A stretch of 64,000 bases of DNA from Macrolepiota albuminosa (Eukaryota > Basidiomycota > Agaricomycetes > Agaricales > Agaricaceae), in NCBI GenBank assembly GCA_027475525.1, contig JAMWFC010000029.1:1054001-1118000 (forward strand), read 5' to 3'. Of this stretch, positions 1 through 64,000 are shown one piece after another (within the stretch, counting starts at the first letter, position 1; every line of letters starts with the position of its first letter). The notes beneath the pieces are model-generated. The model worked only from the letters and a program-made list of their open reading frames with translations. It did not search any database and was not told where the DNA came from. The position numbers were made by a program, and so were the translations under genes.

Positions 1-613
1 CCTCGGCTTCCATCTTCTACTCATACGCCCGCGAGCTAGAGCTCAGTGCGCGCTTTGCTGATCCACAAGACAGACTGACGGTGTTTGCGCCGACGAACAA
101 GGCAGTGATGGCTTTGACCCGAAAACCGTGAGTCATAAATAACTCGCTTGAAAAACGTGGATATGAACAAGACTGGGGGGGTCAAGTCATCAAGGGCCTC
201 CTGGATCCTTAGATGACGGGATCACAATCACAGAAGAGGAATTCGATAGCATGTCGAAGAAGAACGTGGAGAACTGGGTGTCTGCTCATATCCTCCCTGT
301 CAGTTTCTCCTATTATTACTAAATCTATTCATCCACTCTCTTGATCGCAGGAGTCTCCCATTTCTTTTGATACCAATGAACATCCTACGCTTTTGCACCG
401 CAAATCCATCACATTCACACCCATAAGCAAGGACGACAGTTCCGATGCCTCGTGGAGTCGAGTGATACTCGACGATCGAGTTCGTATTATCGGAATGAAG
501 GAAGTACGTCATTATCTGCTCGCGGTTTCTTCAAAGTTGGCTGAGGTTTCTGCGCATTTCAGGGCTCCAATGGCGTCCTCTACATGATCGATGGTTCCTT
601 ATCCAATGACTGA
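1..613 (+). CDS. FAS1 (fasciclin) domain protein, 3' part
   Basis: Four exons are readable: 1-127, 187-298, 351-503 and 563-613, all joined by GT-AG introns in a consistent frame. The first exon contains LTVFAPTNKAVMAL, the classic FAS1 H1-type motif. The second reads HQGPPGSLDDGITITEEEF, and the last ends GSNGVLYMIDGSLSND and a stop; the G-NGV-Y-ID signature closes a FAS1 domain. FAS1 proteins are secreted or membrane-anchored adhesion proteins in fungi. The 5' end lies outside the window, so signal peptide and domain number cannot be judged. No C-terminal hydrophobic GPI tail follows the domain. The family call is firm; the role is inference. Confidence 0.78.
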
Positions 614-734
614 TACGACGGCTCGATGACGTCTACACTTGGCTCCCTGTACTTTTACACGTATAATGACTAGTTTGGTGGGATTGTGAATGAAGCTAGG
701 ACTCGCGTCGTTTCTGTTCTGTTTCTTAGGCTCT

Positions 735-1850
735 TTTCTTTACAGAAATCTTTTCCCTGAACCCGCGTTGAGCCAGTGTGTCGTATCCTCAAACCTCACA
801 AAAAAACGCCAACTTGCCGGTGAAAGCACGCATCTCCAAGTACCCTGTACATAGCCAAAAGTCAAAGGACGAGCTGCGCCTGTCCCCCTCCAAATCTTCT
901 CTGACCTTACGACCTCTTTGAATTTAGTGTCTATATCGGCTAGACTTTGTGACGTGGTTGAATCGACTCGGTCTGTTTAACATGAACGAAACTCCAGCCC
1001 TCACGTCTTTCTCTGTTCATTCCTAAGAACTATCTCCCTGCCCTCAGCTTTGATCCTTGAACCTCTCACAAAGTGAATCACAGATTCCATCCGGCCGAAC
1101 TGAACTGAACGCTTTACGTCATCTCTACCACTACTGTGGGCAAACCCAACTCGAGCTCTTTCACCACAAGCTCAAGTACGAACACAGATACTTGTGTCTC
1201 TGAAGCTGTCTATGTCGGTTTATGTCAAGTCTGCTGCGATTGCGGTCTTCAAGGTAAGTTTCCAGCCGGCCGGTTCGTCAGGTGCTCTGAGGGTCCAGGA
1301 TCGTGAACTCCCTTCTCTCTCCTTCACCAAAATAACCGAAATCCAGGAACCTGCATAACATCTTGTACACACATATCTTTACTGCTTCCTTCATCTCAAC
1401 CCATAACCCTCCTTCGTCGGAATATCATCATCTCACGGATATCCTACGTATCCTCCCGATCTCTTAACCGAACCACCAAATGCATCGTATCCTGGATCCT
1501 CACCCTCCTTCCTAATCAGAGACGGCATACAGGTGCCGTTACTATCCTCGAGTTTGAGCTTGAGCAAGAAACGCGGCCATTCCACCGGCGGTTCAAGCGG
1601 CCTTACGGCATTCCTCTATCATCACTGTTATCACTATCATTTCGTCATGTCCTCGCCTATCATCTAATCTAGTTCTACGTATCCCCCAATAATTACCATC
1701 GGAGCTGATCCGGCTTCATCGTTCAATGGTGCAACAGTTCATCAGTTCAACGGTTCACCGGTTCACCGGCCCAATGGTTCAACGGTTCAACGGTTTCATG
1801 TCTATGTCAATTCCACATTCCGCAGGCGGGCTTCCTCGCTCGATCGGTAG
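735..1850. repeat. Diverged tandem segmental duplication, copy 1
   Basis: This non-coding segment is repeated in the same order at 1905-2745. Shared blocks include the part around cctgaacccgcgttgagcc, the block ending gacgtggttgaat, the block tggatcctcaccctccttcc and a run of ggttcaatggttcaacgg-like units near the end. Copies differ by many substitutions and indels (copy 2 is shorter), so the duplication is old. It carries no convincing coding frame. Confidence 0.7.
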
Positions 1851-1904
1851 TATGATCATGGACCCCAGCCATTATGCATTGCACGAGCTCGGGTTCATCA
1901 TCCT

Positions 1905-2745
1905 TTACAGAATATTTTCCCTGACCCGCGTTGAGCCCTCGAGCAGTGTGTCGTGTCCTCAAACCTCACAGAAAAAACGCCAACTTGTCACTGAATGCAC
2001 GTATCTGCAAGGCCATCCTTGTATAAAATCAAAAGCCATCCACAAACCCTCGAACGAGCTCTGCGTGTCCCCTTTCCCAAGTCTTCTCTTGAGCTTATGA
2101 CCCCTTTGAGCTCTTGATCCATATTGGTTGGATTTTGACGTGGTTGAATTGACTCGGTTTGTTTACCTATGAACGAAGCTCCAACCCTCAGCTTGGAAAG
2201 TGAATCACAGATTCCGTTTACCGACTGAAACTGAACTTCACGTCACCTCTACCCCGGCATTACACTCTTCATCTCATCACACAGCTCTCTTCGTCAGAAA
2301 TATCATCCTGACGGATGTCCTATCCTCTCGGTCTCTCTACCGAACCACCAAATGCGTCGTGTCCTGGATCCTCACCCTCCTTCCTAATCAGAGACGGCAT
2401 ACCTGTCATCACCATTCTCGAGTTTGAGCTTGAGTTTGAATTTGAGCAAGATATGCGGCCAATCCACCGGCGGTTCAAGCGGCTGTACGGCATTCCTTTA
2501 TCATCACTATTATCACTATCATTTCGTCATGTCCTCGCCTGGCATCTAATCTAGTCTACGTTATCCCCCAATCTTCATTCGTCTAATTACCGTCGAAGCT
2601 GATCCGGCTTCATCGTTTAATGATTCAATGGTTCAATGGTTCACTCGTTCACTGGTTCCATGGTCCATGTCCATGTCCATGTCAATTCGTTCAATTCCGC
2701 AATCCGCATGCGGGGCTTCCTCGCTCAATCGGTGGCTATGGATCA
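1905..2745. repeat. Diverged tandem segmental duplication, copy 2
   Basis: Second copy of the 735-1850 segment, in direct orientation, with the same order of blocks but missing about 200 bases of the middle of copy 1. It ends with the same ggttca-rich stretch and the block gggcttcctcgctc. No gene is visible in it. Confidence 0.7.
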
Positions 2746-2915
2746 CGATTCCTAGCCAATATACATCACACCCACGGCTTCAATTCATCATCATTTGGTA
2801 CATGCGTGCGTGCGTTCTGCGTTCCGACCCAACCTGCCTCCACTCACAGCGGTGCTGGCAAAATCGTTCTTCCGTTTCCATTCCACTACCATTCCGAGTT
2901 CACCGACTCGACTAA

Positions 2916-3122
2916 GGATGCGAAACAGGAAGTCACCATGACTGCTTCTTTCTTTCTAACGTATGCGGGGTTTATGTGAATGGGACGTGGACAGACGGGA
3001 CACATGTGCGTGGATCGAGATCCGACGTGTTCGACGTGGACAGAGAGGGCAAGATTGTGCATCCACTAGTCCGAAATGGAGCGCGGTGGATATTCTCGAA
3101 AGCTCAAGTCACTGTCAGTTGA
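2916..3122 (+). pseudogene. Possible 3' exon or gene remnant
   Basis: A 68-codon open stretch reads GVYVNGTWTDGTHVRG, then SDVFDVDREGKIVHPLVRNG, and stops at 3120-3122. The alternation of charged and hydrophobic residues looks like real protein and resembles the tail of a small NTF2/SnoaL-like fold, but that is only an impression. The frame is closed by a stop at 2913 and no upstream exon or start was found. It may be the last piece left after the upstream duplication. Confidence 0.3.
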
Positions 3123-3984
3123 TACGAAGATATCGTTATCAGACTGAGGCCTAGGAAGAAGTATCGTAATCGTAATCTCATGGAAGCCGTGCCCATGCAT
3201 TACACGGGTTCAATACTATTGATTGATTCTTCCGGTATCGCCGATGTTCAATGTTCCTTGTCGTTCCGAGGAAGACCTTTAATGTAACTACGTCATTGCA
3301 CAAGGGATGAACCCGTTTTAGACACGGGGTTTTCTATTCAGCGTAGGCCCTTCGCTGATCTGCATCAGAATGAGTGAGATGCAAGGAAGATTGAAGACGA
3401 GCGCCGTTCGTTGCTTTCTAACTATTCTCACTTTCGTCGCAATGGATGTTGCCACAAGTAAAAAATCAAGCTTTCCTTGGTTTCCCAAGCTTCGGATTGC
3501 GAAACCATCCATGGCCTGTTTGAAGGAAGACCTATTGTACTCACCCGATCTCTTGTTGTGTCGCCGTTTGTAAAGATTCAACGTGTAGCCCCTTGAGAAA
3601 CGATACCACAGCATTTCTGCAAATACGAGTGCATTCCTCCGAGCAGCTACTTCGCCACCCACGCCACACATCTCAAGTACATCATTGTAACTTTTTGTTT
3701 AACTTAATGAAAAATGTCAGGATTATTTGATTGGGCAGATTATCTGAACCAGCTTCTGTTCCTTGGGTCGAATAATAGCTCAATGTTTACTATAGTAGTA
3801 CTCAGAACATCGCTCGTTACGTTACGTGGTATAGCAATGTCCATATCAAGGTTAGCCAAGGCGAGATTCGTCTTTTAAAATCCATTCTTTCATCAGCATG
3901 AGGACGATCCGCAAAGTACGCGTGCTGACCAAATCACAGATAGAATTTCTTAACCTTGTGTTCGCTCCCGCTCCGTGCCCCGTC
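3123..3984. other. Intergenic, no supported gene
   Basis: Several short open frames on both strands have no recognisable motif and no matching splice partners. I see no RNA gene or repeat here. Confidence 0.4.
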
Positions 3985-4915
3985 CACCCATTGGGAGTTG
4001 CATATCGCGATCACTTGGTCCGGTGCTGCAAGGAACCCCAAAACCATAACACTAACTCTTGGAACGTCTAAATCTACAAGAAGGTTTTGGAAAACTTCAA
4101 ACCTTATACGATGTGGTCCCGAAATTGACACTCAGATTACTGGAAAGGAAAGAAGTGGATAATGTTCCTATTTCTTCGGTACTTACTACAAGTTCCATCT
4201 TTGATGTCCCGTAAAGAAGAACTATCGTCGACCATTCCTAAAAAAGTAATGGGAGATTGTAAGGGCTTTATATCAACAAAGGTCACCGTGACGGTGGAGT
4301 AGATTTGTGCGGTGTAACCTACAAGTACAGTGATATTACGACAATGCAATGCATGTTCGCGTCTGTTCACGCATGATCTATAGAGCCTATCTGCGCATTT
4401 CGTAATTTCGACGGGCTTGAGTTCGTATGAAGGGTTCACGGATTTCTCGTCACAGTCGCAGATCAGGGTCACTGCCCTAATACGTCTCGGGTTTCTTGAC
4501 CCCAGAAATCACAACAGTCATCCTTGGAGCTTCTAATCCACGACGGGTTTTGGATAGCTTCAAACTTTCCATGTCTTCCTAGACTTGCACCCAAATCACT
4601 GGAATCCGTTTCCAACAGTGTTCCTACTTCAGTATGCCGTGTCATCCACCGCAGGGTCCATCTTTGATGTCCCGTAAAGAAGAACCATCGGCGACCTTTG
4701 GGAGATTGCAAGGCTTTATATCGGCAATGCGGAGTAGTCCTGTGCGGTGTAACCTGGAGCATGGTGATACAGCAACCAATTGAAACATATCTTTTTTCCT
4801 TATTCTACCCTGATCTCTCCGCCGCATCTGGGCATCTCGCAGTTTCAATGACTTTTCCTGGACCGTAGGAAGGCGCACAGATTTTCTCAGAGATTGTCGC
4901 TCAGCATGCATCAAA
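3985..4915 (-). repeat. Diverged ~0.45 kb tandem duplication
   Basis: Read on the minus strand, 4890 down to about 4475 and 4460 down to about 3985 share blocks in the same order. One block reads ccatctttgatgtcccgtaa on the plus strand (near 4195 and 4659), another is the gttacaccgcacaa-like block, and a third is the tttggatagcttcaaac / ttttggaaaacttcaaac block. Frames differ between copies, so they are either decayed gene pieces or non-coding repeats. Confidence 0.45.
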
Positions 4916-5629
4916 GATACGCGATGTTCACGGGTTCATGGTGTAGAATATGTATTTTCATTGATATGGGGTGATGGCTTTGGGGAAAGGCCTTGTTCGG
5001 TACATGCAGCCTGTTGTCACGAGGACCCTTGTAAGATATGCGAGAATATATCCAGCAGGAGTAGGGTAATAATCTTGAAAGATGTACGTCAAGCCTTGGT
5101 GACAAAACCTGAGGACATAGTATGACTTGGCGGTCAGCGAATGTGTTGAACATCCACCTTACCAAAAGCGTCGCATCTGGCGGCAGAAGTTCCATCGATG
5201 CCCAAGACGTATCACAGAGCAGTGGCGTAGACTGAGAATCACCTCCATTTCTGTCATTTCGAGCCCACGGCCATGGTCCGAAACCTGACCGATGACCCCT
5301 GAGTTCTGAAGGGTTATTTGTCCCAGCGGAATATGTGGTCTTCGTTGGTCTGATTACGAGCTGCAGGTCGTTCGCGAGCTGGTTTTCTTCATGGTGAACC
5401 GAGGCACAAGGGAACATGCTCAACACCTGTTGAATAATCAATATTTTGACATTTTTAAATGCGCAAGTTCTTTTCCCACCTGTGACAGTGAAGATCGATC
5501 GAGAAGTGTGGGATAGATAGTTGAGATTTTGTAGGTGGGAGACAATAGGACAGAAAAGGTTGAAGCGAGACCAAGTTCTTGTCCGTCATGCGACATTAAG
5601 CTGAAGAGATAGGCAACTTGGTGAGGCAA
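4911..5629 (-). CDS. Hypothetical two-exon protein
   Basis: Two open stretches on the minus strand, 5480-5629 and 4911-5426, can be joined by a 53-base GT-AG intron in phase 0. They give about 221 residues starting MPHQVAYLFSLMSHDGQELG. No domain is recognised. Composition is unremarkable and there is no signal peptide or membrane segment. The join is plausible but unsupported by any family, so this may be chance. Confidence 0.25.
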
Positions 5630-6131
5630 TCAAATCAACTTAGTCCACGCGAAAACCGCGACATTGTACGATGAAATCGCCAATTTTCATCAGAAATCAA
5701 CCATAGAAGCACGGTATGAACCGATTTCAAACAGATACCACGGAGTAAGGTTTATGCGATGTATTTTCACGACTTAATGTCATTTTATGGTTTCACGTTC
5801 CCAACGGGAGAAGCTGTTGCCGCCCGCCGAGTCTTGTCATGACAGACGACAACACACACGAGAAGGCTCTAGTCGATGACGTTCTTCGAAGAATGACGTG
5901 GATATCAATAAGACATCGATCAGTTTCGGCAGGGCGTTCGCGGGCGCCTTTAACCTGACATTCAGCATGCGTTCCTTCCTCATCAGGATCTTGGCATTTT
6001 CGTTTGACGCTCTTCAAAGGAGGAAGTAGCGGAGAGCACCGCAAATGATTGGAATTGACGATACCAAAGGAGGGGAAAGCCAGTCTCGAGCGCCTTGCAA
6101 AGATAACAATAATATATACAGATAACTTTCA
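5630..6131. other. Intergenic, downstream of DPM3
   Basis: About 500 bases with no supported coding frame, repeat or RNA gene. It holds the presumed 3' end of the DPM3 transcript. Confidence 0.4.
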
Positions 6132-6781
6132 TCAGTCAACAGTCACCCCTCGTGATCGCAAGTCATCCTTCGCCTGGGAGATTTCCTGTATGAGAACGAG
6201 GGAAAGGAACCTCATCAGAGTCCAGAAACCGAGGAAGTAATCAAAAGGAAATGGGAGTATCGGCGGAGCCAACAATCAAGGATGAACGTGGGACGAGAAT
6301 CAAAGTTGACTTGGCAGGTCATCTACAGTGTGGTGTATGTGCTTGGCACATCGTTACAAAAGAAGGGAAGAGCGTACAACTGTAGGAACAGAAGCACGGT
6401 AACAAATCCAAGAAATTGGATCCATATAAAAAGGCGACAAAAGGCCCGACTGATGATACTGATCGAGATTTAAAGAAACTCACTTGAAGAAGTTCTGTGT
6501 ATGCTTCAGGACAGTCCCTAAATGAGAAAATGCCCATCCCAAGAGACCAAAGGGCGTATGAACCGAACGAGACTAGAAGCCACCACGGGAACTGCAGCCA
6601 CGAAAAAAGCTTTCATCAGTCGAGACCTAAGTGGGTGAGTATGCGAACCACGCACCACGGGGATGATCTCCTGCACTACTTTCTCTTCAAAAAAAGGAAC
6701 GGTGATGATTTGGAAGAAAGCCAGGAGGTAAAGCGTTGAAAATACAGCAACGACTACACCCACACGAGTTGCGCGAGTCAT
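6132..6781 (-). CDS. DPM3: Dolichol-phosphate mannosyltransferase subunit 3
   Basis: Three exons, 6656-6781, 6484-6591 and 6132-6185, give 95 residues with all joins in phase 0. The N-terminus has two hydrophobic segments (VGVVVAVFSTLYLLAFF, about residues 7-23, and WWLLVSFGSYALWSLGMGIF, about 46-65). The diagnostic end follows: FRDCPEAYTELLQ, then EISQAKDDLRSRGVTVD. Known DPM3 proteins are ~90 residues and tether the catalytic DPM1 subunit to the ER membrane for dolichol-phosphate-mannose synthesis, needed for N-glycosylation, O-mannosylation and GPI anchors. The last intron is long (298 bases) and its final exon is only 54 bases, easily missed by gene callers. The two GPI-anchor genes further right would be clients of this pathway, but there is no sign of linkage beyond proximity. 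Confidence 0.9.
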
Positions 6782-7260
6782 TTTGTGGTTGGAGATGTTT
6801 TGAACGAGAGCCGGCCAGAGATTAAGAAAAGAGCTAATGGCGTTCTACTCTCGGCAAAGTAAAGTTAGTGTCTCGATGGATTAGGTCGCCTCAAGTAATT
6901 GAACACGTGGCACAAGATCTAATCTGATATTTTTTTAGATGACCTTCGACGTTTTTTTTTTTCATAGCTGCCAAAGAGATTTGTTATTACCACATGAGTT
7001 TATCTTGCTTGCACTGTACTGCAGTTTCTTAAACCAATTGAATCCTTTGAAAAGCTCATACGTCTGCTCAGTGATGTTTGATGTTTTGCGGAAGCTCGAA
7101 AAATCTCGGCTTTTAACTCTTGGTATCATAACGTTGCAAAGAGGATGAAATACAAAGGTCTCTAGTCCATTCTTCTACAGTAATCGGGACCAAAACATGG
7201 ATCACAGTCGACTAAGATTCAAAGCCTGTAACACAAGTGGTATATCGACAAAGTGCAGTC
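6782..7260. other. Intergenic between GRX and DPM3
   Basis: About 480 bases upstream of DPM3 and downstream of the glutaredoxin gene. Short T-runs occur near 6931 and 6951. No coding frame is supported. Confidence 0.4.
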
Positions 7261-7910
7261 TTACGCGCGGACGAGTTTGGTCAGGTCACCAGCGTCAAAT
7301 GACTTTCTTAAATCGTCACTCCCTGCAGCATACATCAGCAAATTTCTACTTTCAAAAGGTCTGTGACATACCTCCTACGTGTTGACCATCTTGGTGCGGA
7401 CCGTTCAGGGAGGAATGCATATAACGAGTAACAGGATAATACGCACTGACAAAAACATTGGGCACGGTGCGTTGACCCGTTTTCTCGAACAAATAAGCTT
7501 GGATTTCAGCTCCATCTTCCATGTCGTCGAGTCTACAATACAAATAGTTTGATAGTGAATTGACATGGAAAGAAAACAAAAGTTATAGCATACTCGTAGA
7601 CAGTCGTCTCGAGATCAGGAAATTCGTCCTTAAAGAGTGCTTTGGCCTTTCTACAATATGGGCAATAGCTCTTAGAGAAAATGGCAACTTTGTTGTCCGA
7701 GATGGCAGCCTGTGAAAGGGTCATGGAATCAATTCGGTTACCGCAAAGAGTAAACAAAAAAAGGAAAGGACCCACATCGACAAATTGTTTCACAGACATG
7801 ATCAATGTACTTTGAGAGCGAGAGAAGGACCAAAGGAAGGCTGCTGCTGCACTGGATCTTGGAGGTAGTGGTCGTCGAAAGGAAAGGCAGTTATAAAGGC
7901 GGGGGAACAT
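7261..7910 (-). CDS. Dithiol glutaredoxin (CPYC type)
   Basis: Five exons, 7776-7910, 7594-7709, 7447-7532, 7372-7389 (18 bases) and 7261-7322, sum to 417 bases and 138 residues. The active site reads [26 protein letters not shown] carries the TVP cis-proline and GG glutathione-binding motifs, and the C-terminus is [19 protein letters not shown]. The enzyme reduces disulfides and glutathione mixed disulfides using glutathione. There are two in-frame starts. The first (7910) adds 37 residues rich in Arg, Ser and Ala that look like a mitochondrial presequence. The second (7799) gives MSVKQFVD, a normal cytosolic start. One gene may therefore serve both compartments, as in yeast GRX2; that part is inference. 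Confidence 0.9.
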
Positions 7911-10684
7911 TCGGGTTACTCAGCCACCCGATTGCAAGCCTCCCATAGCGTCACCTTCCACGTGATCAGTAGACAGCCTCTCTGACTTTAACGTTTGACG
8001 TAAACTCTCACTCATGTCGCCAGAATGGAAAGCGTTCCTTACTCGTCTATCGTCTTTTCATCCTCTCTACCAAAGAAGGTCATGATCTCCATTAACATCC
8101 GGATTTTCTCCTTTAAACTTATACACTTGACCTCGCCAGTCACTGGACCTGCTGTTCACTATTCAACTGGGTTATGCATATTGATCAACCCGACTTTTCA
8201 GTTTGTAACCAGATACTGATACTGTACCTACATCTATTCATGAAGCCCACGGTGCTGGATCACTCTCTCCGATTTTAGGTGATTCGAATTCGACTGCATC
8301 CAAGACCAATCTTCAGCCTTGTGTGGAAATATACATCAGGGACCAATCAAAAGGTACTCTTCTGCTGCAAATGGATGGTGCACAGTCCAATACAAGATTA
8401 GACACGTATCCCCACACCCCGCTTCTCAGCTTCCCTTGCTTCTCTCAGCATGTTCAAACTTCACCCGCATCCGGTCCGTATCGACGCGCACACCCCATGC
8501 GCCGCACAGTTCTGTATTCGAACTCTCATTGGTTGAGAAGACGACGTCAGCTGGCTTTGCTGATGTGCCACATCCTGACATGCGTCCAAATTGAACCGAT
8601 CGGATTGTGCTCATCCTTCGTCCATCCTCAAGTCACCAGGTATTGCTCTAGCTATCGTTCCAAAGATACTCGCCAATGCTGTCCATACCATATGACCCAT
8701 GCTGTCCGATCGATAGGGCCGTCATCCACCCGAACGGAGCTCGGACAAGTCAGTGGGACTCGAGACGCGCCGCCCAAACAAATTCCAATTTATTGTCGGA
8801 AAACATGATATTGAACTTCTTGGATCGTTCAATTCACAGTGTCGACTTCTGATCTTCCTCGTTCGTGCTTCTGCGCATTTTCCGCGCCTCATTCCGGGAG
8901 GTTCGATATTGTAACCATCTAAAATGTCCTTTACAAAGATCATCGGAGCACTCCAAAAAGATCCTTAAAGTATTATATTTTGCTCACTCGCCTTATAGTT
9001 AAAGTTAAAGCAGCCAAAAATGCAAAGAAAGCTGACTTGGGTAACTCCTGAGGTCATTCTGCTATTCCACCATTGAGCTATGTATGGTTCAATCGTGACA
9101 CGTGATACAGACGCACGTGTTCTTTCGAGTTTTGCCTGCACCAAAAGAGCTTCACCCGCAACAAATTTGGTGTCCTTTGGCTATGGGGGTTAATCTTTTC
9201 CCACTTAGCCATGCCATGCTTCTGCAAATGGCAAGGTAGCCAGTATATCTACGCGCCTGAGACCAGCCGCAAGTCCTTTTCGTACATCCGCTACTGCTAA
9301 GCACCTCCGTATATAGGATTTTTCTGGAAATTCACCATCTACATTCCATCGGGATGTCGCTTGGGTATACCATACGTGTGGTTACACACGAGAGTGGATT
9401 TTTTTTCTTTTCTGCTCGTATGTACTGATGGATAGATTATCTTCTGCCGACTGATTACAGTGCGCATCGTGGTATCCACGGGCTGGACTTTATTGTCTCC
9501 GAAGTTCGTGGTCGGCCTGATCGATTCCTTTGGTTACGGTAACCATGCACGAAATGGGGGATGGTAACGATAGGGTCAGCGGTATTTGTTTTCGATTTCG
9601 ACTCTATGACGTCGAGCAAGGGATAACTTTGCCTTGCACGCACCCTGTATGTATGTACATCCACACCTCTTACTGCGGAAGTCCGGCCCTCAGCTACATA
9701 CTCGTCATTCGTACCGTCAACCCTGCATTCCGCACTACCCGCAACGCAAATCACACACACAAATCGTCATAGCGAGGATTTTTTTGTAAAAAAATTATGA
9801 TCCCAGGTTTCATTTCTCGTTATCGATGGGATTCTGCCCGCCCTGCCCCTCCCCGAGCCAGCTCGCTCCACTCGCCTCGCCTCGTGGGGGATGTGGGTCT
9901 GTATGTCCATCTAGGGGCGTAATCCGGGAATCAGGCCCCTAGCCCCCATCACCAAGTCTTGCTCTGAAATTAATTTTAAGCGAAATTCCGGTGCTCCGGG
10001 CCGTGCATGGTTGATGCGCGCCAGTCCCTCGTAACCACCAAGGCCCATCCGAACTCCAATTTTGAGTTCGTCGACTATTCTATTGCCCCTTGAAACCCAG
10101 CGTTCTCCTTTGATACAAGCTTAAACCATCACCTCCTTTAAGTTCTCCAAGTACTCAATTATCCCAGACTTCTCCTTTATTATTCTGTTCTTCTTTTATT
10201 TAGTTTACTATATAGGATCCATTGCAGTGTTTATGCTCGAAGTTCTCAATCCTCGACCATTCTTGCGTCGGAAGATCATAATATCTTTTTCACTTATTTG
10301 TCAATACCTTCCATACATTGAGTGCGCTGCGCCCTCAAACAAAACCTTTTTCACCAACGGCGCACATGGGGCCTTGGCCACGGTGATAGTTACTTTCCAC
10401 TAGCATCCTACCATATTAAAGCTCGAAATCCCCAAGCGTGTCTTGACGATTCGGGAGACGTCAACTCAATCCACATCTTAACATCTGTCTCTCAACTCGC
10501 CTAATACGCCGGTTATCACTATCCTGTAACTTGTCCCATCGGATCGGATCTTCGACATTGATCCCTCGTATCTTGCATACCAAGCCATCGCGCCTTGTTA
10601 TGATCCTTAGAAACCAAGTAAGGTGCATCAGTAATTCATCCATAGTCTGTAAACCCGATACATGCATAAATTATATGCTGAGAC
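7911..10684. other. Gene-poor interval
   Basis: About 2.8 kb in which I can support no gene. The longest open frame (8323-8808, plus) has no recognisable motif and overlaps equally long frames in other phases. A G/C-rich patch with cgcctcgcctcg lies near 9870. Around 10315-10365 a short stretch resembles the start of the repeat at 10685. Confidence 0.35.
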
Positions 10685-11220
10685 TACATACATCCAATGC
10701 ATTGAGCACGCACCGCCCACAAACTAATGTTTCACAAAACGAGAACTTGACGACAGAAAGATAATCAGTCACTTTACGTACCGCGTCTCATAATGACCGA
10801 AACCGAAGCTGAAACTAAGCCGTGGCCGTGGCATTGATGTATCTGGAAAAATCAAGAATCGGACTCTTTACAATACCTGGACGTCCAACGTCCAACGCCT
10901 ATCAATGCGCCTCGATGCGCAGTCTGAATGACGAGAGCGCCAAGCCACAGTGGATCGCGGCCGCGCGGGGGTTGGGTTGCCAGGACAAAAGAGCCCAAGG
11001 CCGCGTCAGTATGTGCCCAGCTACGACAGACGTCAAAGTACCTATAGACAAGGTCATCATATATCCGACCTCGGCCTCGGTCAAGCAATCAATGAATACA
11101 GTGCGCGGCCATTTCGAATGCTTGTTATGCTAAGCTTGACTCCTGGCTCGGAAATGTATGGTTCACGGACCGCGCGAAACCGAGACTGGGATACGGTGCA
11201 CCCATACGTATCAGGTAGAT
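10685..11220. repeat. Dispersed ~540 bp repeat, copy A
   Basis: This copy matches 17435-18000 over its length in the same orientation. Shared blocks include gcattgagcacgcaccgccc, caagaatcggactctttaca, gatcgcggccgcgcgggggt and gcttgactcctggctcggaa. Substitutions and small indels separate the copies. It has no clear terminal repeats or coding capacity; a short non-autonomous element or an unclassified repeat family fits. Confidence 0.75.
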
Positions 11221-12291
11221 TTTGTACAAGCGTTGTAATGTCATACAGTGACTAAGTTCCTCTCATTTCGGACTTCCTTTGATTATCTTATCTCTTCCGA
11301 GTACCTGCCCGCAAACCATTTGATTGATAGATTGATTTGGCTACAGGTATATAACCTAGCATTATGTATCTTGTCGCTAGTTCTTCCCAATTGCAGAGCT
11401 TACACCCGTTCTCTCTTGTGTGAAGACTCTTTTCTTCGAGTGATCTCACGCTGCGGTTACACATGTGTCACGATGTATTCTGTAACTTAAATCAGCCATC
11501 CTCCAACTCCTGGAAAAAAATCATGGATAGATATTGTATTTACAAAGACGATTCTGTGCTTATACTATAGAGCTTTGAGTCTGTTGAAGTATAGAAAGTC
11601 CAAAAGTGTGTAATCAGAACACATTTGACCCACCAGGGATTTGACTATGCCAAACTCTTTGACACATACATAGTGTCTTAAATATAATTTTCCAAGGAAT
11701 GGAAAAAGGTAGAAAGCCCAAGAAAGTGGATATCTCTGTGTCTGATACAAGAGAGCATGACAATCTAGGAGCTGTTGAAACTCCACATACAGCAGAGTGC
11801 TGAAACTATGCCTTCTCCACTCTATTCTATGCAGTCAACCCTATCTCATCCCTCTCCCTCTCCTATGCTCTCATCTTCAAACCAAGCCTACTCTTATCCC
11901 TTATAACTCCATGTTGGCCCATCAACAATAATAGCACATTGCTTGGACTACTACTTTGCATTCAGCTCACATAGCTTACTTATACCATCATTCTAGTAGA
12001 TAGAAATGGACTCCTCAGCAATACATCCTTGTATACACCACACAAGTGAGCAATTGAAGCAACTATAAGTATTGAGGACAAATTTTTGACAATTCAGCAA
12101 GTTGGCTTTCAAGACAGAACAAAGACTTAGCTAATGACCCAACTGTAACAATAATTTCACTTCCCAGTTTTTTGGTACTTCTTGCTTGATCATAGACCAA
12201 TGTCTTTCACATGTACTTTTTATCTATTTTTTCTTAGAATAAAATTGCACCAAAAAGATACTGTATATTATGATTCAAATTTTTCCTATTT

Positions 12292-12445
12292 TTAAAAAAT
12301 ATAATGGGTTATAATCAACTGTAGACATGTTCAAATATGCAAAGGTCAAACTCAAAGCAGTATTTTTGTTAAAAAATATAATGGGTTATAATCAACTGTA
12401 GACATGTTCAAATATGCAAAGGTCAAACTCAAAGCAGTATTTTTG
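12292..12445. repeat. 77-bp tandem duplication (perfect)
   Basis: Copies 12292-12368 and 12369-12445 are identical. They lie in the AT-rich island. One of 23 duplications of this exact period in the window. Confidence 0.95.
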
Positions 12446-13255
12446 AGATCACTACCTTTTTTATCAATTCAGATTAAATTAGCTGAATTTTAAATAGTAT
12501 TCTTACTTTATATTATAGTATCACTTTCAATCAATCTAATACTTAGAAGTTGGGGCTAAGAAAATCTATCAACTTGAATATAAGAGCAGGAGTAAAGCAG
12601 AGACTATTAAAACTCTTTTTAATTCTTTAAAAAGTAACAGGCATTTGAGTAGTAGGATATCAAGTCAAAGACTATTCTACTTTGAGTGTTTATGTATTAT
12701 AATATTATAGTAAGTCTTTATTTATTACTTGTTATAATTCTTTACTGAATAATAACTTTCAGAATATTGATGATGAAGATAGTAAAGCATTAAAGTGTTA
12801 TAAGCCTTTCATGTGCCAATCAGTGTCTTCAACTATATACAAATAAAGATCAAGTGCTAAAAAAAGCTGTAAAAAGTAAATTATGTTTTTTTGATTAGCT
12901 ATTATTATTTTAATATATTGCATTATTATTTCAGGCCTTTTTTTTAATAGTATAACAATATGCTAGTATATTTAAACTATAAAAAGTTCTTGCAGCTAAT
13001 GAACTAGCTGATGTAGAGATTCAATTTAATTGTTATAATTTATAGCTACAATTTTTACTACAAATGAGCATAGAAATACTAATAAACACATCAATATTGA
13101 GGAGAAAACTATTAAGATTGCTTAGAATTGGCAGTTTTATATTTAAAGTAATTAATCTAATAGTGTATATTTTGCCAAGAATTTGATAAAGTTTGTAATA
13201 AGTAGTGATTATATTGTATTCTATATACTATTCTTATCTATTATAGAAGCACTTT

Positions 13256-13843
13256 TGTAAGGACGACCTCTGGAGGCTGTGGCTCAGTCACACAGCTGGC
13301 AGAGGGAGATCCAAAGTGTATTAGAATATATACTGACAATATTATGATAACTACTCACCTGCAGTCACACAGCTGGCAGAGGGAGATCCAAAGTGTATTA
13401 GAATATATACTGACAATATTATGATAACTACTTACCTGGCAGAGGAAGATCCAAAAAAAACAAGTCTAGAGATTTTTTATGCCAGGTTGGATGCTTCTGG
13501 GGCCTCTGAAGCATGGGAAACAACTGTACAGTACAACAAAACCTTAAAAACTCAAAAATTGCCTAAATAAACAACTGTACAAACAAGGCAGGAAAACTCT
13601 GGACTTTGGAAGTCAGAAAGGCAAACTCTGGCTTATATAAGTGGTTTAAAAGTGGTGCTAAAGGGCCCACACTTGATAGCTAAAAAACTAGAGCATCTCT
13701 AGGGCTGAGAATAGTACTAACAGATAGTGTTGAAAGAATAGAAATAGTAAAATGAGAGAATAACAGAAGAAATAAGAGAATGAATAAAAGGAGAGTGAAG
13801 AGATAAGGAGTGAAAGAAGGAAGAAATGAGGAGTCTCCTGACA
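13256..13843 (-). mobile_element. Solo LTR 1 with 5-bp target duplication
   Basis: On the minus strand this begins TGTCAGGAGACTCC and ends CCTTACA. It is flanked by ACTTT on both sides (13251-13255 and 13844-13848), a 5-base target-site duplication typical of LTR retrotransposon integration. No internal region is present, so it is a solo LTR left by recombination. It carries an extra 77-base tandem copy (13285-13438) that its sister LTR lacks. Confidence 0.88.
13285..13438. repeat. 77-bp tandem duplication inside solo LTR 1
   Basis: Copies 13285-13361 and 13362-13438 differ at one base. The related LTR at 13887-14425 has only one copy of this segment. Confidence 0.93.
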
Positions 13844-13886
13844 ACTTTGACAATAAACAATATGTGATTTTTTAATGCAAACATAT

Positions 13887-14425
13887 TGTCAGGAGACTCC
13901 TCATTTCTGTCAGGGTACTCCTCATTCCTTTCTTCTTTCACTCTTTATTTCTTCACTCTCCTTTCATTCACTTCCTTATTTCTTCTATCATTCTCTCATT
14001 TTGCTGTTACTACCTTTTTAACACTATCTGTTAGTACTATTCTCAACCTTTGAGGTGCTCTGGTTCTTTAGCTATCACTCAGACAAGTGTGGGCCCTTCA
14101 GCACTGCTCCAGGCTGCTTAGATAAGCCGGAGTTTGCCTTTCTGACTTCTAAAGTCTGGAGTTTTCCTGCTTTGTTTGCACAGTTGTTTGGTTAGTCAAT
14201 TTTCAAGTTTTTAAGGTTTTGTTGTACTGTACAGTTGTTTTCCATGCTTCAGAGGCCCCAGAAGTGTCCAACCTGGCATAGGGAATCTCTAGACTTGTTC
14301 TCTTTGGATCTCCCTCTGCCAGGTGAGTAGTTATTATGATATTGTCAGTACATACTCTAATACACTTTGGATCTTCCTCTGCCAGCTGTGTGACTGAGCC
14401 ACAGCCTCTAGAGGTCACCCTTACA
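13887..14425 (+). mobile_element. Solo LTR 2, same family, opposite strand
   Basis: It starts TGTCAGGAGACTCC and ends CCTTACA, and is flanked on both sides by CATAT (13882-13886 and 14426-14430). It belongs to the same family as solo LTR 1 but is inserted in the opposite direction only 43 bases away. Together they form a near-palindrome of about 1.17 kb. Separate target duplications show two independent insertions. Confidence 0.88.
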
Positions 14426-16167
14426 CATATTGCTACAACAGCATTTTACAATCTCATTGACTTGACTGCTGAGTTGTGCCTTATGTTATTGAAACAATAT
14501 GTTGTGAAATTTTTCAAGTACAGAGCTAATATTTATAAAGTAGATATATTAAATAAATTAGTCTGCTTATTATAGCTTGTTAATTGTTTTATTACTTGCT
14601 AGATTTTTGCTAGAATATCTTTGATGCATTTTTTTATTCAGTAATATCTAAGCTTCAGCCTTCTCCTTAGGCCAATAAAAAGAATATAAGAAGCTTCATT
14701 TTCAAAGAATTTTTAGCTACTTTCTACTAAAGATCTCTACACTAAAAGAAAGTTTAGCAAATAAAGAATCAGACTTCAATCTAACAAGACTTTTGAATGA
14801 CTGCCAAGTTTTTTTTTTTTTGAAAAATAAGTTAAATTGTTGTTAATTAAAAAAAGCTGAAGTTGATGATGAATTATTGTCCAAGTAGATAAAGAAGTTG
14901 GACTTCAAAATGCATGATAAAAATCATTTTATTTGTCTTTTTGCCAATAATTTTCAAGTCATTTTATTAATTATAAATTAAAATATTTTCATTGAATATT
15001 TCAAATACACTTTAATATCTTTTATTCAGCTGCTTGATGCAAAAATCATTTAATATATCAAAGCACATTACTGATATGCATTCTGTATATATACTCTTGA
15101 TCTAAATAAAGTAGGTAAAAGAGCAATCTATAAAATTAAATCTTTTTAGACTTATAGTAACAGAAGCATGAAATCTAGTCAATAGTAAAATATACAGAGG
15201 AATACAACTTGAGTAAGAAAATCATAATCAAATCTCTATTTTATTGACAATATAGCAATGTAAGCAGAGAAAATAGTGGTACTGCTAATTTATCCTAATT
15301 AAGGTGCCTGTGATATTTTTTTCAAACTTTGCCATCTCTGAATTGACCTTACTCATGAAAACTGACTTTGCAAGTATCTAGAGAACAATATAATGATAGC
15401 TGGCAATCTGCTTTAAAGGCTATAATAAGTGCTGAAAAAGATGTGGCTAAGGCACAGGATGCTGTCTAATTACTTTTTGAGGCTAGCAACATTTCAAAAC
15501 TAACTATTAAGCATTCTTTTCAATACAATGCTTTTGCTAGCCAGATCAAAGCTGCTGAAGAGACTTTGATGAAATCCATCAATAAGCTAGTCAAGAAAAA
15601 AAGGATCTTCAAGAAGTCATTGAGCCTTGAGAAGTTGGTTGACTCTATTGAAAAATGTGAAAATCCAAATTTATCAAATGCAGCAAAAAATGGCTGAAAA
15701 TTCAGGTTCCATTGATGCAGGTCAAATTTGCAATTCAGATGAGGAAGAAAGATCCTGATGGTGGTGCTTTGTGCATAGAAATCATTTCACTCTGTGAAAA
15801 ACTTGAAGGTTATGTGTCAAATTTAGAAACTCTGACTTATCCCTTGAGCTTCCAAGGCAGTTGTGGAAGTTCAGGGCACAGCTACATATGAAGGAGATGG
15901 TAGAGAACAAATTTACTTCAAGTAGTAGACACAAGGCTGTCAAACTTTTGAGATTCCAATGTCACACATTGGGCTGGAGTCACGCCACATCACAGAATGT
16001 GTCATATTCTTGTCTTGCACTAATGCATTGGTTCTAGGCCAGTCCCAGTGCCAGTGCTTTGCTGTAAAGAAAAAAAATATGATATTTATCAAATCATAAA
16101 GACATTGTTCAGAACAATCAATGAGCATTATAATTCTTTTTGATTGGTGGTGTCCTTCGTTATTACA

Positions 16168-17026
16168 ATGTTCAACAGACTCGGGTTAGACTTTGTTTTG
16201 TCCTTTAGTATGCCCTGCTCACTCGTCGCAGCCTCCTTGCCCTTGCCGCTCCTTTGGCCCACGCTCTCACCCTCAACATTCCCCAAAACCCACTCTCGAA
16301 TGAATCTGTCAATATCACATGGACACCGGAGGCCGGCGACCCGTGCGTTGTCCTTTTCCCACTAAAGTCCACTACTCATTTCTCCTTAGAAGCATCTTTT
16401 CCCTCGAACTCTTCAACGAGCAATTCCACAACGCGTTTGCCATCGCCAACAATGTTCTCACCTCACAGCAGAAAATCACCCTCACTTTACCCGCGGTCCC
16501 TATAGGGTGCGCTCACAAAAACAACCTTGGCCTTCTGTTCTCAATTTTATTTTTCGTAGTGGCGGGTACACTTTGAACGCTGTTGACGTTGGCAACATCA
16601 ACACAGTCTTTGCCAGCACTGGAGGCTTCTCTATCGGTCCAGGTTCCAGCAACACACCCAGCGCCTCTGTTGTCAGTACCTCCGCACCCGCCACCTCCCC
16701 GTCCGCCACTGCTCCCGTCACCATGTCAAACACACTTTCTGTATCTGGCTCGTAAGTATCCCCCTTCTCCCCCTCTCCTTGAGATTAAATGCACCCCTTA
16801 AAGCAACGCGACGTCAACGGGGGCCTCGAACTCACAACTCGTCAACCCCTCATCCAGCGCAAACAACACCGCCTCTAGCCCCAACTCTGCACAGTCCAAC
16901 ACTTCCTCAGCCGCCCCGCTCAGCGGCGGCACTCTGTCAAACTTTGGAACTATCAAGGACGTCGCTGCTGCTTTGCTCTCGGCACTCGCCGGTGCTGCGG
17001 TCATGGCTTTATCAAAATGTTCGTAA
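16168..17026 (+). CDS. Kre9/KNH-domain Ser-rich GPI-anchored protein, paralog 1
   Basis: Five exons, 16168-16184, 16232-16342, 16390-16506, 16560-16751 and 16804-17026, total 660 bases and 219 residues. The first exon is 17 bases; splicing to 16232 gives the signal peptide MFNRLGLLALAAPLAHA. The Kre9/KNH-like beta domain follows: LTLNIPQNPLSNESVNITW, FNEQFHNAFAIANNV, then GGYTLNAVDVGNINTVFAS. A Ser/Thr/Asn-rich linker comes next, and a hydrophobic tail (VAAALLSALAGAAVMAL) looks like a GPI-anchor signal. The protein should be secreted to the wall or plasma membrane. Its close paralog lies convergently at 20210-21062 with identical sizes for exons 1-4. Unlike the paralog, its upstream sequence is AT-rich transposon DNA almost up to the start codon. 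Confidence 0.85.
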
Positions 17027-17434
17027 CCTGCATCCCCCATTCCCGTATGTCGTTTTTGACGGGTTCGATAACTTTTTTTTTAATCCATGCGATGATTTGT
17101 ATCCGTTTCGTTGTCTTGATGCATGATGGATGTATGATGTATGGATGTATGGAGCTGTAGAGTTTGGAGTAGTGAAGTGGTGCTCGTGAGCTTTGTGCTG
17201 TATTTACGCGTGATTTATTGAGTATATTCTGGATAATGTGTCGGATGTATGCCGCTTGAAGAATCGAGAATTGGGTCTCGGTTACATGGGGAGTGTGGAT
17301 ACGATCATTTATCATTTATCATTGAATATTGTATATTGATCATTGCATCCATTGCATCATTCATGGAGCATTTCTAAGAAGGTAAGTCGCATCGATGCCA
17401 GCGGTGAACTGTAAAGAAGTGCTAGAGAATACAT

Positions 17435-18000
17435 ACATACATCCAATGCGTTGAGCACGCACCGCCCACAAACAAACGTTTCACCAACGCGGACTTGACA
17501 ACAGAAAGATACTCAGTCACCTTTACGTACCGCGTCTGATAATGGACCGAAGTTGAAACTAAGCCGTAGCATTGAAGTATCGGGAACAATCAAGAATCGG
17601 ACTCTTTACAATGCATTTCATGTATACCTGGAACATCCAACGTCCCAACGCGTATCCACGCGCCCAGATGCGCATTCCAAATGTCGAGAACACTAAGCCG
17701 CGTAGATCGCGGCCGCGCGGGGGTTGGGTTGCCAGGTCAAAAAAGCCCAAGGCGGCGTATGTACTCAGCTCCGACAGGACAGATGTCAAAGTACCTCTGT
17801 GACAAGGGGTCACATAATATGTAGATCCGACCTCAGCCTCATCCCTCGGTCAAGGGTGCAAGCAAGCAACGCACACAAGTGCGCGGCCATTTCAAATGCT
17901 TGGTTATGGATGATAAGCTTGACTCCTGGCTCGGAAATGTATGATTTACAGACCCTGCGAAACCGAGACTGGGATCTCACGTATCCCTTCTTACTCTTAT
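17435..18000. repeat. Dispersed ~540 bp repeat, copy B
   Basis: Same-orientation copy of the 10685-11220 repeat, 6.7 kb away, with scattered substitutions and small indels. It lies between the two GPI-anchor paralogs and has no convincing coding frame. Confidence 0.75.
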
Positions 18001-20209
18001 TATTAATATCCATCGCTCTGGACGGATCGAGACCAGAACAGGTTTGGTCTCGCCTCTTCCGACATCTATGCATGCCATGGACATGGTATGTACTACACTG
18101 CACTATACAACGCAATTTCCATGAAACCCCACTCCACCATCGCAAGTATCTCAGAGAAGGACGAGGACAAGGCCAAGGATTCATAGTTCTAACCTGACCA
18201 ATCCACTTACACTCATCCCCACCTCACCCATCGCACAATTCAACACTTACTTCCCCTATGTTATAAATAGAAACATAACATACGTCATTTTTCACACATT
18301 CCACCTCTCCACAAACGCCGACCCTCCCAGCTCAGGTCGCACAACCTCCGGGCCCAGAATCTTCTGACGGATCAAGGACCATCAATCAAGGCCTTTCTAG
18401 CCATCTTGGTTTTGGCTTTGGCCTTTCTACCTCGGGCACAATTCATACATGCTAGGTGTAGGTGTACTCGCACTCGTACGCACCTTGCCGCGTGAAACCC
18501 CTAAGGCCTAAACGCAAACCCCCATGTCCAAGGGTGGGTAGGGAGTCGAGACCCAAGACCTCTAACCTAAAATTCCGCCCAAAAATCGTAAGTAATATAA
18601 GTCAACTACGTCCGACGCCGGTCTTGTCTTGGTGTTTGTTTATGTCTGGCAAGCTTACTTGACGTGCCGAATGACTTCTGCTATTGCTTGCTTATGACTG
18701 ATGGGCGGCTGATGACGATGACGCACGAAGACATACACAGACGGAGGACACGAGGCACGAAGGGGACAAACAAGAAAAAGCAAAAATCATCCTCACAAGT
18801 TCAATAAATGACTGCTGCTGATTGCTGCTGAATGACTTGGTGATGATACTGATGATTATGATGATGATGGATGCATGAAGACATGCAATACAAAGAGACA
18901 TACACGGAGACCACGGATGCACGGAATACAAACGAAGTTTCCATATATGAATTTCATGATATATTATGTATTATGTGTATAAACTAACCATCCGTCATCC
19001 GCGGCCGCCATCCGCCGACCCATCAACACCAACACCAACACCAACACCAAAAACCAAAAAAAGCACTTCTTACAATTCAAATATTAATATCCACCACTGA
19101 TATCAATGCGAACCTAGCAACTTGCGGACTTGCGGACTTGATGCAAATGCAGATGCAGATGCATGGAGGGACGGGATGGCGGGAGGACAAGCAACACCTT
19201 CTATGAATGCATGAACGAACAAACGATGATGATGATGATGATGGTGGTGGTGGTTTTCTATTCAACGCCGGCAAGCTACAATACAGAATGAATGAATGAA
19301 TGAATGAATGGTTTCTATTTATACCGCCGACAAGCCGCTACATATACAGGGCTAAAAAGGCGGGGGTATTGCCTGGCTCTTGCACTACTCCGAGTAATTT
19401 AACTAATAAGTCTGTCTATCTGCTGACGTGATTTGTAGCTTTTGCTTTTTGAGGTAGGACTCTCTCTTCGTGTGGTTTTTTGGTGGCGTGTTACGATACA
19501 GAGCTGAGAGGCGAGAACGAATGAATGAATGAATGAACGAATGAATGAATGATAAATGACGATGGATAAATGATAAATGATGATAATTGAATTGATAAAT
19601 GATCGTATCCAAGCCCCGGGCTCTGTATTCCCCTTTTTCTCCTATAACCTCGCCCACCCTCGCCTCACCCCAATTCCAATTCTTGCACACACCCAACAAA
19701 ATCCAAAAATATACTCAATAAACCACATAAAGACAGGACAAAGCTACCGGGCCAACGAGCACCACTACGCTACACTACTCCATTCATTCCATCCATCCAT
19801 ACCATCCGTAACGTACGTACACCCATCCATACATCCACCATGAATGAACGATCCATCAAAACAACGAACCCGATCTGAATCATCGTATTGATTAAAAAGT
19901 CAGGTCAATGAACCCCTCGAAAAAAAGCGAGTCCAACGACAAAGATTGAGAGCAGAAATATGAATGTGAATGGGAATGGAAATTGCAGGTATACGAATGA
20001 ATGAATGAAAAATGAAGAGTATCAAAGAAAAAGTAAAAAGTAGAGTAAAGAAAAAAAAACACGAGTCCAAAAGTACTATCCAAATCCAGACGGTATGCTG
20101 CGCAACTCCGCACTCAAAGAGAAAATAAGGAAGAAAAAAAAACGTTCAAAAAACCGCATGTTCACCGACCGACACGACACGACCTCATTGCACATTAAGA
20201 ACGTTTTTT
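18001..20209. other. Intergenic between convergent GPI paralogs, microsatellite-rich
   Basis: No gene is supported. It holds (CCAACA)n near 19024-19050, (GAT)n/(GGT)n near 19225-19252, (AATG)n near 19287-19310 and 19518-19552, and several ATCC/ATTC-rich stretches near 19775-19835. Apparent open frames here are products of these simple repeats. Confidence 0.6.
19022..19552. repeat. Microsatellite cluster
   Basis: Four simple-sequence tracts: CCAACA hexamers, a GAT/GGT tract and two AATG tetramer tracts. They lie downstream of both convergent genes and are likely length-variable. Confidence 0.85.
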
Positions 20210-21062
20210 TTAAAGAGCCACGACGACAGCACCCGCGAGTGCCGAGAGCAAAGCAGCAGCGACGACGCCCTTGTTAGCGCCAAAGCTCGACACCGCAGCA
20301 CCACTGAGCGGGGCCGCAGAGGAGGTGTTGGACTGTGCAGAGTTGGCTGCAGAGGCGCTGTTGCTTGGGGCGGATGAGAGGCCGCTGACGGTGTTGACGT
20401 TCGTGGCCCCCGTTGACACCGCGTTGCTTCAAGGGGACGCAGTCAGGGGCAATCTCACTGAGAAAAAGGGGGATACTTACGAGCCAGACGCAGAGAGAGT
20501 AGGTGACTTGGTTACGGGGGCGGTGACGGTGGGGGATGTGGCAGCTGCAGAGGTGCTGGCAGCAGAGTTGCTGGGTGCGTTGCTGGAACCTGGACCAATG
20601 TTGAAGTCTCCAGTGCTGGCAAAGACATTGTTGATATTGCCAATGTCAACAGCTTCCAAAGTGTACCCGCCACTATACAAAAAATGAGAACGACAAGGAA
20701 AGAATGTTGTTTCTGAGAGCGCACCCTACAGGGACCACGGGTAGAGTGAGGGTGATTTCCTGCTGAGTGACATCAACGTTGTTGGCGATGGCAAAGGCGT
20801 TGTTGAATTGCTGGTTGATGAGTTCGATGGAAAAGGTGTTGCTAGGTAAAAATGAGTGGCGGACATTGGCGGGACAAGACAACGCACGGGTCGCCAGCCT
20901 GGGTTGTCCATGTGATAGTGACAGGTTCATTGGAGCGAGGGTTTTGGGGGATGGTGAGGGTGATGGCGTGGACCAAAGGAGCGGCAAGAGCAAGGAGGCT
21001 GGGACGAGTGAGCAGGGCAGACTAGACAAGAAAAAAAAGACAAACCTGAGAGAGTTGAACAT
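20210..21062 (-). CDS. Kre9/KNH-domain Ser-rich GPI-anchored protein, paralog 2
   Basis: Exons 21046-21062, 20888-20998, 20725-20841, 20481-20672 and 20210-20426 total 654 bases and 217 residues. Exons 1-4 have exactly the same lengths as paralog 1 (17, 111, 117, 192). The signal peptide reads MFNSLSLLALAAPLVHA, and the domain ITLTIPQNPRSNEPVTITW, FSIELINQQFNNAFAIANN and GGYTLEAVDIGNINNVFAS. A Ser/Ala linker and the GPI-type tail VVAAALLSALAGAVVVAL follow. A TATA-like aatataaaag lies about 60 bases upstream of the start. It follows ATP23 on the same strand after only 113 bases. It probably represents the parental copy, since its promoter is intact; that is inference. Confidence 0.87.
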
Positions 21063-21175
21063 TGTGCGTGCAGTCGTGGACAAGGAACGAGCAAAATCAA
21101 AAAGCCGCAATCTGTCTTTTATATTCCACAACACACACAAACACGGAGACCGATTGATTACATTACGTCTATATT

Positions 21176-22076
21176 TCAATATATCTGCCGAGTTTCCATT
21201 ATTAACCACGCTGCACTTGAAAGCCTGTGGGAATACCTCGTCGAATGGACGTGTGTCGTTGAAACAGCTCTCCCACACCTCGTTGACCGCTCTCTCTGCA
21301 GCCTCCGTGTTGGGGCACGCTGGGTTCGCTGCCACAGAAATTACCGCTGTGCGCCGCGCGCACGCCTCGACAGTGTGCGTGCAACCCCTAAGCCGACAAG
21401 GTCTCAACAAAGCCGCATGGGAACACGCACCTGATGCTGCTTCGAAAAAGAAGCGAATTCCCCCCGCCGCAGTTCTCGCGTGTACCGGCAATCCCCGCTC
21501 AAACTATTCGCCCGAATCTTTAAATATCTCGTCAGTGGAGTCAATAAAAAAACATTACATTTAACACAACGCACTTCACTGCACGCATGATGGCGCAGGT
21601 TGCTCCAATCCACCTTGAACTTGCATTGATCATACATATGCATGAGCTCATGCACCATCGTCGTCTCCATGTGCGCCTGATTGAAAAAATTTCCCGCGCA
21701 AAGCACCACCGCGCCCCTCTGCGGCTCGAACCCCCCCGCGTGCGTCTTATCACACGGCGCACACAGAACATTCTCCCTCGGCACCTCACACCCCACCAGC
21801 TTCAAATGCTTCAACATAAACGTCACCGCCGGACCTGCCCCAGCTTAATCCTACACCGCAAACAAAAGAGAGAGAAAACTCACTATATTCCATCAAATAC
21901 GCCTTGGTCTTCTCACAACGCCTCGTATGGTGTATGAGCAGATCAGCTAGCCGTTCTTCCTCCGTCACTCCAATTCCAGTCACAAGCGCAGCCTTGCGCC
22001 TCCATCTCTCGAACGCGCTCGTCGGTGGCGGCGGTGAAGACGACGACGACGACGGGCTTTCTGGAGTGTCGCTCAT
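21176..22076 (-). CDS. ATP23: Mitochondrial inner membrane protease ATP23
   Basis: Five exons, 21884-22076, 21575-21843, 21431-21517, 21237-21365 and 21176-21184, give 687 bases and 228 residues, close to yeast Atp23 (227). The zinc-protease motif is VHELMHMYD (HExxH). It is followed by the family block KVDWSNLRHHACSE, then IRANSLSGDCRYTRE, KQHQACARRTAVISV and WESCFNDTRPFDEIY. The last exon is only 9 bases (Ile-Tyr-stop); reading through it would run the frame into the next gene. Two acceptors are less usual (TTAAG and TCGAG). ATP23 sits in the intermembrane space, processes Atp6 and aids its assembly into the ATP synthase, and degrades Ups1-type lipid carriers; these roles come from yeast. 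Confidence 0.92.
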
Positions 22077-24453
22077 GCAAGTGGGAAGGTTAATTCCTTT
22101 ATTTTCGCACGATCAATTTACGCATGTGACATCACGCGGGTGAGTTTTTTTTTTCTTTTGCGTTGTAGGTCGTATCCCGACAACCCTCACCAACCATCGT
22201 GGCACAAATGCAGTCCCGAATAAAACTCCTCTACTGGCCAAACACAAAATAAACCACCATCGAAGAACAAGAGAGCCATGAAGTAACTTACGAGTCGAGC
22301 AAAATCCAAGAATATATTGTCTTGTCAGTGTCTAAAAGATAATGGAATAAGCAAGTAAAACCAGAGTAAGGCGGCATGTGGAAGGAGAGTATCGAGTATC
22401 GAGAGTCATCTCGAGCATTCCATGCCCATGTTTCCTTGTCTGAGCTCGCAAAACCACCACCGTACTGCCGTACGTACATGGGAGTTCACGATTAGATTAT
22501 TTACTTGAACCCACTCCTCGCACATAAATCGTCGATCGTCGATCAGCTGCAGGGTTTCTTTGAAGTGTGTGATGTTATGTTAACGTTATGTTATGTTATG
22601 TTATAGCTATAGTTAAAGTTATGTCATGTTCCTATGGTAATGGTAATTGAATGTTAACTCGCGCTTCATGCAACCCTTCGGACTATTAAATGTTACCAGC
22701 AGTAACGTACACACTACGCGCGTGCTCTTTCGATAGAGATAGATACAGGTTAAAACTCTCGTCTACTTGATGAATGCAGAAGTGCAAACTCGCTCTCGGT
22801 GGTGTACATGTTCAGAACGAAAAGAGAAGAAAACGAAAGAAAAACTCTCGCACGCCACTTTCCCTCCCGCTGTCGCCGAACCAACAAATCTCTACCACAC
22901 TGAATTACAGTAGTCAGTCGGAGTCGGAGCCTGCTAAAAGTTCTAACGTACACCCCGCTCCACATCACCTGGTTCACGATTAGATTATTTCCTGAACCAT
23001 TCTCGTACATCAATCAACGATTAGGTTCGTCAAAGTGTGTTATGTATGTCATGAGTCAAAAGAAATATCTCTATCGTAGTGAGCCGGAGCTCACTAAACC
23101 GCTACCGTAAACCCCACAACACTGGGGCTTCACGACTATTCCCTCTCGTCGATCGTCGATCAGGGTTCTTCGAAGTGTGTATTTAGGTTATCCGTTATTA
23201 CATGTGCCTATGGTAACTCGCGCATCATGCAAACCTTCGTACAATCAAGCTTTGCAAGCAGTAAGTACCACGCTTAACGTACATACCACCCTTACGTGCT
23301 CTGTCTCTCGATTCTCGTCTCCTTAGGAGTTATCGATCGTCCGCATCAACAGGGCCCATCTTCACTGCTCGCGAAAGGGCGAGAACCACACAACCACACA
23401 ATCACAACAACGCAAACTCCACCATCACCCACACGCCAATTAGAAAAAGGATAAACCTCACCACGATAGCGGATTCGAAAATATCAAATCACATCGTTGC
23501 GCGTTGCGACGGATTCTCGAGCTCGTGACGCGCGACCCGTGACCGGCGTGCCTCGCGTTTCTGACGACACCTCAAGGCACCCCTCACGTCATTCTTGAAG
23601 TCCACTGTCATTGTTCCATCCATCTTATCGATCCTCCTCCTTCCTTCCTTCCGTAAGTCCTTGTCCCCTGATACGACACGACACGCGCTCACGCGTCACA
23701 CCGTACCTTTGTATAGACCTCAAATTGCCATCACTCAAAACCACAACTACATCAAGTCCCCGACCTCGACCTGACTCAAACCCCATCAACCGAACCCGAA
23801 TACCCCCAAAGGTCTGAAACAGCACGATTTTCAACCCTCAAAAGGGTGCTAATCATCAATCCAATTCGGATTCGAAATCAATTATCAGTAATCAAAATCA
23901 CCACGCGCTTGCGCTGCGGGTGTTTGTTCTGTCTTGTTCTTGTTCTGTTTCTCTGCTGTTGCTGTTGCTGTGCTGTATTCGTATTTGTATTGTATTGTAT
24001 TTTACAATGTGGTATCACAGCGTAGCCCTGCGCAGTCGTCTTCTGCTCAGTCAAGCCATCATCGATCATCCTTCTAATCCACAATACGATGCATATACGT
24101 ATACGCATTTCGAAATCACGAAAGCACATACACTTTCTTTTTTCTCGTGCGTGCGTGCGTGCGTGCGTGTGTGCGTGAGAGGGTTTCGAACGTTTTCGCA
24201 TGATCCCGGAACGGACCACCAGCTCGGACGGACGTCTGCTGTGTAAACATAAACCGACCCATCGACGATCGGCCTCGTTAGACATGAACGTGAACGTAAA
24301 CCTGCCATTTTAGTCCTAGTTCTAGTTCTAGGGGGTTTTCTTTCTTTGACAAAGGGGAACACTCCACGGACCCGCGCCCACGGGTGTACGTAAGATCGAC
24401 GCTCGACAAGAAAAGCTGGAACGCGGAAGACAGGAAGAAATATGTAATAAATG
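22077..24453. other. Repeat-rich intergenic DNA
   Basis: No gene is supported. A TTATG/TTAAC-rich stretch lies at 22570-22640. Three diverged copies of a segment carrying the core ttcacgattagattatt and a tcgtcgatcgtcgatca-like part lie near 22484-22570, 22975-23060 and 23130-23200. A GTGC tract is near 24149-24171. CTGTTG/CTGTTC triplets near 23930-23970 explain some open frames. Confidence 0.5.
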
Positions 24454-24607
24454 TTCGTGGATCCCACGCCCACGCCCACACACACACTAGGATGATGGTG
24501 CGCTGGCTCGTCTGTCTCTGCGCCTGGCTTTTCGTGGATCCCACGCCCACGCCCACACACACACTAGGATGATGGTGCGCTGGCTCGTCTGTCTCTGCGC
24601 CTGGCTT
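24454..24607. repeat. 77-bp tandem duplication (perfect)
   Basis: Copies 24454-24530 and 24531-24607 are identical. Intergenic. Confidence 0.97.
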
Positions 24608-25304
24608 GAATACGGTATTCGCCGCGACTGGCTGATCATCTGCGCTCCGCTCATACTCATATGTGGTTGGTGGTAGTCTTGGGCCGAGTTCCAAGTTCGG
24701 TATTCATTATCCACTGATCCTTCCTCTCGGACTCGGGCGGCCGTCGAGGTCCACGATACGTTGCATCCCGGCTTTCTTTTTACGAATATAATGTAAATGT
24801 AATGCATTGAGGCTATCACCGTCGAATTATCATTCACCATCCTTGCATGGTCCTGTGCTTTCGGATCCTTGTGTGTGGGCGTATTCCGTATTCCGTCTAC
24901 ACAAGACGTTTCTACATAGTCAATTACGTTACCCACTTTGACACATTACGATTCAGAATCTCGGACTATCCACAGCAGATGGTGTGTGTGTCCATCCCCC
25001 GCGTTCTTTTACGAATATAATGAGACTATCACCGTCTAATTATCGTATCATTCACCATCCCTCCTTGCCTCTCGGTTATTGCGTATGTGGTTGTGTGGGT
25101 GGCGTTTCGGTCAGTTACGTTACCCACTTTGACACAATCTCAGCACAGCAAATGGTGTATGTGTTTCGGAGTACCAGTACCCTTACCCCTGCAGGGGTAC
25201 AGTCTCCATTATAACTCCCATACTCCCATATATGTACTCCCCATACTTTTTCGTACTTGGGTTTGCGGTTTGCGGTGCAAAACATCATCATCATCATCTA
25301 TCAT
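24608..25304. other. Intergenic, no supported gene
   Basis: Two diverged blocks around ttacgttacccactttgaca (near 24925 and 25115), with tacgaatataatg and caccgtc blocks upstream of each (24781 and 25011), show an older local duplication of about 0.2 kb. No coding frame is supported. Confidence 0.45.
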
Positions 25305-25458
25305 GATGTTATGTTACCCTTCCCTTGACCAAGAAAAGAAAAGAAAATAGACAGATTCTTTCTCAAGATCGATAGGCGCGCGATGTTATGTTACCCTTCC
25401 CTTGACCAAGAAAAGAAAAGAAAATAGACAGATTCTTTCTCAAGATCGATAGGCGCGC
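25305..25458. repeat. 77-bp tandem duplication (perfect)
   Basis: Copies 25305-25381 and 25382-25458 are identical. Intergenic, between ATP23 and the enoyl-CoA hydratase gene. Confidence 0.97.
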
Positions 25459-25950
25459 GCGTGTGTGTGTGCGGGGTAAAACAGCGAACGCGCTTGTCCC
25501 GTTCACTTTTCGCAGCTAGAAACTATGCTTTTCAGCATCTACCATTTGACAAACGAGCAAGAGGGGACACCAGCACACAATCAGTAACCCTGATTGTAAA
25601 AAAAAATATCAATATCAATATCATATAAATCTCGATGATATCCAAAAGCAAAGCACAAAGCACAAAGCAAAAAGGGAAATAAAAAGAAAAAGAAAAATAA
25701 AAAGAAAAGGTTCCCATGCTCCGCCAAGTCTCTTCCTTTTATTTTTAAACTGCTGTATCGATTCGAATATAAAAAAAAAACTGTTAACCGCCGAAAGAAC
25801 AGTAACAACAAGGGGGTGGGTACGAGTATGAGTATGAGTATGAGTTATGGCCGTTAAACCCGAACCAACCAACCAACCTAACCAATCACGCACGCACGTC
25901 CCACAAGTGTGCGTGCGGGCAGATCATCGAAAGAATACCGGAAGCGGAAC

Positions 25951-27583
25951 TTAGAGCTTTGCGGGGTTTCTCCACGCCGGCGCACGTTTCTGTTTTTTCA
26001 AACAAAAACAAAAATAAAACAAAGAAGAAAACCGCGCGAATGCGAATGATCAGAGATAACCCGATGACCGAGGATAGGTAGAGGGGGGAAATACTGACCT
26101 CTGCGAAAGCTTTCAAACCCTCCTACGAACACAATCACGACCGTACCAATCAGCGAGGGGGGACACGGGGGGGGGGGAAGAGACAACACAGACACACCTT
26201 GATATTAGCGCCCTTGAAAAGGCGCGTGCTCGCGGGACTCGCGGCGTGCGCTAACAGCGCCTGGTGGTAGTCGAGGCGCTGGGAGATCAGTAGACCCTCT
26301 TGGTCGATTGCACGGCATCTGGAGAGCTGGACACGATCTCTCGTGCGATTGCGAGAGCGGTTGATAGGACCTCTGCTGGTGGAACTACGCGATTGACGCT
26401 GTGCACGTACGGTACGACGGGACGATTGATGATTGATGATGATGATGGGGGGGGGAGATGTGATCAGTAGATTGTATAGAAGATGAATGATGTGATAGGA
26501 TACGAAAATAGGAATCGATCTCTCCTCGGTGTTTCGGTGTTCCCCACAGAGAGAGAGAGAGAGAGAGAGAGAGATAAGGGGGAAGAGGAAACAATAAAAA
26601 TAAAAACGGAGAAAGACACTTACAACCCGAACCGCGTCTGAGCTTCGGCAGCATCTACGACTCTTCCCAAAAGAAGCATTTCAGATGCCAACTTTAGTTG
26701 TCAGCGGAGCAATAATGCCGAAGGGGGCGAAAAGAAATGACGTGAGCTTCGGAATCAAAAAGGAAAACGCACACACGGAAAAAAAAGACCCGGGCGGGGC
26801 AGGGGGTGGGAGCAAGGGGAGAGGAAAAGAGAAGAGAAGGAAGGGGACACGTAAACGCATACCTGATGCCCCGCAATCTGTGCTAATCGTGGAATGCCTG
26901 TGTGGGGGGGGGAAGTGAGTTAGTTATACATGGATGTGGAGAGATGGTGAAACTGCGGGAGAACCGCAAAAACATGGGTGGGGTGGGGAAAAAGGTCACG
27001 CACGTACCGCCCTGGATAGCCACGACTCCGCGCTTGACTTCTGGAAGGGCGAATTTATCCCCATCGCCCGCGACGACAAAGTCGGAATTCAAGACGATCT
27101 CTACGCCGCCGCCGTAGGCGCCGCCAGATACCGCCGCGATCATGGGCTTGATCGACTGACGCCGCGACAGCGAACCGAACCCGTTGGCATCGCGCACGAT
27201 TCTGTCTTGTTCGTCTGTTTTGTTTTGTTGTTGCGAGTCGTTCCATCTGCATCCCCATGGCTCAGCCTCAGCCGGCGTCGATTGGAGTCGGGTGGGAAAC
27301 TCACGCTTTCAGGTCTGCGCCGGCACAGAACATCCTCCCTGCGCCGGTTACTACGAGCACCCTGTAAAGAGCATGGGCATTGAAAGGAGAGTGAAAGCGA
27401 GTATGCCCCGCACCATAGCTGAGGTTCGTCCTCGAACCAGTCGAGCACCCTTCTGAGGTCCTCCGCCATCGTGGGAGTCATGGCATTGAGCGATTGAGGA
27501 CGGTTGAGTGTGAGGAGCAGCACATGGTCTGCAGGGAAGTCGACCTTGAGCTGGCTGGAATGCACCGGCGGCTTCAGCTGCAT
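25951..27583 (-). CDS. Enoyl-CoA hydratase/isomerase family protein, PTS1 tail
   Basis: Eight exons: 27414-27583, 27305-27361, 27008-27246, 26863-26897, 26624-26691, 26198-26398, 26099-26122 and 25951-25989. The crotonase fold is clear: VLLLTLNRPQSLNAM, then WVLVVTGAGRMFCAGADLKA (oxyanion-hole half 1), AAVSGGAYGGGVEIVL (half 2), FALPEVKRGVVAIQGG and IPRLAQIAGHQ. The C-terminus is RNPAKL; AKL is an accepted peroxisomal targeting signal, so a role in peroxisomal beta-oxidation or a CoA side pathway is likely. Exon 26198-26398 contains one frame break. At GGG (26295-26297) an extra G is needed to pass from AVQSTKR to GLLISQRLDYHQ; with it the protein is 277 residues, the usual length. This is either a base-calling error in the G-run or a real lesion. 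Confidence 0.85.
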
Positions 27584-28080
27584 TATCGTGTGTGTGCGGG
27601 GAAAGGGACCGCTCGGAAGTAAAAAATAACCCCGGGAATAAACATTTGCCGGTCCGGTTTACTAAAACTAACTATGTAAACTATGCTCTTTACGACAAGA
27701 AAGCAGGACCGCGGAAGTTTGGCTGAGATAGGGCCTTGCTGGAATGGAGGCTGGATGCAAACAACCCGAGGCCGCAAAGGGACACCAAAGGGACAATCAG
27801 ACAAGTAAGGATAAACACCAAGAAATTGCAGATCAATGTTGTCATGGATCAAAATATAGTACAAGCAATGGAACTTCTCCGGCCGGGATTGATTGATTTG
27901 ACTCGTACATACACCTCTCCCCCTCTCATTTCCAACCTCATGAGAACTAAGCCTCCTCCGGCGATGGGTGCAAGTAAAGTATATGGCGGCGGTTTACAAT
28001 ATCGTATCGAGAGCAATTACAGGACCAGACAAAGTGTTGGGGCGACGACGGATGAAACTGGGGGGTATTGAGACGAACAA
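27584..28080. other. Intergenic, upstream of the hydratase gene
   Basis: About 500 bases with no supported coding frame, presumably the hydratase promoter and the 3' end of the next minus-strand transcript. Confidence 0.4.
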
Positions 28081-28340
28081 CTAACGCGCTATAATGAGCA
28101 TACTGTGCGCCACGGAACGAGGCGAGAGGGACGTACGACGTTGTTGCACGATTACCTGAAGGGGCAGGTGGGGGAGTGGGCACCGCGCCAGCCGCAGTGG
28201 CAGCACTGGGGGGAGCTGTGATCGACACACGAGATCGCGTCGCTCTGTTCGCGGTTCATGGTGGACGTCGCGTTGGACGACGACGACGAGGAAGAGTGCT
28301 TGGCACAGACGGGAGCGTCGACGATGGCAGTGGAGAACAT
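28081..28340 (-). CDS. Small Cys-rich hypothetical protein
   Basis: Two exons, 28156-28340 and 28081-28102, join by a 53-base GT-AG intron and give 68 residues. The N-terminal half is Ser-rich (KHSSSSSSSNATSTM). The second half has a Cys/His cluster, CVDHSSPQCCHCGWRGAH then SPTCPF, which looks like a small zinc-binding or disulfide module. No family is recognised. A start further upstream (28610) is possible but adds an unconvincing stretch. Confidence 0.38.
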
Positions 28341-28956
28341 TGGGAAGAATGAAATGTAGACTTGGGGTTGGGCTGGGTAGTGTGGTTGGTGGTGGGGTTG
28401 GAGGACGAGTGAAGCGAAAAGCTGCGTCCTTTTAACGGATTGCGGCAACCATTTGGACTCGGCATCAGGGCACGCTAAGATCGTAGCAAAGGGGATATGT
28501 GGCGTCTCGTGGCTTCCGTTGACAAGCGATGAAACTCGAAAACAACAAAAAAAATTCAATTTATGCATATCTCCAAAAACGAAATGTCCAAACCAAACTC
28601 GCGCAACCAAACCAAACCGCGATCCTGGCCTGGCTCACCCAAAGAACCTATCCGCATTTGGTCCGTCCACCATATCCCGGTGTTCCGGATCACCACGCGC
28701 CAAAGTCAAATCTGGGAGCCCAAGACCACCTGATGAATTATTAGTCCACGCGTCACAAACCCGCCAAAACGCGGCCTCGGAGACAGATCATTCTCAGCAC
28801 AGGCGACCACGGTCAGAAGCCAGCAAACATTCCACGAAAGAAAGGAAAAAAAAACAACAAACATCACGTCAAGGTTTCGATCAAGTCCTATACTTATCGT
28901 AACAAAACCAAAATTAACCCCCACCCTAGCATACGTTCTGGCTAAGCTACAGACCA
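28341..28956. other. Intergenic, no supported gene
   Basis: About 600 bases between the small Cys-rich frame and the end of the TPX2-like gene. I see no repeat or RNA gene here. Confidence 0.35.
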
Positions 28957-31240
28957 TTAGTCTCTGTTTGTATCAAGATCCCTTATCTTCCTCTTCGGCA
29001 CATCCTTGTACCATTCGGGGACTTCATGAGCTCGGGGCACGGCTTTCTTCCGCAACTCCTTGATTGCCCTCTCCTCAATCTCCTGTTCCTCCCTCCTCTT
29101 CTCCTCCAACACACGCTGCGATTCCCGTTCCTTCTGTCGAAGCTGCTCTTCAAACTTCTCTCGCTCCCGCGCCCGCCCGTCAGTGCTCAGTTCAAACGGC
29201 TGAGGAACTGTCGGCACCATGTCCCTCTTCCTCTTGCTGCGAAGACCCGCAGCCCTCGCTTCTTCAGCAGCGTGTATCGTCTTGAAATCAGGCACCTGAT
29301 GATGCTTTCGCATACTTTGCTTCTCCAACGCAAGTAATTTCTCCTTCTCGAACTCGGCTTTACGGCCTTCTATCCGCGCGTCTATCTGCAACTTGAATCC
29401 GACGGGCTTGGTCTTGTTTGCGGGAGGAAGCAGCGTCTAACGTCAATTGATACATCAGTTTTTTGGGGAAAAAAGAATGACATCACGCCACGCCATACGA
29501 GGACCCCCTCACATGGCTGGACGACAAAGCAAGGAAAAGAACTGCCACTCACGCGCTCGTGACATGCAGGCATGCCCATGCTCCTCAAAGTCCCTGCTTC
29601 TCCATCTCCTTGCACCCAAGTCCCCGATGTCGCGAGTTTATTTGACCTTGAAAGGCGCGGATTGCTGACACCAGAACTAGAACATCTACTGTCACTCCTG
29701 GACAGGTTCCCAGTCACATCTTCTCCACTCGACTTCTCCAGAACCGATTTCCTAACCGTAGGTTTCTTCTGTCCTACCAATGTGCCCTCCCCATCCGAGT
29801 CCCTGGTCTCTTGTACTCTTCTTCGTACCCTTCGCGAGCCAGAGCTAGAGCTAGAGTTTTTCGCCGGAGCACGGGACCCCGCTGACCGAAGCCCACGAGT
29901 AATAATCGCCGAAGCCTCATCAGAAGCGTTAGCGTGACTTCTTCCTTTCTTCGTTGCGGGTTGTGAAGATGATGCCTCAGATGCCGGTCTTTTTGTTGAC
30001 TGCCGCATGGACCAGCCGCCACCTGGATCCATTGCCGGTGGGTTTCGGTGGGAATCGGCTGCCTTGCGAGGGGAGATTTGTGACAACGTCAAGGGGCTAT
30101 TGCGTCCGTCATCTTGATGGACGTTTTCTGCAATGGAATTGCGCCGTTCAGTTAATAATAATAATTCAGGGTCGCCCTTCCCCGGTTCACCAGGACTTGA
30201 GGCGTGTTGTGTGACAGCTCTGCGAACAAAGAAAGTTCCCCCCCACAGGGTCGTCAACTGCCTTTTGTCCCCCCCCATCGCTCAAAAAAAGTCACTCACC
30301 TGGTTGAAGTTTGATTATACATGACTAAATTCTCCCCGACGCCGCCAGGCGTGGTAGAACAGATACTAAGATCGAGATTCGACGAGTGCAGCAAAAAGTC
30401 CGCGTTGTCCGACACGACGCGGCTTTGAGGTTCGGGAGGCAGCAGAACCTCATCTTGGACGGCCGGGACCGACACGACGTCGTGCACAATCCCAGATAAC
30501 GCGGCTGTCCTACTTCGCGTCTGGACGATTCTTCCCGAGATCGCAGCCTACAGCACGTCAACATTGAGTAAATAATTACTAAATAATTATGTGTCGAAAC
30601 CAAAAACAACCTTTGTGCGAAGCCGTTCGGTTTTCATAGCCGGCCTTTCTTGCCTGCTGCTGCTCGGTGCTGTTGGCCGATTCTCATGTGACGATTCAGA
30701 AATGTTCGTGGGTGGTCGAGGATCAGGTGAGCTAGACGTTTCGTTATCCAGTAGCTCGAATTCTGCCCGAAGAACTTCAAATCTGGAAATCGCCGAGGAC
30801 TTGATTTCTGCGGAAGTTGGAGCGTTCTGCGTCGTGAGCTTAAGGTTAGGCCTCATTTTGTCCGTAGGTAGGGCAGAACGTGTTACTTGAGCTTGTTCCG
30901 GGGCTTGTAATGTTGGCCTTAATGGCGCCTTAGATCCAGAGCATGCGGGAGAGGGTTTTGGAGAGTGACGATGATGACTTGCCGTGTTGGCTTCAGGAAA
31001 AGGATGCGCGAGTTCCTCCAGTATAAGCGGTCCGAAATTGGAGCAGTCTGATCCAGGCATTACCGAGTTCTCATCGTCATCATTCGTATCTCGCAGGAAG
31101 CTCATTTCGTCTTCATCAAGTAAACAGTCGTTGCCCAATAAAGTGTTGTTGGGTATTTGGAACGAAAACGAAGCGTCGGATGGGTCTGGGAGGTGTCTCA
31201 GGTTGGTTTCTTCTTCATAATTGAAACGTCGCGGTGGCAT
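28957..31240 (-). CDS. TPX2-domain protein (spindle/microtubule associated)
   Basis: Four exons, 30611-31240, 30300-30547, 29553-30219 and 28957-29436, are in frame throughout and give 674 residues. Residues ~1-515 are low-complexity and rich in Ser, Pro, Asp and Arg, as expected for a disordered region; basic clusters such as TKKGRSH and SRRVRRRVQ could be nuclear signals. The C-terminal 160 residues match the TPX2 domain: GFKLQIDARIEGRKAEFEKE, then VPTVPQPFELSTDGRARERE, a long charged helix (EEQLRQKERESQRVLEEKRR), and VPEWYKDVPKRK. TPX2-type proteins bind microtubules and activate Aurora kinase in animals; the fungal role here is inferred. The first intron uses a weak donor (GTTGTT), so that junction is the least certain. 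Confidence 0.72.
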
Positions 31241-33208
31241 ATGGGACCAAATTCGTTTAGAGTTTCTATTATGACCTATATTGAGGCAACATTATCCAGT
31301 CAGAGCAGCACAAGACAGACTTTTCAAATTCAAAAGGAATGTATCGTCGATTCACAAAGTAGTGGTTGAAGCTGAAGGTTGAAGGCTAATGGCTGCGAGC
31401 AACGCGTCAACCCGTTGAACCATGGAATCACATGACCGCACAATCGCGTATACAACGCCAAATAACGCCACTTTAATTCCGTGGGTTGGCCTGTTCGCTC
31501 GACGAAGGCATAATCCGGCGGATTTCCCCACTCACACGCCTGATTCAGGGACGCCTGCGCATGGTACCGTAACTCTGGCCTACTCTTAACTTTTCAAACA
31601 TTAGATACAGCTCGTAAACGCCGCATCGTCTAGCTCGAAAAGTCAATTCCAACGGATTCAACGGTCTTCATGCAAGACATCTTCTCTCACAGCTGCCCGG
31701 AAGGGCTAGCATGTCTCAATAGCTCCATTATCGAAACCGATGAGTACGAATAAGTGGGACGTGTCATAATTTGCATATTCCTTACTTGGAAATGCTGTTA
31801 TCAAACAACCCCAAGTTTTCATTCAGAGTAACGTACGCGCGATTCCCACCTCACTATTCCTAAATTCATGCGCAAGTCACAAGACATCGTGGTTTCCTAC
31901 GCGTCCCCATAATGAAGAACGTTGCTCGTCTGTTGTTTCGAGGTATGGCCGCTGTACACGTCAAGCCTCGAGCAGGGTAGGCACCCCATGCGCACCCGTA
32001 TTTGTCGGACCCAAAACCGGCCTTCTTCTTCCGCGAACGCCGTGCCTTCCTGCACGTCTTTTAATGAAACGAACCAGTCCTTCTTTTTTAATGGGCTGAT
32101 ATTATCTGCTTCGGCAATTTTTTTTTTCTTACGACCCATGCGAGCTGGGCGTGGTCTGGATTTTTTTTTTGTTTCCCGTTATCGTGCAGCGGAGATGTGG
32201 ATATATGTAATCCCTTTTTGCAAACAATTGTATCGGCGTTTCCCAGGCCGAGTTTTCTGTAAGAGCTCCACCATAAATCAAACGTTGGTGGCCACATTCT
32301 CCTCGGCTGACCGCTTCTCTTTTTTCTTCTTCATTTAATCCGACGGTCTGGACCGACCTGGAACCATATATAGTTCCTAGAAGTGTAATCTAAATCACAC
32401 CGTTGAAGATCGTTGGCTAATTTGGCGCTGATCGCCAAGTTAGTCTACTAGATAGGTATCGACTGTCAAACCACTGGCAGCGGCAGCGGACTTTGCTCAC
32501 TTACGGATGACAGCGAGATATCGCACCATCACTCGTGCTTAGCATAGTGAAGATCCACTACAACCGAAGGACCCGCTTCTTTTGCTCGAGATCTCAAAGA
32601 CACCGTCGTCTTCTACCATTAAAGGGGACCTGGACGCAATGGAAGAACGGTCCGCTTCCCACCATCATCGGAGCTCGTCGTAACCCCTTTCTCGAATTCT
32701 CGTATCGACCCTCTTCTCAAGCTGCTCAAGGCCCATTGCATTTGCCTTTCTTGTCAGCTCAAACCCTCTTTTCTAACTGACGCCGTGGGCCGTAAACACT
32801 CCCAGACGGGACGGGTCTGTCATTCCACTTGGAACAAAGATGGGAATGAGTATGTTTAGTCATTATCGCCATAATGTAGAGAACCCTTTTTTTTAAACTT
32901 GTATCCGCTTTGATCATTGATCACCGTTAAAGAAATAATGGAAAGGCGATGTCCTTGCGGCTCCATCTTTCTGATCGCTCGGCGGAAATGACAGTGAAAT
33001 ACGATCCGTTAGCAAGATACGCCATGCAAAGACAACAGACGGAAATGTAATTAGCAAGGCGAATACATCATTATATTTTCCTCATGTCACGCAAAGTTCG
33101 GTAACACAAAGAAACGCAAAAAAGAAATGCCAAGCCTGAAGATTGGAATCGACGCCAGAAAAACATGGTCTGCTCCTTGGCTCATTGCTCATTGTCAATG
33201 AACGGCGA
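31241..33208. other. Intergenic between NIF3 and the TPX2-like gene
   Basis: About 2 kb with no supported gene. Short overlapping frames around 31897-32340 and 32535-32780 have no motifs and conflict with each other across strands. Short T-runs occur near 32120 and 32162. Confidence 0.35.
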
Positions 33209-34443
33209 TTACACAATCAGCAAGGGATGCTTGTCCTCCTGGCTTACTATCACTTCAACACCAGTAATTCCAGAATCCTGCTCGGCGTCGTGTTCCAGTT
33301 CGTGGCGCAATTTAGAAGCAAGGTCCGGAAGGTAGCCGCGTTCCGTATTATCATGCCCACCTGTTAGCAGATGCCGGAATGAGTTCCACGAAGCCAAAAA
33401 TTAAATGACAAATTTCATTCACATAGAATTACGTGTGTCCCTGCTGCTACGGCAGCTAATATCTCATGCTGAAGAAGTCCATGGACGGAGTGAGTTCCGG
33501 GGTGCAAATGTGAGTTATTAAAGGCCGTACATGTGACATCTCTCCCGTGAAATACACGTCAGCTTCCTTGCCTGACAACATGGAGCCGCCTGATCCAGCA
33601 CAAATGGCGACGGTACGTATAAGGGCTGCCTGGGCATTCGAGAAACTAGCATAGCCGACTTGAACTGCCCGAAAGTGAAATATTTTTCCATTAGCGAGGA
33701 AATAAACTCCCGCTCCGACGCAGTCTAGGGTGCTTACTTTGCGGAAGCTTAAGGTGTTCTTTTATCCTATTCTCTAAAGCGCTCATAGTGATCGCAGAAT
33801 TGAAAGTAACGAGCCGGCCTTCACCCCCTTCGACCACGCCATCTGGGCTTAGCTTATCGCCCAAAAGCGCCAAGATAGAACCGTTCTCCTTCTCGTGTAG
33901 GACGCCGTCAGCGAGCCAGTCATTTATACCGCCCCGAACCGAGTCAAGTGCCGAATGAGGACTGTATATCGAGATTCCATGTGCTGCACATTGAAGCAGG
34001 GTCGACTGGAGCGGTGTCTTCAGCGTGAGAGTCTTGAGGCCTCTGAATATAGGCGGATGGTACGATACGATAACTGAGGCATTGCTGGCAATGGCTTCAT
34101 TGAGAACTGCAGTTGTAAGGCTAAGGATCCACAATCTTTCAATCAAATCGCGCACAGGTAATAGAGATGTGGAATTGGCGCACTCGATCGTCAGTAGAAC
34201 ACGTTTTTTTGCCGAGTTTCGCACTGGGGACTCTGTAGATAGGTACTCCGTCAAAATTCGTTGGTGCAAGTCACGAAAAGACGCGTCAACGGGCCTAGCA
34301 ATAAGCCGACCTAGAAAGTAATGAGTGTGAGCTGAGCTCAATCATGGATCATAGTCCCTGACATTGTCCCAACTCTCGGCAAGGCGAAGAGGAGCTATGC
34401 GCTCCATCGCTCGGCAGACGGCTTTCAAGATAGAATTTGACAT
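33209..34443 (-). CDS. NIF3: NIF3-family metal-binding protein
   Basis: Seven exons, 34363-34443, 34295-34310, 34184-34232, 33738-34120, 33531-33664, 33423-33468 and 33209-33360, total 861 bases and 286 residues. The family landmarks are all present: CRAMERIAPLRLAESWDN, VGLLLESPV, VIVSYHPPIFRGLK (metal-ligand His), IYSPHSALDSVRGGINDWLA (His), and VILCGHDNTERGYLP (His and Glu), the last rebuilt across an intron. NIF3/YbgI proteins form a dinuclear metal site, and their function is still uncertain (NGG1-interacting factor in yeast). Exon 2 is only 16 bases, and the intron after it must start GC rather than GT for the frame to hold. Confidence 0.9.
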
Positions 34444-35852
34444 TGAACAATTCTTGATGAACGTAAGAGTCGTTAGTGTGAGAATTTTTCAAGAATTTCA
34501 GTGGGTCACGGTGTCGCCGAAAAAAGTTTGATGACCAGCTCATCTGCAAAACTTTCCTTTAGATTCGACCCACATACCTTGAACCTTGTAGTCATTGCCT
34601 TTTCTGAGATTTCTCTAAAGCCGCCTCAATTCAAAATGTACACATGTCCCAATGATCGTTTCTGATGCATTCCCGGAAGGGTCTTATCTTAAAAAATGAA
34701 TGCAATTACTCATTAGTGTATAGGCCGATTGAACATATCTGTCATATGGGGCACGCTTGATGGACTTATGGTTAGGACTTTGGTCTCATCTATGATCTTG
34801 AAGATGTCTTACTATCTACTGGCAATTTGACTGTTAGTCAAGCTGTAGGCCCAGCCTCTTTTGATCTTGACGCTGTTTTCTTTCCCTCTGTATGTTTTGG
34901 ACAAAGCAAATATATTGCTGTTCGCTCGCTCTGTTCCTACAAAGTGCGAAGCCCGTTGACTCTAGTCGCACCAATCTGACGTTCCGCATACATACTTCCG
35001 GGGATGATGACATTGTGTCCGTATGGACGTTCTAAATCTTTGATCTGACTTTCTAGCTGTGCGATCCTATTATCCCGGCCAACGCGCACGCAGCACTAGA
35101 CGTCGCTTCTCTTAACAGTGCTATTATTTGTGGTCTATGTTGTGATAACAATCTCTTTGTGATCTATCCCTCATCAGGCTCGACAGCCGATTTGGACTTA
35201 CTCTTGTCCGAGAAGCGCGCTTGTATCTAGCAAGCAGAGACCTAGAAGCCCGCATACTATTCACGCCGATGCGATGTCTGGTGAAGCGATAGTATCAGCG
35301 CCGCTCTTACCGCCCGGTGACATATTCCACGACTGACAACATCATGTCTGCCGCGTCAGAATCCAGGGCTGTCAGCCCAACACGTTGATCTTGCTTCGTC
35401 ATCTCCCCTGGCTGGGTCCCTAATCGTATACTAATGGACCAGAGTCTACATATGAAACGGCCATATCGCGGCAGCACTAGATCACTGCAGCCATGGCATC
35501 TGGGCCTCTCGATCTGACGCGGTAATATCATCCATTGATATTTTGAAAAAAAAATAGTCATTATATCAAGTGTGACCCGAGTCCACAGGAGACACACTTC
35601 ACCAAAGATAATATTGCCAGTTGATTATCTGTGTTGGATCACTTGACTGTATCAGTTAACGGTCGCTCTAGATCCTGTCTTCAACACGCGCCAGGGTTAA
35701 TATAGAATTCGCACAAAACAATGCGCCGACATGATCTGCGGCGAACAATGACACAGCGTAATCACTGGAGATGCTATATGTGTTCAAGTCTTTGCGGTTT
35801 ATGTTTGGCTACTTCTGTTTTTACTGTTTTGAATTCTCTGTACCGGTGTGTG
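34444..35852. other. Intergenic, upstream of NIF3
   Basis: About 1.4 kb with no supported gene, repeat or RNA gene. Open frames near 35307-35597 lack motifs. Confidence 0.35.
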
Positions 35853-36006
35853 GCACGCCATGGCGAAAAAAAAAGACTGTGATAATGAGCCGGCTCGAAA
35901 TGGTTTTCGCTCGTTCCAAGTATCCTTAAGCACGCCATGGCGAAAAAAAAAGACTGTGATAATGAGCCGGCTCGAAATGGTTTTCGCTCGTTCCAAGTAT
36001 CCTTAA
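35853..36006. repeat. 77-bp tandem duplication (perfect)
   Basis: Copies 35853-35929 and 35930-36006 are identical, including a nine-A run. Intergenic. Confidence 0.97.
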
Positions 36007-36237
36007 GGCATGCCGTCAAGATCTTACCACGGTTTTGACTGACCCTTTTTCTTCCATTCCCCCGTATGGACAATGCAAGTATCAGACTCCCAGGATACTA
36101 CTCTAATGTTGCAGTGGTGAAAGTTTGATGCTGCTCTTCTGTTTAGCCGTTGCTTTTTCTGCGGTGGCGTCTTCTCTTTGAAGGAATGAATGGACAGTAA
36201 CAGCATTTCAAGTCATCGCATGAACTCATTATAAAAA

Positions 36238-36391
36238 TAGGGCGACATCTGAGATCTGAGACTTTACGTATGACTCAAATGACTTTCTTGCAGTTGAACA
36301 GCGCGCTTTTTTTTTAGGGCGACATCTGAGATCTGAGACTTTACGTATGACTCAAATGACTTTCTTGCAGTTGAACAGCGCGCTTTTTTTT
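36238..36391. repeat. 77-bp tandem duplication (perfect)
   Basis: Copies 36238-36314 and 36315-36391 are identical, including a T-run near each end. Intergenic. Confidence 0.97.
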
Positions 36392-36468
36392 TCTTAGAAC
36401 AAACACCCACGATTATGACGGTCGCCAGCTAGGAGAGGCTTATCTATCTGCAGGTTGCATGCCACTTT

Positions 36469-36622
36469 TCCCTCATGCCTTGTAGTGATAATCAACAAAA
36501 AACACAACACGCCACTGATGAGGACCTAGTCATTCTATCTTTTTGTCCCTCATGCCTTGTAGTGATAATCAACAAAAAACACAACACGCCACTGATGAGG
36601 ACCTAGTCATTCTATCTTTTTG
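36469..36622. repeat. 77-bp tandem duplication (perfect)
   Basis: Copies 36469-36545 and 36546-36622 are identical. Only about 80 bases separate it from the preceding duplication. Confidence 0.97.
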
Positions 36623-36850
36623 CTCGCATCAGCAACTTGTGAGGTTACAAGTACCCAGACCGCTTTACTCAAGGTCCAATGGAGAAAGAGTGTCGCAAAC
36701 GTAGAATCCCAGGCGCCAGGATTATTTGATTCAGGAAAAGTACTACGGAGAATTGCTAGGGAATGGGCACTTTACTTCAACAATCTGCCTATCGTGATGG
36801 GTGTTTAACCACTCTTGGTCAACCTGTCATCCTCTCGGTCCAGGAAATAG

Positions 36851-37004
36851 AGCCCGTGAAAATGATGAAATGGAGCGAATTTCTGTAATACTTGATTGGA
36901 GAGCAGTGGAGAAGCGACTAGACTGCAAGCCCGTGAAAATGATGAAATGGAGCGAATTTCTGTAATACTTGATTGGAGAGCAGTGGAGAAGCGACTAGAC
37001 TGCA
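36851..37004. repeat. 77-bp tandem duplication (perfect)
   Basis: Copies 36851-36927 and 36928-37004 are identical. Intergenic. Confidence 0.97.
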
Positions 37005-37383
37005 GAATCCTTGCTCGTCGGCAGTCTCCTACTCTACGTGCTTCCAGTTTTCTCATCTGAGGATTGAAGGGAATAAAGTTGGGAATGAATTCGACCACCT
37101 ATAGTAATTTCTTCCCATACAGAAATAACATTGAAGCACATATCCGGCCCTGTAACTCACAATGGCATTCCCAATGCGTTTTTGAAGACATACTGGAAGG
37201 TAATTTAATGCTGATCTGTAAAGACATGTGGGGAAAGAACCTGACGAGGTTATCTAGTGAACATAAATGACATTTCACTCAGAGTATCCTATACCCCCTG
37301 GAGCATTGCCCTAGATCGGGTTCTGCTGTATGTACACGATCTACCTACTGGCCCTGTCTTCTCTTTAGTCATCCAATCGAGGT

Positions 37384-37537
37384 TATGTGCCCAGATGTTG
37401 AGATAGTGGAAGCTTGTTCAGGCATGCAAGTACTACTGACAAAGAACAGTTCCTGGAGAATATGTGCCCAGATGTTGAGATAGTGGAAGCTTGTTCAGGC
37501 ATGCAAGTACTACTGACAAAGAACAGTTCCTGGAGAA
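37384..37537. repeat. 77-bp tandem duplication (perfect)
   Basis: Copies 37384-37460 and 37461-37537 are identical. About 220 bases upstream of the ATG27 start. Confidence 0.97.
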
Positions 37538-37755
37538 AACAAAACGTATTGATTCTTTGGCACAATTCACAAATCACTGAAACTCAGAAGGGCTAGGTTA
37601 GGCCTAGGTTGGAAACAATTCAACCTGAAAGGAGACGTGCCCACGCTTGGTGATGTGATCAATAATTTTTGTGGACTTCCAAATGGTTTTGAAACTCAGT
37701 TGAGATACGGACTTCGGACAGGAGCTGCATGTTCTGCGCAGCCTGAGCCTTCATA

Positions 37756-39400
37756 ATGCGGTGGTTCCTCCTTCTGGCACTAGGCATCGTACTGTGCGTG
37801 GCAAACGACGAGTTGCCATGTACGATTCATCACGAGGGAAAGTACTATGACCTTGACCCACTCAAATCAAAGTAAAGGAGGCTCTTTACTCGGACGAGCA
37901 CCGTATTCACGAAATTCTGTCTAGTCAAGATTATGAATTCAGGACACCGGGTGACCACTCATTCACTCTGAATGTTTGCAGGCGACCTTCGAAAGAATCG
38001 TTTGGCTTGAAGGATATAGACGACTCTACGGTTGCTGGGTTTGTCAGATTGGACCACGGTGACTTTTCCATCGGGTGAGTCTCTTGTTGAATAGCATGTA
38101 AAGTAAGACTAATGAAATCTATAGAGCTGTTAATACAACTCTATCAATGTATGACTCGAACGTGCGCATGACGCTCACGGGTGGTTCACGCTGCTCTATA
38201 GAGCTGTTAATACAACTCTATCAATGTATGACTCGAACGTGCGCATGACGCTCACGGGTGGTTCACGCTGCAACTTAAATCTGGGGACACTGAGTTGCGC
38301 GCATCGACTGTTGTCGATTTTGTGTGCGATACCTCTGTTTTCGGCGCAGGTGAACCGCGCCTTGTGGCCCAGTTTCCACCTGGTAACGACGAGGAGGCGT
38401 GTGGTTATTTCATACAATGGAAGACCCATGTAAGCGCTTCCTCTGAATCTGTGTCGGTGATCTCGTAACTTTTTGGACAGGTCGCGTGCCCGACTAATGA
38501 ACCTGGTGGAGCATGGGGTTTCCTCGCGTCCCTTATCTTCACGTGTGTTCCTTTCATTCTCCTATGACATCTTCCCTAATTAACATCCAGACTAATTGGT
38601 CTTGTCCTCCTTTACTTTGCTGTTGGGACCCTATACAACCGATACGTCCTACACCTTCGAGGTTTCGACCAAATCCCTCGCTTTTCACTTGAGAGCATGC
38701 GCTACCATGCCTCCGAAGCTGTTTACTGGTTCAAGGATCTGATCGGGATAGGTTCAAAACAATACAACTATCGTATGCCACAAGAAGGGTTGAGCACAAC
38801 ATTATCTGGAGGAAGTGTATTACCTCGTTCCACATCAGGAACAGGAGGTCTCAATCCAGTTAGCCATCATACACAAGCGTCGAATCCAGAAAGTGCTGCT
38901 GGTACTAGCCCAGGTTCAGGGGGCGGTGCATTTGTTCGTCCATACAACTCCCGCACCACATCTGCATCTGGGAAGCAATACGATATTAACCCCGTCTCGC
39001 ATCAAGCGCAAGCGTCCGTCGCTGCGTCCGCAGTTCCTGCACCGCCCACGTCCGACCTATCTCAGTCTCAACCACCACCTCAATCGCCATCGCGACCTCA
39101 ACCTCGACAAGCGCCGTTATCCCCACCTGCTGTGCCCTCCGTAAATACCGTTCCAGCACCCGTGCAGGAGAGACACCGCCCGCAACCTTTCGACCTTGGC
39201 GACGATGATGATGGCGAGGTGAATTTGGGTACCACGAGCACGGTTGTAGACACCGCCCGCAACCTTTCGACCTTGGCGACGATGATGATGGCGAGGTGAA
39301 TTTGGGTACCACGAGCACGGTTGTGCCGAAGAAGCAGGCTGGTGTTGCTGCTCAAGAACGGGGAAGGGATCTGGGCGATGGTGGGGTGATAAGATTGTAG
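37756..39400 (+). CDS. ATG27: Autophagy-related type I membrane protein Atg27
   Basis: Exons: 37756-37871, 37925-38074, 38125 (or 38202)-38429, 38481-38542, 38591-39400. A signal peptide (MRWFLLLALGIVLCVA) is followed by the Cys-rich mannose-6-phosphate-receptor-like luminal domain: CTIHHEGKYYDLDPLKS, SFTLNVCRRP, AGFVRLDHGDFSIG, VVDFVCDTSVFGAGEP, EACGYFIQWKTHVACP. One transmembrane helix follows (LIGLVLLYFAVGTLYNRYVL), then a long Ser/Pro/Gln-rich cytosolic tail. Atg27 helps traffic Atg9 vesicles and vacuolar membrane proteins. Two 77-base duplications interrupt it. The one at 38118 spans the acceptor and exon 3, and one further base is still missing at its end to reach frame. The one at 39171 lies in the tail; removing a copy restores a frame to the stop at 39398-39400. 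Confidence 0.87.
38118..38271. repeat. 77-bp tandem duplication in ATG27 exon 3
   Basis: Copies 38118-38194 and 38195-38271 are identical and duplicate the 3' splice site plus 70 coding bases. Confidence 0.97.
39171..39324. repeat. 77-bp tandem duplication in ATG27 tail
   Basis: Copies 39171-39247 and 39248-39324 are identical. With both copies the frame stops early at 39297; with one copy it continues to 39398. Confidence 0.97.
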
Positions 39401-39412
39401 AAGGACTAGTTG

Positions 39413-39566
39413 ACTACGACCGACTATTCTATTTGTATTATTCTTTTTCTTGCGTGATTCAGGATTTGATGCCCTCTTTGTAGTAACACACTACGACCGA
39501 CTATTCTATTTGTATTATTCTTTTTCTTGCGTGATTCAGGATTTGATGCCCTCTTTGTAGTAACAC
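39413..39566. repeat. 77-bp tandem duplication (perfect)
   Basis: Copies 39413-39489 and 39490-39566 are identical. Just downstream of the ATG27 stop. Confidence 0.97.
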
Positions 39567-39671
39567 TTTCTTGGTTATGTTAGTCTTTTGCGTGCAAGTA
39601 CCTCCTGTTTCGCTTACCGTCTCATAAGTCACTGCATCTTCAATAATTCTTGTCTTGCTCGATGCGGGGTT

Positions 39672-39825
39672 CTAATCCTTCAGTGAATATAACTTTCACC
39701 AAATGTCTAGATGCGATCATCTCATAACTACGGTCCGTAAAGCTTTGCCTAATCCTTCAGTGAATATAACTTTCACCAAATGTCTAGATGCGATCATCTC
39801 ATAACTACGGTCCGTAAAGCTTTGC
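39672..39825. repeat. 77-bp tandem duplication (perfect)
   Basis: Copies 39672-39748 and 39749-39825 are identical. Intergenic. Confidence 0.97.
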
Positions 39826-40325
39826 AATGACCTCCTTGTCATAGGCTCTAGCTATAACTCCCCGCATCACTCTCCACTATCCACAGACAAGGTCAAGCTC
39901 AATAACATGAAACGTTATTTCGGCACGTTTTTGTCAAATCCTTATTCACCAGCTAGACGCTCAGCGTTATCAAAACTTCATTCCTTACGTTACAACTCGC
40001 CAATGCCGGTTTCGAATTCTCATCAGACATCTGCAGGATGTTGAGAACACTCAGGATATCGCATATACTGCAGTTGCAAGTAAAAGCGCGCACACGGACA
40101 TCTCAAAGGTCCTTATTCTTACTGGAAACAGTGCAGGTACCCTTCAATTCTAGATGTTTAGAGAGTAGGTGTTTTCGACATATATTTGTTCTTATGCAAT
40201 TGCGATGGTTCAATTACTCGGGTGGTTCACGCATGTTAAGTGATGAGTTTCAGTCAGGTTTCGTTGGACTTCTTGGCATCTAATTGGATGCGTTTTCTTC
40301 TTTGAGTAACCGTGTGTTCATCAAG

Positions 40326-40868
40326 TCTCTGAGGTTCTAGTTTCTCAATCTAGAGGTGCTACAAGTGAGATGGTACACACTTGGAGCTTTTCCTGCAATT
40401 ATTCGCAGAGGGACAATGTTAACGCCGCCGAGATGGAAGAACAAGAGTTTCCTATTCCGGTTCACTATGATCCATCCCGCTCCTTGTCGATCGTAAGTAA
40501 TTAGTAAAAATAGCTTTGCTCGGGAATATAAAGAGTCAACTACGTATCCATTGAAATCTGAAAACTTCCCTCTTTACTTAGTAAAAATAGCTTTGCTCGG
40601 GAATATAAAGAGTCAACTACGTATCCATTGAAATCTGAAAACTTCCCTCTTTACTCCTTTGTCGTTGAGAAGAAATCAAATCCGTTCAATGCCCGAAATC
40701 GAAATCTCTTTGTCTTTGCGAGTACGTGCTGCTTGAACAGGAGTAAATTGATTGAAGCTCGTGACACCAGGCGTAGCAGGAAGTGACACTCAAACTATGC
40801 GCTTCACCATCGGAACTATGGCTGTAACGTCGACCAACTCGTCAACAGGCATGCCTTTCACGAGCTGA
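40326..40868 (+). CDS. Unrecognised spliced protein, 3' part
   Basis: Three exons join cleanly: 40326-40492, 40613-40721 (after dropping one copy of the 40501 duplication; 40536 is the same acceptor in copy 1) and 40771-40868. The protein reads SEVLVSQSRGATSEMVHTW, FPIPVHYDPSRSLSI, TTYPLKSENFPLYSFVVEKK, NPFNARNRNLFVFAS and GSDTQTMRFTIGTMAVTS, ending MPFTS. Three joins in phase, plus balanced composition, argue for a real gene. I do not recognise the family. The 5' end is not found; the piece at 40036-40137 is a candidate. No membrane segment is seen in this part. Confidence 0.5.
40501..40654. repeat. 77-bp tandem duplication across an intron-exon border
   Basis: Copies 40501-40577 and 40578-40654 are identical and repeat the end of an intron, its acceptor and 42 coding bases of the unrecognised gene at 40326-40868. 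Confidence 0.97.
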
Positions 40869-41478
40869 ACATGTGCGTCTCCGAGTCCATCTAAGTAGTC
40901 TAGTTGTGCAAGGGCGAATCACCGAAATGTTTGATGAAGTCACGAGCCACGTTTCACAGTCTAGACGCCCAAGATCAGATTTGCACACCTTCACCAATCA
41001 CAGCCATGACCTATTGCTATGTCTAAGACGTGAAGAGCCGATGACATTCCTATGTGAGTTTTCAGTTGTCCGTTACCACGACCCCTTCGTCTGATGACCT
41101 CTTCAGGACCAGAAAAAGATCACCGCATGATCAAAAGCATGCACGAGGTTTCCTGGAGGCATCCACCCCGTGTTGCCCGAGATTTTTTATCGGGTAACAG
41201 GTGGGCGAGAGCCCGTCAGATGGTGATTATCAATGTGAAAAACGTGGCAAGTGGGGGTCCAAGCGCCTATCGGATCGCATAATAATTATTTCTTGTAATC
41301 ACCTTCTCCACCGGCTTGTTCTTCTTATCTTCTGCCCTTTCCCACCAAAAAAAGGCGAGACACATCAGGACCCATCAGAGAGTTTGCAGCCGTATCGGTA
41401 TGTTTCGTTCCCATTCTTGTTCACCAGCTGAAGATGATTCTTCGCTAGAGTTGATCACATCTTCATTCGATCGCACAA
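40869..41478. other. Intergenic, upstream of the Pro-rich gene
   Basis: About 600 bases without a supported gene; promoter of the following plus-strand gene is expected near its right end. Confidence 0.35.
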
Positions 41479-44368
41479 ATGGCGACTCCCCACCCTCGCC
41501 AACTTCCAGCCCGATTTCGATCCATGGCTGCGGCTCGTGATCGTGATCGTGAAGAACAGATCCGCAGTGATGAAGAATTTGCATGGCAACTACAGGAGCA
41601 AGATGTCCTTGACGAATCCATACGTCTTGCAAACGAGCGCCACGCTTCGTCGCGTCCCTTTGTCCCACCTGTAGCTCCCCCGGGCAACGGCAGCGACGAA
41701 GAAATAATCCAAGATGCTTTTGCAGGCCCGCCGCGCGCGCGCGATAGGAACGGTGCATCATATTCTCGGCGTAGTGCTACCGCTCCTGCCACCGCTCCCG
41801 TAGGTCCTGGACAACCTGTACTCGACCGGAATGGTGCCTTCACTCCCGAGCCATATCAGGCGCGTCCGCGCAATAGAAACGGTGCATCATATTTTCGTCA
41901 CTTCCCGCGTAGTGCAACCGCTCCTGCCACTCCTGCCACCGCTCCTGCAGTTCCTGGACAACCTGTACTCGACCAGAATGGTGCTTACACTCCCGAGCCA
42001 TATCAGGCGCGTCCGCGCAATAGGAACGGTGCATCATATTTTCGTCACTTCCCGCGTAGTGCAACCGCTCCTGCCGCTCCTTCCACTGCTCCTGCCGTTC
42101 CTTCCACCGCTCCTGCCACTCCTGCCACCGCTCCCGTAGTTTCTGGACAACCTGTACTCGACCGGAATGGTGCTTTCCCTCCTGAATCACATTCTCATCA
42201 CTTGCCACGTAGTTCAACCGCTCCTGTCACCGCTCCCGTAGTTACTGGACCACCTGTACTCGACCAGAATGGCGCCTACATTCCTGAGCCACATCAGAGT
42301 CGTTCAACGGCTTGGCAGTCTGCTTCAGTCATCCCTCCCGTTGTGCCCTCCGCACCTACGGGTGATACGAACACTGCTCGTGCTCCTAGACCACCCCGGC
42401 AGTCCCAGGTTCACCAGTCCAACGGTTCTGTCATACCCCCGACAACGCGTGCGCGCAATCGCACCGTTACCTTCGCTCCAGAGTCATCCCGGCCTCCGCA
42501 ACCTCCGCAACCTCCGCAACCTCCGCAACCTCCGCAGCATCATCAGACCACTGCTCCCTTCATACCTCCAGCTCCAGACTCATTCCGGCCTCCGCAACCA
42601 CCGCAGCATCATCAGACCACTGCTCCCTTCATACCTCCAGCTCCAGTTTTCGCTGGCTCAAGGAGAGCCGCCACGCCAGTTCCGCCTCGCCCTACGTATT
42701 GGTACCCTCCCGGTTTCGTACCGCCCCACATGCGTGCTCAAACTCCCGTCCCGATGATGCAGCCGATGTACTATCCCCGTACCCTCCCGGTTTCGTACCG
42801 CCCCACATGCGTGCTCAAACTCCCGTCCCGATGATGCAGCCGATGTACTATCCCCACCGGGCGCCGTCATACCTGCCCCGCCGATCCCTCCTATTTACCG
42901 ACCACAAAAACCGAACGTCGTCTCTTCCCCTCCGCCCCAAAAAACGGAGGAAGTCATCGTCCCGTTCATCCCACCGGAACCCGATGAAAAACCGAGCCCG
43001 AAAGCCAGGCCGAGGCCGATTTTGAAGCCCAAGCCGACAGTAAAGCCTGCATCAAAAGCTGTGGTGTCTTCTGAGAATGACGATACTCGGGGTCGCTCGC
43101 GCACGAAGACTCGGCCCACCGAGCCCAAACCCAAGGCTGAGAGCCCTGAATCCACGGTCATCGGTGAGGCAGACACCGATGTTGATCTTCAGTCTGGACC
43201 GCTGCATGACCTTCGCAAGCATGTCAGGATGCTGACAGGGTCTTTAAAATGTACCACATGTGCTGCCGAGGTACACCCCGTACGTCCCCTTGCCATTTCC
43301 TTCCCTCTCGACAATTTCCTGCCTTCCCACGTCATCTTTTCCGTCCTTTTTTTTTTTAGATTACCTTGCTGTTTTCGTGTCCAGTTTGTTTCTCGTTTTT
43401 ACTAGCTGAACTGACGATGACATCCTTCGTAGACACCCATTCACAAAGATCTAAGCACCTTGCCTCGCCTCCCCTCTTTCGACTCTCATCTACACCTCAC
43501 ATGCTCTGCATGCAGCACGATGTACTGCCGTGGATGTCTCCGTACCCCACATTGCAAGCGGACCTGCAACGCCGGGCCCGACGAAAAATGCTTCCTCAGG
43601 ACCTGCTGCCGCGCCGGTCGTGCAATCGCGATCTTCGCCATCCTCTCCTGCTTCGACGCCAAGTTCCTCGCCATGTTCCGCGCCTCGCGCCGTTCCACGT
43701 ACCTCGAATATATCAAAAAAAGCCTCTCTTCCTCATCTTCGCCCCTTTCCGAACTTATCCTCGAAACAGTCAGCTCCCTTCTTACTTGGCTCCCCATAGA
43801 CCCTATACATTCCAAGTCCCAGCCGCACGTCCATGACACCGTCAAGCCGCTCTTCCAGGTCTCCCTCTTGCTCGAGGTCATCCGGATGTGCCTCCGTGTG
43901 CCGCGAGAGGCGTGGATCCGCCGCCGCTCTTCCAGGTCTCCCTCTTGCTCGAGGTCATCCGGATGTGCCTCCGTGTGCCGCGAGAGGCGTGGATCCGCCT
44001 GGGAACGGAAAAGTATACAAGACGATATTGATGTTCCTTGTACGGCTCGAGGAGGTCGGCAAAGGTGTGCTGGCGGGGCTCGTGCTTGAGCGCCAAAAGG
44101 ATTCAGAGCGGACCAAGGGAGTTGGAGAGTCGTTTGGGCTTTAGCTGAACGCGTGAGTGAAAAGAATAAGGGGAATGAAAAGAGGAAAGAGTTGGGCTGG
44201 ACAGCAGGCGGCGAGCGTGAGAGCTTTTGTAAGATTTTGAGCGAGGAGAAGCTGGGTCAGGACTTGCAGGATATGAAGGACAAGATCCGGGAGGAGGAGA
44301 AAAAGGCGTTGCTGGATCATCTCCAGTGCCAGCTTCTGCGCTGGACAATGGCGGAAACACTGAAATGA
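41479..44368 (+). CDS. Pro/Ala-rich protein with UIM-like and Cys-rich (RING-like) parts
   Basis: The start is at 41479; exon 1 runs to 43270 and exon 2 begins at 43433. Near the N-terminus SDEEFAWQLQEQDVLDESI resembles a ubiquitin-interacting motif. Four imperfect repeats follow (41740-42300, units with GQPVLDQNGAYTPEP and RNRNGASYFRHFPRSAT), then a Pro/Gln/His-rich stretch and a basic Pro/Lys region. A Cys-rich module spans the intron: LKCTTCAAE, then LTCSACSTMYCRGCL and further Cys. It resembles a RING/IBR-type zinc fold, so a ubiquitin-ligase or ubiquitin-reader role is a reasonable guess only. The C-terminus is a charged helix ending RWTMAETLK at 44368. Two 77-base duplications (42702 and 43846) break the frame, and even with one copy a single base seems missing at each. 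The 3' splicing is unresolved. Confidence 0.6.
41740..42300 (+). repeat. Coding minisatellite in the Pro-rich gene
   Basis: Imperfect direct repeats of roughly 100-160 bases, each with a aggaacggtgcatcatattt-like core and cctgtactcgacc core, encode the Pro/Ala repeats. Embedded short Ala-Pro-Ala-Thr runs vary in number. Confidence 0.7.
42702..42855. repeat. 77-bp tandem duplication in coding sequence
   Basis: Copies 42702-42778 and 42779-42855 are identical. Copy 1 is in frame (GFVPPHMRAQTPVPMMQP), copy 2 is shifted and truncates the protein at 42834. Confidence 0.97.
43846..43999. repeat. 77-bp tandem duplication in coding sequence
   Basis: Copies 43846-43922 and 43923-43999 are identical, within exon 2 of the Pro-rich gene. 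Confidence 0.97.
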
Positions 44369-44746
44369 TACGCTCTCGCCTTTTCTTTTTTTCTTCTGGA
44401 GTCCGGCTGCGAAGTAGTATGTATGTTTGGCCTTCATTCGTTTTGGGCGTCACCATCTTGTATTCATCGTTGCACTTGTACATATAGCTGTTGCATACGC
44501 TTTGTCGTTTTCATTCATTCATAGTATAGTTTTACTTCTAGTGTATATTACATTCCATCCATCGAACACCATTGAAATCCCAACTGACAGAAAATGCTGA
44601 AAGCGATCCGATTTGGTTAGGAGAATAGATAAGGTAGATATGATCAGATAACAAGATCTAAAGATTCCCTGGGTCGGCGAAGTCTTTGTCTTTGCTCATA
44701 ACTCTACCTCAGAAACTATAACAGTTTCCTTTCGGGATAGTCAGAG
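44369..44746. other. Intergenic, promoter of the phosphoglycerate mutase gene
   Basis: About 380 bases with no supported coding frame. A tatgtatgtttgg-like AT-rich region near 44417 and a catacgctttgtcg stretch near 44493 are unremarkable. Confidence 0.4.
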
Positions 44747-46978
44747 ATGCCAGCTGTTGTAAAGAACAAAGTCTGTCTAATGTAAGTGTTTACTCGATCG
44801 ACTTCCAGCTGTTTATGACTTGTCGATTGACAGTGTCCACGATGGCTGGGGTGTTGCCAAAGTACCTGGACTTGAGGGGAACGCCATCGAAGCAGGTAGT
44901 ACGACTAACATGGACACTATCGCCAAAGATCATAGCTATCGCCAGCTCGCTGCTCATGGAACTGCAGTGGGTCTAAGTGAAGGACTCATGGGCAACTCCG
45001 AAGTCGGGTATGTAAGTTACGCGTCACAACTTCTATCGCTGAATTCATGAGGTCTTGTTTACAGCCATCTGAATATTGGCGCAGGCCGTGTCGTCTGGCA
45101 GGACATAGTGCGAATCGATGTCTCGATTAAGAAAAGGCAATTCCACAAAAATCCGACTATTCTTGAGAGCTTTGAGAGAGCGAAGAAGGGAAATGGAAGG
45201 TTGCACTTGATGGGCCTGGTGATTCCATCTCATCCGTTATCGATTTTGAGCCATATTATTAATTTTGGTAATAGGTCTCCGATGGTGGCGTTCACTCGCA
45301 CATCAACCATCTCAAGGCGCTTCTTGAAACCGCAAAAGAAGTCGGCGTTCCAAAAACATACGTCCACTTCTTCGGAGATGGTCGTGACACTGCTCCTCGT
45401 TCGGCGGCTGGATATTGTCAGGAACTCCTCGACTTCCTCAAGAAAGAGGAATATGGTGAATTGGCGACGATTGTGGGGAGGTATTACGCGATGGACCGCG
45501 ACAAGCGATGGGAGCGTGTCAAGGTTGCTGTGGATGGTCTCGTTAAAGGAGAGGGAGAAGATGGCAAGGGAGCTGAGGGAGTCGTTGACGTCATCAAGGC
45601 GAACTACGAGAAGGACATTACTGACGAGTTCTTGAAACCGATTATTGTGAATGGCGATCAGGGCCGTGTCAAGGGTATGTTTTTTCTTTGACCTTTCGCC
45701 TTGCATTCTTGAAACCGATTATTGTGAATGGCGATCAGGGCCGTGTCAAGGGTATGTTTTTTCTTTGACCTTTCGCCTTGCATTTTGATTTGGAGTTGAC
45801 AGAGGGCGATACTCTCTTCCTGTTCAACTACAGATCTGATCGTATGAGAGAAATTGCCACCATCCTTGGTAGTCTTGACAAACCAATGGAGGTAGAGGTA
45901 CCTGATAACCTGGTATGTGTCCGAGAGATATTCTACTTGTTTTTCACAATGGTTCTTGCCAGAATATCACCACTATGTCTCGCTACAACGCTGAGTTCCC
46001 CTTCAAAGTTGCTTTCCCCCCTCAGGCAATGACCAACGTCCTTGCTGAATGGCTCAGCAAACAGGGCATCAAACAGGCCCACATTGCAGGTCAGAATCAT
46101 ACTTTTTTTATATTCACTACTTATCTATACTCCAGAGACTGAGAAATACGCTCACGTCACCTTTTTCTTTAACGGAGGTGTTGAGAAACAGTTCGAGAAT
46201 GAAGAAAGACATATGATCGCATCGCCGAAGGTAGCCACCTACGACAAGCTCCCCAAGATGAGCGTGCACGGTGTAGCTGAAAAAGTTGCTCAAGTTCTCA
46301 GGGAGAGGTAGCCACCTACGACAAGCTCCCCAAGATGAGCGTGCACGGTGTAGCTGAAAAAGTTGCTCAAGTTCTCAGGGAGGTGAGCACGAGTTCGTCA
46401 TGTGCAATTTTGCCCCTCCCGACATGGTGCGTCATTCCGTTCCTCTTTCCCTCTCCACTGGCCTTGTTCCCATCATCGAATATTATCACTTCTGTAGGTT
46501 GGCCACACGGGTGTTTATGAAGCCGCGGTCGAAGCTATCACCGAAACCGACGCTGCCGTTGGGACGATTTACAAAGCTGCCCAAGAAGCTGGATACATCC
46601 TTTTGGTCACTGCCGATCACGGAAATGCCGAACAGATGAAAAACCTGGAGACTGGCGCGCCGCATACTGCACACACTACGAATCCCGTCCCGTTCATCAT
46701 GACTGGTGATCCTACTAAACTCAAGTTCGTGATGGATGAGGAGAAGGATGGCGAAGACGAGGTTGAGGAAGGAGCGTTGTGTGATGTTGCACCTACTGTA
46801 CTCGACTTGATGGTAAGCACCACTTGTATTGAAATGTTACACGTCATTTCTCTGACCGTTACCCCCAAGGGTTTGCTCATTCCCGAGGGTGAGTGATATG
46901 GATTTGTTTTATGCATGGTTAGGCTGATCTCGATACTACACAGATATGACTGGCCGCTCTCTGCTTGCAAAAGCGTAG
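44747..46978 (+). CDS. 2,3-bisphosphoglycerate-independent phosphoglycerate mutase
   Basis: Ten exons: 44747-44781, 44834-45007, 45065-45218, 45275-45674, 45803-45912, 45963-46089, 46136-46382, 46498-46812, 46870-46888 and 46944-46978. With one copy of the 46229 duplication removed they total 1539 bases and 512 residues, the normal length. The enzyme (EC 5.4.2.12) interconverts 3- and 2-phosphoglycerate in glycolysis using two Mn ions. Visible landmarks are [34 protein letters not shown] (catalytic Ser), [48 protein letters not shown] and [14 protein letters not shown] second 77-base duplication (45629) repeats the end of exon 4 and its donor but is spliced out if the first donor is used. Confidence 0.93.
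45629..45782. repeat. 77-bp tandem duplication at exon 4/intron 4
   Basis: Copies 45629-45705 and 45706-45782 are identical, repeating 46 coding bases, the donor site and part of the intron of the mutase gene. Confidence 0.97.
46229..46382. repeat. 77-bp tandem duplication in mutase exon 7
   Basis: Copies 46229-46305 and 46306-46382 are identical. Both copies in the mRNA would frameshift the enzyme just after KVAQVLRE; one copy gives the exact family frame. Confidence 0.97.
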
Positions 46979-48614
46979 AAATTTCTAATGGATTTAAATC
47001 GGCAGACTTAGATTAGAATATGCAATTCTCATTCCCTCCTTGAGCCTCGAAGGGTTATCCCAGCGCATTGAAGAAAGCTAACCGCGGTCGGAACCCCCGG
47101 AGGCTACAGCGGTACAGGCACATGATTTTTTTACACTTGCGCGACTTTGGTTCTGCTTTCCTTCTAGACGATTCAGCCAGAAGGGGTCAAATGCACTGCT
47201 CACAATTATGGTTTCAACCCTCATTCGGCTAACATGCGATGAGCCTAATTATGTAGTCCGGAATCCAAAGACGTGGATCGGATGTCAAAGGCCTCATGAC
47301 TTCACCCTGATCCGGATCTACGGAACCATGCGGTAAATCGTCGAAAGTTCCATCGCAAAGTCGTTTGAGAACTTGGATCCAGACCAACACTGGTACCAAG
47401 TGTACACATTCAGACAAGAGAATTTATGCTGACCCGAGCACCCGCTTTGAAAAAGGCTTTCCTAATCTCATTTGATTTTTTTGAGGACGCCACTCCACCC
47501 AGAAATGAATATATCATGTTCAGTTCAGTCGAAAAGTATAAGAATCTGGAATGTGGCTCTCTTGGGGGAACAATAGTCAGTAACTTGCAGCAGGTCTGAA
47601 GGATACCTCCATTCTTGAATCCGATCTCCATATTTCGCGCATCGTCCAGACTGGCCCGGCCAGCACCAATCTACTAGACCGCCAATTGGCTTGGTGCGAT
47701 CCATGGTTCCCTGTTGGTACCAATCTGGATCGTTCTTTAAGTGGAATAATTTTCAGAAACTCAATATCACCAAACATGGAGTGAAGTAGGTCGCACCACT
47801 GGTTTCCTTTTTCATGACGGTCGATTATAGTTGTGTCGAATAACACTTTATGCAATTATAGGTGATCTACATCAAGGTTTGTATGATAAATGACGTTAAT
47901 ACACCCGCGCTCCCTCTTTCACCAAAATCGAGATGGAACGGGTGAATTCGTTAGTAGTAGGACATAGAGTGGAACCTTAATATAAGCCCCTAAATTCCCA
48001 TCCATGGTAGTGTAGTCGATAGGGGCACCCCACGACAATGTGTAGAAAAACGGGGTGAAGAAAAATGATGAAGCCGAGAGAAGGACACCAATAGAAGCTT
48101 CTACCTATGGAATACATATGGTCCGTGACCCAAATACAAAACGTACACGTGCAGCCCTCCGGAAGTAGAGACATGAAAACAGATTTGCCAAGAGAAAATA
48201 AAGAACTTTTGACATTCTTGCCTCATTTGTCGAGAGATCTTCCGGAAGTGCGTCGTAAAATAGAGTTTGCGATGGCTGGAATCTCTGTCAAGAAGAAAAG
48301 AGCGCACCCCATCCCGGCATGAACGGCGCGTGGCGTAAATATGCCAGGACAAATCTAAGGAACAAAACGGCGGGAAAAGAGCTAATCAGAACTATTTATT
48401 GATTGGGATCTCGAGATATACAGAAGCAAAGGATCAGATGCACATATGCATCTGCATGTCAATGGAGCATATTGCAAGACAGTCGAGTAAATATAATGGC
48501 TGAAGTCTTGCTTGCATTATGCTGTTCAGGATGCGGAGACGAAATAAGCATATATTTCTTACGTGGATGTACAAAATTTCGGAATCAATGAATACTGTAG
48601 ATGACTTTCCCCAA
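46979..48614. other. Interval with weak minus-strand coding signal
   Basis: About 1.6 kb. On the minus strand a frame at 47577-47855 reads protein-like (LLHSMFGDIEFLKIIPLK, then LVLAGPVWTMREIW), and further frames lie at 47410-47631 and 47229-47417. I could not join them with confident splice sites or recognise a family. This may be a lineage-specific or decayed gene. Confidence 0.3.
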
Positions 48615-50732
<2,118 letters not shown>

Positions 50733-51183
50733 ACTCAGCGTTGTGAACAGCGACCAACTCTCGGAATTTGGCGGGGAGTAGTGTGACACGGCACGTAACG
50801 ATACGTGTCACGCATAATCAGGTCTGCGTGACCCGTTGATTCACTACCATGGTTTAACTAAGTTTCAAATCGACAAAAAACGCGAGATTTTGGATCAGGC
50901 CTTTCGAATCGATGGTCGCAGTGTTTTGAACACTTCAATTATAAAATATATGAAGCAATATTAATGTGACTTGCATGGCTTCGAGTAAGCAAATCTTAAT
51001 ACAAAATTTAGGGTAACGAAACTTGTATCACTTCCCCTGCAAGCTGCAAGGCTGCTCAAGATCTCAAAGCTTCAGCCCCATGCCGGAAAAGACTCCGGCT
51101 GACGGCAGGCTGCAATATGGTCTATCTCTCACGCTCAAAGGTCAAATGACTTCTAGGTTTTGAGGTCTTTTCACTACTCTCTC
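50733..51183. promoter_or_regulatory. Shared divergent promoter interval
   Basis: These 451 bases separate the start codons of the complex I 49 kDa gene (minus) and the GIT1-type permease (plus). AT-rich sequence (attataaaatatatgaagc) lies near 50940-50957. No defined factor site can be claimed. Confidence 0.45.
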
Positions 51184-53790
51184 ATGCTGCCAAAATCCAG
51201 TATCAAGAGTGTTTCACTGATATTCGCGTAGGTGGACGTGCTGTCTTCTAATGAAGGTTGATTGACTATATTGCCGTCTGGATCACAGTTGTGGGACCGC
51301 TCTGTTCTCAAGTGGTAAGAAGACGTTCAGGATTAATGAAGTCTTTTCAACCATGTTCAACCTTTGTGTTGCTCAAAGGATACTCCAATAGCGTCATTGG
51401 CAGTGGTAAGTCCTTTTTTGTTTATCGAGAGTATCGAAAGACTGATTATCTTGAAAAGTCAATACTCGTTGGTACTAACTGAGAACTTTCACGGTTAAAG
51501 TAACGTTCCAACAGTTCTCAACCGGATCTATGGGTCGGACGTCTTGACGGATAACAACTACAGCACAATCGTAAGCAGCATCAGTTTCGCGGGCTTCGTG
51601 GTTGGCATGCTATTATTCGGTAATGTGCCCGTTGATTCGTTGAAAGCTTGCTTGACCTAGTACGAGCTATTACTTAGGCTTTCTGTCTGACAAAGTTGGA
51701 AGGAAATTTGGGATGGTACACATACTAAATCAGCGGCATGGACGACAACCGACCGTTTTCTAGATGACTTCTAGTGCAATTATCGTCATCTTCTCTGGTT
51801 TATCTGCTGCTTCCTCAGGTGCAAACGGCAGTGTGAAAGGGCTTCTAAACATGTTGTCTGTTATGCGGTCAGTCCTACAAATAAAATAAACCCGGTACTT
51901 CCTCACGTCGAATCAGTTTCTTCCTCGGCATCGGTCTAGGCGCTGAATACCCCTCTGGATCCGTTTCTGCTTCAGAGCAGTCTGAGGAGGAGACCATATC
52001 AAGGAATGCCAGGCACCGTTGGGTTGCTCTAGCAACGAGTAAAGTTACTTTCTCTTATGTCAATCCTTGTCATACATTCTTATTTCCGTGTGCCTCGACA
52101 GATGCGGCGATTGACACGGGTTTTGTCATTTCTGCTTTCGTTCCCCTTGTCCTCTTCTGGATGTGAGGTTTCTTGTTGTCATTGTACCTGGGCTGACAAT
52201 CTTGTATTTCTTTCTAAAAGTTTTGGAAATAATCACCTTAGGGCTGTTTGGCGCATGTCCCTGGGCTTCGGCATGATACCTGCATTGGCGATGTTCCTCT
52301 GGCGTCTTAACATGGACGAACCATTGCGATACAAGAAAGATTCCATGAAGCACACGAAGATTCCGTACCTTCTAGTTATCAGGCGCTATTGGAATCGATT
52401 AGCTGCCATATCCTTCATATGGTGTGTTTTTATGTTGTATTCTACTAGTGTGTTTTAGATTTTTGAACATTGGTTGGTACAGGTTCTTGTATGATCTTAT
52501 CGCGTACGCCTATCCATTTTTTTGAGGTTAACAGATTTGAGAGAGAGATGAACATGCCAGGTTCCCGGCGAGTCAAGGCAATCTCTCAGCTTGTTGCCAT
52601 ATATCTCATCGTCGTTGCTCCTAGTTCGTCATCTACTCATCGATCATCGTGAACAAGTGAGCCATATCGTTTGACATCGCTCTCTGCCGCTTGATCTCTG
52701 GCTAGTATCACAGGCGGATCGGAGGACCTGTCTGTGGTATTCGGCTGGAATGTTGTTATCAAGTGCGCTTTCTCCCCGCCCGTCTTTGAGTTATCGACTT
52801 ACCTTTACTGTCTAGTCTGTTTTACCTGCCAGGTTTTCTTTCCTATCCACTCTTGTCTCTGAACAGTACTGATTATGCGGTAGGATCGATATTGGGTGCC
52901 TTTGTCGTTGATGATCTTGGGCCGAAGGACACTTTAGTGGGTGCATGTCTATTGTGAGGTTCATTGAAGGAGCTGATTTAAAATTAGATGACTGGTCTCG
53001 TGCTTCAAGCAGTAATTGGTTTCGTAATGAGTGGCTTATACGTGCCGTTAGTCGCAACGTCATATAACAAGTCCACAGAGAATATTCACGAGTTTTCAGG
53101 CTCACGAAACACATTTCAGCCTTCGCTGTAAGATGTTTTATCAACATCTGTGAAGACTGCTCATGAGACTGCGAAATAGGTTCTTTATGGGATTTTTTTG
53201 AGTTTCGGAGAGTTTGGACCAGGGGATTGTACAATCATCCTTGCGAGCAAGGCATGCCCGACCGCTGTCAGAGGACATTTTTACGGCATCGCCGCTGCAT
53301 CTGGCAAAGTTGGAGCTTTGATTGGCACCTGGAGTACGTCGCCTGTTGTAGCTTCTATAAATCGAGGAAATTGAGGTTCTTGTAGTATTCCCTCCGATAG
53401 TGAAAGGTTTGCGTTTTTGGATCGAGCACATGTCTTCTACGAAGTTTAACGATTGAAGCGTTTGGTGGCCCAAATACTATAAGAGGGAACACTGGCCCAT
53501 TTTGGATTGGAAGCGGTGAATTTAGAAGATTATGCACATGATGGTGCTCATTTACCTGTGCGATTCAGGTGTCGCTCTTTTGAGCGCTCTTGTGACATTG
53601 GTATGCATTAAGCCATTGTCTCCGGAGGGCATTGAGCGAGAAGACCAGGAGGTATGTTGTTTCCCGGATGTTGTTATAACCATCCTGACTTGTACAATAG
53701 TTCCGAGAATACCTTCAGAAACAAGGATATGACACGAGCAGGATGGGTATGACTGAAGAGGCTGGGAGGATCTCACTGGATAAGGCATGA
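51184..53790 (+). CDS. GIT1-type MFS permease (glycerophosphoinositol/phosphate transporter family)
   Basis: Many short exons. The start (51184) gives [20 protein letters not shown] after splicing of 51231-51291, then [11 protein letters not shown]. Later blocks follow GIT1 order: [181 protein letters not shown], and a cytosolic end [15 protein letters not shown]. About twelve membrane helices are expected. The family moves glycerophosphodiesters or phosphate with protons at the plasma membrane; substrate is inferred. At 52517-52523 a run of seven T precedes a stop, and one T fewer would let the frame reach a plausible donor; this junction is unresolved. Confidence 0.82.
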
Positions 53791-54160
53791 TGATGCAGAA
53801 GTAGTGATATGCTGTGAATTGCAGTCTAATGTGATATGAGTAAGAGAACTTGTGACATTTGATGCTAGACTCTGGATAAATTGAAGAGCTCAAGGAAGAT
53901 CATATGACACTCAAGTACCTCGGACACACCCTCTTCCTCCTGGAGTTCCTATGGATGTCAATGCATGTTCATCTCTTTGTTAGAACTTAGTTCGACACCA
54001 TCAACCTCTCCCGGACTAACACGGTAACTCAGGGTCAACACACTTAATTATGATCTAATATATAGCTATGTACATGTCGACTATACCCTCAGTTACTTAC
54101 ACTGGACTGAGGGTGAGCTCGAGAATATTTTTTTTTAGATGTGATACTAATATCTGTATG
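53791..54160. other. Intergenic, permease 3' flank
   Basis: About 370 bases downstream of the permease. No gene is supported. The AT-rich, CpG-poor transposon cluster starts soon after. Confidence 0.4.
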
Positions 54161-54242
54161 CAGATTTGTCTGTTAGGTATGAAAGAAAATATAGTCACTT
54201 ACACTGCTATAAGAGAATGCCAAGCAGGAAAGATCCAGTAGA

Positions 54243-54590
54243 TCAAGGTCTGCAAAGGGGAGATGTCCAACTCAGCACTCTAACCTTCTTGGCACAGATG
54301 GAACACTGTTGAGGGCAGCAGCTCATACTCATCTTACTCTTGGCCCAGTCAATCTTGGGATTGTGGTCATGCAGCCAGGAGAATTTAAGTATCATATCCT
54401 GCTTTCCTAGGCTGGTGACTGCAAATACAGCATGCTCAGAATGAGTCTGGTAATAAAGGACTAAAATCACCACTGAGTAAATAAATCTAGCTTCATTGCA
54501 TATACCATCAATGTTATAAACAGGAATGGATTGAGAGAGAGGCTGAGTAGTGAGTTAATGTTAAGGAAAAGTTCAGTAGCACCACTATCC
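54243..54590 (-). pseudogene. Ty3/gypsy-type aspartic protease region, decayed
   Basis: Minus strand: VALLDSGATELFLN (retropepsin active site D-S-G-A) near 54550-54590, then after a frame shift IPVYNIDG and further LGKQDMILKFSWLHDHNPK, IDWAK and CCPQQCSIC. This order is typical of the protease part of Ty3/gypsy pol in agaricomycetes. The frame is broken and reverse transcriptase is absent. It lies in opposite orientation to the element that follows. Confidence 0.7.
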
Positions 54591-54837
54591 AGAAGAGCTA
54601 CAATGCTCTGAATCTGCTATGTGTCAGTTGTCTCAATCTCCATATTTGAATTCAGCAAGTTGGGAGAGGGAGAGGAGAGGCAACAACATAGCAACAAAGG
54701 AGGTATTATTTCCAAGCTGGGACATGCAGGCATTGAGGAAGGGAGAAAAAGAGGCCTCAGTTGAAGCTTTGACTGAGGGGGTGTTTTGTACATTGGAAGA
54801 GATGCTTATAGTTTCAGCCAGAAAATCATTAACAGGG

Positions 54838-55012
54838 TGTAACAGATTGTCACAATAGTTACACACATCAATAATGCTGTTACTAGACAGTAGAGTGTTA
54901 CATAAGACAACATCTTGTATTCACTCTAATTCTAGTCAAATCCAATATAGTGGTCTGATTTAGCACTGTGTGATTCACACAAGAAGGTTCTAGCTTGTAA
55001 CCAACAGTTACA
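54838..55012 (+). mobile_element. 175-bp LTR, copy A
   Basis: It starts TGTAACAG and ends CAGTTACA. The copy at 58179-58353 is also exactly 175 bases and collinear. Both are followed by the same T-run leader and gag start. Confidence 0.7.
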
Positions 55013-55121
55013 TTTTTTTTAAATCTTCTGCTATTGGCTTTAGACTCGAGGCTTGTTACTGACTAGGCAACTCATCAAAAACTCTTGACTTCTGTTGGCA
55101 TCATGTTGAAAGTGTGCTTCC

Positions 55122-58100
55122 ATGACTGGCTCTCTTGATCTGGAGCCTCCTTTTCCAGATACAAGTGATCCACCTGTCTCACAAGCTGTGAAAATGCCAG
55201 TTGTGTCTACATACCAGCCCCTGCCAAAGCAGGATAAAAAGTTACCTCACGATACTAGTGTGAGCTTTGAAATGCCAGGTGGACTATCTGTGTCATGGAT
55301 GATGTCCATAGTGAGGCCTGGTAGTAAACCAGAGGAAAGATTCACAGTCTCAGAAGTGTCACTATCAGTGAGTCAGATGCCTTCATTGATGTACCCAGTA
55401 TTGCCTGAGAGCTCATCAGCTCAGTCCAAAGGTTAACCAGATCTCATGCAGTATTTGGAGCTGGTGCAAGGCAGTGCTTTTGTGCACAGCACTCTGTTTT
55501 AGACTGCTCCAACTGAGCAGCATTTGGAGTTTGTGGCAGACATTGCTGCTGGATCAAGACAGTTGTCATTGATGACATATGGGTGGCAGCAAGGACCAGC
55601 AATAAAGGTCAGTAGTAAGAATGACAACATCATATGTCTGGGGCAGGCACCTTTGGTGTCTAAAGACCAGGAGTTAACTGGAGGGGTTGGCAAGCAGCTG
55701 CAGGTGAGGCATGAAGACCTCAGGAAAGTTCTGGATTTAGAATACCTTGTGCAGATTTGACAGAATATATTGAATTGTGTGTATCTTCAAACTTGAAGTT
55801 GTTGAGTATCTCAAGTGCAAGGCAGTCCAAGAGTCAGCAGTCTCAATGGCCATCCCAGCCAACTCAGTAAAATGCAAAATGAGTGTGCACTGATGAGCGC
55901 CATTGATTGCAGATGTAATGGAACTATTGAATGTGCCTTGTCAGGCAAATAAGTCACAGCAAGACTATATTAGGCATCAGAATGCTGCAAATTGTCAACA
56001 GAATGTAAGCAGAGTGCCTCAACAGGCATTATCTGAGGTGGAGACTATGACAACTACTCTGGCAGAGCCAGAAGTGCCAATTGCTGCTCAGGAAGCTAAG
56101 ACACTTCAAAAGCAGGTTACTATCAAGGAAGAGGTGGACAAGGTCACATTCTTGAGGACAAAATGTGACCATGGCACATAGTGCGACATATCCACCTGGT
56201 GGACAATTGAAATGAGCACATTAATTATCAGAAGATGCGCAATCAGGATTTGCACAATCATAGCAAGTCATTAATTGATGACCGAGGGATAGTTTTTGAA
56301 GAGCATGAAGGTGTGATGCCTGTCAATGAGATGCAGCAACAGTTTGCTGCTTGAACTTCTGAACTGGACAAGGATTTGAAGAGTAGTAATAGTAGTAGTG
56401 ATCACTATGACAGGAGAGAGCAGAATCATCACAGTAATAATGGTGGAGGCCATGATTATAAATAGAACAATCAAGACAATAGTAATTGTTGTAATGGTGG
56501 CAGACAGTCTGGTGGACTACTAGCAGATCGAGAAGTAAGGCAATAGCCTACACTATGGCCAGAAAGAATGGCCAACAAACATCTGTTTTACAGCTCCCAA
56601 GCATTCTCTATGCCTGCCCCTTATGATCTGCATAAAAGCATGTCTGAGATGAATGAGGCTATACAGATTTATATGGATTATATGCATGACTATCCTCACC
56701 CAACTGGTGGATGACTCCCTTGGAGTCAGATTTAAGTTCTCTGCAGGGTAAGTCTCCACAAATCTGATGGCAAGCATATACGTGCATATGCTGGAGGGCA
56801 TAAGTTCTTTCAGTTGGAGGACTGGGCCATGGATGTTTGCTACCACCTGGCAGCATGCTGCTATAGTGGCAACAACATGAACCAGGAAAGGATATTTGTG
56901 TTACACAAATTCATGGAAGAAGAGGCTTGGAATTGGTTCCACCACCATGTCCTTCATATCAATTATGATAAATCACATTGGATGTTGAAGAAGTCCTGAT
57001 AGGACTGTATAATTGTTTTGTCAATGCTGCAACAATGCAGAAAAGCAGTATACAATGCTAAAGCTGGCATCTAAATATTCTATGATGACCTAGTAGGTCA
57101 TGCACAGAATATGGCCATCTATTCAAACAAATACATGATTTGAGAGACATTCCTAGATGGAATACCAGCAGATATGAGGAGGGTGTTGATACACAATGAC
57201 AATTTGTCTTCAGAGGTCAACACAGTGACCAAGTTCTTGGCATATGCCATTAGATATGAGCAGTCAACACAAACTACAAATCATTATAAGCAGCATAGTT
57301 CATACTAAAGAATGGTTAACCATCAGGCAGTGAAGGTGGAAACCTTTCTGGCCAAATGGTCAGAAATGGAAAAGAATTGCAACCTATAATTTGTTGTTTG
57401 CAAGATAATTCTGTAGTCCAACAGCCTAGACCAAACTTGATATTTGCCAGCAAAAGATAGTTGACTTTATTTGAATCAAAATTAAGTAGCAGCTAGAGAG
57501 GTTCCAGTGCCTAAAGTGCATATGGTAAGCAAATCCAATGTAGTTGCAGAAGTGACTCAAAAAAAGCCAGTGGAAGACTCCTCTAGATGCTACAATTATA
57601 AGAGGATTGGGCATTTCACCAAAGAATATCCTGCCCCTCCCAAGGTACATATTCATGCAGCCCATACAGCCACAGCTTTGAGTGATGTTGTCAGCAACAA
57701 CAAAGAAGAGGAAGTTATCAAGGAGGCTGAGGAGGAGCTGCAGGAAATGGCTGATGGCTCAGAAGTGGATGATGCTAAAAGCGTCCACATTAATGACAAT
57801 GAATATGTCACAGTGGATGTGTACAACAGTGACTACTACACTTGTAATGACGAGAATAAACACTTGTTTGCACTGACAAAGTGCTGGGAAGATCAGTATA
57901 TCCAGATGAGACATGTAATCCTGCAGAAAGCAACTCATAAGTTGTAGCAGCCACAATATACTCCTGAAGAGAAGGAGTGTCTGGTGACCTATATAGACAT
58001 CAATAGACATTGCAGGACTCAGGAAGTACCACTATGGGCATAACACCTCAGTTTGCTCATGTCAATGCAATATGCATTTATAAGCTGAAGGAGCCATTGA

Positions 58101-58160
58101 TGCTTCAATTAGAGACTGTTAGGAGCTGCACCATGGTGCAATTTGGCACTGAGGTAAGCC
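55122..58160 (+). pseudogene. Ty3/gypsy-like gag and partial protease, decayed
   Basis: Gag-like frames run left to right with many stops. The N-terminal piece starts MTGSLDLEPPFPDTSDPP (55122). A central capsid-like part reads FFQLEDWAMDVCYHLAACCY and EEAWNWFHHHV (about 56810-56960). A degenerate zinc knuckle, RCYNYKRIGHFTKEYP (57587-57634), has Tyr in two Cys positions. A protease-like end reads ITPQFAHVNAICIYKLKEP (from about 58038), where the active-site DSG is lost. C-to-Y changes and the low CpG content fit deamination of methylated DNA. No reverse transcriptase, RNase H or integrase is seen before the next LTR. Confidence 0.7.
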
Positions 58161-58178
58161 TAAAGACATCAGAGATGT

Positions 58179-58353
58179 TGTAACAGGGCATCACACTTAT
58201 TGCATACGTCAACAATGCTGTTACCATACAGTAGAGTGTTATGTAAGATAATATCTTGTATTTACTCTAGTTCTAGTTAAATATGATATAGCGGTCTGAT
58301 TTAGCACTGTGTGATCTATACAAGAAGGTTTTAGCTCATAACCAGCAATTATA
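58179..58353 (+). mobile_element. 175-bp LTR, copy B
   Basis: It starts TGTAACAG and ends CAATTATA (degraded terminus). It is followed by the same leader as copy A and a second gag start, so the order is LTR-gag-LTR-gag rather than a simple element end. Confidence 0.68.
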
Positions 58354-58462
58354 TTTTTTTAAATCTTCTGCTATCAGCTTTAGACTCTAGGCTTGTTACT
58401 GACTAGACAACTCATCAAAAAACTCTTAACTTCTGTTAGCATCATATCAAAAACATGCTTCT

Positions 58463-58652
58463 ATGACTGGCTTTCTTGATCTGGACCCTCCTTTCCCAGA
58501 TACAGGTGATCCATTTGTGTCTCAAGCTGTGAAGATGCAAGCTGCATCTACTTACCAGCTCCTGCTAAAGCAGGATAAAAAGTTACCTTGTGATGCTAGT
58601 GCAAGCTTTGGAATGCTGGGTGGACTATCCATGTCATGGATAATGTCCATTG
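58463..58652 (+). pseudogene. Second gag start, truncated
   Basis: This repeats the 55122 gag start with substitutions (MTGFLDLDPPFPDTGDP). It is cut off at about 58652, where unrelated CpG-containing sequence begins. Confidence 0.72.
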
Positions 58653-58700
58653 TTCCGAGATCTAGAATAAATCAAGGTTTTTCTGTGCAGCGGACTATGT

Positions 58701-59205
58701 GTGGGAAAAATGTCTTCGATTTTTGCCGTCATGTGACTGTGTTTGTTCTCATTGCCATTACTTCCTTCCGGTAAGCGTGGGAATAATGTCTTCGATTTTT
58801 AACGTCATGTGATACTACCGTTCGTCTGTATGGTTACTTAGTCAGCAGTAAACTATGTACGTGTGGGAGTAATGTCTTCACTTTTTAACGTCATGTGATA
58901 CTACCATTTGTCTGTACGGTTACTTAGTCAGCAGTAGACCATGTACGCATGGGAGTAATGTCTTCATTTTTTAACGTCATGTGATACTACCGTACGTCTG
59001 TACGGTTACAGAAATGCGTGGGAATAATGTCTTCGATTTTTAACGTCATGTGATACTACCGTTCGTCTGTACGGTTACTTAGTCAGCAGTAGACTATGTA
59101 CGCGTGGGAGTAATGTCTTCACTTTTTAACGTCATGTGATACTAGTACGGTTACATATATGTGTGGGAATAGTGTCTTCCCTTTTTAACGTCATTTGTTC
59201 CGTAG
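58701..59205 (+). repeat. 86-bp minisatellite, seven units
   Basis: Units begin GTGGGA (one ATGGGA) at 58701, 58777, 58863, 58949, 59018, 59104 and 59163. Full spacing is 86 bases (three times); others are 76, 69 and 59 because parts are missing. A conserved core reads aatgtcttc, then tttttaacgtcatgtgatac. Full units continue with cgtctgtacggttacttagt. The array abuts the truncated gag at 58652. Confidence 0.9.
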
Positions 59206-59789
59206 CTTTACTATGTTAATATTTGATATCTACATATGCCAGGATGTAGCCACGGTTGGGTCTGTTTTAACACATTCTCTACACCCACTCGGTCCGTAAT
59301 GTTCCAATTTTATTTGGCTGATGTTCTTTCCTTGCCAGATGTATTGGATGTCCAGTCGACCCATAGATCAAGCGGTCTCTGAAAAATAGGCCTATTTTGA
59401 TGACTAATTGTGAGTCTTTCTATGTCCTGCCTGGTACAGGCATGACAGGACACGATATTAGATCGCAGATAATAGCCGCCACGCGAAAACCATATATCGG
59501 AGCAGACACATGCATTATGACTTATTTCCTTGGCTGCCTTCTGTGGAGAGCGATCCCTGAATACCAGTGCTGATATACCCCCCGAAAGATTCGGCATATC
59601 GCCACTATCTAATGAACACCTATTGTCACTTGAGAGGTCTGTTATCCAGCGCAATAGATATATGACAACAAATCATTGATTTACTAGATCATGGCACTTA
59701 CTGATTTCGACAGTCTGCCATGCGACAAGCCGTCATTACGACCAATTATTAATGCGCCACGGCTTAACATGGAGCAACAACGGGCTATG

Positions 59790-59943
59790 CTCAAAGTTAA
59801 ATATTCTTATTCAGACTCTTCCGACAGTTATTCGGATTCCCTCCCTACTTACTTCAGACTCTACTCCTCAAAGTTAAATATTCTTATTCAGACTCTTCCG
59901 ACAGTTATTCGGATTCCCTCCCTACTTACTTCAGACTCTACTC
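59790..59943. repeat. 77-bp tandem duplication (perfect)
   Basis: Copies 59790-59866 and 59867-59943 are identical. Confidence 0.97.
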
Positions 59944-60193
59944 CAAATCGTATGCGTTTTCTTGTGGTCGTTCACCGTCGCTGTTTCTATATCCCTTATT
60001 GATGTGTTCGTGACAAATACAGGTTGCCGCCACCGTATCATTGACATCATGATTCTAAGTATCTCCTTGCCTAAGCAGAGGTATTTATATGCTTTGTTTC
60101 CCAAAACCAAGGCGCGTACTACTCGATTTGATGTCTTCTCCAATCCGAGCTTCTCTACATTGTCCCACTATTTTTTCCTTTATGTCTTTATCC

Positions 60194-60347
60194 ACTCCCT
60201 CGTGTGCCCCTTGGTGGTGCTCCTCCCTCTAAGTATGATGGCAGAGACGACTCGGCATGCTACGACCCTTACTCCCTCGTGTGCCCCTTGGTGGTGCTCC
60301 TCCCTCTAAGTATGATGGCAGAGACGACTCGGCATGCTACGACCCTT
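60194..60347. repeat. 77-bp tandem duplication (perfect)
   Basis: Copies 60194-60270 and 60271-60347 are identical. Confidence 0.97.
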
Positions 60348-60769
60348 ACCAGCGAGACATTCGCTGTTTAAGCAGCCGTTGTGCGTCAACGAGCCATAAT
60401 CTATAGTGCTTCCAGGATGCTCGTATAATGATGTTACGGACTTCAGCATTTTCAAATGCTGTTATGGACTGGGGTTTTGTTGTTTGCACTAGCAAGACAT
60501 ACGGTCAAAGACACCCAACACGTTCTTTCATCCTCAATTTACTACCACATGGAGCACTACCGCGATATCCTATTGTGGCGCCCTCACACATCCTCCCATC
60601 GCCCCTCTGGTATCAAGATGCGCGCCATGTCTTGTCAGGGGATTCTCCAGGTGACGGAGAGGTATTCAGATGTGCTGTATCACATTAGACCCGCTCATCT
60701 CGTTTTTCTGTATGTTTTGACTTCTTGGTTCGCTCGTTAATTGACCTTGAGTCAGGAGCTATACGCATC

Positions 60770-61020
60770 GTGACAAACGGACCCATCTCACAACGAAAGC
60801 TTTCGATGGATGAGGAATTCTCGTTGCCGCATTCCATACTCACGAAAATCAACGGCTTGATGAAGTTTGGACTTACTCGGATGCTTCGAAAGAGGTCGAG
60901 TGGAACGCAAAGCTCATCGTCGCCAAACATATAGTACGCCGCGAGCCTAACGAGCCTGATTTCACTTCATGTGGAAAGGATTTGGTACGTGAAGTGTTCT
61001 TGACGATCGAACTTGCTTAA
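60770..61020 (+). pseudogene. Protein-like fragment, unrecognised
   Basis: One frame reads IVTNGPISQRKLSMDEEF and SLPHSILTKINGL. An overlapping frame continues DEVWTYSDASKEVEWNAKL, IVRREPNEPDF and REVFLTIELA with a stop at 61018-61020. Two good-looking frames that shift into each other near 60860 suggest an exon with an indel or a missed intron. No family is recognised. Confidence 0.3.
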
Positions 61021-61536
61021 TGTTATGCGCAGTGCAGCAACGTAACGATACCTCATCAAGTAGATCTGGGCATAAAGGCCAATATTTTCATGCTCGACTA
61101 GAGGTATGTTCGCTTTATGCATATCGAAACACTCATACTAAATGTTCTGTTTCTAGTTATTTTTATTGTAGTTAGTAGAATATCTATATATACATTCTAT
61201 ACCCGTAGCTGGACGTCAAGACTAAACACACGCTGCTGGGTTTATGCGGTGTTCGGTGTCCACCGTCATTGGAGCCTTAGGCGCAATTCTCATGAGGAAC
61301 ATTGAATGGTACGTCGTCTTTGCTCTATTGTCAGTAAAGCTCTTATAGATTAAACGTCTTTAGTGGAACGGTTTCATAATAATAGTAGAAGACCCTTTAT
61401 TAATCATTTGTATCGGTGCAGCTAATAATTACATTAATACTTCACTACTGAGGCCATAATTTGTTTCTTATCAAAAAAAGGGCAAAGAAAACTGTTGCCT
61501 GTTTCATAGCTAGGTTTTACAATAGAAACCGGCAAA

Positions 61537-61684
61537 TTTCCTCTGTCTGAAGACTTTTTTCTATCGGAAATTGATACATTGGAAATGGCATAACAGTTTA
61601 CCTTTTCACATTTTTTCCTCTGTCTGAAGACTTTTTTCTATCGGAAATTGATACATTGGAAATGGCATAACAGTTTACCTTTTC

Positions 61685-61690
<6 letters not shown>
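61537..61690. repeat. 77-bp tandem duplication (perfect)
   Basis: Copies 61537-61613 and 61614-61690 are identical, immediately before the poly(T) tract. Confidence 0.96.
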
Positions 61691-61728
<38 letters not shown>

Positions 61729-61780
61729 ATTATTATTATTATTATTTTTTAATTTTATATATTTTTTATTTATTTTTTTT
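61687..61780. repeat. Poly(T) and AT low-complexity tract
   Basis: More than thirty consecutive T followed by TTA triplets and further T-runs. It could be the poly(A) tail of a minus-strand retroposon insertion, but no retroposon body is recognised next to it. Confidence 0.85.
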
Positions 61781-61856
61781 TTAATTGACGTTAAACCGCC
61801 AGTTTGCAGAAGACCAATGTAAGGGCCTGATGAATTGCAACAATCATGTGAGCTAT

Positions 61857-61926
61857 CCTAGGAGAGGAGGCGCAAGTGAGACTGGGTTCCGTAGGGAACT
61901 TTCACTTCGACGTCCTCCTCCCTAGG
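61857..61926. other. 70-base imperfect inverted repeat (hairpin)
   Basis: The arms CCTAGGAGAGGAGG and CCTCCTCCCTAGG enclose a second pairing (AAGTGA with TCACTT) and an inner gttcc-gta-gggaac loop stem. The whole could fold as one long hairpin on either strand. Confidence 0.6.
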
Positions 61927-62679
61927 TAAGAAAACACAATTGGGTGCCATTAGTGCTTACTACTAGTCAACCGTTCATATTTTCGTATATGATGTCTTTA
62001 TGCCAACCTGGATCGTCAACGTTCAGCTAACTGAGCTTTATTGCCAGTAGGTAAAAGGATTACCGAAACACCTTAATCGGTATCATAGTATCATGATTTG
62101 TTATTCCCCTACACTGTTTAATACTTCAATTTTCTGATTGTGATACCGTAGGCTTGTTAAATACAATTGATTATTAGCATGTCCAAGTCATCCGATCACT
62201 TACAACGTCCGCAATGAAACATTGTCGGTGTCACACCGTCCTGATGTATAGCCCGTTAGTCCAATGTAGTACACTATCTACATATATAGTACACTATCTA
62301 CATCTGTAGTACACTATATACAACGTTCAACCATATACCATATACAGTACGACATATACAATGTACAATATTTAGGGTTGCGAGCAAGAAATTATGACAG
62401 GGGCCTCCTCCCAACCTCATCTTCCTCCTCTGTCTCTCCCACGGTCGTCGTCGCTGCTGCTTCCGCTTCGACCATTGCCGCTTCAACCATCTCCACTGTT
62501 GCCACTGCTCCTCTTCCCATCATTGCTGCCATCACTGCGGCTTCACCCGCCTCCGCTGTTGTCATTTCTTCTTCTAAAGTCGATACCAACATCGCGACTA
62601 TTTCATTCCGTGTTGGCATGGGCTGGCCAGCGTCCGCTGCCACTTCCATCCAAGTTCCTGGTGTCACTGCATTCCTGCG

Positions 62680-64000
62680 TCAGTGCGCTGCTAACAGACC
62701 TCCCAACTGATTGATTCCTTGCGTAATCTCTGGTGGGATCTGCTGGGGCAGCCCTTGCTGGATGAGGGCGAACGCCGAGGAACTACCGTCCAATAACAGT
62801 CGGTACTCGTGCACCATTCCTGGGCGTGAAGATGTATCAGGTATATGGTATGGGACATAGGGTCACTTACGCATAACATCTTCATGGGACGACGCCAACG
62901 CGTTCAACAGCCAGTTCCTCCTCCTTAAAATCCGTGGCTGTGCCGCCTCCACTCGCCGTATCGCCTGTTGTACCTCCTCTATCTCTGACGCCCCGGGTGC
63001 CGCATTGTCCGACCCTCGATTCTCGATATTCTCTACTCGCGCTCGCAACCCAGCCAACTCGTCTTCGATAGCCACGCATGCCACTAAAGCGGCATCCCTG
63101 TCTCCAAATGCTCTGTTCCTGTCACGAATAGCCGCATTCCTCTCTTCCCGCATGGCCTCCTGAGCGCGTCGTTCCCGCTGAAGATCCTCTCGCATGTGGT
63201 GCAGCTGTAATGTTACCCGGTACCCATTTGCCATGGCCTCTTGCAACTGCTGGCGCGTTTCCTCATCAATAGACGATTGGGCAGGTATCAGGGGGGGTAC
63301 CCATTTGCCATGGCCTCTTGCAACTGCTGGCGCGTTTCCTCATCAATAGACAATTGGGCAGGTATCGGGGGGATTTCACGGATATCCGACATGTCCAAGC
63401 TTGGGGACCTCCGCACACGCTTGTACCCTATTATCTCCACCGACTCGGTCGAAGCTCGGTGCTTCCCTTTGTCCTGTTGCGGAGACGACGCTTCCACCCT
63501 TCCTCCTTGCGACGAACCCTCAGTGTCGAAGCTCGGTGCTTCCCTTTGTCCTGTTGCGGAGACGACGCTTCCACCCTTCCTCCTTGCGACGAACCCTCAG
63601 TCTGCGCCTCAACCGACCCCACATCCTTCGATGAACCCTCAAGCCGCAATCCACTTGACTCCTCGCCCTTTGACCTGGGCACATTACCCGCACTCGATAA
63701 CTTTGTATTCGCATATCCACGCGCGCAATTAAATAATATCGAACCCAAATTCCTTGCTTTATCATGCCGAGCTGTCGGCGCTTCCTCCATCAACGCAGGT
63801 GAAGCTCTGCGCTTCCCCTTATCCTGCTGTGTAGTCGACGCCTTCGCCTTCCTTCCTCTCGATGAACTCCCAGCCTGTGCCCCACCCGACTCCTCGGCCC
63901 TCGATCTGGATGCACTAGCCAACTGGCTCAGCACCCAGGTCATGTCCCACCCCTGTTCTTTGCTCATGCAAGATGCCTTCCATGCCTGAGCCACGGAGCA
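62680..64000 (-). CDS. Coiled-coil gag-like protein, 5' end beyond window
   Basis: Two exons: 62871 to the window edge (ATG candidates at 63967 or beyond) and 62680-62819. Once one copy of each 77-base duplication (63219, 63448) is dropped the frame is continuous. From 63994 it is 1110 bases to the stop at 62680-62682. The protein has QQDKGKRRASPAL-type Lys/Arg-rich segments, SDIREIPPIPAQLSIDEETR, a long coiled coil (REDLQRERRAQEAMREERNA), and an end VHEYRLLLDGSSSAFALIQ then GINQLGGLLAAH. I believe similar proteins occur in many copies in agaricomycete genomes near retroelements, so a transposon origin is likely; this is from memory, not checked. Confidence 0.6.
63219..63372. repeat. 77-bp tandem duplication (two mismatches)
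   Basis: Copies 63219-63295 and 63296-63372 differ at two bases near their ends. It lies in the gag-like coding exon; one copy restores the frame from LQEAMANGY into RVTLQLHHMRED. Confidence 0.93.
63448..63601. repeat. 77-bp tandem duplication (perfect)
   Basis: Copies 63448-63524 and 63525-63601 are identical. In the gag-like exon; one copy restores the frame from DKGKHRAST into ESVEIIGYKRVRR. Confidence 0.97.

Follow-up and report, generated by a model that had tools for sequence, protein, structure and literature searches.

Contigs produced by SPAdes overlap by a length k, for which 77 is a usual word length, while among duplications arising in living cells those due to slippage or end-joining vary in length and target-site duplications flank an inserted element. 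The 77-base pairs considered here share with these cellular duplications the property of being direct repeats of flanking sequence, but differ from them in being fixed at 77 bases, in that the second copy follows directly on the first, and in that the missing bases lie at the outer edge. With untrimmed de Bruijn overlaps they share the principle that a word of fixed length k flanks a join and is doubled if left untrimmed; unlike such overlaps, however, they lie inside long scaffolds, and in 10 of the 18 pairs that can be compared with another allele one or two bases are lacking just past the second copy, which sets them apart from missed trimming because this alone removes no bases. The authors of Unicycler state that the ends of SPAdes contigs retain overlaps, which Unicycler removes (PMC5481147). 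The homotype false duplications of long-read assemblies (PMC9516828) are also similar, in that false second copies arise from read errors and the copies are not different alleles, but these are described as under-collapsed stretches, told apart by read depth, and the passages concerned give no fixed length for them. In WENGAN (PMC8041623) a long-read consensus is polished with short-read contigs, and a word of 77 goes unmentioned in the portion of the paper used here. Among the papers listed on Termitomyces and on word-length artefacts, no title or abstract opening describes tandem pairs of fixed length k inside scaffolds.

The window analysed, a stretch of 64,000 nucleotides carried by contig C81 of a 100-Mb assembly in 129 contigs, contains 23 exact runs of at least 30 bases at period 77, as against at most two at any other period between 2 and 2999, and Tandem Repeats Finder recovered the identical 23 pairs. 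By one protein, the nearest relative of the assembly is the mushroom Termitomyces. A peak of this size at a single period, in sequences unrelated to one another, far exceeds what chance would give. The run is exactly 77 bases long in 13 pairs (12292..12445, 24454..24607, 36469..36622, 36851..37004, 37384..37537, 38118..38271, 39171..39324, 39413..39566, 39672..39825, 42702..42855, 43846..43999, 46229..46382 and 63448..63601), 78 in five (25305..25459, 35853..36007, 36238..36392, 40501..40655 and 59790..59944) and 79 in two (45629..45788 and 60194..60349), these longer runs being explained by a unit of exactly 77 with one or two chance matches beyond it. In the remaining three the run is interrupted by mismatches, at unit position 72 in 13285..13438, at 74 in 61537..61693 (which precedes a T-rich run) and at 57 and 72 in 63219..63372. 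The original prediction had listed 23 tandem pairs of period exactly 77, and the period scan returned all 23 starts; its division into 21 perfect pairs, one with a single mismatch and one with two has to be amended to 20, two and one respectively. The variable unit length of a slippage or repair duplication is absent, all 23 pairs having a unit of 77, as is the insert that a target-site duplication would flank, the copies directly adjoining one another (period 77, run 77).

Contig C6 carries the other allele, and 18 of the 23 pairs can be aligned to the stretch of it that was examined, while five (among them 61537, for which that stretch holds no allele) cannot. At none of the 18 alignable sites does C6 have a pair. 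Seventeen of the 18 units occur once in the C6 stretch, and that of 13285 occurs twice, unpaired, at two sites 60 kb apart, and is a repeat. The C6 allele has pairs of its own: 17 were counted in C6:545001-635000 (90 kb), compared with 26 in C81:1044001-1138000 (94 kb), and for the six of these 17 that align well to C81 each unit was found there once, with no pair. The raw alignment of the two contigs falls into many pieces, which join into single alignments, 19.5 and 21.2 kb long, once one copy of each pair is dropped. Over both contigs the copies differ by one or two bases in 5 of 43 pairs, giving six differences in all, every one of them at unit positions 57 to 76.

Where the alleles can be compared, the edges of the units coincide with differences between C81 and C6 far more often than randomly placed units do. 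In alignments of four of the six C81-C6 blocks, such a difference touches an edge in 13 of 18 pairs, compared with 4.4% of 3600 placements chosen at random, and 11 of the 18 have an indel of one or two bases at the right outer edge (10 deletions and one insertion), compared with 1.1%; put another way, of the 41 small deletions that C81 shows relative to C6 in 43.9 kb, 10 fall at these 18 right edges. A second routine, in which the placing of gaps was fixed, found an edge touched in 11 of 19 C81 pairs and 4 of 6 C6 pairs, with 5 of 250 in each control. Individually, C81 lacks one base at the right edge of the pairs at 35853, 36851, 37384, 40501, 42702, 43846 and 46229, two bases at 39413 and 45629, and one base on the right together with one on the left at 38118; there is one extra T at the right edge of 36238, a right-edge difference within a GT repeat at 25305 and a substitution touching the left edge of 12292. 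Neither edge shows a difference in the other five pairs, namely 13285, 36469, 39171, 39672 and 24454, the last having a missing base three positions past its right edge that was scored as no contact. A tandem duplication would be expected to leave its outer flanks unchanged, and the indels at the right outer edge are at odds with this; since the new adjacency made by a real tandem duplication is the one between the copies, loss of bases at the outer edge counts against such an origin, and implies instead that the second copy was inserted between the unit and the sequence following it.

The pair at 42702 breaks the reading frame of a gene for a proline-rich protein, the C6 frame being open across the site. 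In a phosphoglycerate mutase gene, the pair at 45629 begins where an exon match approaches its end, while that at 46229 lies inside an exon that is spread over three frames in the window as compared with one in C6, the C6 version matching solved structures end to end. Two lost right-edge bases frameshift genes that C6 keeps open. In C6 a further pair sits on a neighbouring exon of the phosphoglycerate mutase gene; both alleles are broken, by different pairs. No match to iPGM_N (PF06415) was found in the assembly outside these loci.

Four of the pairs lie in dispersed repeats, those at 59790 and 60194 in one and those at 63219 and 63448 in another. For the repeat spanning 59790-60349, 40 of 82 candidate copies were scored, and among the 38 others of these the match begins at the first unit in five and at the second in 33; four of the five were examined and each has a 77-base pair of its own in a different phase, while the one of the 33 that was examined has none. 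The right edge of the pair at 59790 touches an A where four of five repeat copies compared have G (that on C11 has A), and the left-edge base at 60194 is A where four aligned copies have G; the second unit at 60194 is unmatched by all 38 other scored copies. For the repeat spanning 63219-63601 (40 of 76 candidates scored), the match starts near the second unit (query positions 70-79) in 36 of the 39 other scored copies, which hence look single. The 63219 unit is doubled in the same phase in C108 and single in C74, and the C26 copy of the repeat is doubled in another phase. The 63448 unit is single in three repeat copies compared, and its second unit is unmatched by all 39 other scored copies. 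In a comparison of ten repeat pairs made by eye, with no random control, those at 63448, L034 and L036 are not in contact with any base at which the copies vary.

Pairs were seen on nine of the contigs examined, namely C81, C6, C20, C100, C11, C27, C106, C108 and C26. Samples of 10 kb from each of four contigs (40 kb in total, a pair being at least 68 matches out of 77) yielded five pairs in C20, three in C100 and none in C1 or C66, the two empty samples being counted against an artefact. One of the five C20 pairs has three differences, copy differences in that sample falling also at unit positions 4, 20, 39 and 42, and one of the three C100 pairs is an array in which three copies of period 77 follow one another, with one difference (L027, at about 9035-9265); in view of these odd cases, the sampled pairs need not all be of the same kind. 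One contig, together with its pairs, is present twice on C81 as 68,146 bases with zero mismatches, the first of the two copies stopping at a gap of 100 N. As the pairs are identical in both copies, they were probably made before scaffolding.

Judged from the sequence, the 77-base pairs are very probably an artefact of some assembly or correction step that used a word length of 77 and wrote a 77-mer twice where it handed over to or from draft sequence it was unable to resolve. The absence of a pair from the separately assembled C6 allele at all 18 comparable sites, and the placing of the C6 pairs elsewhere, support the artefact of a de Bruijn word of k = 77 that had been proposed in the original prediction, and so do the different phases in which repeat copies are paired, the contact of unit edges with allele differences and the exact second copy of a contig carrying identical pairs. 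The period stays fixed whatever the sequence, and at 13 of 18 pairs an edge of the unit falls where the alleles differ or a base has been lost, as would be expected of the branch points of a graph; at five it does not. No paper on this assembly was found, and the value of 77 for k is deduced from the period. That one or two bases are missing after the second copy suggests a switch at this point between a walk along 77-mers and draft sequence left uncorrected. The lost bases, most of which fall in short runs or in repeats of two bases, may be errors in an uncorrected long-read draft, at which a walk through a short-read graph of 77-mers would stop; a corrector with k = 77 would then write the last (or first) reliable 77-mer, and if output restarted at the beginning of that word rather than at its end, that is, one word too early, the result would be a pair of the kind seen. 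Copies differing by one or two bases do count against this explanation, as exact double writing would require later editing or a draft copy to produce them. Two other routes to the lost bases were considered. A popped single-base bubble is rejected for at least the pairs at 36851 and 39413, where a further allele difference follows 9 to 13 bases later, too close for the bubble to be closed by a clean 77-mer, and for polishing of already doubled sequence, alignment of reads to a doubled unit gives, on reasoning, no cause for loss at the right outer edge.

The simpler form of artefact, in which de Bruijn edges sharing a 77-mer node were concatenated without trimming and the lost bases are real, branch-making differences between alleles, is possible but doubtful. 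It would give a period of exactly 77 and units that touch differences between alleles or repeat copies, as branch nodes must, and the contig-end overlaps that the Unicycler authors describe for SPAdes (PMC5481147) supply a precedent. However, C81 and C6 differ by 390 substitutions and only 64 indels of one or two bases, so branch nodes should touch mainly substitutions, whereas what is found at 10 of 18 right edges is loss of bases, in two instances shifting the frames of genes open in C6; in addition, at several single-base runs the unit stops before, and not after, the bases common to both alleles. The untrimmed shared ends originally put forward are a version of the same artefact that needs refining, as joining by itself leaves the lost bases unexplained. 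Some of the pairs in repeats might have a different history, most of the pairs being artefacts and a few, such as 63219, old tandem repeats inherited with a transposon. The copies at 63219 differ at two places, the doubling common to C81 and C108 in the same phase could be an inherited repeat, and the three-copy array on C100 is of a kind that such a mixture would accommodate; nevertheless the mixture seems unlikely, given that nearly all the other scored copies of that repeat look single and that the C26 pair is in a different phase, as graph nodes would give.

The alternative offered in the original prediction, a new duplication process, finds no support. A process that makes tandem copies of any DNA, always 77 bases long, and has acted recently and often enough to give each allele a set of its own, would be compatible with pairs that are present on nine contigs, differ between alleles and have in a few cases diverged by one or two bases. 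Against it stand losses at the outer edge and not at the junction of the copies, the breakage of both phosphoglycerate mutase alleles in an assembly with no further PF06415 match, and the pairing of repeat copies in neighbouring yet different phases; we know of no enzyme that measures 77 bases in arbitrary sequence, and regard such a process as highly improbable. A variant in which a 77-base second copy is pasted beside small lesions throughout the genome, replacing the one or two lost bases separately in each allele, is to our minds likewise highly improbable.

Were the pairs real, they would represent a new way of duplicating DNA. Checking any assembly for runs in which s[i] = s[i+k], with k set to common word lengths, is a cheap test of its quality. 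If the pairs are an artefact, this record may contain thousands of false frame shifts, a figure extrapolated to 100 Mb from a sample that was small and in part selected (26 pairs over 94 kb, 17 over 90 kb, 8 over 40 kb), and in consequence it would present broken gene models and feign tandem repeats.

An exact-run scan of the window over periods 2 to 2999 gives 23 runs of at least 30 bases at period 77 and no more than two at any other period, reproducing all 23 tandem pairs of the original prediction (each a 77-base unit written twice, directly adjacent) together with every start position. The number of perfect pairs, previously put at 21, requires a small correction: with mismatches permitted, the copies agree throughout in 20 of the 23, differ at one position in two and differ at two positions in one. 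Exact runs measure 77 bases in thirteen cases, 78 in five and 79 in two, while the three interrupted by mismatches reach 71, 73 and 56. Overlapping arrays with periods of 86, 69 and 155 (87 to 93% matches) at window 58771-59194 are probably an ordinary minisatellite.

Such pairs are not confined to the window, which is C81:1054001-1118000 in an assembly of 129 contigs and 100,137,612 bases. One protein of the window, encoded by a NIF3-like open frame, finds its top named matches in Termitomyces (for Termitomyces sp. T32_za158, 78% identity across 77% of the query), and by this single protein the source is probably a mushroom of that group. There are 26 pairs in C81:1044001-1138000, around the window, and 17 others in a 90 kb stretch of C6, the contig carrying the other allele; among the contigs examined nine have period-77 pairs, and four 10-kb samples picked without regard to pairs contained 0, 5, 0 and 3. 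At about 9035-9265 of the stretch C100:20001-30000 a 77-base unit stands three times in tandem with one difference, which may be this artefact twice over or else a true small array. C6:545001-635000 also has seven exact runs of at least 30 bases at period 79 and several more at 158, 179, 237, 337 and 416, probably local arrays unconnected with the 77-base pairs.

C6 carries the other allele in reversed order; the pieces that together span most of window 9151-54728 are about 94 to 99.6% identical. Nineteen of the 26 C81 pairs (18 of the 23 in the window) can be aligned to the fetched C6 stretch, where none of these units is paired; 18 are present once, and unit 13285, a repeat, occurs twice, 60 kb apart. 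Conversely, six of the 17 C6 pairs align well to C81, where each unit is single, the remaining 11 being without a good match in the compared C81 stretch. Removing one copy of every pair yields allele alignments 19.5 kb and 21.2 kb long, whereas the raw sequences gave many fragments.

Either a new duplication process or untrimmed joins of contigs built with k = 77, the cause previously preferred, might be proposed for these pairs, and the positions of differences between the alleles bear on the choice. Over 43.9 kb of aligned C81 and C6 (four of six alignment blocks; 390 substitutions and 64 indels of 1-2 bases), a difference falls exactly at the outer border of the doubled unit in 13 of 18 pairs, as against 4.4% of 3600 random placements, and an indel of 1-2 bases lies at the right outer edge in 11 of 18 (10 deletions, 1 insertion), as against 1.1%; binomial probabilities are below 1e-13, the sites being only partly independent. 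In five of the 18 there is no edge difference; 24454, which is among them, lacks a base three positions outside the right edge. With gap placement fixed in an alternative routine, edge contact was seen in 11 of 19 pairs from C81 and in 4 of 6 from C6, compared with 5 of the 250 random places kept in each of two controls (drawn from 567 and 521 tried places, those poorly aligned or close to pairs being discarded). In a real tandem duplication the sole new adjacency is the junction between the copies; the base losses seen here sit at the outer edge of the doubled unit. Read by eye, they fall mainly within single-base runs or two-base repeats, and loss of bases in such tracts is a typical error of long-read drafts.

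This arrangement is best explained by a process with word length 77 that switched back and forth between draft sequence and a graph made of trusted words. On meeting a branch or an error of the draft, the walk through the graph would halt with its final word already written; were output then to continue from the draft at the first base of that word, it would be doubled and any error directly beyond it would stay, while the mirror case at re-entry to the graph would leave a difference at the left edge (cf. 12292 and 60194). What is observed directly is which word is doubled and where; we infer the long-read draft, the hand-over and the program responsible. The C81 and C6 stretches together have five imperfect pairs, whose copies differ at six sites in all, each between unit positions 57 and 76, as if one copy had been corrected and the other were draft. 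The imperfect pairs of C20:200001-210000 depart from this right-end pattern, with differences at positions 4, 39 and 42 (pair 193), 61 (pair 1660) and 20 (pair 4654). Among published accounts, contig-end overlaps left by SPAdes are described in one (PMC5481147) and false duplications arising from read errors in another (PMC9516828). In the open-licence literature, none of the titles and abstract openings returned by the terms searched describes fixed k-length pairs within scaffolds.

Pairs inside dispersed repeats behave as would be expected of word-graph nodes at branches. For the repeat at 59790-60349, 40 of 82 candidate copies were scored, giving 38 other copies, of which 33 match from the second unit, which fits a single copy there, and five from the first. 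Four of these five were fetched, and each has its own 77-base pair in a different phase; one of the 33 was also fetched and is without a pair. At 63219 the same unit is doubled in C108, a unit in a different phase is doubled in C26, and C74 has no pair. Comparison by eye, with no random control, covered ten pairs in repeats: seven (59790, 60194, 63219 and those in the fetched stretches L035, L037, L039 and L040) adjoin a position at which the compared copies differ, while 63448, L034 and L036 adjoin none. The base that the window has there also occurs in at least one other copy in the cases of 59790 and 63219.

As to the stage of origin, C81:490001-558146 is identical to C81:1046398-1114543 (the latter covering window 1-60543) across 68,146 bases, pairs included. 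The former terminates at a run of 100 N, and more matches at the same 556,397-base spacing extend back to C81:372124. It therefore seems that a single contig was placed twice on the C81 scaffold, and that the pairs probably arose before scaffolding.

A proline-rich protein has an open frame in C6 but is split at window 42702; a 147-base tandem repeat in the same frame (window 41783-42134, 2.2 copies), with a period divisible by three, resembles a normal repeat of coding sequence. A phosphoglycerate mutase exon reads unbroken in C6, all 68 residues aligning to solved enzyme structures, whereas its counterpart in the window requires three frames, being shifted by the doubled 77 bases and again by a lost base. 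The neighbouring exon carries a different pair in C6; its window counterpart matches residues 305-337 of the solved enzyme. Matches to the iPGM_N family occur in the assembly only in C6 and in two identical C81 copies, so that every copy found is broken, by different pairs. That all copies of a central glycolytic gene should be broken in this way is, in our judgement, not credible as biology, and the 77-base pairs, though genuine in the recorded sequence, are almost certainly not a genuine feature of the organism.
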